Below, in pieces: positions 1 to 64,000 of a DNA stretch of 64,000 nucleotides; within the stretch, counting starts at the first letter, position 1; each line of letters starts with the position of its first letter. The stretch is from the NCBI RefSeq assembly GCF_017355405.1, contig NZ_CP061177.1, forward strand, positions 3,222,501 through 3,286,500. The letters run 5' to 3'. The translations under genes and the position numbers were made by a program. A model generated the notes under the pieces. It saw nothing but the letters and a program-made list of their open reading frames with translations. It did not search any database and had not been told where the DNA came from. The DNA is from Roseomonas haemaphysalidis (lineage in GTDB: Bacteria > Pseudomonadota > Alphaproteobacteria > Acetobacterales > Acetobacteraceae).

Positions 1-1
1 G

Positions 2-307
2 CATCGCGGGCCTATTCCTGTCGGTCTGTGTGTGCTGCACAAGTGCGACAATCCGCTCTGCGTGAACCCCGACCACCTGTTCGTCGGCACGCGCGCTGAA
101 AACACCGCAGACATGTTTGCCAAAGGCCGGTCGCGCACCGCGCCGGTGCTTGGCGAACGCCACGGGCAAGCGAAGCTAAATCCAGCGGCCGTCAAGCACA
201 TCCGCGCCTCCGCCCTGCCCGGTAACGCGCTGGCCAAACAGCTTGGCGTATCTCCAACCGCAGTCTGGTCGGTTCGCACGGGCCGCACCTGGAGCCACGT
301 GTCATGA
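2..307 (+). CDS. HNH endonuclease, 5' end missing
   Basis: The reading frame is open to the left edge, so the true start lies outside; the GTG at 32 is internal. The visible part has the zinc/HNH core of phage HNH nucleases: a GPIP..LCVLH segment, then CDNPLCVNPDHL and a following GT. The C-terminal half, from about window residue 55, resembles a helix-turn-helix DNA-binding tail (LAKQLGVSPTAVWSV, ending GRTW), as is common in free-standing phage HNH proteins. It presumably nicks or cuts DNA, perhaps for packaging or as a homing enzyme; this is family-level inference. Its stop overlaps the next start by 4 bases. Confidence 0.75.
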   Translation, partial: HRGPIPVGLCVLHKCDNPLCVNPDHLFVGTRAENTADMFAKGRSRTAPVLGERHGQAKLNPAAVKHIRASALPGNALAKQLGVSPTAVWSVRTGRTWSHVS

Positions 308-561
308 ACATGTATCTCCCCGACAACATTTCCATCGAGCATGGCCCTGATCGCCCCCTGACGCGGGCTGAGCGGGCGCTGTTCGACGACTACGACGCGG
401 CGAACAGCCGCAACATCACCCGCGACAGCCTGGAGGACGCGCACGCCGCGGTTCTCCGCGCCCTGGACGATGCCGTGCGCGATGGCGACGGCGTGGGGGC
501 ACAGGCTGCGCTGGACGCCATGCGCGCTGCGGCGGCTCTGCTGGCGGGAGCGGTGGCATGA
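304..561 (+). CDS. Phage hypothetical protein, 85 aa
   Basis: I do not recognise this family. The protein is 85 residues, acidic in the first half and alanine-rich and helical towards the C-terminus, with no membrane segment or cysteine. It starts at an ATG overlapping the HNH stop (ATGA) and ends in the same type of overlap with the next gene. It is therefore probably translated in the same polycistronic message. It sits in the early region of the element, which suggests an accessory role, but nothing in the sequence assigns one. Confidence 0.55.
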   Translation: MNMYLPDNISIEHGPDRPLTRAERALFDDYDAANSRNITRDSLEDAHAAVLRALDDAVRDGDGVGAQAALDAMRAAAALLAGAVA

Positions 562-791
562 GCGCTCTTACAGGCAAGGTGACGTTCACACGCTTTCGGC
601 AAGTCCTGCTGGACGGTGTGAAGGTTGGTCAGATCACTGACCTTGGCTCCCATCGCCCCCTGCGCTGGCAACTGCGCTGGAACAGCAAAGCGGGTCGGCC
701 CATGCCGACAACAGTTCATGCGTATCTGCATGATGCGCGCAACGCCGCTCAGTGGGAATTCAGTCCGTCGAACCCCGGAGCGGCGGCATGA
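558..791 (+). CDS. Phage hypothetical protein, 77 aa
   Basis: Family not recognised. The 77-residue product is basic, with several Arg/Lys and Trp residues (QLRWNSKAG, NAAQWEF), and might be a small all-beta or nucleic-acid-contacting protein; that is a guess from composition. The ATG at 558 overlaps the upstream stop by 4 bases and its own TGA overlaps the next ATG at 788. The gene is kept because it fits exactly into the chain of coupled genes. Confidence 0.5.
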   Translation: MSALTGKVTFTRFRQVLLDGVKVGQITDLGSHRPLRWQLRWNSKAGRPMPTTVHAYLHDARNAAQWEFSPSNPGAAA

Positions 792-991
792 CCCTCGAAA
801 CCCGCACCGTCACCCTCAGTGCCGAGCAGTGGCGTCACGTGATCCTCGACGCTGAGGACGATCACGCCGAGGCCCTGTCACGCGCCAACGCTATCGACGC
901 TGAGCGCTGGCCGGAAGAAGCCGCCCAGGCCCGCCAGGACGCCGACTTCACCCAAGCCATCCTCACCTCCCTGCGGAGTGCCGTCGCATGA
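788..991 (+). CDS. Small phage protein, paralogue 1 of duplicated pair (67 aa)
   Basis: The protein starts MTLETRTVTLSAEQW and ends FTQAILTSLRSAVA. It is the paralogue of the gene at 1520-1723, with both ends conserved and the centre diverged. It is acidic, helical and without membrane segments. The ATG at 788 was chosen over an in-frame GTG at 752 because it gives the 4-base overlap with the previous stop seen throughout this region and matches the start of the second copy. Function unknown. Confidence 0.65.
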   Translation: MTLETRTVTLSAEQWRHVILDAEDDHAEALSRANAIDAERWPEEAAQARQDADFTQAILTSLRSAVA

Positions 992-1173
992 CCACGATCT
1001 CCCGCATGAACTTCGGGCCGGTGATCACGCCGACCGTCGAGCAGTACCGCGCGGCCTACAAGGGCAACGGCGACCGGGTGCCGCATGATCTGGATGCGGC
1101 CAAGGGGATCATCAATTCGATCCTGCTCAGCTTCGCGGTGTTCGTGGGCTATGCGCTGGGGGTGGGGCTGTGA
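988..1173 (+). CDS. Small membrane-anchored phage protein, paralogue 1 (61 aa)
   Basis: A soluble N-terminal half (MTTISRMNFG... YKGNGDRVPHDLDAA) is followed by one hydrophobic segment at about residues 38-60, so it is probably a single-pass protein with a C-terminal anchor. It is the paralogue of 1720-1911, with most of the soluble part identical. The start overlaps the upstream stop (ATGA) and the stop overlaps the GTG of the next gene. Function unknown; its pairing with the preceding gene in both copies suggests the two products act together. Confidence 0.65.
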   Translation: MTTISRMNFGPVITPTVEQYRAAYKGNGDRVPHDLDAAKGIINSILLSFAVFVGYALGVGL

Positions 1174-1523
1174 GCGCGCAGCACACGCCGGGGCCTTGGG
1201 TCACCGGGACAAGCATGGTCAACGGCATTCTCTGCGTTGACGCCATTGATCCTGCTGACGGCCGGATGTTCGAACTGTGTGAAGTGTGGGGACAGGATGA
1301 CGCAAGGTCCGTCACCTGCATGGCCGAAGCCAACGCCCGCCTGATCGCGGCGGCCCCGGACCTGCTGGCGGCGCTGGAGGCTTTGCTGGATGGGGTGGCG
1401 GACCAGTCCTACTGCGGTCGTCACTGTCAGCTCGAAGTCACCGACAAGGACGAGGCAGAATATCAGGCTGTCCGCTCGCAGGCCCGCGCCGCCATCGCGA
1501 AGGCGAAGGGGGCTGCGGCATGA
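1170..1523 (+). CDS. Phage hypothetical protein of the HTPGPW type, 117 aa
   Basis: The protein begins MSAQHTPGPW and contains NARLIAAAPDLLAALEALL and a C-terminal RAAIAKAKG. This architecture recurs in many small proteins of phages and prophages of proteobacteria whose function is unknown to me. The helical NARLIAAAPDLL segment lies at about residues 55-70 and two cysteines near residues 81 and 85 flank a histidine. It starts with GTG overlapping the previous TGA. It separates the two copies of the duplicated module. Confidence 0.65.
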   Translation: MSAQHTPGPWVTGTSMVNGILCVDAIDPADGRMFELCEVWGQDDARSVTCMAEANARLIAAAPDLLAALEALLDGVADQSYCGRHCQLEVTDKDEAEYQAVRSQARAAIAKAKGAAA

Positions 1524-1723
1524 CCCTCGAAACCCGCACCGTCACCCTCAGTGCCGAGCAGTGGTTCTTTGTCGAGGCTCTGGTTGAGGACAGCCAAGCG
1601 CATGCGGTCAAGACCGCTGACGCCATCGACAGCGTCCGCTTCCCCGAAGTCGTGGCCACGCATCGCGCCGACGCCGACTTCACCCACACCATCCTCACCT
1701 CCCTGCGGAGTGCCGGCGCATGA
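1520..1723 (+). CDS. Small phage protein, paralogue 2 of duplicated pair (67 aa)
   Basis: Same length as the product of 788-991. Residues 1-15 are identical (MTLETRTVTLSAEQW) and the last twelve nearly so, while residues 16-50 differ strongly. This pattern indicates a duplication followed by divergence or selection in the central part. It starts at the ATG overlapping the upstream stop and is coupled to the membrane-anchored paralogue downstream. Function unknown. Confidence 0.65.
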   Translation: MTLETRTVTLSAEQWFFVEALVEDSQAHAVKTADAIDSVRFPEVVATHRADADFTHTILTSLRSAGA

Positions 1724-1911
1724 CCACGATCTCCCGCATGAACTTCGGCGTGCCCGTGATCCCGACCGTCGAAGAATACCGCGCCGCCTACAAGGGCAAC
1801 GGCGACCGGGTGCCGCACGATCTTGATGCGGCCACCGGCATCATCAACGCCGCGATCCTGGGCTTCTGGACCTTCGTGGTCGTGTCGTGGGGGATCAGCT
1901 CGTGGGTGTGA
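1720..1911 (+). CDS. Small membrane-anchored phage protein, paralogue 2 (63 aa)
   Basis: The first two-thirds match the product of 988-1173 closely (YRAAYKGNGDRVPHDLDAA is shared). The C-terminal hydrophobic segment, about residues 40-62, keeps its character but not its sequence. A single-pass C-terminal anchor is likely. It starts at an ATGA overlap and ends overlapping the GTG at 1908. Function unknown. Confidence 0.65.
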   Translation: MTTISRMNFGVPVIPTVEEYRAAYKGNGDRVPHDLDAATGIINAAILGFWTFVVVSWGISSWV

Positions 1912-2063
1912 TCGACGAGATGCCCCTGCCCTGGCGCCGCAACGCCTACCTCCAGCAGCTTCGCCGCAGCGCGCTGCACGCCCGTGAGAAGCGCGAGCGG
2001 CGGATGTGGGCGCGCCTCTACGTCGAGGCCAAGCGCCGGTTCCTGATCGCGGAGGTGGTGTGA
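1908..2063 (+). CDS. Small basic phage protein, 51 aa
   Basis: A short ORF of 51 codons that exactly fills the space between two better-supported genes. GTG at 1908 gives a 4-base overlap with the previous stop, as at most junctions here; an in-frame GTG at 1902 is the alternative. The product is strongly basic and helical, with Arg/Lys clusters after PWRRNAYLQQL (REKRERR, AKRRF). It may bind nucleic acid. No family recognised. Confidence 0.5.
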   Translation: MIDEMPLPWRRNAYLQQLRRSALHAREKRERRMWARLYVEAKRRFLIAEVV

Positions 2064-2572
2064 TGGCCTGGGAGATCATCGAACCCAAGATGGGCCGCTC
2101 TGCCGGGCCCGGCTCGGAAGTCACCGTGGCTTGGCGCAAGACCGGCTCGCACGCTGGCAACCGTCTGGTCATCAACATGGCGAAATCGCTGCTGGCCAAG
2201 ATGGGATGGGACCACGGCGCTAAGATCCAGATCGAACGCGATTGCGATCTCGGCCTGCTTCGCCTGACCCTGGCGCCGCCGCAGAAACGCGCGATGACGC
2301 TGAACACCAAGGACGGCACGGGGTCGGTATTCGTCGCGCTGGACAGTCTGACACTGGCTCAGTCGATGCGGGCAGAGATCGCGCCGTTTGTCATTCAAGG
2401 CAGCGCGCTGGTCATCACTCTGCCTGACTGGGCGGCACCGGAGCGTGTGGCGACGCTGGAGGTTGTTGGCAGCGTGGCACGCGGCACCAATGGTGCCCGC
2501 GCTGCCGCCGATGCAGCCCGCGCCCGAATGCACGCCGTGCCGTTCAGCATCTCGCGGGCGGGGCTGGGCTGA
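2063..2572 (+). CDS. Phage hypothetical protein, 169 aa
   Basis: The ATG at 2063 overlaps the preceding TGA and is preferred over an upstream in-frame start at 2006, which would overlap the previous gene extensively. The N-terminal half (NRLVINMAKSLLAKMGW, then KIQIERD) looks like a small mixed alpha/beta domain. The segment at about residues 75-125 is beta-rich, and the C-terminus is alanine-rich and helical. There is no membrane segment. It sits just upstream of the Gp157/RecT pair, so a role in DNA metabolism is possible, but this is context only. Confidence 0.55.
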   Translation: MAWEIIEPKMGRSAGPGSEVTVAWRKTGSHAGNRLVINMAKSLLAKMGWDHGAKIQIERDCDLGLLRLTLAPPQKRAMTLNTKDGTGSVFVALDSLTLAQSMRAEIAPFVIQGSALVITLPDWAAPERVATLEVVGSVARGTNGARAAADAARARMHAVPFSISRAGLG

Positions 2573-3036
2573 TGGCCGACCACGCAGCCCCCATCCTCCA
2601 AGCCCTTCGCAACGCCTGCGTGCCCTTGGCCAGCAACGACACCCTGCCGGCGCTGGCCCAGATGGCCGCCGCCGATGTGGATCATGCGCCGGACCTGCTC
2701 GGGGCGTTCCGTGCCGCTGGGACGCTGATCCTCTCCCTTGAGGAAGCCGCCGCTTCCGCGACCGAAAACGCCAAGCGCATCCGGCAGGCGCTGCTGGACG
2801 CGATGATCGAGGCTGGCGCCGCTGGCGTGCAGACCGACCATCACACCATCGGCTGGGCACAAGGCGCGCCCGCCGTCGTCATCACCGGGGAAGTGCCGGC
2901 CCGCTTCATGCGGACGCCGCCCGCGATCCCTGACAAGGCCGAGATCAAGGCCGCCCTCAAAGAGGGGCTGACGGTGCCGGGCGCCACGCTCGGGAACGCC
3001 GCGCCCTACCTGCAAATTCGCGCTCGAAAGGCATAA
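2572..3036 (+). CDS. Siphovirus Gp157-like protein, 154 aa
   Basis: The C-terminal half fits the Gp157 family of phage proteins. It has a beta-strand with AVVITGEVPARFMR, then a PDKAEIKAALKEG helix, GATLGN and a final LQIRAR strand. The N-terminal half, up to about residue 90, is a helical segment that includes SATENAKRIRQALLDAM. Gp157 proteins of streptococcal siphoviruses have been linked to phage resistance or DNA metabolism; the biochemical role is not established. It lies directly before the RecT-like gene, a common pairing in recombination modules, with only 3 bases between them. Confidence 0.7.
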   Translation: MADHAAPILQALRNACVPLASNDTLPALAQMAAADVDHAPDLLGAFRAAGTLILSLEEAAASATENAKRIRQALLDAMIEAGAAGVQTDHHTIGWAQGAPAVVITGEVPARFMRTPPAIPDKAEIKAALKEGLTVPGATLGNAAPYLQIRARKA

Positions 3037-3039
3037 GCC

Positions 3040-3876
3040 ATGAACGCCATCGTCCCCGTTTCGGCGCAGAGCCGCAGCCTCGCCCCCAGCAACTTCCAGG
3101 AAGCCATGCGCTTCGCGGACATGCTGTCCAACAGCACCATGGTCCCCAAGGACTTCCAGGGTAAGCCGGCCAACATCCTCGTGGCTGTCCAGTGGGGCGC
3201 CGAAGTCGGCCTTGGTCCGCTGCAGGCGCTGCAGAATATCGCCATCATCAATGGCCGCCCGTCCATCTGGGGCGACGCCGCGCTGGCGCTAGTCCAGGGT
3301 CACCCCGCCTACGAGAGCCACCAGGAGAGCATCCGTGGCGAAGGCGATGCTATGGCCGGCGTGTGCCGGGTCAAGCGCCGTGGATCCGAATGGCACGAGG
3401 CCGTCTTCACCGTCGAGGATGCCAAGAAGGCTGGCCTGTGGGGCAAGTCTGGCCCCTGGCAGCAGTATCCCAAGCGCATGCTGCAGCTTCGCGCCCGCGG
3501 CTTCGCCATCCGCGACAAGTTCGCTGATGCGTTGCGCGGCGTCATCACGGCCGAGGAAGCGGCCGACATGCCGGCTGATGCGTCCCGCCCTGTGGTGGAG
3601 CTGACTGCTACGCCGGTCATCGCTGCCCAGCCTTGGCCGATGCTTGACCCCAACATGAACGCCCGCAACGCCAAGGACGCTCGCCAGTGGGTCCAGTGGT
3701 GCGAGGCCGCGGTCAAGAAGCTGGAGAATGCAGAAGCCGTCGTGGCGTGGCGCAACGAGATGCAGCCGCACTTCGAGGCGCTGGAAGCCACCGACGCTGC
3801 CGCGGTCGAGAAGGTGCAGGGCGCGGCGCAGGACAAGCTGGACACGCTGGCCGATCAGCAGGGGGACGCGGAATGA
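3040..3876 (+). CDS. RecT-family single-strand annealing protein
   Basis: A 278-residue protein of the phage RecT family, which anneals complementary single strands in phage recombination. Visible hallmarks are ANILVAVQWGAEVGLGPLQAL at about residues 44-64, the strand IINGRPSIWGDAALALV, and the conserved block VEDAKKAGLWGKSGPW followed by QYPKRMLQLRARGFAIRD. The family's ITAEEA motif follows at about residue 170. The C-terminal 90 residues are helical and variable. No dedicated exonuclease partner is visible downstream, so it may lie left of the window or be supplied by the host. Confidence 0.85.
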   Translation: MNAIVPVSAQSRSLAPSNFQEAMRFADMLSNSTMVPKDFQGKPANILVAVQWGAEVGLGPLQALQNIAIINGRPSIWGDAALALVQGHPAYESHQESIRGEGDAMAGVCRVKRRGSEWHEAVFTVEDAKKAGLWGKSGPWQQYPKRMLQLRARGFAIRDKFADALRGVITAEEAADMPADASRPVVELTATPVIAAQPWPMLDPNMNARNAKDARQWVQWCEAAVKKLENAEAVVAWRNEMQPHFEALEATDAAAVEKVQGAAQDKLDTLADQQGDAE

Positions 3877-4082
3877 CCCAGACTGTGAAGGTTCGCATCG
3901 CTGTCGCCGTGGATAAGACCGGTGACTGGAATGCTTTCGGTTCGAAGGGTTCGAAGGCTCATGATGCCATGAGCATCGCCGTCGAAATGGTGGAAGACGG
4001 TGAGGCTCGGTACTGGATCACCGCCGAATTGCCGATCCCTTCCGCTGCTGATGTCGCTGGCGAAGTGGAGGCAGGCGCATGA
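3873..4082 (+). CDS. Phage hypothetical protein, 69 aa
   Basis: A small acidic protein beginning MTQTVKVRIAVAVDKTGDW, with a predicted beta-rich N-terminal half and an acidic C-terminus. Similar short proteins occur next to recombination genes in phages of alphaproteobacteria, but I cannot name the family. The ATG at 3873 overlaps the RecT stop by 4 bases; earlier in-frame starts lie inside recT and are rejected. Confidence 0.55.
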   Translation: MTQTVKVRIAVAVDKTGDWNAFGSKGSKAHDAMSIAVEMVEDGEARYWITAELPIPSAADVAGEVEAGA

Positions 4083-4252
4083 CCGCCCCCAGCCACCCCG
4101 CCCCCGAGCCGCTGGCGTGGATGCCGGCGGACATGCGGGCCGCCTACCGCGCCTGGGCCACCCAGCACGGGCTCAACATCATGCACCAGGAGGCGTTCGC
4201 GGCGGGGTGGAACGCGGCGAGGGATGCTGAGGGTGGGGGGTTCTGGAAGTGA
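4079..4252 (+). CDS. Small phage protein, 57 aa
   Basis: An ORF filling the space between 4082 and 4249, with 4-base overlaps at both ends. The product has a proline-rich start (MTAPSHPAPEPLAWMP) and a helical body (MRAAYRAWATQHGLNIMHQEAF, then AAGWNAAR). This composition is typical of short phage proteins of the FxAGW.AAR type. Function unknown. It is kept because coupling and spacing fit the neighbours exactly. Confidence 0.55.
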   Translation: MTAPSHPAPEPLAWMPADMRAAYRAWATQHGLNIMHQEAFAAGWNAARDAEGGGFWK

Positions 4253-4749
4253 GCGAGCATGAATTGTGCACCGGCATGTCCAGTGAATGGTTCACGCCGC
4301 CCGAAATCTTCCGGGCTCTCAGACTGACCTTCGACCTGGACCCATGCCAGCCAAATGAAGGCCGGGCGTTCCTGTCGGTGCCGTGCCGCCGCTTTCTGAC
4401 TGCGGCAGAGGATGGGCTCACGCAGCCTTGGGAAGGCCTGGTGTGGATGAACCCACCCTTTGGCGGCCGGAACGGACAGGTGCCGTGGCTGCGGAAGTTC
4501 ATGCGGCACGGCAATGGCATCGCCCTGGTGGCCGCCCGGACTTCCGCCAGTTGGTTCCACGATGTGGCCGTGGAGGCCGAGACGATGCTGTTCCCGCGCG
4601 GCAAGACCAAATTCGTGCGGCCAGATGGATCGCGTGGGGGCAGTCCAGGAACTGGCATTGTCCTGCTGGGCATGGGCGCGACAGCTAACAATGCGCTCTG
4701 GAATAGCGGGCTGGGCCTGTTCGTAAATAACCGGAGGGTTGTGGCATGA
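4249..4749 (+). CDS. Phage DNA N-6-adenine methyltransferase (Dam-like)
   Basis: A 166-residue protein of the short phage adenine methyltransferase family. The N-terminal EWFTPPEIF and LTFDLDPCQ match the cofactor-binding start of this family, and WMNPPFGG at about residues 65-72 is the catalytic NPPF motif of N6-adenine methyltransferases. The later TKFVRPDG and GTGIVLLGMG strands also fit. It would methylate adenines in phage DNA, either for replication or regulation or to evade host restriction. The recognition site cannot be read from sequence. It starts with GTG in a 4-base overlap. Confidence 0.85.
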   Translation: MSEHELCTGMSSEWFTPPEIFRALRLTFDLDPCQPNEGRAFLSVPCRRFLTAAEDGLTQPWEGLVWMNPPFGGRNGQVPWLRKFMRHGNGIALVAARTSASWFHDVAVEAETMLFPRGKTKFVRPDGSRGGSPGTGIVLLGMGATANNALWNSGLGLFVNNRRVVA

Positions 4750-5192
4750 CCCGCCTCCTCCCCTTCTGCCTCCCCGCCGCTGTGGTCGTCGGCGCTGGCG
4801 CCTACCTCGCGGCGGATCGCGCGGTCCTGACCGAGATCGGGCTGTCTCCGGGGCGTGACGGGCTGCGGGCTGTGTCGGGTGCGGCGCCGAGGCCTGGCGC
4901 ACGTCCGCAGCGCATCGCTCAGGGCGGCCCCGTCTGCTTCGACGTGATGCTGTGGCCGGGTGGTGCGCCCCTGCCCTTGTGGCCGGCGGACTACGCGGTG
5001 CCGGCGGTGAACCGAACGCTGGCCGCGTTGGTGCCGGTGTCGGGCGTGTCGGTCCTGGCCGCCGATGACGTGGTGGCAGTGACCGAGCGTCAGGTGATCA
5101 CCGCGCCGCCCGCCGATGTGCCCGAACCACCTGCCATCGCCCTATTCGCCAGCGCCCTCGCGCTGCTGGCTTTCTTCAGGAGGCACGCATGA
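4746..5192 (+). CDS. Exported prophage protein with PEP-CTERM-like tail
   Basis: A 148-residue protein with a hydrophobic N-terminal segment (about residues 4-22, a possible signal peptide or anchor). Its C-terminus reads VPEP at 125-128, then a hydrophobic stretch at 130-144 and RR at 145-146. That is the tripartite layout of PEP-CTERM sorting signals, which are recognised by exosortase in exopolysaccharide-producing Gram-negatives. Alternatively it is an ordinary two-span phage protein such as a spanin or holin-like factor. The middle part (residues 25-120) is rich in Pro and Val with a single Cys. The exosortase interpretation is inference. Confidence 0.6.
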   Translation: MTRLLPFCLPAAVVVGAGAYLAADRAVLTEIGLSPGRDGLRAVSGAAPRPGARPQRIAQGGPVCFDVMLWPGGAPLPLWPADYAVPAVNRTLAALVPVSGVSVLAADDVVAVTERQVITAPPADVPEPPAIALFASALALLAFFRRHA

Positions 5193-5404
5193 GCGAGCCG
5201 GAACAGATCACCTACGACAGCCCGAAGCTGGCCGAGACTGTGCTCAAGCGCAGCGTGAGAGACGCGGCCGAGAGTTTGGTAGGCGGCTTCGACTGGAGCG
5301 AGACGGCTGAGGGCTACGAATTCTGGTCCGTCGTCTACCACCGGCTGATGTCGATGGCGGCGGGGCAGTTCCGGCTGCCTCCGGCGAAGGAGATGCGGGC
5401 ATGA
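5189..5404 (+). CDS. Phage hypothetical protein, 71 aa
   Basis: Short protein with an acidic, helical first half (SPKLAETVLKRSVRDAAESL) and a Trp/Tyr-rich segment (FDWSETAEGYEFWSVVYHRL). It has no membrane segment and no recognised motif. It is coupled to both neighbours by ATGA overlaps. Function unknown. Confidence 0.5.
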   Translation: MSEPEQITYDSPKLAETVLKRSVRDAAESLVGGFDWSETAEGYEFWSVVYHRLMSMAAGQFRLPPAKEMRA

Positions 5405-6072
5405 CCCACACACCCACGGCGCGCGCTCCGGTGACGGATGCTCGCGGCTGGCCGGATGCGCGGCTGCCCGGTGTGCCGCCGGATCACAAGCACAACGGCT
5501 GGCACTTCCTCGGTCATTCTGACGGCACCTGGGGCGCTTACGCATGGGATGCAACGCGAGCGACATGGTGGATCGTTGAGCAGGAGGTGCCGCCCTACCT
5601 ACTCACCAAAGGACGCTACATCGGCCCCTGCCATCCCCCCGCCGCCGAGCGTGAGGCGCCGGGCGGTGTGGTGTCTGGATGGGCTGTCTATGCGCCATCT
5701 GGCGCAATCTCCTGGCGGTCTATCGAGACAAGCCGTGATGCGTCTCTTGGCGCCTTTGTCGGCCCAGGCTGGCGCGATCACTGGCCTGCAAGCGAAGCTG
5801 TTGGCTATCGTTGCGTCCCTATCCAGATCGCCGCCGCCCCACCCCCGCCCGCGAATATCGGAGGCGATAGCCCGAGTGAGCGGGAGAAGGCGTTGAGGGA
5901 GGCATTGGCATTAGCGGACGCTGAAGTTGTGTTCGCCCAGCAGGGCATCGCAACTTCGGAAGCTGGCACAACAGAACGCGCTATGAATGTGATGGCTCGT
6001 AACACTGCCCGCGATATCGCCAAGGCCATCAAAGCCCTGCTCGCCACTCCGGCGGAGGGAGGCGGGACATGA
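5401..6072 (+). CDS. Phage hypothetical protein, 223 aa
   Basis: Unrecognised protein. Residues 1-140 are rich in Trp, Gly and Pro (GWHFLGHSDGTWGAYAWD, RATWWIVEQ), which suggests a beta-sheet ligand-binding fold. After a proline-rich linker (about 145-160) comes an alanine-rich helix (REALALADAEVVFAQQGIA and onwards). Such layouts occur in variable phage accessory proteins. It has no catalytic signature. It is coupled at both ends by 4-base overlaps. Confidence 0.5.
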   Translation: MTHTPTARAPVTDARGWPDARLPGVPPDHKHNGWHFLGHSDGTWGAYAWDATRATWWIVEQEVPPYLLTKGRYIGPCHPPAAEREAPGGVVSGWAVYAPSGAISWRSIETSRDASLGAFVGPGWRDHWPASEAVGYRCVPIQIAAAPPPPANIGGDSPSEREKALREALALADAEVVFAQQGIATSEAGTTERAMNVMARNTARDIAKAIKALLATPAEGGGT

Positions 6073-6317
6073 GTGAGACCCGCCTCATGACCCGGGCAGC
6101 CCTCCGCGCCTACCTGCATGGCCTGCCATGGGGGGAGATCAACGCGCGCATGGAAGCACATCGCCTACCCAAGCCGCTGTGGAACACCCCGCCTGATCAC
6201 CCGGCTGCCCGCTGGGATCGGAAGGCGGTAGACCGCGCCCTTGATGCCGCTTCCGGTATGCCCCTCACCGTCGAGGCGGGCACCGCTTTCCTGGACAAAG
6301 CCCTTGGATTCCGATGA
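6069..6317 (+). CDS. Excisionase/AlpA-like DNA-binding protein
   Basis: An 82-residue protein directly upstream of the integrase. Its layout is a short winged-helix excisionase: LMTRAALRAYLHGLPWGEINARM as the HTH part, HRLPKPLW as the wing turn, and ARWDRKAVDRALD, the helix that ends AlpA/MerR-type excisionases. Such proteins bend att DNA and bias the integrase towards excision. The assignment combines this pattern and position; it could also act as a transcription regulator of the element. Confidence 0.65.
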   Translation: MSETRLMTRAALRAYLHGLPWGEINARMEAHRLPKPLWNTPPDHPAARWDRKAVDRALDAASGMPLTVEAGTAFLDKALGFR

Positions 6318-7395
6318 CACCCGGCCCCGATACACCATGCTCCGCAAGGGGCGGTGGTATTGGGAACCACCTGCCCGACTCCGCGCCAGCCATGGGCTGA
6401 AGGTCGCTTCCCTGGGACCGGATGCGCCTATCGCCTGGGCCATGGCGCGGCAGCTCAACCAGCAGTTCGCCGGTCTACCGAGCGCCGCCAAGACGCCGGG
6501 CACGGTCGAGTGGATGTTCGAGCAGTTCTTCGAGGGGGAGAAATTCGACACGCTCGCGGCCAATACCCAGCGCGACTACCGCTGGCTGGCCAAGCGGCTC
6601 TGCGGTCTGGAGATCGCCGGCAACCGCCTGGGGTCGCTACCGGCCCGATCGGTGAAGGCCCGCCACGCCGACAAGCTGTATGCGACGCTGGTCAAGGACG
6701 GTGCGACTGCGGCGCACTACGCCTGCAGGTTCGCCCGGCGCGTCTGGAAGTGGGCCGGCCGGCGCGACCTCGTGGATGCACACCCCAACCCGTGGTCTGG
6801 CATGGAGCTGCCGACCCTGAAGCCTAGGCAGCAGCGATGGACACGCGCCCAGGTGCTGGCCGTGGTGGAGAAGGCTGCGGAGATGGGCGCACCAAGCATC
6901 GGCCTGGCCGTGCTGATCGCTTATGAGTTCGGCCACCGCCAAGGGGATGTGCTGGGGCTGACGTGGGCTGCGGTGGATACGGGCTCACGCCAAACGAGCA
7001 AGACTGGCGTCATGGTGCCGCTGGTGCCAGCCTCGTACCCAGAAGTGGCGGCGGCCCTGGCGGTAGCGCGCGCAGCCCGAGCAGCAGTCCCAAGCACCCA
7101 CCTTATTATATGTGAGACGACTGGCCTGCCGTGGGGAGCCGACCACTTTCGGCATGAGTTCCGGGCGGTGGCAGACGCGGCGGGCATCCCGTCCACTCTT
7201 CAGTTCCGAGACCTGCGCGCGACCGCAGCTACCGAGTTGGCCGACGCCGGCGCCGACCTGATCGAGATGAGCACCCACACGGGCCACCTCACAACTCAGA
7301 TGGCCAGGCGCTACGCACGACGAACCACCGCACAGTTCGAGAGCGCGGCGGCGAAACGGATCAAAGCGCGTGGAGAACGGGAGGGGAATGGGTGA
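6304..7395 (+). CDS. Tyrosine integrase of the element
   Basis: Phage integrase family: N-terminal arm-binding and core SAM-like domain (about residues 60-170), then the catalytic domain. Box I Arg lies in EFGHRQGDVLGLTW, box II reads RDLRATAATEL and box III is HTGHLT followed by the nucleophile Tyr in ARRYAR. In box II the usual first His is Arg and the second position is Ala, a variant seen in some integrases. TTG at 6304 or ATG at 6337 are the candidate starts. An ATG at 6314 that would couple to the upstream stop is out of frame. It recombines the element into the adjacent tRNA-Lys. Confidence 0.9.
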   Translation: MDSDDTRPRYTMLRKGRWYWEPPARLRASHGLKVASLGPDAPIAWAMARQLNQQFAGLPSAAKTPGTVEWMFEQFFEGEKFDTLAANTQRDYRWLAKRLCGLEIAGNRLGSLPARSVKARHADKLYATLVKDGATAAHYACRFARRVWKWAGRRDLVDAHPNPWSGMELPTLKPRQQRWTRAQVLAVVEKAAEMGAPSIGLAVLIAYEFGHRQGDVLGLTWAAVDTGSRQTSKTGVMVPLVPASYPEVAAALAVARAARAAVPSTHLIICETTGLPWGADHFRHEFRAVADAAGIPSTLQFRDLRATAATELADAGADLIEMSTHTGHLTTQMARRYARRTTAQFESAAAKRIKARGEREGNG

Positions 7396-7431
7396 CGGAA
7401 CTCGTCACGGAGCGACGGAACTGGTGTCGCT
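7392..7431. repeat. Two tandem hairpins between integrase and attachment site
   Basis: Two perfect small inverted repeats stand side by side: GTGACG/CGTCAC (7392-7408) and AGCGAC/GTCGCT (7411-7431). Each carries the sequence ACGGAACT, repeated at a 20-base spacing. They overlap the integrase stop and precede the tRNA 3' end. They may be integrase or excisionase arm sites, or a transcription end for the integrase operon. There is no clear T-run. Confidence 0.6.
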
Positions 7432-7443
7432 AAGTAATTGAGA

Positions 7444-7519
7444 TGGTGGGCGCTCACGGGCTCGAACCGTGGACCTACTGATTAAGAGTCAGCTGCTCTA
7501 CCAACTGAGCTAAGCGCCC
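7444..7519 (-). tRNA. tRNA-Lys (anticodon CUU)
   Basis: A 76-base tRNA on the minus strand with a 7-bp acceptor stem GGGCGCU/AGCGCCC, an encoded CCA (7444-7446), a D arm AGCUCAGUUGGUAGAGC and a T arm with GGUUCGAGCC. The anticodon loop is CUCUUAA, with anticodon CUU at 7484-7486. It decodes AAG lysine codons, the preferred Lys codon in a GC-rich genome. Its 3' half faces the integrase and is the presumed attachment site. Seven leader bases can pair with the bases just after the discriminator. Confidence 0.97.
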
Positions 7520-7896
7520 ATCTCAACCTGGGGCAGCGAAACCGCCCCGTCGGTGGAGCGGGCTTTTAGCGGTTCTGGCGCGATTGGCAACCCCTTCAGT
7601 CGCGGATCTCGCCATTTATCCGCGTCACGGCACCTGTGGCCGGGCATCAACGGTTCAATGCCGACCAAACCATCACGGCGGATCGCCGACAGCCGCCCGC
7701 GGCCCGCCTCAGTGGCCAAACGTCCGGACCACCGAAAGACAGCCGGAAGCGTTCCGCAACCGGACACCAGGGAACAGTGGCATGGGCAGCGTTTCGGCTG
7801 CAGGCGGCTCAGCCGCAATCCATGACCAACCTGCAACCAGGAGCTTAACACGGTGTTGTGGCTTCGTTGAAATCAACTGACACGGGAACCAGCCCC
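7520..7896. other. Intergenic region, no gene seen
   Basis: About 375 bases between the tRNA-Lys and the lipoprotein gene. Several overlapping short ORFs exist in different frames, but none has a family signature or a convincing ribosome site, and none is called. The left part must hold the tRNA promoter (minus strand) and the right part the lipoprotein promoter (+). A small palindrome, GTTGAAATCAAC, lies shortly before the lipoprotein gene. Confidence 0.6.
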
Positions 7897-8136
7897 ATGC
7901 GCAAGTCGTCCCTTGCCCTTCTCGCCCTCGCCGGCCTCAGCCTCGGCGCCTGCGGCTACACCCCCGGTGACCGCGCGGCCTCCGGCGGCCTGCTGGGCGC
8001 CGGTGCCGGCGCCGCGGTGGGCTCCCTGTCCGGCAATGCCGGCACGGGCGCGCTGATCGGCGGTGCCGCCGGTGCCCTGGGTGGCGCCGTGACCAACGCT
8101 GACACGGTGAACCTGGGCCGTCCCGCCTGGCGCTGA
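7897..8136 (+). CDS. Small glycine-zipper lipoprotein, 79 aa
   Basis: The ATG at 7897 starts a lipoprotein signal, MRKSSLALLALAGLSLGAC, with lipobox LGAC and Cys at residue 19. The mature part contains a Gly/Ala-rich stretch (about 31-65, GGLLGAGAGAAVGSLSG and onwards) with GxxxG spacing, the glycine-zipper pattern of small outer-membrane lipoproteins of the OmpA/YMGG type. It is probably anchored in the outer membrane; the exact role is unknown. It is monocistronic, with a strong terminator 25 bases downstream. Confidence 0.8.
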   Translation: MRKSSLALLALAGLSLGACGYTPGDRAASGGLLGAGAGAAVGSLSGNAGTGALIGGAAGALGGAVTNADTVNLGRPAWR

Positions 8137-8157
8137 TCCGCGCTTCGCGGCTCTGAC

Positions 8158-8192
8158 GAAAACGGCCGGTCCGAAAGGACCGGCCGTTTTTT
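8158..8192. terminator. Bidirectional terminator between lipoprotein gene and leuA
   Basis: A perfect 12-bp stem (8161-8172 with 8177-8188) with a GAAA loop is flanked by A residues on the left and six T residues on the right. It can stop the lipoprotein transcript on the + strand and the leuA transcript (ending at 8197) on the minus strand. Confidence 0.92.
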
Positions 8193-8196
8193 CGTT

Positions 8197-9792
8197 TCAG
8201 CCGGCCTGCGCCGCCGCCGGCAGCATCTCCGGCGGCGCGGTACGGGCGCGCTTGGCCATCAGCTTGTTGAGCGCGTGCACATAGGCCCGCGCGCTGGCGA
8301 CGATGGTGTCGGTGTCCGCCCCCTGCCCGTCCACCAGCTTGCCATCCTCCTCCAGGCGCACGGTCACGCGCGCCTGCGCGTCGGTGCCGCCGGTGACGGA
8401 CTGCACGGCATACAGCTTCAGGTTCGCCTTGTGCGGCACCACCTGCTGCAGGGCATTGAAGGTGGCGTCCACCGCGCCGTCGCCGCCCGCCACGGCATCG
8501 CAGCGCTCCCCGTCCACGTCCAACACCAGGCTGGCTGTCGGGCGGGTGCCCATGCCGGTGGCCACCGTCAGCGCGATCAGCTTGACGCGGTCATGCGCGC
8601 GGCCGACCTCGTCATCGACCAGCGCCACGATGTCCTCGTCGAACACGCTCTTCTTGCGGTCGGCCAGGTCCTTGAAGCGCTTGAAGGCATCGTTCAGCTG
8701 GTTGTCGCCCAGCGTGTAGCCCAGCGTCGCCAGCTTGTCGCGAAAGGCGGCGCGGCCGGAATGCTTGCCCATCACCAGCGCGCTGGTGGTCCAGCCCACC
8801 GATTCCGGCGTCATGATCTCGTAGGTGGCGCTGTCCTTCAGCATGCCGTCCTGGTGGATGCCGCTTTCATGCGCGAAGGCGTTGCGGCCGACGATGGCCT
8901 TGTTGGGCTGCACGTCGAAGGAGGTGATGGTGGCCAGCAGGCGGCTGGTGCGCAGGATGTTCTGCGTCACGATGCCGGTGGTGAACGGCATCACGTCCTG
9001 GCGGGTGCGCAGCGCCATCGCGACCTCCTCCAGCGCCGCGTTGCCCGCGCGCTCGCCAATGCCGTTGATGGTGGCTTCCACCTGCCGCGCGCCCGCATGC
9101 AGCGCCGCCACCGTGTTGGCCACCGCCAGGCCGAGGTCGTTGTGGTTGTGCGCCGAGAAGATCACGCCATCCGCGCCCGGCACCCGCTCACGCAGCATGG
9201 TGAAGATGCGGGCGATGTCCTCCGGCACGCTGTAGCCCACCGTGTCCGGCACGTTGATGGTGGTGGCGCCCGCCTTGATGGCGGCTTCCACGCAGCGGCA
9301 CAGGAAGTCGGGGTCCGTGCGGCTGCCATCCTCGGCCGACCACTCCACGTCGGCCACGTGGTTGCGCGCCAGCGTGACGGACTTGGTGATGGCCTCCAGC
9401 ACCGCCTCGCGCGACATGCGCAGCTTGACGCGCATGTGCAGGTCGGAGGTGGACAGAAAGGTGTGGATGCGCTGGCGCGCGGCGGGCTTCACCGCTTCCA
9501 CGGCGCGCAGGATGTCGCCAGGCGCGGAGCGCGACAGGCCACAGACCACGGGGCCGTCCTTCGCGAAGCGCTGGGCGATGGACTGCACACTTTCGAAGTC
9601 GCCCTGGCTGGCGATCGGGAAGCCGGCCTCCATGACGTCCACGCCCAGCTCGGCCAGCGCCTCCGCCATGCGCAGCTTTTCCTCCAGGTTCATGGAAAAG
9701 CCGGGGGACTGCTCGCCATCGCGCAGCGTCGTGTCGAAGACGATCACGCGATTGGGGTCGATGGTGCCGAAGCTGGGATGGCTGATGGCCAT
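8197..9792 (-). CDS. leuA: 2-isopropylmalate synthase
   Basis: First committed enzyme of leucine synthesis; it condenses acetyl-CoA with 2-oxoisovalerate. The 531-residue product has the HMGL-like barrel start VIVFDTTLRDGEQSPGFSM, the metal-binding HNHNDLGLAVANT block, and a C-terminal LeuA dimer/allosteric domain (about residues 380-510) for leucine feedback. ATG at 9792 is chosen because AAGGAA lies shortly upstream; an in-frame start at 9825 lacks this. The upstream region carries a Leu-rich leader ORF, so expression is probably attenuated by leucine supply. No leuBCD is visible. Confidence 0.95.
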   Translation of the reverse strand: MAISHPSFGTIDPNRVIVFDTTLRDGEQSPGFSMNLEEKLRMAEALAELGVDVMEAGFPIASQGDFESVQSIAQRFAKDGPVVCGLSRSAPGDILRAVEAVKPAARQRIHTFLSTSDLHMRVKLRMSREAVLEAITKSVTLARNHVADVEWSAEDGSRTDPDFLCRCVEAAIKAGATTINVPDTVGYSVPEDIARIFTMLRERVPGADGVIFSAHNHNDLGLAVANTVAALHAGARQVEATINGIGERAGNAALEEVAMALRTRQDVMPFTTGIVTQNILRTSRLLATITSFDVQPNKAIVGRNAFAHESGIHQDGMLKDSATYEIMTPESVGWTTSALVMGKHSGRAAFRDKLATLGYTLGDNQLNDAFKRFKDLADRKKSVFDEDIVALVDDEVGRAHDRVKLIALTVATGMGTRPTASLVLDVDGERCDAVAGGDGAVDATFNALQQVVPHKANLKLYAVQSVTGGTDAQARVTVRLEEDGKLVDGQGADTDTIVASARAYVHALNKLMAKRARTAPPEMLPAAAQAG

Positions 9793-9825
9793 GGAAACGT
9801 TCCTTCGTTGACGTGTGCCGTGCAT

Positions 9826-9884
9826 CGCAGGGCGCGCGGGCCCCCAGGGGTTCCCCTGAGCGATGCCGGCAGGTCAGCCGGGCG
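9826..9884 (-). promoter_or_regulatory. Candidate attenuator of leuA
   Basis: On the minus strand, between the leader stop and leuA, several competing helices can be drawn. CGCCC in the last leader codons can pair with GGGCG, or GGGCG with the CGCCC just after the stop; a CCGGC/GCCGG helix follows. Last comes a long hairpin closed by GCATCGC/GCGATGC with CAGGGG/CCCCTG inside. This mutual exclusivity is the logic of an attenuator. No U-run follows the last hairpin, so the termination mechanism is unclear. Confidence 0.5.
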
Positions 9885-9995
9885 TCACGCCCAGGGGCGG
9901 ATAAGTCGAAGGAGGAGGAGGCCGGAAAGCGCGCGCGGCGCAGCGACGGCGGAAAGGCCGTTCAGCAGCGTGTTGCGGGGCGCGGTTGCGGTCAT
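9885..9995 (-). CDS. leuL: Leucine leader peptide (attenuation)
   Basis: A 36-codon ORF upstream of leuA, on the same strand, that ends GLLLLRLIRPWA. The run of four Leu codons (CTC CTC CTC CTT at 9909-9920), with another CTT one codon later, lies close to the stop, as in known amino-acid leader peptides. CTC and CTT appear to be minority Leu codons here. Starts at 10013 or 10019 are also in frame. Stalling at these codons when leucyl-tRNA is scarce would change the folding of the downstream RNA. The symbol follows the function proposed, not a database match. Confidence 0.65.
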   Translation of the reverse strand: MTATAPRNTLLNGLSAVAAPRALSGLLLLRLIRPWA

Positions 9996-10079
9996 GCACC
10001 GGACGATAGGCATGCGCATCGAAGCCCGCAACCCCGAATCCGCCTGGACGCCGGGGCGCGGATCGCATCTGCTGGCCGC

Positions 10080-11201
10080 ATGACCCTGCCAAGCCAGCGC
10101 CACCTGTTCGAGATTCCGGACGGCATCACCTACCTGGACGCCGCCGCCTATTCCCTCCTGCCGCGCGGCGGGCGGGCGGCCGGCGAAGCCGGCGTCGCCA
10201 GCAAAAGCCAGCCCTGGGCGCATCCGCGCAACCAGGCCGGGGACTGGGCGGAACGCGCCCGCAGCAGCGCAGCACGGCTGCTGGGCGCGGCGGCGGACGA
10301 CATCGCCATCATCGGCTCGGTCAGCCACGGCATCGGCACCGCGGCGCGCAACCTGCCGCTGCCGTCCGGCACGCGCCTGCTGCGGGTGGCCGACGAATTC
10401 CCCTCCCTCGCCCTGGTCTTCGACCGGCTGGCCGCGGAAGCCGGCATGGAGCTGGAGGTGGTCCCCCGCCCCGCGGACGGCGACTGGACAAGCGCCGTGC
10501 TGGCCGCCATCGCCCGCCCCGGCGCCGCCCCGCTGTCCATCGCCTGCCTGACGCCGCTGCACTGGTCGGACGGTGCGCTGATCGACCTGGACCGCATCGC
10601 CCCCGCCGTGCATGCCGCCGGCGCCGCGCTGGTGGTGGATGCCACCCAGGCGGTGGGCGTGCTGCCGGTGGACGTGCGCCGCTGGCGTCCCGACTTCCTG
10701 GCCTTCCCGACCTACAAGTGGGTGCTCGGCCCCTACAGCCTGGCCTTTCTCTACGCCGCGCCGCACCGCCAAGCAGGCCTGCCGCTGGAGGAGAATGGCA
10801 CCAACCGCCCCGAGGGCCGCTTCGCCCCTGGTGCCCGCCGCTACGACAAGGGCGAGCGCAACGACCCCGTGGCGCTGCCCATGGCGGCGACCGGCCTGGA
10901 GCTGGTGGAAGGCTGGGGCGTCGCCGCCGTCGAGGCCCGGCTGCGCGCCATGACCGACCGGCTGGCGGCGGGCCTGGAAGCGCAGGGCCTGCCCGTGCTG
11001 CCCCGCGCGCTGCGCGCGCCGCACATCCTCGGCCTGCGCCTTCCGGGCGGCGTTCCGCCCGGCCTCGTCGATGGCCTGGCGGCGCAGGGTGCCTTCGCCT
11101 GCGACCGCCTAGGCGCGCTGCGCATCAGTCCGCATGTCTGGACGGAGGAGGCGGATATCGATCGCTTCCTGTCCATCCTGTCCGGGCTGCTGAAGGGCTG
11201 A
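10080..11201 (+). CDS. Class V aminotransferase-fold PLP enzyme
   Basis: A 373-residue protein of the cysteine desulfurase/isopenicillin epimerase superfamily (fold type I PLP enzymes). GSVSHGIGTAARNL near residue 75 fits the phosphate-binding region, LVVDATQAVGVLPVD carries the Asp that contacts the pyridine N, and FPTYKWVLGPY holds the PLP-lysine at about residue 220. The usual desulfurase active-site Cys loop is not obvious, so an aminotransferase, lyase or epimerase activity is more likely than sulfur transfer. Substrate unknown. ATG at 10080 is taken because the family's first strand starts right after it. Confidence 0.75.
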   Translation: MTLPSQRHLFEIPDGITYLDAAAYSLLPRGGRAAGEAGVASKSQPWAHPRNQAGDWAERARSSAARLLGAAADDIAIIGSVSHGIGTAARNLPLPSGTRLLRVADEFPSLALVFDRLAAEAGMELEVVPRPADGDWTSAVLAAIARPGAAPLSIACLTPLHWSDGALIDLDRIAPAVHAAGAALVVDATQAVGVLPVDVRRWRPDFLAFPTYKWVLGPYSLAFLYAAPHRQAGLPLEENGTNRPEGRFAPGARRYDKGERNDPVALPMAATGLELVEGWGVAAVEARLRAMTDRLAAGLEAQGLPVLPRALRAPHILGLRLPGGVPPGLVDGLAAQGAFACDRLGALRISPHVWTEEADIDRFLSILSGLLKG

Positions 11202-11208
11202 TAAAAGA

Positions 11209-11372
11209 AAGGCCGGGGAAAGAATTCCCCGGACCCCATCTTTTGTCTGATTGATTTTTTATGTGCTGACGAAGCGGTAGCACTTGGACTTTGGCGCATC
11301 GCTGCCGCGGCCACACCCGGAAACAGGACGAAAAAAAGATGGGGGTCTGGGGGAATTCCTTCCCCCAGCCTT
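11209..11372. repeat. Dispersed inverted-arm intergenic element, copy A
   Basis: Left arm 11209-11244 and right arm 11331-11372 are inverted versions of one unit. The unit is GGC, then C/T, a run of G, AAxGAATTCCCC, GGACCCC and ATCTTTT. Each arm is itself a near-palindromic hairpin followed by a T-rich tail, like an intrinsic terminator. An unrelated AT-richer spacer of about 85 bases lies between. It sits between the convergent aminotransferase and GNAT genes. Related copies are at about 21.0 and 31.7 kb. Confidence 0.88.
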
Positions 11373-11379
11373 CTCCCTG

Positions 11380-11907
11380 CTAGGCCGCGCGCGCCACCCT
11401 CCGGGCCGGCGGCACGGGCTGCGTCGCCGCCAGTGGCAGGCCGCCCATCGGCTTGAGCATCGGCACCGCTTCCGGGCATGCGGTGCAGCCATCCCACGCA
11501 CCGGGGATGAAGCCGCTGCGGGCATAGAAGCTCACCGCCGGCCCCCGCGCATTGACGCAAAGGCGGGTTGCGCCGTGGGCCCGGGCGTAGTCCTCGGCCA
11601 GTTCCAGCATGCGGGCGCCAAGGCCCGCGCCACGCCATTCCGGCGCCACCGCGATCAGCCGCAGCGCGGCGCGGCCATCGGGCTTCAGGTCGATACGGAT
11701 GGTACCGGCCACCGCGCCATCCACCACCAGCACCAGCGGGTGGTTGGCGGGGTCGCCCTCGTCCGGGTGTCCCGGGTCGTAGCGGCAGGGATAGGGCCCG
11801 TCCGCGCGATGATACAGGTCGAAGATGCAGGTTTCGCGGATCGCATGGTAGCGAAGCCGCTCAGGATCGCTCCGCATGGCGCGGAGCTGGGTAGTTCGGG
11901 GGCGCAC
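11380..11907 (-). CDS. GNAT-family N-acetyltransferase
   Basis: A 175-residue protein. The acetyl-CoA-binding motif is LRLIAVAPEWRGAGLGARML at about residues 82-101 (R/Q-x-x-G-x-G/A type), followed by the helix LAEDYARAHGATRLCV and the strand/loop AVSFYARSGF, a standard GNAT C-terminal half. The N-terminus contains CIFDLYHRADGPYPCRYD, which is unusual and may shape substrate choice. Substrate unknown. Start 11907 is the longest; ATG at 11877 is possible. The C-terminal 30 residues are Pro/Ala-rich. Confidence 0.8.
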   Translation of the reverse strand: MRPRTTQLRAMRSDPERLRYHAIRETCIFDLYHRADGPYPCRYDPGHPDEGDPANHPLVLVVDGAVAGTIRIDLKPDGRAALRLIAVAPEWRGAGLGARMLELAEDYARAHGATRLCVNARGPAVSFYARSGFIPGAWDGCTACPEAVPMLKPMGGLPLAATQPVPPARRVARAA

Positions 11908-12043
11908 GAGGCACCTTGTCGCTGTGACGGGAACCGCCCAAGGGTCGGTCCTTGCCGGCCCGGCGCGCGAAGGGCCGGACGGCGGGAGGATACCGCCGCG
12001 CCCCCGCCGCCCGCCATGGCCGCGAGTGACTGTCAGAAAAGCT

Positions 12044-12967
12044 TCACGCCGGCGGGTGGGTCTTCAGCCAGTGGCGGGCGATCTGCTCGCGCGTCGCGAC
12101 CCAGACGTCGGGGCAGGCCTTCACATGGTCCAGAAAGCGCTTCAGCGCGGCGGCGCGGGCCGGGCGGCCGACGATGCGGCAATGCAGGCCGATGCTCATC
12201 ATCTTCGGCGCCGTCCTGCCTTCCTCCAGCAGCAGGTCGAAGGCGTCGCGCAGGTGCTGCTCGAAGCCATCGTTGCTGGCGAAGCCCGGGGGCACCGCGA
12301 ACTTCATGTCGTTGTTGTCGAGCGTGTAGGGGATGACCAGCAACGGCTTGCCGGCGGCGGTGACGTAATGCGGCAGGTCGTCCTCATAGGCGTCGCTGTC
12401 GTAGAGAAAGCCGCCATGCTCGGCCACCAGCCGCCGCGTCTGCTCGCTGATGCGGCCGGTGTACCAGCCGACGGGCGGCCTGCCGACCGTGCGGGTGATC
12501 GTCTCGACGCATTGCGCGATGTGCTGGCGCTCGGTCGCCTCGTCGATATTCTGGTAGTTGATCCACCGCCAGCCATGGCTGGCGACCTCATGCCCGGCAT
12601 TCGCGAAGGCGGCGCCGATGGCCGGGTTCAGCTCCAACGCACGGCCAACGCCATACACTGTCAGCTTCATGTCCCGCTCGGCGAACAGCCGCAGGATGCG
12701 CCACACGCCGGCGCGGGCGCCGTAGTCGAACTGGCTTTCCTTGCCGATGTCGCGCATGCCCAGCACCGGGTTCCCGCCCGGCGTTTCGTTCAGGTAGACC
12801 TCGCTTCCGGCATCGCCGTTCAGCACGGAGTTCTCGCCGCCCTCCTCGTAGTTCAGCACAAAGGACACGGCGAGGCGCGCACCGCCGGGCCAGCGTGGGT
12901 CCGGCGGGTTGGGACCGTAGCCGGCGAAGTCACGGGGATAGGCGCTGTCTAGGGCGAGGATGGTCAT
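12044..12967 (-). CDS. puuE: Cofactor-independent allantoinase, PuuE type
   Basis: A 307-residue protein of the polysaccharide-deacetylase-like PuuE family, which hydrolyses allantoin to allantoate in purine degradation. It opens YPRDFAGYGPNPPDPRWPGG and continues VSFVLNYEEGGENSVL, both hallmarks of this subfamily. Further conserved pieces are VASHGWRWINYQN (about residues 127-139) and LHCRIVGRPAR near residue 263. Unlike classical amidohydrolase allantoinases it needs no metal cofactor, according to family knowledge. No other urate or allantoin genes are adjacent, so the pathway assignment rests on sequence only. Confidence 0.85.
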   Translation of the reverse strand: MTILALDSAYPRDFAGYGPNPPDPRWPGGARLAVSFVLNYEEGGENSVLNGDAGSEVYLNETPGGNPVLGMRDIGKESQFDYGARAGVWRILRLFAERDMKLTVYGVGRALELNPAIGAAFANAGHEVASHGWRWINYQNIDEATERQHIAQCVETITRTVGRPPVGWYTGRISEQTRRLVAEHGGFLYDSDAYEDDLPHYVTAAGKPLLVIPYTLDNNDMKFAVPPGFASNDGFEQHLRDAFDLLLEEGRTAPKMMSIGLHCRIVGRPARAAALKRFLDHVKACPDVWVATREQIARHWLKTHPPA

Positions 12968-13020
12968 GGGGCGAAAGCTTGCTGGCCGCCGCCCGGCGCC
13001 GTCAACCGGGTCCCGCCTGC

Positions 13021-13416
13021 CTAGATTGGCCGGCGTTCAAAGGAGATCGGCACGCTCAGCGTCGTGTAGCCACTGTCACGCAGCAGGACGGCGGGTGGCG
13101 GCGGCAATGGCGCCGCAGACAGGACAATCGTCAGGGCCGCCGCATCGAACAACGGCTCGCCCGCGCCGCCAGCGATCTGCGGCGTGTAGATTGCACCGTT
13201 GCTTCCCACCGAGAAACGGATCAGCGCCGTGCCCCCGGCCACCGGCATGGGGCGGGACGGATCACGGGGGAAGTAGCGCTTGGCCATGATCGCCGCGCTG
13301 ACGGAGCGCCGCCAAGTGGAAACCGCTTCCTGCTCCTCGGCGGTCATGCTGCCGGGCGTGCTGCACCCTGCCAGGGCCAGCAGAAGCCCAGCCGCTGCCA
13401 TACGTCTAGACGGCAT
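13021..13416 (-). CDS. Lipoprotein with TonB C-terminal-like domain
   Basis: A 131-residue protein. The ATG at 13416 starts a lipoprotein signal with lipobox LAGC (Cys about residue 18). The mature part, about residues 60-130, resembles the TonB C-terminal fold: a variable start, a strand ALIRFSVGSNGAIYTP, a helix with FDAAALTIVLSA, and a final strand TLSVPISFER. A longer start at 13440 adds only eight residues before the signal. It is probably periplasmic and membrane-anchored; its partner is unknown. No ExbBD genes are near. Confidence 0.7.
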   Translation of the reverse strand: MPSRRMAAAGLLLALAGCSTPGSMTAEEQEAVSTWRRSVSAAIMAKRYFPRDPSRPMPVAGGTALIRFSVGSNGAIYTPQIAGGAGEPLFDAAALTIVLSAAPLPPPPAVLLRDSGYTTLSVPISFERRPI

Positions 13417-13488
13417 TACCGCTCTCCATGACCACTGCATTGGTCATAGTCCCGGCCGATCCAACAGCCAGGGCCAAGCCTGCATGGC

Positions 13489-14388
13489 TCAGGACAGGCG
13501 GACGCGCACGATCTCCGGCATCACGCCGAAGCGCACCGGCAGCACGCTGCAGCCAAGGCCGCCGGACACCACCAGCCGCCGCCCCGCCTCCTCCACCAGC
13601 CCGTAGGCGAAGCGCTGACCGTAGCGGGAGCCGATCACGGGCGACCAGCCGAACAGCCGCACCTGTCCGCCATGCGTGTGCCCCGACAGGGTCAGCGCCA
13701 CCCGCCCCGGCACGTTGACGAACTGGTCCGGCTCGTGCGCCATCAGGATGGCCGGCGCATCGTCGGCGGCCAGGGGCGCCAGGGTGGCGGTCAGGTTGTC
13801 GGCACCGCGGAAGCGCCAGCCGCCACCGGGGATGCGATACGCCATGCTGCTGCCGGCGCCGCACAGCCACACCCCGTCGCCATGCGGCAGGCGAAGGGCC
13901 TGGTTGACCAGCACCCGGATGCCCGCCCCTTCCTGCAATCCCTGCAAGGCCGGGCGCCCCTCGCCCCGGCGCTGCACCGCGTCGTCGTCCCAGTAGTCGT
14001 GGTTGCCCAGCACCGCATGGGTGCCAAGCGGCGCCCGCAGCCGCGCCAACTCCGCCACCACCTCCGGCATCGGCAGTCGCCGGCGGATCCAGGGGAAGTG
14101 GCCGGGGATGTCCCCCAGCAGCAGGTGCGCGTCGGGCCGCAGCTCATTCGCCGTGTCGACGATGCGACGGATGCGCCGCAGCGGCATCCAGGGCTCGTTG
14201 GCATGGATATCGGCGATGACGCTCAGCACCAGCGGTGGCCGGGCGCCCCAGCCGGGCACCGGCAGGTCGTATTCGGTCACCCGCAGCAGCAGCCCCGGCT
14301 CGACCACCAGCCCGAAGGCGGAAACCCCGGCGCCGCTGGCCAGGGTGACGGCGCCGCCCGCCAGCAGGTGCCGCCGGGTGAGCCTCAG
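13489..14388 (-). CDS. Tat-type metallophosphoesterase with apparent CTG start
   Basis: Calcineurin-like phosphoesterase with all metal motifs: VIADIHAN (D-x-H), LLGDIPG (GD), VLGNHDYW (GNHD), AHEPD and SGHTHGGQ (GHTH). Upstream of the first ATG/GTG (14307) the frame continues with RLTRRHLLAGGAVTLASGA, which looks like a twin-arginine signal typical of this YaeI-like group. The only plausible start for it is CTG at 14388, overlapping the upstream TGA as CTGA. With GTG at 14307 the signal would be lost. Expected role: hydrolysis of a phosphoester at the envelope, substrate unknown. Confidence 0.78.
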   Translation of the reverse strand: MRLTRRHLLAGGAVTLASGAGVSAFGLVVEPGLLLRVTEYDLPVPGWGARPPLVLSVIADIHANEPWMPLRRIRRIVDTANELRPDAHLLLGDIPGHFPWIRRRLPMPEVVAELARLRAPLGTHAVLGNHDYWDDDAVQRRGEGRPALQGLQEGAGIRVLVNQALRLPHGDGVWLCGAGSSMAYRIPGGGWRFRGADNLTATLAPLAADDAPAILMAHEPDQFVNVPGRVALTLSGHTHGGQVRLFGWSPVIGSRYGQRFAYGLVEEAGRRLVVSGGLGCSVLPVRFGVMPEIVRVRLS

Positions 14389-15470
14389 GCGGCCATCCGG
14401 CCGGCCGGCACCTGGCCGTGCACCAGCGACTGGATGAAGCCCAGCTTGCGCACGACATTGGGCGACAGCACGAAGGGATACAGGTCCGCCACGCCCATGG
14501 AGCGGTTCAGGCTGTTCACCGCCACCGTCAACGGCACCCAGGCCTCCATCACCGCCTGGATATCCGTGCTGCGGTAGGCGTCGAAATCCACCTCCGCCTC
14601 CAGCACGCCGTCCTTGTCGGCCCGCGGCGCGATGCCGATGCCGAGCGAGCGCGCCATCTCCAGCGTATCCACGATGTGCAGGTAGTGCGCCCAGGTTTCG
14701 GCGAAGTCCTCCCAGGGATGGGCGGTGGCATAGGTGCTGACGAAGTTGTCCTGCCAGTTGGCGGGCGCACCCTCGTTGTAATGCCGCTGCAGGGCGGCGC
14801 CGTAGTCCTGGCTGTCATCGCCGAACACGGCGCGGCATTCCTCCAGCCGGCCCCCGTCGCGCACCAAGAGGTCCCAGAAATGATGGCCGGATTCGTGGCG
14901 GAAGTGGCCCAGCAGCGTGCGGTAAGGCTCGCCCATCGCGGTGCGGCGCTTGACCCGCTCCGCGTCGTCGGCCTCCACCAGCGCCAGGGTGATCAGCCCG
15001 TTGTCGTGGCCGGTCATCACGCTTTGCTGCGCGTCTGGCGCATCGGCCAGGAAGTCGAAGGCCAGCCCGTGCTGCGGGTCCTCCAGGCGGGTCTTCAGCG
15101 GCAGGCCCAGGCGGATGAAGCTGTAGAAGGCGCGCCGCTTGGCCACCTCGATCTTCTGCCAGCGCTCCTTGCTCACCGGGTCCGACAGGTTCGGGATGGT
15201 CTGGTTGTGGCGGCAGGCGGTGCAGAACCGCTCGGCGCTGTCATTCGGCACCAGCCAGTTGCAGGCCTGCTGCTGCGCGTTGTCGCAGAACCGGAAGGAC
15301 GGCCCGGGCGCAGCCCTGGCGGTGAACACCCCCTGCCCGCCATCCAGCGGGTCCAGTGCCGACAGCGTGGTCTGCTCCGGCAGAAAACCCAGCGTGGCGC
15401 CGCACTTGACGCACAGCGTGTTCTCGAAATGCAGGACCTGGCCGCAGTTCTGGCAGGCGAAGAGGCGCAT
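14385..15470 (-). CDS. Putative zinc-binding metallopeptidase with zinc-ribbon N-terminus
   Basis: From ATG at 15470 the protein begins MRLFACQNCGQVLHFENT, continuing to LCVKCGATLG, a CxxC...CxxC zinc ribbon. A second Cys cluster (FCDNAQQQACNW...FCTACRHN) follows at about residues 60-85. The core has HFRHESGHHFWD near residue 188, a HExxH-like metallopeptidase site with a downstream Glu-rich region (WEDFAETWAHYLHI). This matches the putative zinc-binding metallopeptidase family of proteobacteria, whose substrate is unknown. The stop overlaps the metallophosphoesterase start, so the two are probably co-translated. Confidence 0.8.
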   Translation of the reverse strand: MRLFACQNCGQVLHFENTLCVKCGATLGFLPEQTTLSALDPLDGGQGVFTARAAPGPSFRFCDNAQQQACNWLVPNDSAERFCTACRHNQTIPNLSDPVSKERWQKIEVAKRRAFYSFIRLGLPLKTRLEDPQHGLAFDFLADAPDAQQSVMTGHDNGLITLALVEADDAERVKRRTAMGEPYRTLLGHFRHESGHHFWDLLVRDGGRLEECRAVFGDDSQDYGAALQRHYNEGAPANWQDNFVSTYATAHPWEDFAETWAHYLHIVDTLEMARSLGIGIAPRADKDGVLEAEVDFDAYRSTDIQAVMEAWVPLTVAVNSLNRSMGVADLYPFVLSPNVVRKLGFIQSLVHGQVPAGRMAA

Positions 15471-15571
15471 GTTCGTGATTCCTGGCCCGGGCCGGTCCCT
15501 GGGCGTGGCTGTCAAATGCCCCTGCCCCGGCCCGGTTGCGCCGGCCGGCGAACATAGCGCGCATGCAACAA

Positions 15572-15619
15572 AAAAGGGCCCCGCCGGGGCCCTTTTCGCG
15601 GCCTGCCGTAGTGGCAGGC
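15572..15619 (-). terminator. Terminator region of the ilvBNC operon
   Basis: Two hairpins follow the ilvC stop on the minus strand. First GCCTGCC/GGCAGGC (15601-15619), then a strong GGGCCCC/GGGGCCC stem (15572-15596) followed by a run of T on the minus strand. The second is a canonical intrinsic terminator. Confidence 0.9.
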
Positions 15620-16648
<1,029 letters not shown>

Positions 16649-16668
16649 TCAGTGGAAACGAAAACGGG

Positions 16669-17193
16669 TCAGGCCTGCAGGCTCGACGGCCCGCGGACAA
16701 TGGCGACGGCACCGGTCCGGCTGACCTCGGCCAGCCCGATCGGCCGCATGAGATTGATGAAGGCGTCGAGCTTCTCGCCGCTTCCCGTCATCTCGAAGAC
16801 AAAGCTTTCCGTGGTGGCATCCACCACGCGGGCGCGGAAGGCATCCGCCAGCCGCAGCGCCTCCTGCCGCGCCTCACCGGTGCCGACCACCTTGATCAGC
16901 GCCAACTCGCGCGACAGATGCGGGCCTTCCAGCGTCAGGTCCGACACCTTGTGGACCGGCACCAGCCGGTCGAGCTGCGCCTTGATCTGCTCGATCACCA
17001 TCTCGGTGCCGGTGGTGACCACGGTGATGCGCGACAGGCGTCCGTGCTCATCGACCGGCGCCACGGTCAGGCTGTCGATGTTGTAGCCGCGGCCGGAAAA
17101 CAGGCCGATGACGCGCGCCAGCACGCCGGCCTCGTTCTCCACCAGCACGGCGATGGTCGCCGCGCGCTGCACGCTGTCGAGGTAGTCGGCCAT
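16669..17193 (-). CDS. ilvN: Acetolactate synthase small regulatory subunit
   Basis: A 174-residue regulatory subunit of acetohydroxyacid synthase. The N-terminal ACT domain starts AATIAVLVENEAGVLARVIG and continues LFSGRGYNIDSLTVAP, the valine-binding region. The C-terminal half (HLSRELALIKV, GEKLDAFINLM, VSRTGAVAIVRG) is the conserved small-subunit domain. ATG at 17193 is chosen because MADYLDS precedes the ACT domain; a longer start at 17295 would overlap the intergenic space after ilvB without family support. It binds IlvB and confers activity and valine feedback. Confidence 0.96.
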   Translation of the reverse strand: MADYLDSVQRAATIAVLVENEAGVLARVIGLFSGRGYNIDSLTVAPVDEHGRLSRITVVTTGTEMVIEQIKAQLDRLVPVHKVSDLTLEGPHLSRELALIKVVGTGEARQEALRLADAFRARVVDATTESFVFEMTGSGEKLDAFINLMRPIGLAEVSRTGAVAIVRGPSSLQA

Positions 17194-17254
17194 GGGGTCG
17201 GGTATCCGGTGGTCTGAAAGGGGATCGAGGCGTGCGGCGGGCGGTGGCGCCGGT

Positions 17255-19051
17255 TCAGACCAGGCCCATGCCCTGGTCGGTGACCTGCGCGCCATCGCTC
17301 TTCTGGCCGGATGCCAGCAGCATCTCGTTGTGCGCGGCGCCGGAAGGGATCATCGGCATGACATTCTCCTTCTCGTCCACCGCGCAGTCCACCACCACGG
17401 GGCGGTCGATGGCGATCATCTCGCGGATCACGCGGTCCAGGTCGTTCTCGCCCTCGATCCGCATGCCGACGGCGTGGAAGCTTTCCGCAAGCTTCACGAA
17501 GTCAGGGAGCGCCTCGCTGTAGCTTTCGGAATAGCGGCTGCCGTGCAGCAGCTCCTGCCACTGGCGCACCATGCCCATGTAGCGGTTGTTCAGGATGAAC
17601 ACCTTCACCGGCAGGCGGTACTGCGCCAGCGTCGCCATCTCCTGGATGTTCATCAGGATCGAGGCCTCGCCGGCGATGTCGATGCACAGCGCGTCCGGAT
17701 GCGCCACCTGCACGCCCATCGCCGCCGGCAGGCCGTAGCCCATGGTGCCGAGGCCGCCCGAGGTCATCCAGCGGTTCGGCTTCTCGAAGCCGAAATACTG
17801 GGCGGCCCACATCTGGTGCTGGCCGACCTCGGTGGAGATGAAGGTGTCGCGCCCGCTTTCCTGGGTCAGCTCGAACAGCCGCTTCACGGCGTGCTGCGGC
17901 TTGATGATCTTGCCGGACTGCACGTAGTCCAGACACTTCTTGCCGCGCCACTCGTCGATCTGCCGCCACCAGGCGCCCAGCGCCTCGCGGTCCTGCTGCT
18001 CCGGCGCCTCGTCCCAGGCGGCCAGCATGGCGCGCAGCACGGCGGCGGCGTCGCCCACCACCGGCACGTCCACCTTGACGTTCTTGTTGATCGAGGAAGG
18101 GTCGATGTCGGCGTGGATCTTCAGCGAACCGGGCGAGAAGGCGTTCAGCCGCCCCGTCACGCGGTCGTCGAAGCGTGCGCCGATGTTGAACATCACGTCG
18201 CAGCCGTGCATCGCGAGGTTCGCCTCGTAGGTCCCGTGCATGCCCAGCATGCCCAGGAACTGCGGGTCGCTGGCCGGGAAGCAGCCCAGGCCCATCAGCG
18301 TGTTGGTGCAGGGCAGCCCCGCCTTGCGCACCAGCTGCGCCAGCAGCGACGACGCCTCGGGGCCCGCGTTGATCACGCCGCCGCCGGCATAAACCACCGG
18401 GCGCTTGGCGGACTTCAACATCGCCACGGCCTTGCGGATCTGCCCGGCGTCGGGCTCGGTCTGCGGACGGTAGGAACGGTGCTCGCGGGTCGGCGCCTCG
18501 GAATAAGGCCCCTTGTTGACCAGGATGTCCTTGGGCAGGTCGATCACCACCGGGCCGGGGCGGCCGGAGCGCGCCACGTAGAAGGCGTCGTGCACCGTCT
18601 CGGCCAGCTTGGCGATGTCCTTGACCAGGTAGTTGTGCTTGGTCGCGGGGCGGGTGATGCCGGTGGTGTCGGCTTCCTGGAAGGCGTCGTTGCCGATCAG
18701 GTGGGTCGGCACCTGCCCGGTCAGGCAGACCAGGGGGATGCTGTCCATCAGCGCGTCCACCAGCCCGGTCACCGCATTGGTGGCACCGGGGCCGGAGGTG
18801 ACCAGCACGCAGCCCACCTTGCCGGTGGAGCGGGCATAGCCCTCGGCGGCATGCACCGCCGCCTGCTCGTGCCGCACCAGGATGTGGCGGATGGCGTTCT
18901 GCTGGAAGATGGCGTCGTAGATCGGCAGCACCGAACCGCCGGGGTAGCCGAAGATAACGTCGACGCCCTGGTCCTTCAGCGCGCGCAGAACGATCTCGGC
19001 ACCCGTCATGGACAGGGTCTCGGTCGTGGCGGTGAGGGTCTGGGGGGACAT
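17255..19051 (-). CDS. ilvB: Acetolactate synthase large catalytic subunit
   Basis: A 598-residue ThDP enzyme. TGAEIVLRALKDQGVDVIFG opens the N-terminal PYR domain with YPGGSVLPIYDAIF, the catalytic Glu lies in LVRHEQAAVHAAEGYAR, and FAD/central-domain motifs follow. The ThDP-binding C-terminal block is IDIAGEASILMN followed by LNNRYMGMVRQWQ. In the GDGSF-type position the protein has GEAS, as many AHAS enzymes do. ATG at 19051 is preceded by AAGGAAG. It forms an operon with ilvN and ilvC and lies 73 bases after miaA. Confidence 0.97.
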   Translation of the reverse strand: MSPQTLTATTETLSMTGAEIVLRALKDQGVDVIFGYPGGSVLPIYDAIFQQNAIRHILVRHEQAAVHAAEGYARSTGKVGCVLVTSGPGATNAVTGLVDALMDSIPLVCLTGQVPTHLIGNDAFQEADTTGITRPATKHNYLVKDIAKLAETVHDAFYVARSGRPGPVVIDLPKDILVNKGPYSEAPTREHRSYRPQTEPDAGQIRKAVAMLKSAKRPVVYAGGGVINAGPEASSLLAQLVRKAGLPCTNTLMGLGCFPASDPQFLGMLGMHGTYEANLAMHGCDVMFNIGARFDDRVTGRLNAFSPGSLKIHADIDPSSINKNVKVDVPVVGDAAAVLRAMLAAWDEAPEQQDREALGAWWRQIDEWRGKKCLDYVQSGKIIKPQHAVKRLFELTQESGRDTFISTEVGQHQMWAAQYFGFEKPNRWMTSGGLGTMGYGLPAAMGVQVAHPDALCIDIAGEASILMNIQEMATLAQYRLPVKVFILNNRYMGMVRQWQELLHGSRYSESYSEALPDFVKLAESFHAVGMRIEGENDLDRVIREMIAIDRPVVVDCAVDEKENVMPMIPSGAAHNEMLLASGQKSDGAQVTDQGMGLV

Positions 19052-19124
19052 GGTTCTGCGGACTTCCTTGAAACGGGGCCACTGCACATGGCGAGCCCGG
19101 CTTAACGTGCCAACCCCTGCCCCG

Positions 19125-20090
19125 TCAACGACGCCGATCAATAAAAGCGATAATTTCCGCCCATTCACTTTCTGAAAATTGCTCCTGACCCGCCACACGC
19201 GCATGGATCGTATGCGTGTCGGTCGCGCCGGCCAGCGGGCGGTGGCGAAACCACGTCGCCTGCCGCTTGGTGTACTGCCCGGTGGCCAGGCAGGCGCGGC
19301 GGCCCGCCTCCTCCATCGATATCTCGCCCCGCAGCGCGGCGGCGATCTCTGGCACGCCATGCGCGCGCATGGCCGGCAGCGTGGGGTCCAGCCCCCGCGC
19401 CACCAGCGCCGCCACCTCCTCCACCGCGCCAGCGGCCAGCATGCCCTGCCAGCGTTGCCCGATCGCCGCCCGCAGCGCGTCGCGCGGCGGGTCCAGGCGG
19501 ATGGCGGCGAAGCGCCAAGCAACACCGTCCCGTTGGGCCGGGCCGGTACCGGGCACGGCCTGCCACGCCGCCATGCCGCGCCCGGTGCCGCGCCAGACCT
19601 CCCAGGCACGGGCCAGCCGCTGGCTGTCGCTCGGCCGCAGCCGCGCGGCCGTGTCCGGGTCGGCTTCCGCCAGCCGGGCATGCAGCGCCGCGGGACCCAA
19701 CGCCGCCAGCAGGCCCCTCGCCTCCTCCCGGGCCTCGGGCGGAACGGGGGGGATCTCGCTCAGCCCCTCGGTCAGCGCATTGAAATACAGGCCGGTGCCG
19801 CCGCACAGGATCGGCAGCCGTGCCGCCGCCATCTCCGCCAGCGCCTGCCCGCGCCACCAGGCCACGCTGGCGGCGGTGCCCGCGTCATGCACCCCGTAGA
19901 GCCGGTGCGGCGCCCGCGCTTCCTCCGCCGCGTCCGGGCGCGCGGTGATGGCGCGCAGCCCGCCATAGACCTGCATGGAATCGGCGTTGATGACGGTGCC
20001 GCCCAGCCGCTCCGCCAGGGCGAGCGCCAGCGCCGACTTGCCGCTGGCCGTCGGCCCCGCCAACAACAGCGCGAAGGGTTGATCGCTCAT
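19125..20090 (-). CDS. miaA: tRNA dimethylallyltransferase
   Basis: Adds the dimethylallyl group to N6 of A37 in tRNAs that read UNN codons. The 321-residue protein has the P-loop AGPTASGKSALA near residues 11-22, the substrate motif INADSMQVYGGL, CGGTGLYFNAL, and the C-terminal TGQYTKRQATWFRHR block typical of MiaA. Its 3' end is noticeably AT-richer (codons AAA, TTA, ATT) than its neighbours. It lies upstream of ilvB on the same strand and may share transcripts with it. It diverges from serB with only 26 bases between starts. Confidence 0.95.
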   Translation of the reverse strand: MSDQPFALLLAGPTASGKSALALALAERLGGTVINADSMQVYGGLRAITARPDAAEEARAPHRLYGVHDAGTAASVAWWRGQALAEMAAARLPILCGGTGLYFNALTEGLSEIPPVPPEAREEARGLLAALGPAALHARLAEADPDTAARLRPSDSQRLARAWEVWRGTGRGMAAWQAVPGTGPAQRDGVAWRFAAIRLDPPRDALRAAIGQRWQGMLAAGAVEEVAALVARGLDPTLPAMRAHGVPEIAAALRGEISMEEAGRRACLATGQYTKRQATWFRHRPLAGATDTHTIHARVAGQEQFSESEWAEIIAFIDRRR

Positions 20091-20116
20091 CGCCCCGCGC
20101 GCATGGTCCGCGCCCC

Positions 20117-21013
20117 ATGTCCCATATCATGACCCTCGTCGCGCCGGCCGGCGGCCTGCAGGCCCCCCTCGTCGCACGCATCCGCGCCGCCCTCAACGAC
20201 CTCGGCGGCCAGGCCGGCACCGCCGACTGGCTGGCGGAGGAAGAGGCGGCCGACCTGCCGTTTTCCCTCCTGGCCGCCGAGCAGGCCACCGCCATCGCGC
20301 GCGGCGCGCTGGACGGCGCGCCGGTGGACTGCATCGCCCAGCCCGCCGAAGGCCGCCGCAAGATGCTGCTGGTGGCGGACATGGACAGCACCATCGTCAC
20401 CGCCGAAACGCTGGACGAGCTGGCCGCCCATGCCGGGGTGCAGGCGCAGATCGCCGCCATCACCCAGCGCAGCATGAACGGCGAGATCGACTTCTCCACC
20501 TCGCTGCGCGAGCGGGTCGCGATGATCAAGGGCCTGCCGCTGGCCGCCCTGCAAAAGACCTGGGAGCACATCGAGCTGATGCCCGGCGCCGAGGAGCTGG
20601 TCCGCACCATGGCGGCGCACGGCGCGCATTGTGCCATCGCCTCCGGCGGCTTCACCTGGTTCACGGCACGGGTGGCCGAGCGGGTCGGCTTTCAAAGCCA
20701 CCATGCCAACATCCTGCTGGACGATGGCCACGCCCTGCTGGGCCGCGTGGAGGAGCCGGTCTTCGACCGCGACAGCAAGCTCACCATCCTGAAGCAGCTC
20801 GCCGCCGAGCATGCCCTGCCGCTGTCCGCCACCGCCGCCGTGGGTGATGGCGCCAATGACCTCGCCATGCTGGGCGCGGCCGGCCTCGGCGTCGCCTTCC
20901 GCGCCAAGCCGGTGGTGGCGGCCTCGGCGCGGGCGCGGGTGGATTTCGGAGACCTGCGGGCACTGCTCTTCGCGCAGGGCTTCCGGGCAGCGGAGATCGT
21001 GGAACAGGCGTGA
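20117..21013 (+). CDS. serB: Phosphoserine phosphatase
   Basis: Final step of serine synthesis. A 298-residue HAD hydrolase with the nucleophile motif VADMDSTIV (Asp88, Asp90), GEIDFSTSLRERVAMIKG, motif II ASGGFTWF, and motif III/IV GDGANDLAMLGAAGLGVAFRAKP. The N-terminal about 75 residues form an ACT-like extension, as in long SerB proteins. It starts at ATG 20117, divergent from miaA; both promoters must overlap the neighbouring coding starts. It is followed by repeat element B. Confidence 0.95.
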   Translation: MSHIMTLVAPAGGLQAPLVARIRAALNDLGGQAGTADWLAEEEAADLPFSLLAAEQATAIARGALDGAPVDCIAQPAEGRRKMLLVADMDSTIVTAETLDELAAHAGVQAQIAAITQRSMNGEIDFSTSLRERVAMIKGLPLAALQKTWEHIELMPGAEELVRTMAAHGAHCAIASGGFTWFTARVAERVGFQSHHANILLDDGHALLGRVEEPVFDRDSKLTILKQLAAEHALPLSATAAVGDGANDLAMLGAAGLGVAFRAKPVVAASARARVDFGDLRALLFAQGFRAAEIVEQA

Positions 21014-21016
21014 AGC

Positions 21017-21118
21017 AGGCCGGGGCACGAATTCCCCGGCCCCTTCTGCTTCTTCTCCTACTGGCGCCAGCCAACAAAGGAACGATGGGATCTGGGGGCA
21101 ATTCCTTCCCCCAGCCTT
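21017..21118. repeat. Dispersed inverted-arm intergenic element, copy B
   Basis: Left arm 21017-21054 (CCGGGGCACGAATTCCCCGG core) and right arm 21083-21118 (CTGGGGGCAATTCCTTCCCCC core) are inverted relatives of the arms in copies A and C. The spacer is only about 28 bases, so this is the shortest and most diverged copy. It lies between the convergent serB and htrA genes. The left arm could end serB transcripts: a hairpin followed by a TTCTGCTTCTTCT tail. Confidence 0.82.
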
Positions 21119-21128
21119 GCCCGGCAAC

Positions 21129-21159
21129 AAAAAAAGGCGGGACGCCGAAGCGCCCCGCC
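21129..21159 (-). terminator. Intrinsic terminator of htrA
   Basis: On the minus strand the stem GGCGGGGCGC pairs with GCGTCCCGCC (one G-U pair) around a TTCG loop and is followed by seven T. It starts 24 bases after the htrA stop. Canonical terminator. Confidence 0.93.
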
Positions 21160-21182
21160 CCTGATCCGGCCGGATGCGGCCG

Positions 21183-22769
21183 TTAGTTGCTGCTGCCGCC
21201 CTCGGCGCGTAGGCGCAGCGGCACGAAGCGCTGGCCCTGGCCATTTTCGACCAGCAGCAGGGCACTCGGGCGGTTCTGCTTGCGCAGGCGGTCCAGCTGC
21301 TCACGAACCTCCTGCGGGTTGCTCACCCGGGTCTGCTGCACCTCGATGATCAGGTCACCCGGCGACAGGCCACGCTCGGCGGCGCTGCTGCCGGCGGTCA
21401 CGTCCGTCACGACCACGCCACGGGCATCGTCGCGCAGGCTGAAGCGCTGCTTCAAGTCGGGCGAGATGGCGGCGACCTTGAGGCCGAGCCCGGCCAGCTC
21501 CACCGCGGCGCCGGGCTGCGCCTGCTCCGGCGCGGCGGGCGTGGTGCCGGCGGTCTGCTCGGCCGGCAGTTCGGCCACGGTGACGCGCAGCTGCTCTTCC
21601 TTGCCGTTGCGCCACACGGTCACGGGCGCCTCGGTGCCCACGCCCGTTTCGGCCACGATCAGCGGCAGGTTGCGCATTTCGCGCACGTCCTGGTTGTTGA
21701 AGCGCAGGATCACGTCGCCGTTGCGGATGCCACCCTTGGCGGCGGGGCCGTTATCCTCGGCCCGGGCCACCAGGGCGCCGCGCGCGCCGTTGGGCACGTT
21801 CAGGCTTTCGGCGATCTCTTCCGTCACCTGCTGGATATTCACGCCGATCCAGCCGCGCCGCACCCGGCCGCCATCGCGCAGCTGCGCCACGATGTTCTTG
21901 GCCAGGTTGGACGGAATGGCGAAGCCGATGCCGATGGAGCCGCCGGAGGGCGAAACGATGGCGGTGTTGATGCCCACCACCTCGCCGGCCAGGTTGAACA
22001 GCGGGCCGCCCGAATTGCCGCGGTTGATGGCCGCGTCCGTCTGGATGAAGTTGTCGTAGGGGCCGGAGTTCAGGTTGCGCCCGCGCGCGGACACGATGCC
22101 CGAGGTCACGGAGCCGCCGAAGCCCAGCGGATTGCCGATGGCCAGCACCCAGTCGCCCACCTCCGCCCTGTCGGAGTCACCGAAGGCGACCACCGGCAGC
22201 GGCTTGTCGGACTTCACGCGCAGCACGGCGAGGTCGGTGCGCTGGTCCACGCCCACCAGCTCGGCCTTCAGCGTGGTGTTGTCCTGCAGCACGACGTTGA
22301 TCTCGTCGGCGCCATCGACCACGTGGTTGTTGGTGACGATGATGCCCGACGCATCGATGATGAAGCCCGAACCCTGGCTCTGCGCGCGGCGCTGCGGCTG
22401 GCCGGGGCGCTGGCCCGGGCGCTGGCGCTCCATGAAGTCGCGGAACAGCTCCTCGAAGGGGCTGCCCGGCGGGGCCTGCGGCATTTCCGGCGCGTCGGGG
22501 CGGCCGCCGCGCGCGGGGCGGTCGCCGCCGATGGTCTGGGTGGTCTGGATGTTCACGACCGAAGGCAGCAGCCGGCGCGCCAGCGGCGCGAAGGACGGCG
22601 GCTGGTTGGCCATCGGCGCCGGCAGGCCCTCGCGCGGCGTGGCGGGGGCCACGGGCGCGGTGGCGTTCGGCGGCGCGGCGCTGGGCGCGGGTTGGGCGTG
22701 GACGGAAAAGGGCGCCGCGAGCGGGACGGCTGCGACAGCAGCGGCCAGCATCAGGGGGGCGAGACGCAT
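21183..22769 (-). CDS. degP: Periplasmic serine protease DegP/HtrA (Do family)
   Basis: A 528-residue protein with a Sec signal (about residues 1-26, cleaved after VHA), a long Pro-rich segment, and a trypsin-like domain whose catalytic triad is visible: His149 in TNNHVVDG, Asp179 in RTDLAVLRV and Ser253 in GNSGGPLF. A Q-rich loop lies around residues 115-135. Two PDZ domains follow (about 300-390 and 420-520). It degrades or refolds misfolded envelope proteins. The symbol could also be mucD; the family is certain, the subfamily less so. Upstream is the hflKC pair on the same strand, 182 bases away. Confidence 0.93.
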   Translation of the reverse strand: MRLAPLMLAAAVAAVPLAAPFSVHAQPAPSAAPPNATAPVAPATPREGLPAPMANQPPSFAPLARRLLPSVVNIQTTQTIGGDRPARGGRPDAPEMPQAPPGSPFEELFRDFMERQRPGQRPGQPQRRAQSQGSGFIIDASGIIVTNNHVVDGADEINVVLQDNTTLKAELVGVDQRTDLAVLRVKSDKPLPVVAFGDSDRAEVGDWVLAIGNPLGFGGSVTSGIVSARGRNLNSGPYDNFIQTDAAINRGNSGGPLFNLAGEVVGINTAIVSPSGGSIGIGFAIPSNLAKNIVAQLRDGGRVRRGWIGVNIQQVTEEIAESLNVPNGARGALVARAEDNGPAAKGGIRNGDVILRFNNQDVREMRNLPLIVAETGVGTEAPVTVWRNGKEEQLRVTVAELPAEQTAGTTPAAPEQAQPGAAVELAGLGLKVAAISPDLKQRFSLRDDARGVVVTDVTAGSSAAERGLSPGDLIIEVQQTRVSNPQEVREQLDRLRKQNRPSALLLVENGQGQRFVPLRLRAEGGSSN

Positions 22770-22894
22770 CGGCAGAACCTCGCTTTCGGCCGGAAGGTGC
22801 GGCCGGATGGGTCAGGGACGGGGGGCAGATAAGGCCCCCGTGCGGGATGGCAAAGGGCGCCGGGGCGCTCTGTTACGAAAGAACCCAACTCGCC

Positions 22895-22919
22895 ACCGGC
22901 CGCAAGGGATGCGGCCGGT
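22895..22919. terminator. Hairpin downstream of hflC
   Basis: A perfect inverted repeat, ACCGGCCGCA (22895-22904) and TGCGGCCGGT (22910-22919), with a 5-base loop, lies 33 bases after the hflC stop and before htrA. On the minus strand it is followed by a moderately T-rich stretch (GGTTCTTTCG), so it may be a weak terminator separating hflKC from htrA. Confidence 0.55.
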
Positions 22920-22951
22920 CCGACACAATCCGAGATGTTAACAGAAAGCCA

Positions 22952-23902
22952 TCAAGGCGCCGACGTGGCCGGTGCCGGTGCGGTGGGCGCATCGGCGGTG
23001 GGGGCGCCCGGCGGCAGCGTGACCCCGGCCAGCGGCACGCCGGGCTGGGACGAGCGGAAGTAGCGGAAGAATTCTGAATCCGGCGTCAGCACCAGGCGGG
23101 CATCGCCTTCCGAGAAGGCTTCCCGATAGGCCTGCATGGTCCGCCAGAACTGGAAGAACTGCGGGTCCTGCTGGAAGGCGGCGGCGAACAGGCCGATCGC
23201 CTCCTGCTCGCCCTGGCCGCGCAGCACGTCCGCCTGCGCCTGGCTTTCGGCCAGGATGACGGTGCGCTCGCGGTCGGCGCCGGCGCGCACGCGGGCGGCC
23301 ACCTCGGCACCCTCGGCGCGCGCCTCGCGGGCCACGCGCTCACGCTCGGACTGCATGCGGTTGAGCACCGCCTGGGTGTTCTCCTCCGGCAGGTCGGCGC
23401 GGCGGATGCGCACGTCCTCCACCCCGATGCCGAACTGCTGCGCCTCGGAATTCACCTGCCGCTTGATCTCGTCCATGATCCGCTGCCGGTCGGCCGACAG
23501 CACGGAAAGCAGCGGCTGGCTGCCCAGCACGCGCCGCAGCGACGACGAGACGATGGACGACAGCCGGCCGCGGATGCCGGCCTCCTGCGCGCCGGAGGTC
23601 TGGAAGAAGCGCAGCGGGTCCGTGATGCGGAAGCGGGTGAAGCTGTCCACGATCAGCCGCCGCTGGTCGCCCAGGATGATCTCCTCGCCCGCCAAATCGA
23701 AGTCCAGCAGCCGCCGGTCGAAGCTGACCACGGACTGGATGAACGGGATCTTGGCATGCAGGCCCGGCGTGCTGATCACGCGGATCGGCTCGCCGAACTG
23801 GGTGATCATCACCTGCTCGGTCTGCTGCACCGTGAACAGGGTGGAGGCGGCGGCGACGACGGCGACGACCGCGACGCCGGCCAGCAGGGTCAGGCGGTTC
23901 AT
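22952..23902 (-). CDS. hflC: HflC, SPFH-domain membrane protease modulator
   Basis: A 316-residue protein with one N-terminal membrane anchor (about residues 4-24), a periplasmic SPFH/band-7 domain (FTVQQTEQVMITQFGEP, LLDFDLAGEEIILGD, RFRITDPLRFFQT) and a helical coiled segment with Q/A/E-rich repeats (RVRAGADRERTVILAESQAQAD). The Pro/Ala-rich tail is not conserved. With HflK it forms the cage around FtsH that modulates membrane proteolysis. The ATG at 23902 overlaps the hflK stop (ATGA), so the two subunits are translationally coupled. Confidence 0.94.
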   Translation of the reverse strand: MNRLTLLAGVAVVAVVAAASTLFTVQQTEQVMITQFGEPIRVISTPGLHAKIPFIQSVVSFDRRLLDFDLAGEEIILGDQRRLIVDSFTRFRITDPLRFFQTSGAQEAGIRGRLSSIVSSSLRRVLGSQPLLSVLSADRQRIMDEIKRQVNSEAQQFGIGVEDVRIRRADLPEENTQAVLNRMQSERERVAREARAEGAEVAARVRAGADRERTVILAESQAQADVLRGQGEQEAIGLFAAAFQQDPQFFQFWRTMQAYREAFSEGDARLVLTPDSEFFRYFRSSQPGVPLAGVTLPPGAPTADAPTAPAPATSAP

Positions 23903-25185
23903 CGGGCGGCTCCCTGCGCGGGGGCTTGCGGGGCGGGCGCCGCGCCGGCGGCGGGCGGCGTGGCGGGGCGCGAGCGATCGATCAGCCCCGGCGGCGCCGG
24001 GCGGGCGGCGCGCGGCGTGTTGCCGGCGCCCTGCGCGGCGCCATCCAGCGGCAGGTAGGGCACGACGCCCTGCAGCCGGTCGTCCACCACGATCTTGGGG
24101 TTGCGGCGCAGGATCTCTTCCATGGTTTCCAGGTACAGGCGGCGCACCGTCACGTCCTTGGCGGTCTGGTAGGCGGTCAGCACGCTGAGAAAGCGCGCGG
24201 CCTCGCCGCGGGCGCGGGCGACCTGCGATTCCTTGAAGCCCTCGGCTTCCTGCACAAGCCGCTGCCCTTCGCCGCGGGCGCGGGGGATGATGTCGTTGCG
24301 GTAGGCCTCGGCCTCGTTGCGGGCGCGCTCGCGGTCGGCATTCGCCCGCTGCACGTCGCGGAAGGCGTCGATCACGGCCGGCGGCGGATCGACCTTCAGC
24401 AGCTGCACTTGGGTGATCTCGACGCCCGAGCCGTACTGATCCAGGATCGCCTGCGTGCCGGTGCGGACCGACTGCTCGATCTGCGCGCGCGCTTCCGTCA
24501 GCGCCGGCTGGATGGGGGTGCGGCCCACCACCTCGCGCATCACGCTTTCGGCCGCCGACTTCACCGTCTGGTCCGGGTTGCGGGTGTTGAACAGGTATTC
24601 GCCCGCGTCGCGGATGCGCCAGAACACCGCGAAGTCGATGTCGATGATGTTCTCGTCGCCCGTCAGCATCATGCTTTCTTCCAGCACGTCGCGGGCGGAA
24701 ACGGGGCGGGACAGCGGGCTGTCGTTGGCGCCGCGAAAGCCGACGTCCACGCGGTTGATGCGCGTCACGCGCGGCGTGGTGACGCTCTCCACCGGCCAGG
24801 GGATGCGGTAGTTCAGGCCCGGCTGGGTGGTGCGGTTGAAGGCGCCAAAGCGCATCACCACGCCCTGCTCGTCGGGCTGGACGCGATAAATGCCACTGGC
24901 GCCCCAGGCGATCAGCAGCACGGCCACGCCGCCCAGGATCCACTTGCGGTTGGACGCGCCGAACTGGCCGCCGCCACCGCCGCCCGGCAGGATGCGCCGC
25001 AGCGCCGCCTGCGCCTGGCGGATGGCGTCATCCAGGTCCGGCCCGCCGCCGCCATTGCCGGGGCCGCGGCCGCCGCCATTGCCGCCGCGGTTGTCCTGGG
25101 GCGGCTGCCCCCAGGGACCGCCCGGGCGCGGATTGCCCCACGGGTTCCCCCCGGAGTTCTGACCACCATTATTGTTCCAGGGCAT
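23899..25185 (-). CDS. hflK: HflK, SPFH-domain membrane protease modulator
   Basis: A 428-residue partner of HflC. The N-terminus MPWNNNGGQNSGG and the following Gly/Pro/Asn-rich stretch (to about residue 55) are the typical cytoplasmic HflK tail, followed by a membrane anchor at about residues 84-100 and the band-7 domain (GVVMRFGAFNRTTQPGLNYR, ENIIDIDFAVFWRI). ATG at 25185 is chosen because the MPWN start is a family feature; upstream in-frame sequence is not. The C-terminal Ala/Pro tail is longer than in E. coli. It shares a 193-base divergent region with mrp. Confidence 0.94.
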   Translation of the reverse strand: MPWNNNGGQNSGGNPWGNPRPGGPWGQPPQDNRGGNGGGRGPGNGGGGPDLDDAIRQAQAALRRILPGGGGGGQFGASNRKWILGGVAVLLIAWGASGIYRVQPDEQGVVMRFGAFNRTTQPGLNYRIPWPVESVTTPRVTRINRVDVGFRGANDSPLSRPVSARDVLEESMMLTGDENIIDIDFAVFWRIRDAGEYLFNTRNPDQTVKSAAESVMREVVGRTPIQPALTEARAQIEQSVRTGTQAILDQYGSGVEITQVQLLKVDPPPAVIDAFRDVQRANADRERARNEAEAYRNDIIPRARGEGQRLVQEAEGFKESQVARARGEAARFLSVLTAYQTAKDVTVRRLYLETMEEILRRNPKIVVDDRLQGVVPYLPLDGAAQGAGNTPRAARPAPPGLIDRSRPATPPAAGAAPAPQAPAQGAAR

Positions 25186-25278
25186 CGGCCGGCACATCTC
25201 CGTGTCGTGTCGTCGCGCCACGCCTGCCGGCATGACGTTTGGCGGTTTCGGCCGCTTGCGCGAGGCGGGTGCATGCGC

Positions 25279-25307
25279 GACAGGGCCGGACCATATGTCG
25301 CCCTGTC
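25279..25307. promoter_or_regulatory. Inverted repeat in the hflK/mrp divergent region
   Basis: GACAGGGC (25279-25286) and GCCCTGTC (25300-25307) form a perfect 8-bp inverted repeat with a 13-base spacer containing CATATG. It lies midway between the divergent hflK and mrp genes, where an operator for either would be expected. No regulator can be named. Confidence 0.4.
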
Positions 25308-25378
25308 CGGGCCATGGCGCAATGGCGCCACAGCGGGGGCGTGGCGGATATTGTCCGGGTGTAAGAGGTTTTCAAGCG

Positions 25379-26503
25379 ATGACGGTTGAGCTGGCGGAAG
25401 CGGTGCGGCGGGCGCTGGCCGAGGTGCGCGACCCGGGAACGGGGCTGGACGTCGTGTCGTCCGGATTTCTCCAGGGCCTGTCGGCGCGCGACGGGCTGGT
25501 GCAGTTCGCCCTGTCCGTGCCGCGCGAGCGGGCGCGCGGGCTGGAACCGTTGCGCGCCGCGGCCGAGCGTGCCGCCGCCGCCGTGCCCGGCGTCTTGTCC
25601 GCCACCTGCGTGCTGACGGCGCACCGCGACGCCCCCGCCCCTGCCCCCGCACCCGGCGCCGCCCCCGCCCGGTCCAGCCGCCCCGCCCCCGGCCAGGGGC
25701 CGATGCTGCTGCCAGAGGTCAAGGCCATTGTCGCCGTCGCGTCCGGCAAGGGCGGCGTGGGCAAGTCCACCACCGCGGTCAACCTCGCCGTGTCGCTGGC
25801 GGCGGAAGGGCTGCGGGTCGGGCTGCTGGATGCGGACATCTACGGCCCGTCCCTGCCGCAGATGCTGGGCACGCAGGACAAGCCGCGCGCCAGCAACGGC
25901 CGCATCGTGCCGATCTCCCGCTGGGGGCTGAAGGCCATGTCCATCGGCTTTCTGGTGGAGCAGGAAACGCCCATGGTGTGGCGCGGCCCGATGGTGATGG
26001 GCGCGCTGGAGCAGATGCTCGGCCAGGTGGAATGGGGGGCGCTCGACATCATGATCGTGGACATGCCGCCCGGGACCGGCGACGCGCAGCTGACCATGAG
26101 CCAGCGCGTGCCACTGGCCGGCGCCGTGATCGTTTCCACCCCACAGGACGTGGCGCTGATCGACGCCCGGCGCGGCATCCGGATGTTCGAGAAGGTCAAC
26201 GTGCCCGTGCTGGGCCTGATCGAGAACATGTCCTACTTCTGCTGCCCCAATTGCGACCACCGCACCGAGATCTTCGGCCACGGCGGCGCGCGGGCCGAGG
26301 CGGCGCGGATGGACGTGGAATTCCTGGGCGAGCTGCCACTGAAGCTGGCGATCCGCGAGCTCGCCGATGCCGGCACGCCGATCGCCGTGGCACGGCCGGA
26401 AAGCGAGGAGGCGCGCGCCTACCGCGCCATCGCCACCCGGCTGATGAGCAAGCTGCAACAAGGGGGCGCGGCGCCCGCCGCCCCCCGCTTCGTGGTGGAG
26501 TGA
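25379..26503 (+). CDS. mrp: Mrp/NBP35-family iron-sulfur carrier ATPase
   Basis: A 374-residue protein with an N-terminal MIP18/DUF59 domain (about 1-80, VRDPGTGLDVVSSG), an Ala/Pro linker (85-108) and a ParA-like P-loop ATPase: SGKGGVGKSTT with the deviant Walker A at about 122-132, LDADIYGPSLPQMLG, and DMPPGTGDAQLT. The CCPNC motif near residue 285 is the CxxC that bridges the Fe-S cluster between monomers. It scaffolds or transfers Fe-S clusters. The ATG at 25379 is the first that starts the MIP18 domain; upstream in-frame sequence is intergenic. Confidence 0.94.
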   Translation: MTVELAEAVRRALAEVRDPGTGLDVVSSGFLQGLSARDGLVQFALSVPRERARGLEPLRAAAERAAAAVPGVLSATCVLTAHRDAPAPAPAPGAAPARSSRPAPGQGPMLLPEVKAIVAVASGKGGVGKSTTAVNLAVSLAAEGLRVGLLDADIYGPSLPQMLGTQDKPRASNGRIVPISRWGLKAMSIGFLVEQETPMVWRGPMVMGALEQMLGQVEWGALDIMIVDMPPGTGDAQLTMSQRVPLAGAVIVSTPQDVALIDARRGIRMFEKVNVPVLGLIENMSYFCCPNCDHRTEIFGHGGARAEAARMDVEFLGELPLKLAIRELADAGTPIAVARPESEEARAYRAIATRLMSKLQQGGAAPAAPRFVVE

Positions 26504-26508
26504 GCCTG

Positions 26509-27195
26509 ATGTCGGACCCCCTGCAGATCGGCTTCGTGCTGTTTTCCGGCCAAACGCACCTGGATTTCGCGGGGCCGTGGGAGGTGTTGTCCCGCCTGCC
26601 CGGCGCCACGCTGCACGCCGCCGCCGCCGAGCTGGCGCCCGTCGAGTCCAGCGGCCTGCGCATCCTGCCCACCATCTCCTTCGAGCATTGCCCGCAGCTG
26701 GACCTGATCTGCGTGCCCGGCGGCCCCGGCCACCTGGCGGCGATGGAAGACCCGGCGGTGCTGGACTTCCTGCACCGCCAGGCGCCGGCGGCGCGCTTCG
26801 TCACCTCCGTCTGCACGGGCGCGCTGGTGCTGGGCGCGGCGGGGCTGCTGCGCGGCTTCGAGGCCACCACCCACTGGGCCTCGCGCGACCGGCTGGCGGC
26901 CTTTGGCGCGGAAGCACGGGACGCGCGCGTGGTGGTGGACCGCAACCGCATCACCGGCGGCGGCGTGACGGCGGGCATCGACTTCGCGCTGACCATCCTG
27001 GCGGCGCTGCAGGGCGAGAACTTCGCGCGCCAGGTGCAGCTTGGCCTGGAATACGCGCCCGAGCCCCCCTTCCCCGAGGCCGGCAGCCCCGACACCGCCG
27101 GGGCCACGGTGCTGGAAGCCGCCCGGGCCGCCACCGCCGGCTACCGCGCCCGCATGGCGGAGGTGGACACGCGCGCCGTGGCGCGGCTGGGGTGA
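26509..27195 (+). CDS. DJ-1/PfpI-family protein (isonitrile hydratase-like)
   Basis: A 228-residue class I glutamine amidotransferase-like protein of the GlxA/InhA branch: GFVLFSGQTHLDFAGPWEV at the start, LICVPGGPGH in the second strand, and the nucleophile elbow VTSVCTGALVLGAAGLL with Cys at about residue 105. TTHWASRDRLA and ITGGGVTAGIDFAL are typical of isonitrile hydratase relatives. No AraC-type DNA-binding domain is attached. The ATG starts 5 bases after the mrp stop, so the two may be cotranscribed. The substrate is not known. Confidence 0.85.
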   Translation: MSDPLQIGFVLFSGQTHLDFAGPWEVLSRLPGATLHAAAAELAPVESSGLRILPTISFEHCPQLDLICVPGGPGHLAAMEDPAVLDFLHRQAPAARFVTSVCTGALVLGAAGLLRGFEATTHWASRDRLAAFGAEARDARVVVDRNRITGGGVTAGIDFALTILAALQGENFARQVQLGLEYAPEPPFPEAGSPDTAGATVLEAARAATAGYRARMAEVDTRAVARLG

Positions 27196-27270
27196 GGCAT
27201 CGGGCAACCGGGCGTTCATCATTGCGCGGCTAGGTTCCGCCGGACACCCAGTGCCGGAGCCACGCCGCCC

Positions 27271-27951
27271 ATGACCGCCCAGGCCCGTATCGACGCCCCC
27301 GCCCCCACGCCCGACCTCGGCATGCTGATCGCCGCCGAGATGGCGCCGATGTTCCAGGAGCTGCGCGGCTTCATGGACCGCCGCATCGCGGAGCTCAGCG
27401 CCGAGCTGAGCGCCACCTCCGACATGGCGGACATGGCGGAGGAGAAGCTGTCCCGCCAGCTGGCCACGGTGCACGAGCAGATCGCGCAACTGGTCGCCAT
27501 CCCGGCGTCCAGCGCCCGCAACAGCGGGCTGGAGCTGGAAGCGGTGGTCCATGCCACGGAAAGCGCCGCCAACGTGATCATGGAAGCGGCCGAGGCGATC
27601 TCGGCCTGGATTTCCGGCGGGCAGAAGGACGAGGCCTCCATCCAGGCGCTGTCCGCCCGGGTGAACTCGATCTTCGAGGCCTGCTCCTTCCAGGACGTCA
27701 CCGGCCAGCGCATCCGCCGCGCCATCCAGCACCTGCAGCAGGTGGAAACCATGCTGGAGCAGATCGTGCCCGGTGTCGTGCCGGACGGCGCGCCCCGGCT
27801 GGTGATCGCCACCCAGATGCGCACCGTGACCGAGGCGGCGCTGGCGACCCCCGACCTGTCGCAGGACGACATCGACGCCCTGCTGAACGGCGCGCCGCCC
27901 AAGCCGGTTGAGATGTCGCAGGCCGAGATCGACGCGCTGCTGAACGGCTAG
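27271..27951 (+). CDS. cheZ: CheZ-family phosphatase with two FliM-like tail peptides
   Basis: A 226-residue, mostly helical protein. FEACSFQDVTGQRI at about 135-148 is the CheZ active-site helix, with Asp142 and the catalytic Gln146. It would dephosphorylate CheY-P or a related receiver. The C-terminus carries DLSQDDIDALLNG (about 195-207) and MSQAEIDALLNG (215-226), two tandem copies of the peptide with which FliM binds CheY-P. No other chemotaxis genes are in the window, so this is an orphan. Its stop shares CTAG with the convergent mbfA stop. Confidence 0.85.
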   Translation: MTAQARIDAPAPTPDLGMLIAAEMAPMFQELRGFMDRRIAELSAELSATSDMADMAEEKLSRQLATVHEQIAQLVAIPASSARNSGLELEAVVHATESAANVIMEAAEAISAWISGGQKDEASIQALSARVNSIFEACSFQDVTGQRIRRAIQHLQQVETMLEQIVPGVVPDGAPRLVIATQMRTVTEAALATPDLSQDDIDALLNGAPPKPVEMSQAEIDALLNG

Positions 27952-28904
27952 GCGCTGCCGATGAAGATGCCCGCCAGCAGCACCAGGATGCCGCCCAGCA
28001 CCACCTGCAGGGTGGCGCTGAGGAACGGCGTTTCCATGTAGCGCCAGCGGATCCAGGCGATGGCGAAGAGCTCCACCACCACCACCATCCCCGCCACTGC
28101 CGTGGCGGTCCAGAAATCCGCGATCAGGTAAGGCAGGGTGTGGCCGAGCCCGCCCACCGCCGTCATCAACCCGCACACGCCGCCGCGCAGCCAGGGGTGG
28201 CCGCGGCCGGTGATCTCGCCATCGTCCGACAGCGCCTCGGTCAGCCCCATGCTGATGCCCGCGCCGATGGAGGCGGCAAGGCCCACCAGAAAGGCGCTCC
28301 AGCTGTCATGGGTGGCGAAGGCGGCGGCGAAGATCGGCGCCAGGGTGGATACCGATCCGTCGATCAGCCCCGCCAGCCCCGGCTGCACCACCTGCAGCAG
28401 CAGCGCCCGGCGCGCCTGGTGCTCTTCCGAGCTGCGCGCGTCGGGGGTCAGCAGCGCGGCTTCCAGCTCGCCGGCGCGCTGCTCGTGCTTGGCCTCGCTT
28501 TCGGCCAGGTCGCCCAAAAGGCGGCGGGTGTCCGTGTCCGTCGTGCGCTCGGCGGCCTTGGCATAGAAGCGGGCGGCCTGCTGCTCCATCAGCGCCGCCT
28601 GGCCGCGCACCACGTCCGGCCGCAGGTCCTTCATCAGCCACACCGGGCGGCGGCGCAGAAAGCCGCGCACGTCCTGGCGGGTGATGTAGGGCATGGAATG
28701 GCCGAAGCGCTGTTCAAACAGCGTCAGCAGGCGGCGGCGGTGTTCCTCCTCCTCTTCCGCCATGCCGTCGAAGACCGCGGCGGTGGCCGGATAGGCGGCA
28801 CGCAGGCGCTGCGCGAAATGGCGGTAGATGCGCGAATCCTCCTCCTCGCTGGCCACGGCCAGGGCGAGAATCTCGGCTTCGCTCAGATCCTGCAGTCGCT
28901 TCAT
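27948..28904 (-). CDS. mbfA: Membrane-bound ferritin MbfA (erythrin-VIT1 fusion)
   Basis: A 318-residue fusion of a ferritin/rubrerythrin-like diiron domain (about 1-160: LAVASEEEDSRIYRHFA, MAEEEEEHRRRLL, and a third EAKHEQRAGE) with a VIT1-type membrane domain (about 170-318, starting GLAGLIDGSVSTLAPIFAAA and containing several spans). MbfA proteins of rhizobia export iron and protect against iron and peroxide stress. The promoter region of 76 bases is AT-rich for this genome. I looked for an Irr/Fur-type palindrome there and saw none that is convincing. Confidence 0.9.
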   Translation of the reverse strand: MKRLQDLSEAEILALAVASEEEDSRIYRHFAQRLRAAYPATAAVFDGMAEEEEEHRRRLLTLFEQRFGHSMPYITRQDVRGFLRRRPVWLMKDLRPDVVRGQAALMEQQAARFYAKAAERTTDTDTRRLLGDLAESEAKHEQRAGELEAALLTPDARSSEEHQARRALLLQVVQPGLAGLIDGSVSTLAPIFAAAFATHDSWSAFLVGLAASIGAGISMGLTEALSDDGEITGRGHPWLRGGVCGLMTAVGGLGHTLPYLIADFWTATAVAGMVVVVELFAIAWIRWRYMETPFLSATLQVVLGGILVLLAGIFIGSA

Positions 28905-28980
28905 GGTCAGCGCCTCCTGCAGCGCATGTCGCGCCGCAGGAGCCAGAACGCAAGAATTTTATGGCAGCGTTTTCAATGAC

Positions 28981-29283
28981 TTAAAGAGAATGCGGCGCGT
29001 TCGCAACATAGTCGGCCGCGATCCGCAGGTCGCGCAGCGGCCGCACGCGGTCGATCGACGCCTGGTAGGTCGGGTGCGCCTTGTAGGCGGCCAGCGCGGC
29101 GGCATCGGCGAATTCGCCATAAACCACCACGTCCACCTCGTTGCCGAGCTGGTCCAGCCGGCCGTTCAGCGTCACCTCCAGCAGCGTGGCGTGCGGAATG
29201 GTCTTGAGGATCGACAGCCCCTCCAGCACGGCGCCCACGTCCTCGCGCCGCCGGGCGCGAAAGAACACGATATGGCGGATCAT
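28981..29283 (-). CDS. Dabb (stress-responsive A/B barrel) domain protein
   Basis: A 100-residue protein starting MIRHIVFFRARRREDVGAVLEG, with the Dabb pattern: strand, helix, VDVVVYGEFADAAALAAYKAHP, then the helical end. The HP pair after YKAH is characteristic. Proteins of this fold are dimeric alpha+beta barrels of varied function. The start overlaps the ribokinase stop by 4 bases and it is the last gene of the thyX-led operon. Real function unknown; a link to ribose or nucleoside metabolism is only contextual. Confidence 0.8.
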   Translation of the reverse strand: MIRHIVFFRARRREDVGAVLEGLSILKTIPHATLLEVTLNGRLDQLGNEVDVVVYGEFADAAALAAYKAHPTYQASIDRVRPLRDLRIAADYVANAPHSL

Positions 29284-30176
29284 GCGGCGGCTCCGGCCAG
29301 CAGCGTCGCGGTTTCGGCGGCGGTCGGCATGGCGGCGGCGGCGCCCGGGCGCCCCACCGCGATGGCGGCGGCGGCCGAGGCACGGCGCATCGCCTCCGCC
29401 AGCGTGGCCCCGCCGTCCAGCGCGGCGGCCAGGGTGCCGCACCAGCAGTCGCCGGCGCCAGTGGTGTCCACCGCTCGCGTCCGGAAGGCCGGCTGGTGGT
29501 GCAGGCCATCCCCAGTGGCGACCTCGGCCCCCTGCTCGCCCCGCGTCACGACCACGTCGATGCTCAGCGCCGCCCGCAGCGAGCCCGCATCCGGCGGCAC
29601 GCCCAGGCGGCCGGCCAGCCAGTCGGCCTCGTGCTCGTTGGCGATCAGCAGGTCCAGCTGCCGCAGCATCGCCTCCGGCACCGGGGCGGGCGGGGCAAGG
29701 TTCAGGATGATGCGCGCGCCGCGCGCGCGGGCACGGTCCACCAGCAGCGCCATCTCGGCCACCGGCACCTCCATCTGCAGCAGCAGCACGGTGTCCGGCG
29801 TCAGCGCCGCGTCCTCCACCTGCGCCGCCGCCACGACGGCATTGGCGCCGGATGCCACGGCGATCTGGTTGGCGCCCCCCGCATCCACGCAAATGGCCGC
29901 GGCCCCCGTGGCCATGCCGGTGCGCGCCAGCCGCGACAGCTCCACCCCCGCCGCCAGCATGCCGGACAACGCCACCTCGGCCAGCGCATCGGTTCCGACG
30001 GCGCCGGCAAAGGAGGTCATGGCCCCGGCGCGGGCGGCGGCGGTCGCCTGGTTGGCCCCCTTGCCGCCGGGCGAGGCCTGCCAGCTGTCACCCAGCACGG
30101 TGTGGCCGGGCGCCGGCAGCGTGGGCGTGCTGAACACCAGGTCGGCATTGGCCGAGCCGAACACCAGCACGCTCAT
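29280..30176 (-). CDS. rbsK: Ribokinase-like PfkB carbohydrate kinase
   Basis: A 298-residue PfkB-family sugar kinase: FGSANADLVFSTPTLPAPGH at the start, SPGGKGANQATAAARAGA (PfkB signature 1 region), and DTTGAGDCWCGTLAAAL (signature 2, with the catalytic Asp). ASPGGKGANQA and the overall length fit ribokinase, which makes ribose 5-phosphate. The Cys-Trp after GAGD (usually x-F) is a small deviation. No ribose transporter is adjacent. It overlaps the neighbours by 4 bases on both sides. Confidence 0.85.
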   Translation of the reverse strand: MSVLVFGSANADLVFSTPTLPAPGHTVLGDSWQASPGGKGANQATAAARAGAMTSFAGAVGTDALAEVALSGMLAAGVELSRLARTGMATGAAAICVDAGGANQIAVASGANAVVAAAQVEDAALTPDTVLLLQMEVPVAEMALLVDRARARGARIILNLAPPAPVPEAMLRQLDLLIANEHEADWLAGRLGVPPDAGSLRAALSIDVVVTRGEQGAEVATGDGLHHQPAFRTRAVDTTGAGDCWCGTLAAALDGGATLAEAMRRASAAAAIAVGRPGAAAAMPTAAETATLLAGAAA

Positions 30177-30403
30177 GCGCGGTGCTGCTCCACCTGGCGC
30201 CGCTGGCCCCAGCGATAGCCGAGCCACAAGGCGCCCACCACCAGCAGCGCCATGCCGGCGTCGTGGAACAGGAAGCTCAGCACCGCCCACACCAGCCCGA
30301 GCACCGCGCCGACCACCCAGATGCCCACCGAGAAGGCGGCGAACACGAGCATCAGCGGCAGGCCGAACACCAGCAGGATCAGCAGCATGGAAACCCAGAA
30401 CAC
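30173..30403 (-). CDS. Small inner-membrane protein, 76 aa
   Basis: The GTG at 30403 is preceded by GGGGGAG at good spacing and is chosen over an upstream start at 30496 without such a site; ATG at 30388 is also possible. The product is hydrophobic: two membrane segments (about 3-37 and 42-60) and a basic C-terminal tail (GYRWGQRRQVEQHR). No family recognised. It is coupled to rbsK by a 4-base overlap and lies directly after another small membrane protein, so the pair may form one complex. Confidence 0.65.
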   Translation of the reverse strand: MFWVSMLLILLVFGLPLMLVFAAFSVGIWVVGAVLGLVWAVLSFLFHDAGMALLVVGALWLGYRWGQRRQVEQHRA

Positions 30404-30404
30404 G

Positions 30405-30710
30405 TCATTCTCCCCCGGCCCGGCGGCGCGGAACGCGCATCCGGGTGATGGGAATATCGTGCTTCGCCGTGGCGCGTCCAAGGGCGAAGCCGCCAACGCC
30501 GGTCAGCAGCAGCAGCGCGCCAAGGTCCCCCACCAGCGCCACCGCCATGGGAATGCCGACGATCAGCACCACGACGATCACCGCCACCGGCAGCCAGTGG
30601 CGCGGCAACAGCGCCAGCCACAGGCTGAAGCGCGCCGCGCGGGTCGGGCCCTTGGGCTTGGCGGCGCGTGGCCTGGGGGCCGGGCGGGCCGCGCCGGGCT
30701 TGGCTGCCAT
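30405..30710 (-). CDS. Small membrane protein, 101 aa
   Basis: The first 25 residues are Lys/Arg/Pro/Ala-rich ([20 protein letters not shown]), followed by two predicted membrane segments (about 37-58 and 62-78) and a basic tail ending RVPRRRAGGE. No known family. The ATG at 30710 lies 2 bases after the thyX stop, so it is coupled to thyX. Function unknown. Confidence 0.6.
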   Translation of the reverse strand: MAAKPGAARPAPRPRAAKPKGPTRAARFSLWLALLPRHWLPVAVIVVVLIVGIPMAVALVGDLGALLLLTGVGGFALGRATAKHDIPITRMRVPRRRAGGE

Positions 30711-30712
30711 GC

Positions 30713-31651
30713 TCAGGCCTCGCGGCCCAGCGTCTGCATCAACTCGCGCCATTCGCGCGGACTCAGGCCGCTGCCGCGCTGCTGCACCGCCTCGCCCGCC
30801 AGCAGGCGCCGGGTGATGTCCAGCATCTGCGCCGAAAAGGTGACGGCGCCGAGCCGGTAGTCGCGAAAGGCCTCGGCCACCGCCGGCACCCAAGCCTCCA
30901 CCACGCCCATCATCGCCTCGGCATAGACGCGGATCTCGTACTGCGCGTGGCTGTCGGCGCGCAGCCGCAGGAAGCCCAGCAGGTTGTGCAGGTCGGCCTT
31001 CCAGTACCACTGGGTGTAGGTGTTCAGCGTCAGGTTCATGCGCGCCAGCTCGCGCGCCAGCCCCTGGCGGGCGGGGTCGCGCGGCGTGCCGTCCGGCGCC
31101 TCGTTCAGCATGTCCTCGTAGTGGTCGTAGGTCTGGTTGGCGTCGCGGCGCAGCAGGTCCAGCACATGCGCGGCATCCGCCCCGTCCAGCACCGCACCGC
31201 GCCCCTGGCGATTGACCACCGACTGCGCCGCCAGCTGCTCCGGCGCGGGGATGTAGAATTCCCGGTCCATCAGCGAATAGCGCGCGGAATACTCGTTCAC
31301 GTTGGCCATGCGGTGGCGGATCCACTGGCGCGCCACGAAGATCGGCAGCTTCACATGGAACTTGATCTCGCACATCTCGAAGGGCGTGCTGTGCCAGTGG
31401 CGCATCAAATAGCGGATCAGCCCCCGGTCCTCTGTCACCGCCTTGGTGCCGCGGCCATAGGACACGCGCGCGGCCTGCACCACGGCGCCGTCGTCGCCCA
31501 TGTAGTCGATGACGCGGACAAAGCCATGGTCGAGCACGGGGATCGGCTCAAACAGCATCGCCTCCAGCGCCGGCACGGTGGGGCGGAGGGTTTCGCTGCG
31601 GCCCGCCTTGGCCTCTGCCAGTTCCAGCCGTTGCGCGTCGGTGATGGCCAT
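30713..31651 (-). CDS. thyX: Flavin-dependent thymidylate synthase
   Basis: Makes dTMP from dUMP with FAD, NADPH and methylenetetrahydrofolate, independent of ThyA. The 312-residue protein has the ThyX signature RHR(x7)S as [11 protein letters not shown] at about 112-122, followed by [25 protein letters not shown] precedes it and [19 protein letters not shown] carries further nucleotide contacts. ATG at 31651 gives the family start [17 protein letters not shown]; upstream in-frame sequence belongs to the repeat element. It heads an operon with two membrane proteins, rbsK and a Dabb protein. Confidence 0.95.
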
Positions 31652-31708
31652 GTGCGGGTGCCCCAAACTCTCGATGCAGGCACCTAACCCGTCCCGGGGG
31701 GGACAGGA

Positions 31709-31854
31709 AAGGCCGGGGAAGGAATTCCCCGGACCCCTTCTTTCTTTCTCCGGGTCCGCGAGCCGGCACGGTGGGGCGCTCCGGCCGTGCCGGGTGGTCC
31801 CGGGGAACAGACAGAAAAAAGATGGGGTCCAGGGGAATTCCTTCCCCTGGCCTT
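31709..31854. repeat. Dispersed inverted-arm intergenic element, copy C
   Basis: Left arm 31709-31747 and right arm 31815-31854 have the same unit as copies A and B: a hairpin around GGGGAA/TTCCCC with an ATCTTT-type tail pointing inward. The 67-base spacer differs from the others but the bases just before the right arm (GGAACAG...AGAAAAAAGATGGGG) match copy A. Here the element lies between divergent genes (thyX and the amidohydrolase), so it is not simply a terminator pair between convergent genes. Confidence 0.88.
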
Positions 31855-31913
31855 TGCCCCCTCCCCGGCCCGGTGCTTGCATGACCGGATAGGCACAGAG
31901 GAGACAGCCCCGC

Positions 31914-33074
31914 ATGTCCGCGATCGACCATATCCGCCGCTACGCCGCCGAGCTGGATGCCATCCGCCACGACTTCCACGTCCACCCCGAGCTGGGGATG
32001 GAGGAGCACCGCACCGCCGGCATCGTTGCGGACAAGCTGGAGTCCTGGGGGATCGAGGTGCATCGCGGCGTCGGCAAGACCGGCGTGGTGGGGGTGCTGC
32101 GCTCGGGCCGGGGCAACCGGGCGGTGGGGCTGCGGGCGGACATGGACGCCCTGCCGATGACCGAAAAGACCGGCTTGCCCTACGCCAGCCAGACGCCGGG
32201 CAAGATGCACGCCTGCGGCCATGACGGCCACACCACCATGCTGCTCGGCGCCGCCCGGTACCTGGCCGAGACCAGGAACTTCGACGGCACCGTCCACTTC
32301 ATCTTCCAGCCCGGCGAGGAAGGCTGCGGCGGGGCGCTGGCGATGCTGGAGGACGGGCTGTTCGACCGCTTTCCCTGCGACGCCATCTTCGGCATGCACA
32401 ACCGCCCCAACATGCCGGTGGGCGAATACGGCATCCGCCCGGGCGCCACGGCGGCGGGCGGCGCCTTTTTCGACATCACGGTGCACGGCAAGGGCGCCCA
32501 TGGCGCGCGGCCGGAGGTGAGCGTGGACCCGGTGCTGGCGGCCTGCCAGATCGGCACGGCCATCCAGTCCATCGTCGCCCGCAACATCTCGCCCTTTGAG
32601 CCGGCGGTGATCTCGGTCACCAAGATCCAGGGCGGGGACGCCTTCAACGTGATCCCCGACACCGCCACGCTGGCCGGCACCGCCCGCTTCTTCTCGCGCG
32701 AGGTGGCGCAGCAGATCGAGCAGGGGCTGAAGCGGGTGGCGGAAGGCGTGGCGGCGGGGCTGGGCTGCACCGCCGAGCTGGATTTCCGCCTGATCTTCGC
32801 CCCCACCGTCAACGACCCGGAGCTGACCACGGCCTATGCCGATGTCGCGGCCGGGCTGGTGGGCGAGGCCAAGGTGGCCCGCGACAAGGAGCCTGGGATG
32901 GGGTCGGAGGACTTCTCCTTCATGATGGAAAAGGTGCCCGGCGCCTACATCCATGTCGGCAACGGCCCGGGCGCCACGCCGCACAACCCCGCCTACAACT
33001 TCAACGACGAGACCACGCCCTATGGCGCCGCGCTGTATGCCGGAATTGTTGAAGCGCAGCTGCCGAAGGGCTGA
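31914..33074 (+). CDS. M20-family amidohydrolase (hippurate hydrolase-like)
   Basis: A 386-residue metallohydrolase of the M20D/amidohydrolase group that cleaves N-acyl amino acids. [46 protein letters not shown] (metal-binding Cys/His), [11 protein letters not shown] (catalytic Glu) and [18 protein letters not shown] are all present. The lid domain lies at about 185-295. Hippurate hydrolase, N-acetyl amino acid deacetylase and similar activities cannot be separated by eye. It starts at ATG 31914 with GAGGAG upstream, divergent from thyX. Confidence 0.88.
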
Positions 33075-33115
33075 GGGAACCCCTCGCAATGGGGCCCGGC
33101 CCGCGCTATATGGGT

Positions 33116-33408
33116 CGGGCTTACCTTCGGGTGGCTATGGCGATAAACGGTATTTGGAATAAGCATTGCGGACCCGGGGGCAGTGCCCGGCGTCTCCACC
33201 AGGTTTCCGGCGGTTATCATCCGCAGGTTGGACATGGGGACGACACAGCTTCGACGCGTGCGGTAAAGACTTACCTTTTGCCCGGCATTGTACCGCCGTC
33301 ATCGGGCTAAATCACAAGTGCCAATGATAACGGTCGCGAGACCGTGGCGCTCGCTGCCTAGAGATAGGTAAGCGCTGCCCGGGGGGAGCAGGGCAACAGA
33401 ATCCCCCC
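33116..33408 (+). ncRNA. ssrA: Permuted two-piece tmRNA (ssrA)
   Basis: Gene order is acceptor piece (about 33116-33201), intervening segment (33202-33235), coding piece (33236 to about 33408). The acceptor piece ends CGTCTCCACCA at 33201 with a T arm CCGGG/CCCGG. The coding piece starts GGGGACGA and pairs with it including a G3-U70 pair, the alanine identity element. The tag is GCC AAT GAT AAC... (33320-33361), encoding ANDNGRETVALAA. GCTTACC (33119) and GGTAAGC (33367) join the pieces. A CTATAT -10 box lies at 33106. A GGGGGGA/TCCCCCC stem closes the 3' end. Confidence 0.93.
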
Positions 33409-33488
33409 ACCTTTCCCGCCGCATGGCCTTTTGCCGCATCCATCGCTATCCTGGCCGCCGATCGATGGACCGGCCGGGATTTTGCACG

Positions 33489-34016
33489 ATGACGGATGAC
33501 ACGAAGCCGGTCGAAAGCCTGCTTCCCTATGACCGCTGGACCGAGGACGCGATGCGCGAGGTGGCGCTGCGCGCGCTGGACCATGCCGGCGCACATGGCC
33601 TGCCGGGCGACCACCATTTCTACCTGACCTTCCGCACCGACGCGCCCGGCGTGCAGATCCCCGGCCACCTGAAGGCGCGCTACCCGGACGAGATGACCAT
33701 CGTCATCCAGCACCAGTTCTGGGACCTCAAGGTGGACCGCGCGGCGCAGACCGTGTCGATCGGCCTGTCCTTTGGCGGCGTGCCGGCGCAGCTCTCCATC
33801 CCCATCGCGGCGATGACGGCGTTCTGGGACCCGCATGTGCGCATCGGCCTGCGCTTCGGCCCGGTGGCCGAGGCGGAGGATGACGAGGGCGAGGCCGCCC
33901 TGCCCCCGGCCGGCGACCTGCCGGGCGAGGCGGCCGAGGCCACGCCGGCCGAGCCGGACGCGCCCGCCCAGGTGGTCAGCCTGGACGCCTTCCGCCGCCG
34001 CCCGTCCCGCGACTAG
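33489..34016 (+). CDS. sspB: SspB-type ClpXP adaptor
   Basis: A 175-residue alphaproteobacterial SspB, which tethers ssrA-tagged proteins to ClpXP. Visible signatures are [56 protein letters not shown] and the tag-binding [25 protein letters not shown] long acidic/Pro linker (about 120-160) leads to [11 protein letters not shown], the usual C-terminal ClpX-binding tail. ATG at 33489 fits the MTDD...SLLPYDR start; an upstream start at 33423 would run into the tmRNA. It lies right after ssrA, a functional pairing. Confidence 0.93.
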
Positions 34017-35617
34017 CGCTTCAGGAACGAGCCCAGCACGCCGCGCACCAGCGCGCGGCCGACCTGGCCGCCGATCTGCGAGCCGACGCCGCGCATCACC
34101 GACTTGGCCAGCGCCTCGGCCGGGCTTTGCCGCCGGCCGCCACCGCCGCTCAGGATGTCCGACAGAAAGCCGCCGCCATCGCTGGCGGGCTCGGCCCGCG
34201 GGCGGGGGGCGCGCGGCGCCGGGCCGCGGGGCACCGGTGGCAGCGTGGCGGCGCCGCCCCAGGGGTCGGTGCGCCGCACCGGCGCATCGCCCCAGGGGGA
34301 GCGCGGCGCGACCTCGGCCGGCGCGGTGGCGGCGCGCGATTGCAGCATCTCGTAGGCGGATTCGCGGTCCTCCACCGTGTCGTAGCGCCCGGCCATGGGG
34401 CTGGCGGCGATCAGCGCCGCGCGCTGCTCCGCCGTGATGGTGCCCATGCGGGACTGCGGCGGGCGGATTTTGGTCCGCTGCACCACGCCCGGCACGCCGC
34501 CGGGCTGCAGGGTGGACACCAGCGCCTCGCCCACCCCCAGCTCGGTGATCGCGGCCTCGGTGCTGAAGCTCTTGTTGGCGCGAAAGGTCTCGGCCGCCGC
34601 GCGCACCGCCTTCTGGTCGCCGGGGGTGAAGGCGCGCAAGGCGTGCTGCACCCGGTTGCCGAGCTGCCCCAGCACCGCCGGCGGCACGTCCAGCGGGTTC
34701 TGCGTCACGAAATACACGCCGACGCCCTTGGAGCGGATCAGCCGCACCACCTGCTCCACCTTTTCCAGCAGCGCCTTCGGCGCATCCTTGAACAGCAGGT
34801 GCGCCTCGTCGAAGAAGAACACCAGCTTGGGCTTCTCCAGGTCGCCCACCTCCGGCAGCTCCTCGAACAGCTCGGACAGCATCCACAGCAGGAAGGTGGC
34901 GTAAAGGCGCGGGCGCTGCACCAGATCCTCGGCGGCCAGGATGTTGACGGCGCCGCGGCCGTCGGGCGCCAGCAGCATCAGGTCGGTGAGCGCCAGGGCC
35001 GGCTCGCCGAAGAAGTGCTCTGCGCCCTGCTGCTCCAGCACCAGCAGGCGGCGCTGGATGGTGCCGATGGTGGCCTTGCCGACATTGCCGTAATGCGCCG
35101 ACAGCTCCGGCGCGCGCTCGGCCACATGGGCCAGGATGGCGCGCAGGTCCTTGAAGTCCAGCAAGAGCAGCCCGTCGTCGTCGGCCAGCTTGAAGGCGAT
35201 GTTGAGCACGCCTTCCTGGGTGTCGTTCAGCTCCAGGAGGCGCGCCAGCAGCAGCGGTCCCATCTCGGACACCGTGGCGCGGATCGGGTGCCCCAACTTG
35301 CCGAAGACGTCCCAGAACACCACCGGGGCCGCTTCATAGGCGAAGTCCGTGACGCCGGTCTTGTGCGCCCGCTCCTCCAGCTTGGGGTTGGGGGCCGCCG
35401 CCTGGCTCAGCCCGGCCAGGTCGCCCTTGATGTCGGCGCAGAACACCGGCACGCCCTGGCGGGAAAAGGCCTCGGCCATGATCTGCAGCGTGATGGTCTT
35501 GCCGGTGCCCGTGGCGCCCGCCACCAGCCCGTGCCGGTTGGCCAGCGGCAGGGACAGCCATTGCGGCGCGCCGTCGCCGCCCAAGCCCAGAAGAATCGCT
35601 TCCGCCGCCGTGCTCAT
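34013..35617 (-). CDS. HerA-like P-loop ATPase (YjgR/DUF853 family)
   Basis: A 534-residue ATPase with Walker [15 protein letters not shown] near residues 34-47, Walker [13 protein letters not shown] near 275, and the sensor region [21 protein letters not shown]. It matches the DUF853/YjgR family related to the HerA/FtsK translocases. The C-terminal 100 residues are Pro/Gly/Arg-rich, ending in a glycine-rich segment. Cellular role is not established. ATG at 35617 is preferred over 35905, which would extend over the fumarase promoter region. Its stop shares CTAG with the convergent sspB stop. Confidence 0.85.
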
Positions 35618-35804
35618 GCCCGCATCCCTCGCAATCCGCGCCATAACGCCAGCAGAAGCCGATCGGCTGCCGCTGTCCAGCGGCGCGGCACGGCTTAGCG
35701 GTTGGCTTGCCGGGCCGCCTGCGCTACCTGCAACGCCGAGCGACGCCGCCCCTCCCGGCCGGCGCCGGGACCCGTCCGAACCTCCCCCTGCCGGAGCGCG
35801 CCCG

Positions 35805-37529
35805 ATGAATACCCCCCTCGACACCCCGCCCGTTTCCGGCGCCGCCCCGCTGGCCGACACGCCGATCACCGAAACCGATGCCGGCATGCCCGTTTCCCAG
35901 CGCACGAAGGGCTTCGATTATTCGCCCATGCTGCCGCTGGGCGAGGACAAGACCACCTGGCGCAAGCTGGACATCGGCGGCGTGCGGACCATCGAGGTCG
36001 AGGGCAAGACGGTGCTCAAGGTCTCGCCCGAGGCGCTGGAGCAGCTGGCCTTCACGGCGTGCAAGGAGGTGTCCCACTTCCTGCGCCCCGGCCACCTGGA
36101 GCAGCTCGCCAAGATCCTGAAGGACCCGGAAGCCAGCGCCAACGACCGCTTCGTGGCGCTGGACCTCTTGAAAAACGCTTCCATCGCCGCCGGCGGCGTG
36201 CTGCCCATGTGCCAGGACACCGGCACCGCCATCGTCTTCGGCAAGAAGGGCCAGCGCGTCTGGGTCGAGGGCGACGAGGAGGAGGCGCTGAGCTACGGCG
36301 TCCACCGCACCTATACCGAGACCAACCTGCGCTATTCGCAGATGGCGCCGCTGACGGTGTTCGACGAAGTGAACACCGGCAACAACCTGCCCGTGCAGTT
36401 CGACATCTACGCCTCCCCCGGCGACCACCATGCGGACGAGTTCCACATGATGTTCGTGCTGAAGGGCGGCGGCTCGGCCAACAAGACCTTCCTGTTCCAG
36501 CAGACCCGCGCGGTGCTGAACAAGCCCAAGCTGCTGGCCTTCCTGGAAGAGAAGATCCGCACCCTCGGCACCTCCGCCTGCCCGCCCTACCACCTGGCCA
36601 TCGTGATCGGCGGCACCTCGGCCGAGACGACGCTGAAGACCGTCAAGCTGGCATCGACCCGCTACCTCGACGGCCTGCCGACCCAGGGCAGCAAGGCCGG
36701 CCACGGCATCCGCGACCCGGAGCTGGAGCAGGAGGTGCACAAGCTGACGCAGAACCTCGGCATCGGCGCGCAGTTCGGCGGCAAGTATTTCTGCCACGAC
36801 GTGCGGGTGATCCGCCTGCCGCGGCACGGCGCCAGCCTGCCCATCGGCATCGGCGTGTCCTGCTCGGCCGACCGGCAGGTGAAGGCCAAGATCACGCCGG
36901 AAGGCGTGTTCATCGAGGCGCTGGAGCACGACCCCGCCCGCTTCCTGCCGGAAGCGACCGACGACATCCTGGGCGGCGAGGTGGTCAAGATCGACCTCAA
37001 CCAACCGATGGACGCCATCCGCGCCGAGCTGAGCCGCCACCCGGTCAAGACCCGCGTGTCGCTGACCGGCACCATCGTGGTGGCGCGCGACATCGCGCAC
37101 GCCAAGCTGCAGGAGCGGCTGGACCGGGGCGAGGGCCTGCCGCAGTACCTGAAGGACCACCCGGTCTACTACGCCGGCCCCGCCAAGACGCCGGAAGGGA
37201 TGCCCACCGGCTCCTTCGGCCCCACCACCGCCGGGCGGATGGACAGCTACGTGGCGGCCTTCCAGGAGGCCGGCGGCAGCCTGGTGATGCTGGCCAAGGG
37301 CAACCGCTCCAAGGCCGTGACCAAGGCCTGCCAACAGTTCGGCGGCTTCTACCTCGGCTCGGTCGGCGGCCCCGCCGCGCGCCTCGCGCAGGACTGCATC
37401 CGCAAGGTCGAGGTGCTGGAATATCCCGAGCTCGGCATGGAAGCGGTGTGGAAGATCGAGGTGGAGGACTTCCCTGCCTTTATCGTGGTCGACGACGAGG
37501 GCCACGACTTCTACGACGGCCTGGAGTAG
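35805..37529 (+). CDS. fumA: Class I fumarate hydratase (iron-sulfur)
   Basis: A 574-residue class I fumarase of the fused alpha-beta type. [18 protein letters not shown] near residues 130-148 carries the first cluster Cys; further Cys lie in [18 protein letters not shown] and [17 protein letters not shown]. The C-terminal beta-type domain has [17 protein letters not shown] and [18 protein letters not shown]. It interconverts fumarate and malate in the TCA cycle and is oxygen- and iron-sensitive by family knowledge. The class II fumC lies 1.4 kb downstream. The N-terminal 30 residues are Pro/Thr-rich and poorly conserved. Confidence 0.93.
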
Positions 37530-37536
37530 CGCCGCC

Positions 37537-37938
37537 TTGGCCCGCCGCCTCGTCACCTCGGGCAGCCGCTTCGAGGAACAGATCGGCTATTCCCGCGCGG
37601 TGGTGGATGGCGACTGGGTGTTCGTGTCCGGCACCACGGGCATGGACTACAGCACCATGCGGCTGGAAGACGGCGTGGTGGCGCAGGCCGAGCGCGCCTT
37701 CGGCAACATCGACCTGGCGCTGCACGAGGCGGGTGCGACCATGGGGGACGTGGTCCGCGTCACCTACATCGTGCCCGAGCGCGCGGACTGGGAACCCTGC
37801 TGGCCGGTGACGCGCAAGTGGCTGGGGCGGGCGCGCCCCGCCGCCACGCTGCTGCACGCCGGGCTGCAGGACGAGGCCATGAAGATCGAGATCGAGGTGA
37901 CCGCCCGGCTGCGGCGCCGGCAAGAGGATGCGCGCTGA
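37537..37938 (+). CDS. RidA-family (YjgF/UK114) protein
   Basis: A 133-residue protein of the Rid superfamily: GYSRAVVDGDWVFVSGTTGMD, ERAFGNIDLALHEAGATMGDVVRVTYIV, and the end RPAATLLHAGLQDEAMKIEIEVTA. The usual Arg of the imine-deaminase site (RPAxT, here RPAAT near residue 104) is present. It likely hydrolyses reactive enamines/imines or binds small ligands; which Rid subgroup is uncertain. It begins at TTG 37537, 7 bases after fumA, with no ATG near; the start is followed directly by the conserved ARRLVTSG. Confidence 0.8.
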   Translation: MARRLVTSGSRFEEQIGYSRAVVDGDWVFVSGTTGMDYSTMRLEDGVVAQAERAFGNIDLALHEAGATMGDVVRVTYIVPERADWEPCWPVTRKWLGRARPAATLLHAGLQDEAMKIEIEVTARLRRRQEDAR

Positions 37939-38336
37939 TGCGGTTTTCCGTCGACCGTCTGGACCACCTGGTCATCACCTGCCGCGACGAGGAGATCAGT
38001 GCCTCCTGGTACCAGCGCGTGCTGGGCATGGAGCGCGAGGCCTTCGGCGAGAAGCGCCGCACGGCGCTGCGCTTCGGCGGCCAGAAGATCAACCTGCGCC
38101 CGGCGGAGTCCAGCCAGGCCGACTGGTCGTCCAGCCACAATCCGCAGGTCGGCACCGTGGACCTGTGCTTCGTGGTGGCGGTGGGGCCGGACGACATCGT
38201 GTCCCACCTCCGCGAATGCGGCGTGACCATCGAGGACGGGCCGGCGCCCAAGGTCGGCGCGCTCGGCCCCATCACCTCGGTGTACTGCCGCGACCCGGAT
38301 GGCAACCTGATCGAGATCAGCACCTACGGGCGCTGA
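37938..38336 (+). CDS. VOC/glyoxalase-fold protein
   Basis: A 132-residue vicinal oxygen chelate protein: DRLDHLVITCRDEEISASWYQRVLGMER is the first beta-alpha-beta module with the metal His, GTVDLCFVV starts the second, and CRDPDGNLIEISTY carries the metal Glu. It resembles the 'virulence protein' group of single-domain VOC enzymes; substrate unknown. The ATG at 37938 overlaps the RidA stop by one base (TGATG). fumA, ridA and this gene probably form one operon. Confidence 0.85.
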   Translation: MRFSVDRLDHLVITCRDEEISASWYQRVLGMEREAFGEKRRTALRFGGQKINLRPAESSQADWSSSHNPQVGTVDLCFVVAVGPDDIVSHLRECGVTIEDGPAPKVGALGPITSVYCRDPDGNLIEISTYGR

Positions 38337-38373
38337 GGCACAGTTGGTAACATCGCTCACCACGATCTTACCC

Positions 38374-38397
38374 CAGCGCCGCCATATTCCGGCGCTG
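38374..38397. promoter_or_regulatory. Inverted repeat before the Tyr/Pro-rich protein gene
   Basis: CAGCGCC (38374-38380) and GGCGCTG (38391-38397) flank a 10-base AT-rich centre. A TATATT sequence at 38406-38411 follows. The repeat may end the fumA-ridA-VOC transcript or act as an operator for the next gene; the position fits both. Confidence 0.4.
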
Positions 38398-38438
38398 ATC
38401 GTCGCTATATTGGGGATGCGTAAGCCCAGGAGGGTGAC

Positions 38439-38780
38439 ATGACGAAAAGCTTCCGGGCCTTGGCCCTGGCCGGTCTGACCGGCGTGGCGCTGATGGCCGC
38501 TTCCCCCGCCGCCGAGGCCCAGGGTTGGCATCGCCGCGGCCCCGGTGGCGGTGCCGTGGCCGCCGGCATCATCGGCGGCCTGGCGGTGGGCGCCCTGGCG
38601 GGCGCCGCCATCGCCGCCCCGCCGCCGCCGGCTTATTACGCGCCGCCCCCGCCGCCCGCCTATTACGCGCCGCCGGTGGCCTACTACGCGCCGCCGCCGC
38701 CCGTGTACTACGCGCCGCCCCCGCCGCCGGTGGCCTATTACGCGCCGCCGCCGCGCTACTACGGCCGGCCTTACTGGTAA
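38439..38780 (+). CDS. Secreted Tyr/Pro repeat protein, 113 aa
   Basis: Signal peptide (about 1-27, cleaved after AEA), a short His/Arg/Gly segment, a Gly/Ala zipper (GGGAVAAGIIGGLAVGALAGAA, about 36-58) that could insert in a membrane, and then five or six repeats of YYAPPPPP type, ending RYYGRPYW. Such low-complexity tails occur in small envelope proteins of alphaproteobacteria. The tail may bind the wall or crosslink through tyrosines; this is inference. A strong ribosome site (GGAGGGTG) and a terminator mark it as monocistronic. Confidence 0.75.
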   Translation: MTKSFRALALAGLTGVALMAASPAAEAQGWHRRGPGGGAVAAGIIGGLAVGALAGAAIAAPPPPAYYAPPPPPAYYAPPVAYYAPPPPVYYAPPPPPVAYYAPPPRYYGRPYW

Positions 38781-38789
38781 GGTTTCACG

Positions 38790-38818
38790 AACCCCCGGGG
38801 CAGCAGCCCCGGGGGTTT
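38790..38818 (+). terminator. Terminator of the Tyr/Pro repeat gene
   Basis: AACCCCCGGGG pairs with CCCCGGGGGTT around a 6-base loop, 9 bases after the stop, ending in TTT. Strong stem, short T-run. Confidence 0.85.
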
Positions 38819-38966
38819 CGCATAGGCCCCCGCCTCCGGCCTCCCCATATCCGCGCCTGAGCCTTATGATCCAGGCGCTGAGGCCGCACTCCCCTGCGGT
38901 GGTCCGCAGCGCCGCCCGCCCGCCCCCGCCGCCCCGGGGCGAGGCCCAACGGGGAGCTTCCACCGC

Positions 38967-40379
38967 ATGACCACCCGCACCGAAACCGACAGCCTCGGCA
39001 CCATCGAGATCGAACAGGGCCGCTACTGGGGCCCGCAGACCGAGCGCGCCCGGCTGCTGTTCCGCATCGGCACGGAGCGCTTTCCGCGCGCGCTGATCCG
39101 CGCCGTGGGCCTGCAGAAGCAGGCGGCGGCCGAGGCCAACAAGCAGCTGGGCGAGTTGCCGGCCGAGATCGCCGACCCGATCGCCTCCGCCGCCGCCGAG
39201 ATCGCGGAAGGGCTGCGTGACGCCGACTTCCCCCTGCCCGTGTGGCAGACCGGCTCCGGCACGCAAACCAACATGAACGCCAACGAGGTGATCTCCAACC
39301 GCGCCAACGAGGTGCTGGGATCGCCGCTGGGCAGCCGCAAGCCCGTGCACCCCAACGACCACGTCAACCGTGGCCAGTCCTCCAACGACAGCTTCCCCAC
39401 CGTCATGCACATCGCGGCGGCGGAGGCGGTCACGGCGCGGCTGATCCCGGCGCTCAAGGTCCTGCACGCCTCGCTGAGCCGGCGCGCGGAGCAGTGGCAG
39501 AAGGTGGTCAAGGTGGGCCGCACCCACCTGATGGACGCGGTGCCCGTGACGCTGGGCCAGGAGTTCCATGCCTGGGCCAGCCAGATCGGCCACGGCATCG
39601 CCCGCGTGGAGGCCACCCTGCCCCGGCTGCTGCAGCTGCCCCAGGGCGGCACCGCCACCGGCACCGGGCTGAACACCCATGCCGCATTCGACCGCGTGTT
39701 CTGCGAGAAGGTGTCCGCCCTGACCGGCCTGCACTTCCGCGCCAACCCGGACAAGTTCGAGGGCATGGGGGCGCACGACGCCTTTGTGGAGCTGCACGGG
39801 GCGCTGAACGTGCTGGCGGTGTCCTGCAACAAGATCGCCAACGACGTGCGGCTGCTGGGCAGCGGCCCGCGGTCCGGCTTTTCCGAGCTGTTCATCCCGG
39901 CGGACGGGCTGTCCTCCTCCATCATGCCGGGCAAGACCAACCCGACGCAGTCGGAAGCGCTGACCATGGTGGCAGCCCAGGTGATGGGCAACCAGACCAC
40001 CGTCACCGTCGCCGCGGCGCAGGGGCACCTGGAGCTCAACGTCTTCAAGCCGGTGATCATCCAGGCGGTGCTGCAATCGGTCACGCTGCTGGCCGATGCC
40101 ACGGAATCCTTTGCCCACAACATGGTGGACAAGCTGGAGCCCAACCTGCCGCGCATCGCGGAAAACCTGGCCAAGTCGCTGATGCTGGTGACCGTGCTGA
40201 ACCCGCGCATCGGCTACGACAAGGCCGTGCAGATCGGCAAAAAGGCCCTGGCGGAGAACCTGACGCTGCGCGACGCCGCCGAGCAGCTCGGCTTCGTGTC
40301 GCCCGCCGACTTCGACGCCTGGGTGAAGCCGGAGGAGATGGTCAGCCCCGGCGCCTCGCTGCCCGGCGGCGGCGGCTGA
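38967..40379 (+). CDS. fumC: Class II fumarate hydratase
   Basis: A 470-residue fumarase of the aspartase/fumarase superfamily that needs no iron-sulfur cluster. TGSGTQTNMNANEVISNRA is the first conserved block, GRTHLMDAVPVTLGQEF the second, and SSIMPGKTNPTQSEALTMV the superfamily signature with the catalytic Ser loop, at about residues 312-330. GGGAGCT precedes the ATG. It duplicates the reaction of the class I enzyme at 35805. It is followed 4 bases later by a small RHH gene. Confidence 0.95.
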   Translation: MTTRTETDSLGTIEIEQGRYWGPQTERARLLFRIGTERFPRALIRAVGLQKQAAAEANKQLGELPAEIADPIASAAAEIAEGLRDADFPLPVWQTGSGTQTNMNANEVISNRANEVLGSPLGSRKPVHPNDHVNRGQSSNDSFPTVMHIAAAEAVTARLIPALKVLHASLSRRAEQWQKVVKVGRTHLMDAVPVTLGQEFHAWASQIGHGIARVEATLPRLLQLPQGGTATGTGLNTHAAFDRVFCEKVSALTGLHFRANPDKFEGMGAHDAFVELHGALNVLAVSCNKIANDVRLLGSGPRSGFSELFIPADGLSSSIMPGKTNPTQSEALTMVAAQVMGNQTTVTVAAAQGHLELNVFKPVIIQAVLQSVTLLADATESFAHNMVDKLEPNLPRIAENLAKSLMLVTVLNPRIGYDKAVQIGKKALAENLTLRDAAEQLGFVSPADFDAWVKPEEMVSPGASLPGGGG

Positions 40380-40383
40380 GAAC

Positions 40384-40602
40384 ATGACCGGCGCGCATCT
40401 GGAAAAGCGCTCCTTCTCGCTGGCGGGCCACCGCACCAGCGTGGCGCTGGAGCCGACTTTCTGGGGCGCGCTGGAAGCACTGGCGGCGGCGCAGGGCCGG
40501 CCGCTGGCCAAGCTGGTGCAGGCGGTGGACGAGCAGCGGCTGGACTCCGGCGTGCCGCTGACCAGCGCCCTGCGGGTGCAGGCGCTGCTGCACCGCCCCT
40601 AG
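40384..40602 (+). CDS. Ribbon-helix-helix domain protein, 72 aa
   Basis: A small basic protein fitting the RHH_4-type domain: KRSFSLAGHRTSVALEPTFW is the strand and first helix region, then ALEALAAAQGRPLAKLVQAVDEQR, then a helical end. RHH proteins bind DNA as dimers, so a regulator is possible, though this alphaproteobacterial subgroup is uncharacterised. It follows fumC after 4 bases and shares a CTAG stop with the convergent AsmA gene. Confidence 0.75.
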   Translation: MTGAHLEKRSFSLAGHRTSVALEPTFWGALEALAAAQGRPLAKLVQAVDEQRLDSGVPLTSALRVQALLHRP

Positions 40603-43520
40603 GGCTGCGCCGCCTTCCAGCGCAGCCAGTCGGCTAGGTCAGGCACCCGGCGCGGCTGTTGCCACGGCCCGGTCAGGCGCAGCCCGAAAGGCGGGCCTTC
40701 CGGCGGTGCCAGCAGCAGCGCGAGGTCCAGGCTGCCGCGCGCCAAGTCCAGCTCGCCCGCCACCGTGGCGGCGCCGCCCTGCCCGTCCAGGGCAATGCGC
40801 CCCTGCTGCAACATGGCCCGCCCGGCATTCAGCCGCAGCGTGGCATCCAGCTGGTCGAAGGCCGTGGCGCCGCCCATCATGGCCCGCCGCAGCGCTTCCG
40901 CCGCGTCCGGCCGCGCGGCGGCGCGCAACGCCTCGCCAAGGTCGATGCCCGTCAGCGTGCCGCCGCGCAGCGTCACCTGCGCCGTGCCGCCCAGGGTGGA
41001 CAGCATGGCGGCGGGGCTGTGGCCGGTGGCCCACAGGTCCAGCGCGGCATCGGCCTGCCCGGCCGACGCGTCAAGCGGCAGCCCGGACAGCGGCCCGGGC
41101 AGCGCCATGCCGGACAGCCGCAGCTGCGCCGTGGCCTGCGGCGGCGTGGCGGCGCCATCCAGCGTCGCCGTGCCTTCCGCCTGCCCGCCGGCCGCCTCCG
41201 CCCGCATCTGGTCCAGCGACAGGACGCCGCCATTCAGCCGCAGCGTGGCGGCGGCCTGGGTCAGGGTGGGGCCCCAGGGGGGCAGCACGCGCGCGGCGGT
41301 CAGGGCCAGCTCGGCATCCAGCAGCCGCAGCGGCGCCAGGGGCAACGGCTCCTCGCCGCCCAGCGGCGCGGGCAGCGGCAGGCGCTCGGCCTGAATGCGC
41401 CCGGTCAGGCGCGGCCGGGCGGCGGGCGCCAGGGCCAGGGCCAGCTGCCCGCCGGCGCGCAGCTGGCCGGCCACGAGGTCGATGCCATCCAACTGCCCGC
41501 CGCGCGGCGTGGCGGCGATGGCGGCGATCAGCGAAAACGAGCCCTCGCCCAGCCATTCCGGCGCGGGCACCTGCAGGGCCTCCGCCGCGAAGCGCGGCGC
41601 GCCGGGGTGGCGCAGCGTCAGCGTGCCGCCAAAGCGGCGGGCCTGGCTGTCCAGCGTGCCGCTGGCTTCCATGCGGGCCTCGCCCAGGTCCAGCCCGCCG
41701 CGCAGCGCCAGCGCGGTCAGCGGGCCGCTGGCGGACAGGCGCAGCGCCAGCGGCTGGCCGGCGATCGGTGCCGTGGCGTCGCGGATCGCGGGCCAGGTGG
41801 CCGGCAGCAGCGCCAGCATGGGCCGCGCCACGGGGGCGCTCACCTCCAGCGCCACGTCGGCCAGCCGCGCCGGGCTGGCGGGGGTGTTGCCGGCGGCGGC
41901 CGTGGCCGGGGCCAGCACGCCGCTCAGCGCCGCCTCGCCCCCCGCCAGCTTGGCGGACACGCGGCGCGCGGTCAGCCGGCCGGCTTCCAGCGCCGCGTCC
42001 ACCGACAGCCGTTCCAGCGCGGTGCCGCGCCAGCTGGCCTGCTCGGCGGCCAGCCGCAGGTTGGCGTCCCAGCCGGTGTTGCCGGTGGCCAGCTCCAGCA
42101 GGTCGCCCCGCTCCGGCAGCCAGGCATCCAGGTCCAGCCGGTCGAAGCTGAGGCCGAGGCCCAGCGCCGGCCGCGTGCCTAAGCGCAGCACGCCGGCGCC
42201 GGAAATGCGCGCGCCGTCGATGGTGGCGGCGAATTCCGGCATGGCGACCTGGGTGTCTTCCAGCACCAGCCGCATGCGCCCCTCGCCCTGGCGCAGCAGC
42301 GTCGGCTCGGTGCGTTCCAGCTTCGCGCCCAGCGCCAGCAGCGTGGTGCGCAGGGTGCCGCCGGTGAAGCGGATGGCCGTTTCCAGCTTGCCGCCGGCGC
42401 CGGGGCGCCCGGTGCTGGCGCCCGACAGCTCGATGCTGGTGTCGCCCGGCAGAATGGCCGCGACATCGGACAGCGTCAGCTGCTCGCCGTCCAGAAAGGC
42501 CGCCGCGCGCAGCCGGCGCAGGGTGATGCCGCCGGCCGTCGCCGCCTCGGCCGAAAGGTCGATGCCGAAGGGCAGCATCCAGGCGCCCGCGGACTGCGCC
42601 GCGTTGGCCTGGGCCTGGCGCAACGCCGCCACCCAGGGGTCCAGCGCCACCCGGCCGGTGGCCAGCGACAGGTCCAGCCGTGGTTCGGGCGCCAGCCGCA
42701 GCGTGGCGGCGCCGCGGGCCGGGCTGCCGGCGATGTCCAGCGCCAGGTCGTCGGCGGTCAGCAGGTCGGCGGTGGCGGACAGGCGGCCACGCAGGCGGAA
42801 GTTGCCGCCGGGGCCGGGCAGCAGGGCCGCCAGGTCGTTGCCGCCGCCCTGCAACGTGCCCTCGAAGCCGCCCTGCGGCAGCAGCACGCCGCTGGCGGAC
42901 AGCGAGGCATTGCTGGCGGACACGGTCAGCGCCAGCGGCGCCGCGTCGTCGTCGCCCGGGCGGCTCAGGCTGGTTTGGAAGGTGGCGTCCAGCCCGCGCC
43001 AGCGGAAGCGGCCGTCGATGCGCAGCGCGTCCAGCGTGCCGCCGGCGGCGAGGTCCGCCGTCACCTGCTCCAGCGCCACGGAGCCGATGGTGATGCGGCT
43101 GTCCTCGATGCGGCCGCGCAGCCCGGTCAGCCACGGCGGCGGACGGAAGGACTGGGCGGAGGTGGGCGGCCAGGGCAGCCGCACCTCGGCGCCCACCAGC
43201 ACCACCTCGCGCGGTTCCAGGCGCAGGCGCAGCAGCGCCCCGAGGTCGAGCCGCAGCCGCAGCGCGCGGGCCTGGATGGACAGGCCGCTGTCGGCATCGC
43301 CGATGGTCACGCCGCCGGCTTCCAGCATGGGCTGCGGCAGCAGCGCCAGCTTCACCGGTCCGGTCAGCATCACCGGCTGGCCCAGCCGCCCGGCGGCCAG
43401 GATGGCCAGCCGGTCGCGGTGCTCGTTCCAGTCGGTCAGGCGCGGGCCGAACCACAGCGCGAGCAACAGCAGCGGCAGCAGCACCAGCAGGCCGAGGCCG
43501 AGGCGGCGGGACCAGCCCAT
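40599..43520 (-). CDS. AsmA-family envelope protein
   Basis: A 973-residue protein with an N-terminal membrane anchor (about residues 6-26, LGLGLLVLLPLLLLALWFG) followed by an AsmA domain (HRDRLAILAAGRLGQPVMLTGPV and onwards) and a C-terminal AsmA_2-type repeat region (about 750-930, with LSGMALPGPLSGLPLDAS and LRLNAGRAMLQQGRIALDG). Proteins of this family form long beta-grooves spanning the periplasm and probably move phospholipids to the outer membrane. It starts one base inside the oxoprolinase stop (TGATG), so the two are coupled. Confidence 0.85.
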   Translation of the reverse strand: MGWSRRLGLGLLVLLPLLLLALWFGPRLTDWNEHRDRLAILAAGRLGQPVMLTGPVKLALLPQPMLEAGGVTIGDADSGLSIQARALRLRLDLGALLRLRLEPREVVLVGAEVRLPWPPTSAQSFRPPPWLTGLRGRIEDSRITIGSVALEQVTADLAAGGTLDALRIDGRFRWRGLDATFQTSLSRPGDDDAAPLALTVSASNASLSASGVLLPQGGFEGTLQGGGNDLAALLPGPGGNFRLRGRLSATADLLTADDLALDIAGSPARGAATLRLAPEPRLDLSLATGRVALDPWVAALRQAQANAAQSAGAWMLPFGIDLSAEAATAGGITLRRLRAAAFLDGEQLTLSDVAAILPGDTSIELSGASTGRPGAGGKLETAIRFTGGTLRTTLLALGAKLERTEPTLLRQGEGRMRLVLEDTQVAMPEFAATIDGARISGAGVLRLGTRPALGLGLSFDRLDLDAWLPERGDLLELATGNTGWDANLRLAAEQASWRGTALERLSVDAALEAGRLTARRVSAKLAGGEAALSGVLAPATAAAGNTPASPARLADVALEVSAPVARPMLALLPATWPAIRDATAPIAGQPLALRLSASGPLTALALRGGLDLGEARMEASGTLDSQARRFGGTLTLRHPGAPRFAAEALQVPAPEWLGEGSFSLIAAIAATPRGGQLDGIDLVAGQLRAGGQLALALAPAARPRLTGRIQAERLPLPAPLGGEEPLPLAPLRLLDAELALTAARVLPPWGPTLTQAAATLRLNGGVLSLDQMRAEAAGGQAEGTATLDGAATPPQATAQLRLSGMALPGPLSGLPLDASAGQADAALDLWATGHSPAAMLSTLGGTAQVTLRGGTLTGIDLGEALRAAARPDAAEALRRAMMGGATAFDQLDATLRLNAGRAMLQQGRIALDGQGGAATVAGELDLARGSLDLALLLAPPEGPPFGLRLTGPWQQPRRVPDLADWLRWKAAQP

Positions 43521-46500
43521 CAGCGGGCGGGCTTTCCCCAGCCGCCGCCGCCGGGGGTTTCCAGCCCCAGCACGTCGCCGGCGGCCAGGTCAGCCCGGTC
43601 GCGGCCACCCATGGGCTGCACGCCGCCATCGGCGCGCTCCACCCATTGCCGGCCGGGGGCGCCGTCGGCGCCGCCATGCAACCCGTGCGGCGGCACCTCG
43701 CGCCGGGACGCCACGATGATCGCCTGCATGGGCCGCAGAAAGCGGATGCGGCGCCGGGCGCCATCGCCGCCACGCCATTGCCCGGCGCCGCCGGAGCCGC
43801 GGCGGATGGAGAATTCCTCCAGCCGCACCGGGTAGCGCAGCTCCAGGATCTCCGGGTCGGTCATGCGGGTGTTGGTCATGTGGGTTTGCACGGCGGAAGC
43901 GCCGTCGAAGCCCGGGCCGGCGCCGACGCCGCCGCACACCGTCTCGTAGTACTGGTAGGTGCTGTCGCCGAACAAAAGATTGTTCATGGTGGCCTGGGCG
44001 CTGGCGCAGCTGTCCAGCGCCGCCAGCAGGGCGTTGCACACGGCCTGCGATACTTCCGTATTGCCTGCCACTACGGCGGCCCCGGGGCGCGGCGACAGAA
44101 AGGTGCCCTCGGGCAGCACGATGGTCAGCGGCACCAGGCAGCCGTCGTTGAGCGGGATGTCGCCGCCCGCCAGGCAGCGGAAGCAGTACAGCACCACGGC
44201 ATGCAGCACGGCGGGGGGCGCGTTGAAGTTGCCCGGGCTTTGCGGCCCGGTGCCGGAAAAGTCGATGGTCGCGGCCCGCGCCGCGCGGTCCACCCGCACC
44301 GCCACGCGCAGCGGCGCGCCATCGTCCATGGTGTAGGCGAACGCGCCGTCGGACAGCCGGTCGATGGCGGCGCGGACGCTTTCCTCCGCGTTGTCCATGA
44401 CGTGGCGCATGTAGGCGCGCACGGTGTCCAGCCCGAAGTCGCGCACGGCGCGCTGCAATTCCTGCACGCCCGTCTCGTTGGCGGCAACCTGCGCCTTGAC
44501 GTCGGCCACGTTCACGTCCGGGCTGCGGGCCGGGTACTTGGCGCCGGCCAGCAGGGCGCGGAACTCCGCCTCGCGGATCCGCCCGCCATCGACCAGCAGG
44601 AAGTCGTCGATCACCACGCCCTCCTCCTCCAGCGTCGTGGAGTTGGGGGGCGTGGAGCCGGGGGTCAGGCCGCCGATATCGGCGTGATGCCCGCGCGAGC
44701 CGACGAAGAACAGGATCTCCGCCCCCGCCTCGTCGAACACCGGCGTCACCACCGTGATGTCCGGCAGGTGGTTGCCGCCATTGTAGGGGTTGTTCAGCGC
44801 CACCACGTCGCCCGGCTTCAGGGTGGCGCTCCGGGAGCGGATCACGGCGCGCACGCTTTCGCCCATGGCGCCCAGGTGCACCGGCACGTGCGGCGCATTG
44901 GCCACCAGCCGCCCGCCCGCATCGAACAGCGCGCAGGAGAAGTCCAGCCGTTCCTTGATGTTGACGGACAGCGAGGTGTTCTGCAGCACCAGCCCGGTCT
45001 GCTCGGCGATGCTCATGAACAGGTTGTTGAACAGCTCCAGCAGCACCGGGTCGGGCCTGCCGGTGGCGGCGGCGAGGGCGTTGGCGCGGGGCGCGGTGCG
45101 GCGCAGCACCAGGTGGTTCAGGGCGGTGACCTCGGCGGTCCAGCCCGGCTCCACCACCGTGGTGGCGATCGCCTCGCGGATCAGCGCCGGGCCGGGGATG
45201 CGGTCGCCGGCCAGCAGGGCATCGCGGTCGAACACCGGTGCGTCCTGCGCCGCGCCGGCGGTGAACAGGGACACGGTGGCCAGCGGCACCGGCGCCTCGC
45301 CCGCCGGGCGGGGGGCCAGGGCGGGCTCGTCCACCGCCTCGCCGGGGGCGATGCTTTCCACCACGCAGGCTTCCACCACCACCGGGCGCTCCGGCGTTGC
45401 GAAGCCGAAGCGGCGGCGGTGCGCCTCGGTGAAGGCGGCCAGCACCGTGGCGTGGTCGCCAAAGGCGATGGGCAGCACGCTGTCGGTGCCGGCGTAGCGC
45501 AGGTGCAGGCGGCGCTCGGCGCGCAGGCGGGCGGCGGCGTCGCCCTCCTTGCCGCCGCTCTGGGCCAGCAGCGCGGCGCGGCCCTGTTCCGCCAGCGAAT
45601 CGAGCTGCGCCGCCAGCGCGGCCATGCCCTCCGGTGCCAGCGGCGCTTCCACCGGCGCCTCGCCGATCACGCCCTGGTCGGCCAGCCCCATGCCGTAGGC
45701 GGAGAGCACGCCGGCGAAGGGGTGGATGAACACCGTTTCCATGCCCAGCTCGTCCGCCACCAGGCAGGCATGCTGGCCGCCGGCGCCGCCGAAGCACTGC
45801 AAGGCGAAGCGGGTGGCGTCGTGGCCCTTCTGCACCGACACCTGCTTGATGGCATTGGCCATGTTGGCCACCGCGATGCGCAAAAAGCCTTCCGCCAGCG
45901 CGCGCGGGTCCTGGGCGGGCGCGCCGGTCGCGGCGGCGACCTCCGCGGCCAGCGCCGCGAACTTGTCCCGCACCACCGACGCGTCCAGCGGCTGGTCGCC
46001 CTGGGGGCCGAACAGGGCGGGGAACTGCGCGGGCTGGATCTTGCCCACCATGACGTTGGCGTCCGTCACCGTCAGCGGGCCGCCGCGGCGGTAGCTGGCG
46101 GGGCCCGGCACGGCGCCGGCCGAATCCGGCCCGACCCGGAAGCGCGCGCCGTCGAAATGCAGGATGGAGCCGCCGCCGGCCGCCACCGTGTTGATGGCCA
46201 TCATCGGGGCGCGCATGCGGATGCCGGCCACCACCGTCTCGAAGGCCCGTTCAAAGGCGCCGGCGTAGAGCGCCACGTCCGTGGAGGTGCCGCCCATGTC
46301 GAAGCCGATGATGCGGTCGAACCCCGCCATGGCCGCCGTGCGCGCCGCGCCGACAATGCCGCCCGCCGGCCCGGACAGGATGGCGTCCTTGCCCTGAAAG
46401 GTTTCCGCGAGGGTCAGCCCGCCAGAGGACTGCATGAAGTACAGGCGCGGCGCCTCGGCCCCCGCCGCCGGGCGCAGCTCCTCGCCCACCTGCTCCACGT

Positions 46501-47167
46501 AGCGGCGCAGGATGGGGGACAGGTAGGCGTCCACCACCGCCGTGTCGCCGCGCGGCACGATGCGCGGCAGGGGGCTGGCCTGGTGGCTCAGCGTCACCTG
46601 GGTGAAGCCGGCCTCGCGGGCGATGGCGCCGAGGCGCTGCTCGTGCGCCGGGTTGGTCCAGCTGTGCATCAGCACCACCGCCACGGCGCGGATGCCGGCC
46701 GCGAAGGCCGCGTCCAGCGCCTGCCGGGCGGCGGCCTCGTCCAGCGGCGCCACCTCGGCGCCGTCGGGGCCGATGCGGCCGCCGACCTCGGCCACCCGCT
46801 CGTGCAGCAGCTCCGGCAGGCGGATGTCGAGGTCGAACAGCCGGGGGCGCGCCTGGTTGCCGATGCGCGGCATGTCCGCGAAGCCGGGGTTGACCAACAG
46901 CAGCACCCGCTCGCCCTTGCGCTCCAGCAGGGCGTTGGTGGCGACCGTGGTGCCCATCTTCACCGCCTCCACCACCCCGGGCGGGATGGCGGCGCCGTCC
47001 GGCAGGCCCAGGGTGGCGCGGATGCCGGCGACGGCGGCGTCGCGGTAGCGCTCCGGATTCTCCGACAGCAGCTTGCGGGTGGACAGGCGGCCGGCGGGGT
47101 CGCGCGCCACGATGTCCGTGAAGGTGCCGCCGCGATCCACCCAGAACTGCCAGCCCCTCGCGCCCAT
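43520..47167 (-). CDS. 5-oxoprolinase / hydantoinase A-B fusion
   Basis: A 1215-residue protein that joins HyuA and HyuB. The HyuA part (about 1-700) has [33 protein letters not shown] and [12 protein letters not shown] (ATP-binding actin-like motifs). The HyuB part (about 720-1210) has [39 protein letters not shown] and [14 protein letters not shown]. This fused layout is that of ATP-dependent 5-oxoprolinase, opening 5-oxoproline to glutamate; a hydantoinase activity cannot be excluded. ATG at 47167 starts the RGGTFTD region. Confidence 0.88.
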
Positions 47168-47225
47168 CGTGATCTCCAGCCTGTCTGTTTCCCCCGTGTG
47201 GCGCCCGGGCGCGCGGCTTGCAACC

Positions 47226-47268
47226 GCTTTGCCGCCGTTTGCCGCCGCTTTGCCTCGGCTTTGCTTCC
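47226..47268. repeat. Four imperfect 11-bp direct repeats in a divergent promoter region
   Basis: GCTTTGCCGCC (47226), G-TTTGCCGCC (47237), GCTTTGCCTCG (47247) and GCTTTGCTTCC (47258) follow head to tail between the oxoprolinase and TerB-DnaJ starts. The 10-11 bp period equals one helical turn, which would place binding sites on one face of the DNA. Confidence 0.65.
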
Positions 47269-47340
47269 CCAGGAGCACAGCCCGGCATGGCAGCGTGCGA
47301 TGCGGCATGGTAGGGCAGGAGGGAGCGGATCGGGAGCGGC

Positions 47341-48105
47341 GTGGCCTTGAGTTTCTGGGGCAAGATCATCGGCGGCATGGCGGGCTTCGCGATGGGCGGG
47401 CCGTTCGGCGCCGTGATGGGCGCGGCCCTGGGCCACGCGGCGGAGAACGGCACCCGCGCGCCCGAGCTGGACCCCCGGCCGGAGCTGGCCGCGCAGATCA
47501 CCAACCGCGACCAGCTCTTTTCCATCGGCGTGATCGTGCTGTCCGCCAAGCTGGCCAAGAGCGACGGCCCGGTGAAGCGCGAGGAGATCGACGCCTTCAA
47601 GCGGGTGTTCCGCATTCCGGACGAGAACATGCGCGACGTCGGCCTGCTGTTCGACCGCGCCCGCGAAGCCCAGGGCGGCTACGAGGCCTTCGCCAACCGC
47701 ATGGGCGTGGTCTTCGCCGACACGCCGCAGATGCTGGAGGAGGTGCTGACCGCCCTGCACCACATCGCCCGCGCCGATGGCCCGCTGACCCGCGGCGAGG
47801 CCATCTTCCTGGCCCGCGTGCGCACCGCCTTCCGGCTGGACGAGGCGGCGGGCGAGCGCGCCAGCACCGGCCGCGCCCGCGGCGTGGAGCCGATCGGCGT
47901 CGACCCCTATTCCGTGCTGGGCGTGCGCGAAGGTGCCTCGGACGAGGAAGTGCGGCTGGCGTGGCGCCAGTTGATGCGCGAGCACCACCCGGACAGCCTG
48001 GCCGCCAAGGGCGGCATGTCGGAGGAGCTGATGCGCGGCGCCACGCGCCGGGTGGCGGAGATCAACGCCGCCTGGGACCGCATCAAGCGGGCGCGCAACC
48101 TGTGA
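47341..48105 (+). CDS. TerB-DnaJ protein (DjlA-like)
   Basis: A 254-residue protein: an N-terminal glycine-rich hydrophobic segment (about 5-32), a helical TerB domain (about 55-165, [23 protein letters not shown]), and a C-terminal J domain from about 190 ([31 protein letters not shown]) with the HPD motif intact. This is the DjlA layout: a membrane-anchored DnaK co-chaperone. It starts with GTG at 47341 and its stop overlaps the amidase GTG by 4 bases. Confidence 0.88.
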
Positions 48106-48851
48106 CCCCCGCCCCGCGCGAGTGCCCCAGCCCCAACCATGACGAGCGGCCGCCCGGCACGCCGGTGGATATGCTGGTGCTGCATTACACCGGCATGAAG
48201 ACCGCCAGGGCGGCGCTGGACCGGCTGTGCGACCCCGAACCGCCGGCGCCGCTGCCCCGCGTGTCCTGCCATTACCTGGTGGAAGAGGACGGGCTGGTGT
48301 GGCGGCTGGTGCCGGAGGAGCGCCGTGCCTGGCATGCCGGCGTGTCCTTCTGGCGGGGCAACCAGACACTGAACGGCCGTTCCATCGGCATCGAGATCGT
48401 CAATCCCGGCCACGAGTGGGGCTATCGCGAGTTTCCGGCGTTGCAGATGGCGGCGGTGGCCGACCTGTGCCTGGACATCCTGGGCCGCCACCCCATCCCG
48501 GCGGTGAACGTGGTGGGGCACAGCGACATCGCGCCCGACCGCAAGCAGGACCCGGGCGAGTTGTTCGACTGGGAAGGGCTGGCCGCCAACGGCATCGGCT
48601 TCTGGCCCGTGGGCGTGGACGGCAGCGGCGGCGACCGGCCGGACGGCGGCATGGCGCGGGCGGCGGCGCTGCTGTCGCGCATCGGCTATCCCGTGGACCC
48701 GGCGCGGCCGGCGGTGGCGCTGCGGGCCTTTCAGCGCCGCTTCCGCCCCGAGCGGGTGGATGGCGAGGCCGACTCCGGCACCCTGGCGCGGCTGGATGCC
48801 GTGGCAGCGCTGGCCGATGCCGGCGCCCGGCCGGACAGCTTGGCGGGCTGA
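48102..48851 (+). CDS. AmpD-type N-acetylmuramoyl-L-alanine amidase
   Basis: A 249-residue amidase_2 protein: DMLVLHYTGM carries the first zinc His, SIGIEIVNPGHEWGY the catalytic Glu region, and VVGHSDIAPDRKQDPG the second His and Asp of the zinc site. A C-terminal peptidoglycan-binding-like segment (about 180-235, ALLSRIGYPVDPARPAVALRAFQRRFRPERVDG) follows. It cleaves the amide between muramic acid and the stem peptide in wall recycling. No signal peptide is seen, so it is probably cytoplasmic (AmpD-like). It starts with GTG overlapping the TerB-DnaJ stop. Confidence 0.87.
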   Translation: MTPAPRECPSPNHDERPPGTPVDMLVLHYTGMKTARAALDRLCDPEPPAPLPRVSCHYLVEEDGLVWRLVPEERRAWHAGVSFWRGNQTLNGRSIGIEIVNPGHEWGYREFPALQMAAVADLCLDILGRHPIPAVNVVGHSDIAPDRKQDPGELFDWEGLAANGIGFWPVGVDGSGGDRPDGGMARAAALLSRIGYPVDPARPAVALRAFQRRFRPERVDGEADSGTLARLDAVAALADAGARPDSLAG

Positions 48852-48895
48852 CCCCCCGATTGACTTCCCCGCCGCGCCAGCGCACTTGCTGCCCC

Positions 48896-49314
48896 GCGTC
48901 AGACGGCCGGGCGGCCGCTGGCACGGGAGCGATCCCGTGCTGGAGGAAAGTCCGGGCTCCACGGGAATACGGTGCCGGTCAACGACCGGCGGGGGCGACC
49001 CCAGGGACAGTGCCACAGAAAACAAACCGACCGCGCGACTCCGGTCTCGCGGGGATGGGTGAAACGGTGCGGTAAAAGCGCACCGCGCCCCTGGCGACAG
49101 GGGCGGCAGGGTAAACCCCACCGGGAGCAAGGCCGAATAGGGGGAACCGGCGGGATGGCCCGAAAGGGTACCGACCGCAGGGGCGTTCCCGCCCCGTTCC
49201 CCGGGTTGGCCGCGTGAGGCTCGGTGCGAACCGAGTCCCAGAGGAATGGTCGCCTATCCTGGCGGAGTCGCATCCGCCAGGGGGACAGAACCCGGCTTAC
49301 AGGCCGTCTGACGC
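48896..49314 (+). ncRNA. rnpB: RNase P RNA, type A
   Basis: The ends form a perfect P1 helix: GCGTCAGACGGCC (48896-48908) pairs with GGCCGTCTGACGC (49302-49314). Universally conserved pieces are present: GAGGAAAGTCCGGGCTCC near the 5' end, ACAGAAAACAAACCG and GGGTGAAACGGTG in the middle, GAGGAATGGTCGCC, and the 3' GACAGAACCCGGCTTACAGG. It cleaves the 5' leader of pre-tRNAs with the protein RnpA. The length of about 419 nt is normal for alphaproteobacteria. Confidence 0.96.
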
Positions 49315-49348
49315 ACCCAGGACACAGTCTGCATCATTTCTGGCGATT

Positions 49349-49373
49349 CCACTGAAGCTCGCGCTTCAAGTGG
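49349..49373 (+). terminator. Hairpin after rnpB
   Basis: CCACTGAAGC pairs with GCTTCAAGTGG (one bulged A) around TCGC, 35 bases after the RNase P RNA. There is only a weak T-rich stretch downstream, so the terminator role is probable but not certain. Confidence 0.5.
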
Positions 49374-49418
49374 TTGATCGCGCACGTTTTGGCCAGATGC
49401 GCAACCCCGGTTTAGCCC

Positions 49419-49460
49419 TTGCTGACTGGTTACAACCCATGATATCCCATGCCATCCCAT
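49419..49460 (+). promoter_or_regulatory. Candidate dcw promoter with three MraZ boxes
   Basis: CCCAT occurs at 49436-49440, 49446-49450 and 49456-49460, i.e. three boxes with 5-base spacers. On the minus strand these read ATGGG, fitting the known MraZ target of TGGGN repeats separated by 5 nt. A possible promoter (TTGCTG at 49419-49424, TGATAT at 49440-49445, 15-base spacer) overlaps the boxes, as expected for autorepression. The start of mraZ lies about 150 bases downstream. Confidence 0.6.
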
Positions 49461-49602
49461 AAACGATCCATGAGCTCGGGGGGGCGAAGGATCGGTGCAG
49501 GGATGGTCGGGTGAGCCGGTGGGGTCGGGGGACCTCACCGGCCGCTTTCCCGGCCGATACGTGCCGCAAGGCATGCCGCGAAGGGGGATAGGCGGCGACA
49601 TC

Positions 49603-50076
49603 ATGGCCCGGTTCATGGGGACACACACCAATCGGCTGGATCGGAAGGGGCGCACTTCCGTTCCCGCTCCGTTTCGGGCCGAACTGGCGCGCCTCGGGAC
49701 CGAAGAGATCGTGATCCGCCCTTCCCACCGCGACAACTGCCTGGAAGCCTGGCCGATGCCGGCCTTCGAGGCGCTGGCCGGCGGCCTGGACCAGTTCGAT
49801 GTGTTTTCCGACGCGCAGGATGACATGGCCGCCGCCCTGTTTGCCGATGCGCATCCGATGCGCCCCGACGCCGAAGGCCGCATCCTGCTGCCCGAGCTGC
49901 TGATCTCCCATGCCGGCCTTGGCGAATCCATCTCCTTCGTGGGCCTGGGCAAGATGTTCCAGATCTGGGAGCCCGAGGCCGCCCGGCGCCACACGGAGGC
50001 CGCGCGCGAGCGGGCCCGCGAGCGCGCCCTGACGCTGCGCGCCGCCGCCGCCGCCGGCCCGGGAAGCGCGGCATGA
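49603..50076 (+). CDS. mraZ: Transcriptional regulator MraZ
   Basis: A 157-residue protein with two AbrB-like MraZ repeats, the first from [20 protein letters not shown] and the second from [20 protein letters not shown]. The C-terminal helix contains [20 protein letters not shown], as in other MraZ proteins. It forms ring-shaped oligomers that bind repeats in its own promoter and represses the division cluster. ATG at 49603 is preferred over 49495, because the family starts just before the first GTHTN motif. The stop overlaps the rsmH ATG. Confidence 0.94.
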
Positions 50077-51020
50077 ACGCCATGACCCCCGGCCACATCC
50101 CGGTCATGCTGGCGGAGGTGCTGCAAACCCTCGCCCCGCGCGACGGCGGCCGCTACCTGGACGGCACCTTCGGCGGCGGTGGCTATGCCTCGGCCATTCT
50201 GGGGGCGGCCGACTGCACGCTGCACGCCATCGACCGCGACCCGGACGCCATTGCCCGGGGCGCCGCCGTGGCCGCGCGCTTTCCCGGCCGGCTGCACCTC
50301 GTGCAGGGCCGCTTCGGCGACATGGCGGAGTTGGTGGAAGGGCCGCTGGACGGCATCGTGCTGGACCTCGGCGTGTCGTCCTTTCAGATCGACCAGGCGG
50401 AGCGCGGCTTTTCGTTCCGCTTTGACGGCCCGCTGGACATGCGCATGGAACGCGACGGGCCTTCCGCCGCCGACCTGGTGAACCGCCTGCCCGAGGCCGA
50501 GCTGGCCGACGTGCTGTGGCAGCTGGGCGAGGAGCGGCATTCCCGCCGCATCGCCCGCACCATCGTCGCCGCCCGGCGGGAGGCACCGATCGAGACCACC
50601 GCGCAGCTGGTCAAGATCATCCATTCCTGCATGCCGCGCGACCCGTCCGGCATGGACAGCGCGACGCGCTCCTTCCAGGCGCTGCGCCTGAAGGTGAACG
50701 ACGAGCTGGGCGAGGTGGAGCGTGGCCTCAAGGCCGCGGCCTCCCTGCTGGCGCCCGGCGGCCGATTGGTTGTGGTGGCGTTTCATTCGCTGGAAGACCG
50801 CCTCGTCAAGCGTTTCATGCAGCAGGTGGCCGGGCGCGCGCCGGGGGTTTCCCGGTACGTGCCCGTCAACCTGGACCGGCCGGGGGCGGCGCCCTTCCGG
50901 CTGGTGGTCAACAACGCCCTGCGTCCCGGGGAGGCCGAGACATCGGCCAACCCGCGTGCCCGTTCCGCCCGGCTGCGGGTCATCGAGAGAATTGAGGAGG
51001 CATCATGTTCCGCCCCCTGA
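50073..51020 (+). CDS. rsmH: 16S rRNA m4C1402 methyltransferase RsmH
   Basis: Formerly mraW. The 315-residue enzyme methylates N4 of C1402 in 16S rRNA. Key pieces are [35 protein letters not shown] (SAM-binding), [31 protein letters not shown], and the C-terminal [17 protein letters not shown]. The ATG overlaps mraZ by 4 bases; its own 3' end overlaps ftsL by 16 bases. Confidence 0.96.
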
Positions 51021-51928
51021 CCGTCATCGCCATCACCGCCTTCTGCGTGGTCGGCTGGAACGTGTACCGCGCCGAGGACGCCGCACGGCACCTCGACCGC
51101 GAGTTGCGTGATCTCCAGCGCCGCACGGAGCAGGCGCGCGACCGCACCCAGGTGCTGAAGGCGGAGTGGGCCCTGCTCAACGAGCCGGAGCGGCTGCGCC
51201 AGGTGGCGCAGAAGTACCTGCCGCTGGAAACCATGACGCCCGCGCAGTTCCTGCGCCTGCCGGAGCTGGAGCGGAAGCTGCCGGTGGCGGTGGCCTTTGC
51301 CGGGCCGGTCAACCTGTTCGCCCCGCCGCCGGGCGCCGCCACGGCGGTGGCCGCCGCCGAGCCGCCGCACCCGCCCGCCGCGGCCCCCCCGGTGACCGCC
51401 CCGGTGGCCGTGGCCGCCGCCCATGCGGCGCCGCCGCCCGCGCTGGTGGCCGCCGCGCGCGCCGCGACGCCGCCCGCCGCCTCTCTGCCCACCACGGTCG
51501 CCGCCGCCCGCCCGGCGCCGCGCCCAGAGCCGGTGCAGGCCGAGGCCCGCCCGGCGCCGGTGGCCGTGGCCCGCGCCGAGGAGCCGCGCCGCCGCCTGCC
51601 GCTGCCCGTGCCCCGCGCCGAAACGGTGGCGCTGCGCGAGCCCGCGCCGGTGGCCGTGCCCGCCCCGGTGCGCGAAGCCGCGCCGCGCCGCGAGGCGACG
51701 GTGGCCGAAGCCGTCCGCCCCGGCCTGCTGCGCCAGGCGATGCACATGCCGATCAGCTCCGCCAATGCCGCCACCCTGCCGGTGCCGGGCACGGGCGGCA
51801 GCATCGGCGCGCCGAGCGGCTCGCCGTATGGCGGCTCCTCGCTGGGCGGCTCCAGCCTGGGCGGCGTGGCGCGCGGCGGGCTGGCCGCCCCCGTGCCGAT
51901 GCTGCCCGCCCCCGTGCCGGTGCGCTGA
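51005..51928 (+). CDS. ftsL: FtsL-like division protein with long Ala/Pro-rich tail
   Basis: Position between rsmH and ftsI plus the N-terminus identify FtsL: a membrane segment (about 3-20, [18 protein letters not shown]) followed by a coiled coil (about 27-60, [19 protein letters not shown]) and [16 protein letters not shown]. Known FtsL proteins end soon after, near 100-120 residues. Here the protein continues to 307, with about 200 residues rich in Ala, Pro, Val and Arg and then a Gly/Ser-rich end. FtsL links FtsQ/FtsB to FtsW-FtsI at the septum. Confidence 0.85.
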
Positions 51929-51932
51929 GCCC

Positions 51933-53990
51933 ATGCGCGACCACCTGCCCCCGCCTTCCCCGGACTCGGTGCCGACGCGCGGCTTCGCCCATCTGCGGCA
52001 GCCGGCGGCGGTGGATGATGGCGCGCCGCCGGTCGGCCCCCGCGCCGCGCATGTGCGCGTGACGCAGCCCGACCTGCTGCGCCGCGCCCAGCTTGAGAAG
52101 AGCCGCGGGCGGCTGGTGGTGGCGGCGCTGGGCTTCGGCGCGCTGTTTCTGGCGGTGGCCGGCAAGCTGGCCTGGTCCACCGTGGTGGCGCCGGCCGAGC
52201 CGACGCGCCTCTACGCCGCGCTGCGCGCCGTGGCGCCGCCGGCCGAGCACGCGGCTTCCCGCGCGCCGATCATGGACCGCAACGGCGAGATGCTGGCGAT
52301 GTCGCTGCCGGTGACGGCGCTGACCGCCAACCCGCGCGTGCTGCACAACGTGCCGGACGTGGCCGACCGCCTGCGCACCGTGCTGCCGCAGCTGGACCGC
52401 GCCAAGCTGATCGAGCGTCTTTCGGGCGACCGCGGCTTCGTCTACATCCAGCGCGCCCTGACCCCGCGCGAGCAGCAGGGGATCATCAACCTCGGCATCG
52501 CCGGCGTGGACTTCGAGCACGCGGAGCGCCGCTACTACCCGCAGGGCCGCGCCGCCGTGCACGTGCTCGGCAACATCGACGTGGACGGCAAGGGGCTGTC
52601 GGGCGTCGAGCGGTATTTCAACGAGCGGCTGAGCACGCGGCGCGACGACCCGCTGCGGCTGTCCATCGACGTGCGCGTGCAGCTGGCGCTGCGCGATTCC
52701 GTCAGCCAGGCGATCTCGGACTTCAACGGCATCGGCGGCGTGGGCGTGGTGCTGGACATCAACAGCGCCGAGGTGATCGGCATGGTGAGCCTGCCGGACT
52801 ACGACGCCAGCGACATCACCGCCGCCACCAACGACCAGCGCTTCAACCGCGCCACCGTGGGCGTGTACGAGCCGGGCTCCACCTTCAAGCTGCTGACCGC
52901 CGCGGCGGCGCTGGAGTACGGCACCGCCAACGTCTACACCAGCCGCTTCGACGCATCGCGCCCCATCCGCTACGGCCGCTTCACCATCAGCGACTACAAG
53001 GGCAAGAACCGCGTCATCTCCTTTCCCGAGGTGCTGGCCTATTCGTCCAACCTCGGCGCCGCGCACATGGCCGCGACCTTCGGGCCGCAGCGCCAGCGCG
53101 AATTCCTGCGCAGTGCCGGCATGCTGGGCCGGCAAAGCCTGGAGCTTCCGGAAACCGCGCTGCCGCTGGTGCCGCCCGCCAACTCCTGGCGCGAAATCAA
53201 CATGTTCACCATCGCCTTCGGCCATGGCATCAGCGTCACGCCGATGCACGTGGTCACCGGCATCGCGGCCATCGCCAATGGCGGCATCCTGCGCCAGCCG
53301 ACGCTGCTGGCCCAGCCGCCCGGCACCGTGCGCGACGGCACGCGCATCGTCAGCGAGCGGACCAGCGACATCGTGCGCCGCCTGATGCGCCTGGTGGTGA
53401 CCGACGGCTCGGCCAAGGGCGCCGAGGTGCCGGGCTACTTTCTGGGCGGCAAGACCGGCACGGCGCAGAAGACCGGCCCGCGCGGCGGCTACCTGCCCAA
53501 CAAGCGCATTGCCGCCTTTGTCGGCGCCTTTCCGATCAACGCGCCGCGCTACGCGCTGTACGTGATGATCGACGAGCCGAACCCCAACGCCAACTCGCAC
53601 GGCTACGCGACCGCCGGCTGGGTGGCGGCGCCGGCCGCGCAGCGCGTGATCAGCCGCATCGCCCCCATCCTGGGGCTGGTGCCGGAAGACCCCGCCAACT
53701 CCGCCATCATCGCCGCCACCAGCATTCCGCTGCAGCCGCGCGGCAACCCCACCGCCGCCCCGGCCGTGGCCGGCGCGCCGCGCGCGCCAAGCGTCTCGCC
53801 CGCGCTCAGCACCCGCCCGGCCGAGCCGCGCCCGCCGGCGCGCCCCACCGCGTCGCCCACTCAGGGGCTGCAGCCGCCCGGCTACCGCCCGCCGGCGCAG
53901 GGCACGCCCTCGCTGCGCCTAACCTCCGTTTCGCCGCAGGTGACGGGAAACCTGGCGCGCGAGGCGGGGCTGTCCCTTGCACCTCGCTGA
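51933..53990 (+). CDS. ftsI: Septal transpeptidase FtsI (PBP3)
   Basis: A 685-residue class B PBP with an N-terminal cytoplasmic tail, a membrane span (about 61-78), a pedestal domain and a transpeptidase domain with all three motifs: STFK at 316-319, SSN at 371-373 and KTGT at 507-510. It crosslinks septal peptidoglycan together with FtsW. The last 90 residues are Pro/Ala-rich and not part of the fold. The C-terminal coding region overlaps the TTG start of murE by 14 bases. Confidence 0.94.
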   Translation: MRDHLPPPSPDSVPTRGFAHLRQPAAVDDGAPPVGPRAAHVRVTQPDLLRRAQLEKSRGRLVVAALGFGALFLAVAGKLAWSTVVAPAEPTRLYAALRAVAPPAEHAASRAPIMDRNGEMLAMSLPVTALTANPRVLHNVPDVADRLRTVLPQLDRAKLIERLSGDRGFVYIQRALTPREQQGIINLGIAGVDFEHAERRYYPQGRAAVHVLGNIDVDGKGLSGVERYFNERLSTRRDDPLRLSIDVRVQLALRDSVSQAISDFNGIGGVGVVLDINSAEVIGMVSLPDYDASDITAATNDQRFNRATVGVYEPGSTFKLLTAAAALEYGTANVYTSRFDASRPIRYGRFTISDYKGKNRVISFPEVLAYSSNLGAAHMAATFGPQRQREFLRSAGMLGRQSLELPETALPLVPPANSWREINMFTIAFGHGISVTPMHVVTGIAAIANGGILRQPTLLAQPPGTVRDGTRIVSERTSDIVRRLMRLVVTDGSAKGAEVPGYFLGGKTGTAQKTGPRGGYLPNKRIAAFVGAFPINAPRYALYVMIDEPNPNANSHGYATAGWVAAPAAQRVISRIAPILGLVPEDPANSAIIAATSIPLQPRGNPTAAPAVAGAPRAPSVSPALSTRPAEPRPPARPTASPTQGLQPPGYRPPAQGTPSLRLTSVSPQVTGNLAREAGLSLAPR

Positions 53991-55443
53991 CCTCATGCGC
54001 CAGGCGCCTGGCCTTTCCGCGCTGCCCGCCGCTGTCCCGGACATCCTGGGGCTGACGGCGGACAGCCGCGCGGTGCGGCCGGGCTATCTGTTCGCCGCCC
54101 TGCCCGGCGCGCGCTCGGACGGCCGTGCCTTTATCGCGGATGCCGTGGCGCATGGCGCGGCCGCCGTGCTGGCGCCGGAAGGCACGGACTGGCCGGCCGG
54201 CGTGCCGCCCCGCCCGCTGCTGACCGCGCCCGACTGCCGCCGCGCCCTGGCGCAGATGGCGGCGGGCTTCTACGGCGTGCAGCCCGCCACCGTGGTCGCC
54301 GTCACGGGCACCAACGGCAAGACCAGCACGGTCGACTTCCTGCGTCAGATCTGGACGCTGGCCGGCCGCCGCGCCGCCAGCCTCGGCACGCTGGGGCTGC
54401 AGGCGCCGGACATGCCGGTGACGCCCTCGCTGACCACGCCGGACCCGGTGAAGCTGCAGGAAACCATGGCGGAGCTGGCGCGCGGGCGGGTGACGCACGC
54501 GGCGCTGGAAGCCTCCTCGCACGGGCTGGAGCAGCGGCGGCTCGATGGGCTGCGCATCGCCGCCGGCGGCTTCAGCAACCTGACGCGCGACCACCTGGAC
54601 TACCACGGCGACATGGCCGCCTATGCCGAGGCCAAGCTGCGGCTGTTCGGCGCGCTGCTGGAGCCGGGCGCCGCCGCCGTGGCCAGCGCGGACATGGACC
54701 CCGGCGTGCTGGCGCGGCTGCGCGCGATCGCCGCCAAGCGCGCCCTGCGGCTGCACACGGTGGGCGAGGCCGGCGAGGCGGTGCGCCTGTTGCGGCAGGA
54801 GCCGCGCCCGGACGGACAGTTGCTTTCGATCGACCTGTTCGGCCGCCGCGCCGAGGTGATGCTGCCCCTGCCCGGCCGCTTCCAGGCCGACAACGTCTTG
54901 CTGGCGGCGGCGCTGGCCGTGGCTACCGGCACGCCGGCCGACCAGGTGCTGGCGCTGCTGCCGCAATTGACCGGCGTGCGCGGGCGGATGGAGCTGGCGG
55001 CGCGCACCGGGGCGGGTGCCGCCGTTTATGTCGACTACGCCCACACGCCGGACGCGCTGGAGCGGCTGCTGCTGGCGCTGCGCCCGCATGCCACCGGCCG
55101 GCTGCTGGTGCTGTTCGGCGCCGGCGGCGACCGCGACCCCGGCAAGCGCCCCCTGATGGGTGAGGTCGCATCCCGCCTCGCCGACGTCGCGATCGTCACG
55201 GACGACAACCCGCGCAGCGAGGACCCGGCCGCGATCCGCGCCGCCGTGCGGGCCGGCATGTCGCACGGCGAGGATGGCGGCGACCGCGCTGGGGCCATCA
55301 GCCGCGCCGTGGCCGCGCTGGGCCCAGGCGACGTGCTGGCGGTGGCCGGCAAGGGCCATGAGCAGGGCCAGACCATCGGCAGCACCACCCTGCCCTTCGA
55401 CGACGTGGAAACCGTCCGCCGCGCGCTGGGCCTGCGGCCGTGA
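53977..55443 (+). CDS. murE: UDP-MurNAc-L-Ala-D-Glu:meso-DAP ligase
   Basis: A 488-residue Mur ligase. The P-loop is TGTNGKTSTVDFL, with GTNGKTST at about 111-118; the central domain has ASSHGLEQRRLDGL and FSNLTRDHLDYHGDM. The motif DDNPRSEDP in the C-terminal domain is the DNPR signature for meso-diaminopimelate as the added amino acid. TTG at 53977 gives a short overlap with ftsI; ATG at 53995 is the alternative. Confidence 0.94.
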   Translation: MHLADLMRQAPGLSALPAAVPDILGLTADSRAVRPGYLFAALPGARSDGRAFIADAVAHGAAAVLAPEGTDWPAGVPPRPLLTAPDCRRALAQMAAGFYGVQPATVVAVTGTNGKTSTVDFLRQIWTLAGRRAASLGTLGLQAPDMPVTPSLTTPDPVKLQETMAELARGRVTHAALEASSHGLEQRRLDGLRIAAGGFSNLTRDHLDYHGDMAAYAEAKLRLFGALLEPGAAAVASADMDPGVLARLRAIAAKRALRLHTVGEAGEAVRLLRQEPRPDGQLLSIDLFGRRAEVMLPLPGRFQADNVLLAAALAVATGTPADQVLALLPQLTGVRGRMELAARTGAGAAVYVDYAHTPDALERLLLALRPHATGRLLVLFGAGGDRDPGKRPLMGEVASRLADVAIVTDDNPRSEDPAAIRAAVRAGMSHGEDGGDRAGAISRAVAALGPGDVLAVAGKGHEQGQTIGSTTLPFDDVETVRRALGLRP

Positions 55444-56813
55444 CCCCGCTGTGGACCGCAAGCGCGCTGCGGGCCGCCACGGGCGGCACGCTGGCGGGGG
55501 AAGCCAATGTGACCGGCGTGGCCATCGACAGCCGCGCCGTGCAGCCGGGCGACCTGTTCGTGGCGCTGCGCGACGCGCGCGACGGCCATGACTTCGCCCC
55601 CGCCGCGCTGGCGCAAGGCGCGGCCACGGCGATGGTGGACCGCGCCGTGGATGGCGCGCCGCTGCTGATGGTGGGCGACACGCTGGCCGGCCTCGCGGCG
55701 CTGGGCGCCGCCGGGCGCGCGCGCAGCACGGCGCGCATCGTCGCCGTCACCGGCAGCGTCGGCAAGACCACCACCAAGGACATGCTGCGGCACGGGCTGC
55801 AGGGCTTCGGCGCCGTGCACGCGGCGGTGGCCAGCTACAACAACCAGTGGGGCCTGCCGCTGACCCTGGCCCGCATGCCGCAAGCCGCCGAGTTCGGCGT
55901 GCTGGAGATCGGCATGAACCACCGGGGCGAGATCGCGCCGCTGGCGCGCCTCGCCGCGCCGCATGCCGCCGTGATCACGCAGATCGGCGCCGCGCATATC
56001 GGCCACCTCGGCTCGCTGGCGGAGATCGCCGCCGAGAAGGCGGACATCCTGGCCGGGCTGGCGCCGGGCGGCGTGGCGGTGCTGCCGCGCGACAGCGAGT
56101 TCTTTTCCATGCTGGCCGCCCGCGCGGCGGAAGCCGGCGCCACGGTGCTGAGCTTCGGCGAGCATGCGCAGGCCGACATCCGCCTGCTGCGCGCCGAATG
56201 CGGCCCGCTGTCTTCCACCGCCGAGATCGCGGTGCGCGGGGCCGCCATGGCGCTGCGTCTCGGCGCGCCGGGGCGGCACCTGGTGCTGAACGCGCTGGCC
56301 GCCACCGGCGGCGCGCTGGCGCTGGGCGCGGATGCGGCGCGCTTCGTGCAGGCGCTGGCGGAGTTTCGCCCCGGGGCCGGGCGCGGCGCCCGCGTGGCGC
56401 TGCCGCTTGCCGGCGGCGGCGAGGCGCTGTTGCTGGACGAAAGCTACAACGGCCAGCCGCCCGCCATGCGCGCGGCGCTGGCCGTGCTGGGCACGCAGCG
56501 CGCGGCGCGGCGCATCGCCGTGCTGGGCGACATGCGAGAATTGGGCGAGCACGGCCCGGCGCTGCATGCCGGCCTGTTGCCCGATGTGCTCGGCAACGCC
56601 GACCTCGTGTTCTGCTGCGGCCCGCTGATGCGCGCGCTGTCCGACGCGCTGCCCGGCGGGCTGCGCGGCGGCTGGGCCGAAACCAGCGAGGCTTTGGCGC
56701 CGGTCGTGCGCGATGCGCTGCGCGACGGCGATGTTGTGTTGGTAAAAGGCTCGCTCGGCACCCGCATGGCAGCGGTGGTCGGCGCCCTGATGTCCCAAGG
56801 GGCGCATTCATGA
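55440..56813 (+). CDS. murF: UDP-MurNAc-tripeptide:D-Ala-D-Ala ligase
   Basis: A 457-residue Mur ligase that adds the D-Ala-D-Ala dipeptide. Visible are [34 protein letters not shown] (P-loop, about 104-113) and [11 protein letters not shown], and the C-terminal [20 protein letters not shown] with [12 protein letters not shown] start overlapping the murE stop by 4 bases. The stop overlaps the mraY ATG. Confidence 0.94.
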
Positions 56814-57901
56814 TCTACAACCTGCTTTCGCCGCTCAGCGAAGGCTTCATCCTTTTCAACCTGATCCGCTACGTCACCTTCCGCTCCGGCGCCGCCTGCA
56901 TGACGGCGCTGGTGATCAGCCTGTGCTTCGGCCCCATGGTCATCCGCTGGCTGCGCTCCTTCCAGAACGGCGGCCAGCCGATCCGCGCGGACGGGCCGGA
57001 AGGCCACCTGCTGACCAAGAAGGGCACGCCCACCATGGGCGGCGTGCTGATGCTGCTGGCGCTGGTGCTGTCCACCCTGCTGTGGGCGGACCTGCGCAAC
57101 GGCTTCGTGTGGGCGGTGCTGCTGGTGACGCTGGGCTACGGCGCGCTGGGCTTCTGGGACGACTGGCTGAAGGTCACCAAGCGCAACACCAAGGGCGTCT
57201 CGGCCCGGGCCAAGATGATCGCGCAGGCGGGCTTCGGACTGGTGGCCGCCATCTGGATCACCTCGCTGCTGCCGGGCCACCTGGCCTTCAAGCTCGGCAT
57301 CCCGTTTCTCAAGGACACCATGCTGAACTTCGGCATGATCCTGTTCCCGGTCGTCGCCATGCTGGTGATGGTCGGCGCCTCCAACGCCGTGAACCTGACG
57401 GACGGGCTGGATGGCCTCGCCACCGTGCCGGTGATGCTGGCCGCCGCCGTGTTCGGGCTGATCTCCTACCTGGTCGGCAACCGCATCTTCGCGGACTACC
57501 TGCAGCTCAACGGTGTGCCGGGCACGGCGGAGCTGGCGGTGTTCTGCTCGGCGCTGGTCGGCGCGGGCCTCGGCTTCCTGTGGTTCAACGCGCCGCCGGC
57601 GGCCGTGTTCATGGGCGATACCGGCAGCCTGGCGCTGGGCGGCGCGCTGGGCGCGGTGGCCGTGGCCACCAAGCATGAGATCGTGCTGGCCATCGTCGGC
57701 GGCTTGTTCGTGGTGGAAACGGTGTCCGTCATCGTCCAGGTGTTCTGGTTCAAGCGCACCGGCCGCCGCGTGTTCCTGATGGCACCGCTGCACCACCACT
57801 TCGAGAAGAAGGGCTGGGCGGAGCCGACCATCGTGATCCGCTTCTGGATCATCGCGATGATCCTGGCGCTGGTGGGCCTGTCCACTCTGAAGATCCGCTG
57901 A
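56810..57901 (+). CDS. mraY: Phospho-MurNAc-pentapeptide translocase
   Basis: A 363-residue polytopic membrane enzyme that transfers phospho-MurNAc-pentapeptide to undecaprenyl phosphate, making lipid I. About ten membrane spans are evident. Signatures: [41 protein letters not shown] (catalytic Asp pair), [26 protein letters not shown], and the His motif [23 protein letters not shown] start overlapping murF by 4 bases; murD follows with a one-base overlap. Confidence 0.96.
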
Positions 57902-59262
57902 TGACCACCTTCGCGCCCTTTTCCGGCCAGCGCTTCGCCGTGGTGGGGCTCGGCCGCGCCGGGCTGCCGTCCGCGCGGCGCCTGGGCGACTGGGGCGCGG
58001 AGGTGCTGTGCTGGGACGACGGCGAGGCGGCGCGCGTCGCCGCGCAGGAAGCCGGCCTGTCGGTGGGCGACCCCGCCGCCGTCGCCGGCTTTCCCTTCGA
58101 TGCGCTGCTGCTGTCGCCCGGCATCCCGCACATCCTGCCGCGCGTACACCCGGCGGCGGCGGCGGCGCGCGCGGCCGGCGTGCCGGTGCTGTGCGACGCC
58201 GAGCTGCTGTTCCGCGCCGTGCGCGCCAGCGGCTCGCGTGCCCGCTTCGTGGGCATCACCGGCACCAACGGCAAGTCCACCACCACGGCGCTCCTGCACC
58301 ACCTGCTGGTCCGCGCCGGGCGCGAGGCGGCGGTGGGCGGCAATCTTGGCCCCGCCGCGCTGGGCCTGCCGCTGCTGGGCGACGACGGCGTCTACGTGCT
58401 GGAGATGAGTTCCTACATGCTGGAGCGGCTGCACCGGCTGCGCTTCAATGCCGCGGTGCTGCTGAACCTGTCGCCCGACCACCTGGACCGGCATGGCGGC
58501 ATGGATGGCTACGCCGCCGCCAAGGCACATGTGTTCGACCGGCAAACAGGCGCCGACATCGCCGTGATCGGCATGGACGATCACTGGGGCGCAGGCTTCT
58601 CAACCCCTGCGCGCATTCTGCCGGTGTCGGGCCAGGCGCCGCAGCCGGGTGGGATCTGGGCGCAGGACCGCCTGCTGCGCGACGACGCCGGCGTGATCGC
58701 GGACCTGTCCACGGCCCGGGCCCTGCCCGGCGCGCACAACGCGCAGAACGCCGCCGCCGCCGCCGCCGTGGCGCTGTGGCTGGGCCTGTCGCGGGAGCAG
58801 GTCGCGGCGGGCATCGCGGATTTCCCCGGCCTGCCGCACCGGCAGGAAGCGGTGGGCCGGCTGGATGGCATCAGCTTCGTCAACGACAGCAAGGCCACCA
58901 ACGCCGACAGCACGGAACGCGCGCTGGCCAGCTACGACCGCGTGGTGCTGATCGCGGGCGGCGTGGCCAAGGCGGGCGGCATCGCGCCGCTGGTGCCGCT
59001 GTTTCCGCGCATCGCCCATGCCGTGCTGATCGGCGAGGCGGCCGGTGACTTCGCCACCACGCTCGCCGCGCACGGCGTGGCGCATGAGATGGCCGGCACG
59101 CTGCAGCGCGCGGTGCCCGCGGCGCTCGCCGCCGCGCGCGCCACCGGCGCCCGCGTGGTGCTGTTGTCGCCCGCCTGCGCCAGCTTCGACCAGTTCTCCG
59201 GCTTTGACGCGCGGGGCGATGCCTTCCGCGCCGAGGTCGCCCGCATGATGGAACCCGTGTGA
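57901..59262 (+). CDS. murD: UDP-MurNAc-L-Ala:D-Glu ligase
   Basis: A 453-residue Mur ligase adding D-glutamate. It starts with a Rossmann-like FAVVGLGRAGLPSARRLGDW and has the P-loop GITGTNGKSTTTALLHHLL (about 118-136), VLEMSSYMLERLHRLRFNAA, LNLSPDHLDRHGGMDGY and the C-terminal VNDSKATNADSTERAL. The start ATG at 57901 shares a base with the mraY stop (TGATG). Confidence 0.95.
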   Translation: MTTFAPFSGQRFAVVGLGRAGLPSARRLGDWGAEVLCWDDGEAARVAAQEAGLSVGDPAAVAGFPFDALLLSPGIPHILPRVHPAAAAARAAGVPVLCDAELLFRAVRASGSRARFVGITGTNGKSTTTALLHHLLVRAGREAAVGGNLGPAALGLPLLGDDGVYVLEMSSYMLERLHRLRFNAAVLLNLSPDHLDRHGGMDGYAAAKAHVFDRQTGADIAVIGMDDHWGAGFSTPARILPVSGQAPQPGGIWAQDRLLRDDAGVIADLSTARALPGAHNAQNAAAAAAVALWLGLSREQVAAGIADFPGLPHRQEAVGRLDGISFVNDSKATNADSTERALASYDRVVLIAGGVAKAGGIAPLVPLFPRIAHAVLIGEAAGDFATTLAAHGVAHEMAGTLQRAVPAALAAARATGARVVLLSPACASFDQFSGFDARGDAFRAEVARMMEPV

Positions 59263-60389
59263 TGGCCCTTTCCCGCGCCGACACTTCCACCCTCGGCCGC
59301 TGGTGGTGGACCGTGGACCGCTGGACGCTGGCGGCCCTGCTGTCGCTGGTCGGCTTCGGCTACGTGATGCTGCTGGCGGCATCGCCCGGCGTGGCCGAGC
59401 GCATCGGCGCCTCGTCGCGCGACATGTTCATCCTGAAGCAGGTGTTCTTTCTGGCCGCCGCCACGGCGGTGATCGTGGTCATCTCCGTGCTGCCGGTGAA
59501 GCAGGTGCGGCGCCTGGCGCTGCTGGGCTGCCTGGGCGCGCTGCTGCTGACCATGGCGACCTTGTCGGTCGGCGTGGAGATCAAGGGCGCGCGGCGCTGG
59601 CTGCACCTGCCGGGCGTCACCATCCAGCCTTCCGAGTTCATGAAGCCCTGCTTCGCGGTGGTCGCCGCGTGGCTGCTGTCGGAAGGCAAGAACTGGGGCA
59701 TCAAGGCGCATGGCGCGCTGGGGCTGCTGTTCCTGGCCATCGTCGCGGTGCTGGCCAAGCAGCCGGACATGGGCATGCTGATGGTCGTGGCCTCCGTATT
59801 CTGCGCCCAGCTTTTCGTGGTGGGCATCAACATCTTTCTGGTCGGCGCCTGCGGCGTGGTGGGCATCCTGGGGGCGGTGGGCGCGTATTTCGCCATGCCG
59901 CACTTCCGCGACCGCCTGAACCGCTTTCTCGACCCCGCTTCGGGCGACACCTATCAGGTGACGGTGGCGATGGAGGCCTTCGGCCACGGCGGCATGCTGG
60001 GCGTCGGCCCCGGCGAGGGCCGGCTCAAGGCCATGCTGCCCGACGCGCATGCCGACTTCGTCTACGCCGTGGCGGGCGAGGAGTTCGGGCTGCTGGTGTG
60101 CCTGATGATCCTGGGCCTGTTCGGCTTCATCGTGCTGCGCGGGCTGCTGCGGCTCCTGGGCGAGCGGGACATGTTCGTGATCCTGGGCGCCACCGGGCTG
60201 CTGACGCAGTTCGGCCTGCAGGCCTTCATCAACATGGCCTCCGCCCTGCACCTGATCCCGACCAAGGGCATGACGCTGCCCTTCGTGTCCTATGGTGGCT
60301 CTTCCGTCATCGCGGTGGCGATCGGCATGGGCATGCTGCTGGCGCTGACACGCCGGCGCATCTCGCGCTCGGCGCAGGACGAGGAATGA
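59262..60389 (+). CDS. ftsW: Septal peptidoglycan glycosyltransferase FtsW
   Basis: A 375-residue SEDS protein with about ten membrane spans that polymerises lipid II at the septum with FtsI. Visible signatures: KGARRWLHLPGVTIQPSEFM, AVLAKQPDMGMLMVV, GFGHGG-type region AFGHGGMLGVGPGEGRLK, LPDAHADFVYAVAGEEFG, and the C-terminal FINMASALHLIPTKGMTLPF with VSYGGSS. ATG at 59262 overlaps the murD stop by one base; a GTG one codon upstream is also in frame. Confidence 0.96.
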   Translation: MALSRADTSTLGRWWWTVDRWTLAALLSLVGFGYVMLLAASPGVAERIGASSRDMFILKQVFFLAAATAVIVVISVLPVKQVRRLALLGCLGALLLTMATLSVGVEIKGARRWLHLPGVTIQPSEFMKPCFAVVAAWLLSEGKNWGIKAHGALGLLFLAIVAVLAKQPDMGMLMVVASVFCAQLFVVGINIFLVGACGVVGILGAVGAYFAMPHFRDRLNRFLDPASGDTYQVTVAMEAFGHGGMLGVGPGEGRLKAMLPDAHADFVYAVAGEEFGLLVCLMILGLFGFIVLRGLLRLLGERDMFVILGATGLLTQFGLQAFINMASALHLIPTKGMTLPFVSYGGSSVIAVAIGMGMLLALTRRRISRSAQDEE

Positions 60390-61498
60390 CACGGCCCATC
60401 GTCATCGCCGCCGGTGGCACCGGCGGCCATTTCTTTCCCGCCGAGGCCCTGGCGGCGGAGCTGCTGCGCCGTGGCCACCGCATCGTGCTGATGACGGACA
60501 GTCGCAGCGTGGACTATGGCAGCGCCGTCTTCGCGCAGTCCGAGCGGCATGTGCTGCAGGGCGCGGGGCTGGCCGGGCGCGGCCTGCTCAAGGCGGCCAA
60601 GGGCGCCTTCGCGCTGCTGGCCGGCACGCTGCAGGCGCGCCGCTTGCTGAAGCGGCTGCGGCCGATGGCGGTGGTGGGCTTCGGCGGCTACCCCTCCGTG
60701 CCGCCGTTGCTGGCCGCGCGGCTGCTGTCCGCCGCGCGCCGCCCCGCCACCGTGCTGCACGAGCAGAACGCCGTGCTCGGTCGGGCCAACCGGCTGCTGT
60801 CGCGGGGCGCCGACACGCTGGCCATGGCCTTCGCCGACAGCCACCGCGTGCCATCGGGCGTCGATGCCGTGGCGGTGGGCAACCCGGTGCGCCCCGCCGT
60901 GGCGGCGCTGGCCGGCCAGGGCTTCGTGCAGCCGCAGGGCTCCGTGCGGCTGCTGGTGCTGGGCGGCAGCCTGGGCGCCAAGGTGTTTTCCGACGTGGTG
61001 CCCGCCGCCGTGGCCGAGTTGCCCGGCGCGCTGCGCCGCCGCCTCAACATCGTGCAGCAATGCCGCACGGAAGACCTGCCGCGCGTGCGCGCCGCCTATG
61101 ACGCGCTGGGCGTGCCGGCGGAGCTGTCGCCGTTCTTCGGCGATGTCGCCGGGCTGTACGGCACCGCGCACTGGGTGATCGCGCGGGCCGGCGCTTCCAC
61201 GGTGGCCGAGCTGGCCTGCGCCGGGCGGGGCAGCCTGCTGGTGCCGCTGCCGCACGCGATCGACGACCATCAATCCGCCAATGCCCGGGCGCTGGCCGAT
61301 GCCGGCGCGGCCGTGGTCATGCCGCAGCCCGGCTTCACCCCCGCGGCGCTGGCCGCCCGGCTCGCCGCCGTGCTGGAAAGCCCGGACGCGCTGGGGCGCG
61401 CCGCCGCCGCGGCCGCGGCCCTCGCCGCCCCCCAGGCGGCCGCCACACTCGCCGACCTCGTACTTTCCCGCGCCGCGGCGCGCGGCTTTCAGGAATAA
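60386..61498 (+). CDS. murG: Lipid II synthase MurG
   Basis: A 370-residue GT28 glycosyltransferase that adds GlcNAc to lipid I on the cytoplasmic face. [21 protein letters not shown] is the N-terminal Gly-rich loop, [18 protein letters not shown] and [15 protein letters not shown] are acceptor-side motifs, [14 protein letters not shown] opens the C-terminal domain, and [20 protein letters not shown] with [17 protein letters not shown] is the nucleotide-sugar site. ATG overlaps ftsW by 4 bases. Confidence 0.95.
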
Positions 61499-61503
61499 TT
61501 CGT

Positions 61504-62937
61504 ATGCGCGCGTTGCCGTTGAACATCGGGCCCATCCACTTCGTCGGCATCGGCGGCATCGGCATGTCCGGCATCGCGGAGGTGCTGCACAACCTCGGCT
61601 ACACCGTGCAGGGCAGCGACATCGCCGAGGGCTACAACATCGACCGGCTGCGCGCGGCCGGCATCAACGTGATGATCGGGCACGACGCGGCCAACCTGGG
61701 CGCCGCGCAGGTGATCGTCACCTCCACCGCCGTGAAGCGCGACAACCCGGAGGTAATCGCCGCCCGCACGCGCCTGATCCCGGTGGTGCGGCGCGCCGAG
61801 ATGCTGGCGGAGCTGATGCGGCTGAAGTGGGGCATCGCCATCGGCGGCACGCACGGCAAGACCACCACCACCTCGCTGGTCGCCTGCGTGCTGGAGGCCG
61901 CCAAGCTGGACCCGACCGTGATCAACGGCGGCATCATCAACGCCTACGGCACCAACACCCGCATGGGCTCGGGCGAATGGATGGTGGTGGAGGCGGATGA
62001 AAGCGACGGCTCGTTCCTGCGCCTGCCCGCCGTCGCCGCCGTGGTCACCAACATGGACCCGGAGCACCTGGACCACTGGGGCACCGAGGATGCGATGAAG
62101 CAGGGCTACGCCCAGTTCGTCGGCAACATCCCCTTCTACGGCTTCGCGGTGCTGTGCGCCGACCACCCCAACGTGCAGGCGATGATCCCCTCCATCGACC
62201 GCCGGCTGATCACCTACGGCTTTTCCCAGCAGGCCGACGTGCGGGCCGAGCGGCTGATCACCGACCGCATGGGCGCGACCTTCGAGGTGACGGTGCACGA
62301 CCGCGGCACCGGCCGCACCCGGCAGCTCAAGCCCATGCGCCTGCCGATGCTGGGGCAGCACAACGTGCAGAACGCGCTGGCCGCCATCGCGGTGGGCATC
62401 GAGATGGATATTGACGAGGGCACGATCCGCTCCGCGCTCGCCGGCTTCAAGGGGGTCAAGCGCCGCTTCACCCGCGTGGGCGAGGCCGGCGGCATCCAGG
62501 TGATCGACGACTACGGCCACCACCCGGTGGAGATCGCCGCCGTGCTGAAGGCGGCGCGGCAGGCCGGCGCGCGGGACGTGATCGCGGTGGTGCAGCCGCA
62601 CCGCTATTCCCGCCTGCAGCAGCTGTTCGAGGATTTCTGCCAGTGCATGAACGACGCCGGCACGGTGATCGTGGCGGATGTCTACGCGGCGGGCGAGCAG
62701 AAGATCGAGGGTTTCGACCGTGACGCGCTGGTGGACGGGCTGCGCTCGCACGGCCACCGCTCCGTGGTGCCGCTGCCCAGCCCGGAAAGCCTGCCGGAGA
62801 TGATCAACGCCATCGCCAAGTCCGGCGACTACGTGGTCTGCCTGGGCGCGGGCAACATCACCACCTGGGCGGCCAAGCTGCCGGAGCAGCTGACCGAGCT
62901 GCAGCCGCGCGGCCGCGCCGCCGGCGCCAAGCGGTGA
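61504..62937 (+). CDS. murC: UDP-MurNAc:L-alanine ligase
   Basis: A 477-residue Mur ligase catalysing the first amino acid addition. [18 protein letters not shown] opens it; the P-loop is [15 protein letters not shown] (about 112-126), followed by [20 protein letters not shown] and [10 protein letters not shown]. The C-terminal domain has [34 protein letters not shown] and VYAAGE. It starts 5 bases after murG. The stop overlaps the murB GTG by 4 bases. Confidence 0.96.
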
Positions 62938-63842
62938 AGCCGGGCATGGCGGCGAGCCCCACCCTGCCCCCGCTGCGCGGCCGCGTGCAGGACATGGCGC
63001 CGCTGGCCGCCATCACCTGGTTCCGCACCGGCGGCCCGGCCGAGCTGCTGGTGCGCCCGGCGGATCTCGACGACCTGCTGCTGCTGCTGCGCGACCGCCC
63101 GCCCGCCATGCCGCTGACCGTGATCGGCGCCGCGTCCAACCTCCTGGTGCGCGACGGCGGCGTGCGCGGCATCGTGCTGAAGCTGGCGCGCGGCTTCGCC
63201 GACATCGCGGTGGAGGCGGATGGCATCGTCGCCGGCGCCGCCGCGCTGGATGCCACGGTCGCCGAGCACGCGGCCGAGGCGGGGCTCGACGGTCTCAGCT
63301 TCCTGTCGGGCATTCCGGGCAGCATCGGCGGCGCGGTCGCGATGAATGCCGGTGCCTACGGCGCCGAGGTCAAGGACGTGCTGGACTGGGCCGAGGTGGC
63401 GACGCCCGCGGGGCTGCTGCGGCTCCCCGCTGCGGAGCTCGGCTTCGCGTATCGCCGCGCCGCGCTGCCGGACGGCGGCGTGGTGGTGCGCGCGCGCTTT
63501 CATGCCCGCCCCGGCGACCGCGTGGCCATCGCGGCGCAGATGCGCGAGATCCGCCAGGCGCGCGAGGACACCCAGCCCGTGCGGGCGCGCACCGGCGGCT
63601 CCACCTTCAAGAACCCCGAGGGCCGCAAGGCCTGGGCGCTGATCGACGCCGCCGGCGGGCGCGGGCTGAAGCGGGGCGCGGCGCAGGTGTCCGAGAAGCA
63701 TTGCAACTTCCTGCTGAACCTGGGCGGCGCCACGGCGGCCGACCTGGAAGCCCTGGGTGAGACAGTGCGCGAAAAGGTGAAGGCGATGTCGGGCATCGGC
63801 CTGGAATGGGAAATCAAGCGCATCGGGGAGCACGGCGCATGA
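62934..63842 (+). CDS. murB: UDP-N-acetylenolpyruvoylglucosamine reductase
   Basis: A 302-residue FAD enzyme reducing UDP-GlcNAc-enolpyruvate to UDP-MurNAc. [22 protein letters not shown] and [16 protein letters not shown] are FAD-binding; [21 protein letters not shown] and [11 protein letters not shown] fit type I/II conserved parts; [20 protein letters not shown] contains the Ser/Lys and substrate loop. GTG 62934 overlaps murC by 4 bases; ATG at 62946 is possible. Confidence 0.95.
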
Positions 63843-64000
63843 CGCGGGTGGCGGTGCTGCATGGCGGCTTTTCCTCGGAACGCGAGGTTTCCCTGGCCAC
63901 CGGCGCGCAGGTGGTGGGGGCGCTGCGCGAAGCGGGGTTCGAGGTGCTGCCGGTCGAGGTGACCGAGGACCTGCCCGCGCTGATCGCCGCCCTGCGGGCG
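63839..64000 (+). CDS. ddl: D-alanine--D-alanine ligase, 3' end missing
   Basis: Only the first 54 codons are in the window. [21 protein letters not shown] is the N-terminal signature of Ddl (HGG..SEREVSL), followed by GAQVVGALREAGFEV. The ATG overlaps the murB stop by 4 bases. Ddl makes the D-Ala-D-Ala used by MurF and is expected here in the division cluster order. The ATP-grasp core lies beyond the window. Confidence 0.92.
   Translation, partial: MTRVAVLHGGFSSEREVSLATGAQVVGALREAGFEVLPVEVTEDLPALIAALRA

Follow-up and report, generated by a model that had tools for sequence, protein, structure and literature searches.

CGTC- and GTAG-tagged REP dimers are high-copy intergenic palindromes arranged as inverted dimers, the spacers of which vary or are structured; they lie mostly between convergent or co-directional genes and, in the plotted genomes, mostly less than 20 bp from gene 3' ends, where they often supply the stop codon (Di Nocera 2013, PMC3733652). 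According to the sections of that study drawn on here, the CGTC repeats apparently have no dedicated transposase and the CGTC superfamily is missing from the Acetobacteraceae. REPINs consist of two inverted hairpin repeats and a spacer, and their singlets are read as remnants (Bertels and Rainey 2011, PMC3116915). SPRITE of S. pneumoniae is a single AT-rich stem-loop with a U-rich tail, present in 30 copies in the studied strain (PMC3049150).

The repeats described here resemble each of these systems in part. With the tagged REP dimers, as portrayed in PMC3733652, they share layout and gene-end preference, but their arms mostly lack GTAG and CGTC, carry a T-tail after the hairpin and differ in sequence and host family. 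As in the published outline of REPINs (PMC3116915), inverted hairpin doublets with a spacer occur together with singlets; however, a RAYT is absent from 16 of 17 genus genomes, the units measure 91-439 bp and two arms belonging to the same element resemble each other no more closely than random arms do. Features in common with SPRITE, as sketched in PMC3049150, are a small dispersed hairpin repeat near 3' ends, enrichment between convergent genes and no established target duplication, whereas the arms described here are GC-rich, mostly paired and number up to 728. Like prokaryotic MITEs in the portrayal of PMC10969869, the units are short, non-coding and intergenic with inverted terminal repeats; unlike them, the scans below found neither a target duplication nor a parent transposon. 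A search of the literature on Roseomonas and Pseudoroseomonas repeats, with most subscription papers outside its range, found no such family. The reading preferred here, with a probability of about 0.6, is that of one genus-wide family of hairpin-ended dispersed repeats, about 90 to 250 bases long and located mostly right behind stop codons, likely non-autonomous mobile units, whose arms are predicted intrinsic terminators. The family is an untagged, RAYT-less, REP-dimer/MITE-like one with arms that likely serve as terminators.

Results

Three copies in the window

The window, the whole stretch of DNA that was analysed, comprises 64,000 nt of Roseomonas haemaphysalidis (NZ_CP061177.1, 3,222,501-3,286,500 of the forward strand). 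Genes were called with a GC3-seeded predictor trained on the same genome and identified in the window from Pfam/NCBIfam. The features are as follows.

11209..11372, no strand: copy 1, a paired element between the convergent genes for a class-V aminotransferase (10080-11201, +) and a GNAT protein (11380-11877, -)
11209..11256, + strand: left arm of copy 1, with AAGG foot, hairpin, ACCCC, AT and T-tail
11324..11372, - strand: right arm of copy 1, reading leftward with a T7 tail inward
21016..21118, no strand: copy 2, a decayed paired element between the convergent serB (20117-21013, +) and a Do-family (degP/htrA-type) protease gene (21183-22769, -)
21133..21162, - strand: ordinary GC-hairpin terminator adjoining copy 2, retained beside the element
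31709..31854, no strand: copy 3, a paired element between the divergent thyX (30713-31651, -) and an M20 amidohydrolase gene (31914-33074, +)
31709..31752, + strand: left arm of copy 3
31806..31854, - strand: right arm of copy 3, with a T6 tail inward

The original prediction described one two-arm architecture recurring at these three sites, with hairpins and inward T-tails, and this description holds for copies 1 and 3, whereas copy 2 is regarded as decayed because its right arm has GAATTG and its tails are degraded (CTTCTGCTTCTTC; ATCGTTCCTTT). GAATTC, which had been placed at the centre of all arms, is therefore at the loop in five of the six. The right arm, taken to be the reverse complement of the left, is related to it but not exactly so (80% over 25 nt in copy 1), and the gene arrangement, convergent around two copies and divergent around one, agrees with the Pfam/NCBIfam neighbours. 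No Rfam match was found at the elements. When as many as 3 mismatches are allowed, the core has 15 matches within the window where 3.6 would be expected, a count in which the palindrome is partly scored on both strands.

A family across the genus

The core pattern GGGGAAN{0,3}GAATTCCCC has 169 exact matches (91+78) in the R. haemaphysalidis genome, and the reversed pattern used as control has 0 (0+0), so the arms extend far beyond the three places from which a dispersed REP/BIME- or MITE-like family had been proposed; confinement to those places would have counted against this proposal, which is supported. A core pattern is present in 16 of 17 Pseudoroseomonas/Roseomonas genomes (the genus set), with 0 to 728 arms per genome across the set, and in 3 of the 101 genomes examined that are more distant; G008 is free of arms, and G004, G003, G010 and G011 are rich in them. 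In 19 stretches of the R. haemaphysalidis genome, 113 arms resolve into 13 singles and 50 pairs, every one of which faces inward and none outward, one of the 50 pairs being called within a predicted gene; one regular expression used for element listing overlooked copy 2 and other decayed copies. The plan of an arm is an AAGG foot, a covarying stem, a conserved NGAA loop, CCCC(C), [AT]TC and an inward T-tail. Two such arms, inverted, surround a core that differs between lineages, and single arms are also found, with only singles seen in the small samples of P. aestuarii, P. cervicalis, GC11 and H6797; since 80 of 120 stretches of the named-genome survey were listed and were picked by exact core, its per-species counts are samples. 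A long hairpin between the arms was considered as the selected structure and rejected, the left and right A/T tail forms being independent in the 75 of 138 elements that were scored (Fisher p 0.36). Given this independence, and given that sharing an element makes two arms no more similar than random ones, each arm seems to fold alone.

Position and terminator-like features

In paired elements the median distance from an arm to the facing stop codon is 7 nt, as against 65 nt to a gene start, the predicted starts being uncertain, and gaps of -5 to 25 nt occur in 120 of 148 cases at gene 3' ends versus 10 of 78 at gene 5' ends. Of the 112 pairs that could be classified, 9 are flanked by divergent genes; 58 are co-directional, and each of these has just one arm facing a gene 3' end. 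Compensatory changes reveal covariation of the stem across 179 arms, with stem-pair counts that are not independent because they are pooled over related arms, and the hairpins have a mean stability of -17.7 kcal/mol versus -7.6 for base-shuffled arms. A T-tail of at least 6 T in 8 nt follows 94 of 112 arms versus 1 of 105 reading outward. The T-run begins a median of 4 nt past the stem; a start at 0-2 nt is seen in only 15 of 97 arms, and such a run is missing from 15 of 112. A terminator consensus scan made a sense-arm call only in copy 2, copies 1 and 3 being called only in reverse. Position, stem covariation and tails favour the view that the arms likely act as transcription terminators.

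Sites with and without the unit

Sites lacking the unit exist in relatives for each copy of the window and elsewhere, the original prediction having named their absence as grounds for doubt. At the copy 1 site, relative G013 has 62 nt between the flanking matches, against 224, and no arm in that stretch. The copy 2 gap is armless in 8 of 16 relatives, and in several of these, read by eye, a hairpin like that at 21133..21162 occupies it. At the copy 3 site, G001 lacks the element and is 124 bp shorter. The copy 1 site in G001 and G002 and the copy 3 site in G002, G004, G007 and G013 are uninformative, with an unaligned flank or other DNA between. Elsewhere in the R. haemaphysalidis genome, the site at C1:1044720 is 185 bp longer than in all five relatives compared, whose genes there overlap or nearly touch when read by eye, and at two further sites the unit is absent from three relatives each. 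In one stretch with six element sites, three could be aligned to relatives on both sides and three could not. The site between the GTP cyclohydrolase II and URC4 genes holds a single arm in a plasmid of P. cervicalis PL22-11A, in G009 and in G014, and none in 8 others. In the flanks compared, relatives are about 69-98% identical, and no base-level alignment is obtained at the junctions.

Search for a mover

A PF01797 profile search of the 17 genus genomes returned one 55-aa fragment, in one genome, and nothing in R. haemaphysalidis or in the arm-richest genome, the E. coli control being positive; the RAYT-type mover put forward in the original prediction is thus not borne out. No target duplication was found in 88 pairs (k 2-10, offsets 0-11), where the top-scoring cases had 2-3 matches and unequal offsets, a result to be expected from so many tests. 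Among the sampled loci, a subset of copies being read, there was no autonomous relative with matching ends. Of the seven longer arm pairs seen, five contain a predicted gene but no transposase, and two have no predicted gene. Those of 2.6 kb in G009 and G014 were rejected as autonomous copies since they flank host genes; each also has one minus-strand call with no Pfam match, where the annotated plasmid of this region shows a plus-strand aldehyde dehydrogenase. The others were rejected on their contents, namely a polysaccharide deacetylase, a TctC-type receptor and an OmpA-like match too weak to reach its cut-off, or no predicted gene. Three IMG/VR contigs carry arms; given that every one of the 17 genus genomes has a single strong match to their capsid gene, a link to phage was rejected and the contigs are read as a resident chromosomal cluster. 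A stricter pattern has 0 matches in viral contigs.

Discussion

In the preferred reading, the units would have spread as small non-autonomous mobile elements, moved by an enzyme outside those found here, and the pattern of presence and absence would reflect insertion and not loss. RNA polymerase would stop at whichever arm it met first, no matter from which side it came, and an insertion would therefore insulate its neighbours and split an operon. If this is correct, terminators in the genus are delivered by mobile repeats, besides being inherited or evolving in place, and one insertion could therefore change operon boundaries; the idea can be tested directly, as orthologous gene ends exist both with and without the unit. 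It would also add a REP-dimer-like family to the Acetobacteraceae, where the cited sections of PMC3733652 report the CGTC superfamily to be missing, and it raises the question of the mover for RAYT-less REP families generally. A bolder version, in which units install themselves behind stop codons by targeted, RAYT-free transposition, displace native terminators time and again and break up operons, with one conserved set of ends around cores that are interchangeable between lineages, is speculative and probably goes too far.

Given that neither a mover nor a target duplication was found, it is possible that an ordinary terminator module was spread by recombination and not by transposition, arms replacing one another through gene conversion, uptake or the import of DNA. 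One gap holding different terminator-like modules across species, and the arm of G016 and G005 standing where other species carry a plain hairpin, agree with this. However, it is rather unlikely, given that whole units sit where the genes of relatives overlap or nearly touch and that homologous copies with common cores occur at unrelated sites. It is also doubtful that the role of the hairpins lies in RNA fate or translation instead of termination, through shielding of 3' ends or slowing of ribosomes at stop codons. The distance to the stop codon is mostly below 16 nt, and at such distances, according to the portion of PMC12306157 used here, E. coli REPs are reported to lower translation; the spacing of the T-tail is non-canonical. 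Nevertheless, the T-tail is strongly directional, and the gap behind a conserved capsid gene is occupied by the pair in G003 and G012, and in R. haemaphysalidis and several others by a plain hairpin; this directionality and this swap point to termination and against such a role.

The remaining alternatives concern the mover. That the units are classical MITEs, derivatives of one DDE insertion sequence whose full-length parent has these ends, would explain the long terminal inverted repeats, the size classes of 235-239 and 240-254 bp per lineage and the left and right arms of P. deserti (7 elements), which are less alike than random; it is nonetheless improbable, in view of the missing target duplication and of the seven longer arm pairs, which yielded no transposase. 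Far less probable is the RAYT-driven REPIN, in which a REP-associated tyrosine transposase would have copied the pair as a classical REP doublet. Inverted doublets and singlets are expected of it, and the single arms of R. haemaphysalidis score 34.4 bits (n=12) versus 41.7 for paired arms (n=100), as remnants should going by the account of PMC3116915; in a matched sample, pairwise identity is 0.599 for singles versus 0.623 for paired arms, and singles may in part be remnants of pairs. Among 161 arms the foot is mostly (G/A/C)AAGG, and therefore the looser GNAG is found in 107, mostly as GAAG. Within 8 nt of the stem, however, GTAG occurs in 6 of the 161, GGAG in 20 and CGTC in none, so that there is no GTAG/CGTC tag, and the single PF01797 fragment also speaks against a RAYT.

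As to the age of the family, which the preferred reading takes to be mobile, copies share internal sequence along their length (up to 87.6% in P. aerophila) and among 138 elements no pair is more than 88% identical, the identical sequences removed beforehand being the same loci retrieved twice; at this level of identity nothing points to a recent burst in the copies compared. Among the matches listed for R. haemaphysalidis, 2 of 150 lie on C2-C8 and 1 of 150 in C1 2.05-3.06 Mb, a scarcity that fits an old and not an active family. The core hairpin was inside paired elements in all five of its occurrences in this genome. Lineage-specific cores, single arms and arms abutting stop codons are observations beyond the three copies originally described.

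Structure and distribution of the element

The three repeats in the window were confirmed, each being a pair of hairpin arms that face inward around a variable core:

11209-11372, copy 1, between convergent class-V aminotransferase and GNAT genes
21016-21118, copy 2, between convergent serB and Do-family protease genes
31709-31854, copy 3, between divergent thyX and M20 amidohydrolase genes

The original prediction placed GAATTC at the centre of all arms; this holds for five of the window arms and fails in copy 2, a decayed copy with one arm that lacks it. Alignment of 35 arms gave the consensus AAGG, stem YC(R)GGGG(G)AA, loop NGAA, closing stem, R, CCCC(C), [AT]TC and T-tail, with conservation that sets in sharply at AAGG and fades about 20-28 nt beyond the hairpin. 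The 113 arms in 19 stretches of the R. haemaphysalidis genome form 50 inward pairs of 91-242 bp and 13 singles, and no outward-facing pair was found among them. Element sizes differ by lineage: pairs measure 235-239 bp in P. deserti (6/7) and sp. 18066 (4/5), 216-254 bp in one P. aerophila sample (16/20) and 92-167 bp in E05, and the small samples from P. aestuarii, P. cervicalis, GC11 and H6797 hold singles only. One core marker is common to P. aerophila, six R. haemaphysalidis copies and a single P. wenyumeiae copy; another core is common to P. deserti and sp. 18066, with matches across species. The top near-full-length identity between 138 distinct elements is 87.6%, five identical sequences having been left out beforehand as the same places taken twice. 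The copies thus make up one diverged family and are not chance hairpins. In several species some arms are variants in which a second palindrome, around AAACGTATACGTTT, lies between hairpin and C-run (stretches L035:10746 and 12469, L254:6799, L115:1777, L206:7879), and E05 has other palindromes close to that position.

In keeping with the predicted dispersed family, arms occur well beyond the window, in the genome and in other Acetobacteraceae. The R. haemaphysalidis genome holds 169 exact core matches against none for a reversed control, and the covariance model matched 150 of 150 candidates there (E <=5.4e-9). Among 118 genomes scanned, the core pattern GGGGAANGAATTCCCC is found in 16 of 17 from the genus (158 arms in R. 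haemaphysalidis, 728 in genome G004, none in G008); 3 of the 53 that represent other genera of the family have it, with 1, 14 and 33 arms, and none of the 48 from outside the family does. A scan of named genomes returned, among the 80 matches listed, Roseomonas/Pseudoroseomonas records and Plastoroseomonas arctica, along with a single Acetobacteraceae isolate and MAGs that carry the label Roseomonas or Rhodospirillales. Arms lie at 9 places over four plasmids of P. cervicalis PL22-11A, no phage record gave an arm match, and three IMG/VR contigs contain the core. The distribution is uneven: among the 150 R. haemaphysalidis matches listed, one falls at 2.05-3.06 Mb of the chromosome (C1) and two on the other contigs (C2-C8).

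Presence and absence at orthologous sites

Empty sites, anticipated for a mobile unit, are present in relatives for all three window copies and for other loci. At copy 1 the flanking matches are 62 nt apart in G013, where no arm was found, versus 224 in R. haemaphysalidis; in the serB/protease gap of copy 2, 8 of 16 relatives have no arm, 5 a single arm and 3 a pair, which lies on the serB side in G004 and on the opposite side in G003 and G012 (arms of 17-20 bits); and copy 3 is missing in G001, the sole informative relative. At C1:1044720 R. haemaphysalidis has 185 bp more than all five relatives compared, in which the two flanking genes, judged by eye, overlap or nearly touch. Near 1049000 it is 192-198 bp longer than three relatives, and near 1050400 it is 181-187 bp longer than three; the stretches of those relatives have no arm. 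Between GTP cyclohydrolase II and URC4 a single arm is found in a PL22-11A plasmid, G009 and G014, and eight others are 38-83 bp shorter with no arm at that site. At an aminotransferase/hydrolase site G010 and G011 carry the full pair, G014, G016, G005 and the PL22-11A plasmid carry one arm, and G008 carries none; six further loci, including that of G009, were matched by one flank only. At those sites where the genes touch in the other species, gain is the simpler reading. In G014 and G009 the single arm of the serB gap is followed by sequence related to a P. cervicalis-clade repeat with ends TTCTTTCGGCTGCCGG and CGGCAGCCCGAAAGAA, a repeat also seen 3' of a capsid gene (L415, L416, L168, L170).

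Siting and terminator-like features

Among intergenic gaps of at least 40 bp, in stretches picked for arm-rich regions of R. haemaphysalidis, regex-located arms are found in 15/35 where the flanking genes converge, 37/126 where they are co-directional and 5/48 where they diverge (chi-square p 0.016). In paired elements of all sampled species, the distance from a stop codon to the arm facing that gene end has a median of 7 nt (120/148 within -5 to 25 nt), and the distance from a gene start to the arm facing it has a median of 65 nt (10/78 within that range). For 81 single arms the gene 3' end is on the outer side in 46, the inner in 35 and neither in 15; in 5 of these 35 inner-side cases the CTGTCAG of the arm includes the stop codon of the opposing gene, and genes overlap arms in annotated plasmid records. 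Comparable 3'-end siting and stop-codon supply are reported for tagged REPs (PMC3733652).

Three stem pairs show compensation when 179 related arms are pooled (C-G 124/T-A 44, C-G 107/T-A 52 and G-C 139/A-T 29), the strong T-tail is on the inner side, and no covariation was found between the two arms of one element. Together these point to selection on each individual arm as a directional, terminator-like structure. Two results count against a textbook terminator: for 74 of 97 arms the T-run begins 3-7 nt past the stem, and a consensus terminator scan of the window called a sense arm in copy 2 only. In three IMG/VR T7-like gene clusters, 94-96% identical, the arm oriented along the main gene direction is found at all 9 of 9 places, and a model match to its opposite arm is found in 3/3 contigs at site A, 1/3 at B and 0/3 at C. 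Plus-strand genes lie on both sides of A and of B; at C a short predicted minus-strand gene comes next, so that site falls outside the simple rule.

The gap 3' of the capsid gene has an arm-model match, sometimes weak or one-armed, in 13 of 60 loci (60 of the 80 listed), and gaps without one have another strong hairpin in 44 of 47 cases, versus 18 of 47 for control windows placed within the gene. Within the genus, this gap holds a pair in G003 and G012, a weak partial match in G005 and a plain hairpin in R. haemaphysalidis; other species have hairpins of the plain kind or different repeats there. From this comparison, the element seems to stand in for an ordinary terminator-like hairpin. The T7-like head cluster (head-tail connector PF12236, capsid PF19821) is at C1:3605087-3605917 in R. 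haemaphysalidis (also stretches L296-L298, L412-L428); each of the 17 genus genomes has one strong match to its capsid gene, 11 of 51 others also have a match, and the cluster is possibly a resident, gene-transfer-agent-like one. A dispersed double-hairpin repeat, GGTCCAGGAAACTCAGTTTCCTGGCGGGAGAGCGCGAGAGGGC, is found 3' of the capsid gene in G010 and G011 and adjoins an arm in E05 (L424, L427, L187).

Relation to known repeat families

The suggested likeness to REP/BIME elements or MITEs is supported in layout. The element operates much as a REP dimer bearing terminator tails would, and its siting resembles that of SPRITE. It differs from tagged, RAYT-driven REPs on two points, tag and enzyme, and from classical MITEs on one, target duplication, and is therefore filed under neither class. 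As reported in the REP survey cited above, CGTC repeats are missing from Acetobacteraceae and untagged REP families exist elsewhere (PMC3733652). The proposed RAYT-type mover was not borne out, PF01797 being represented by one short fragment across 17 genus genomes; the long arm pairs tested contain no transposase, and no target duplication was seen at elements. Given that copies have diverged and that arms are almost missing from the secondary contigs and from some 1 Mb of the chromosome, the family may be old and now immobile. Literature searches found no published description of it.

Two ordinary RNAs also have Rfam matches in the window:

33080-33411, alphaproteobacterial (permuted) tmRNA
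48899-49315, RNase P RNA
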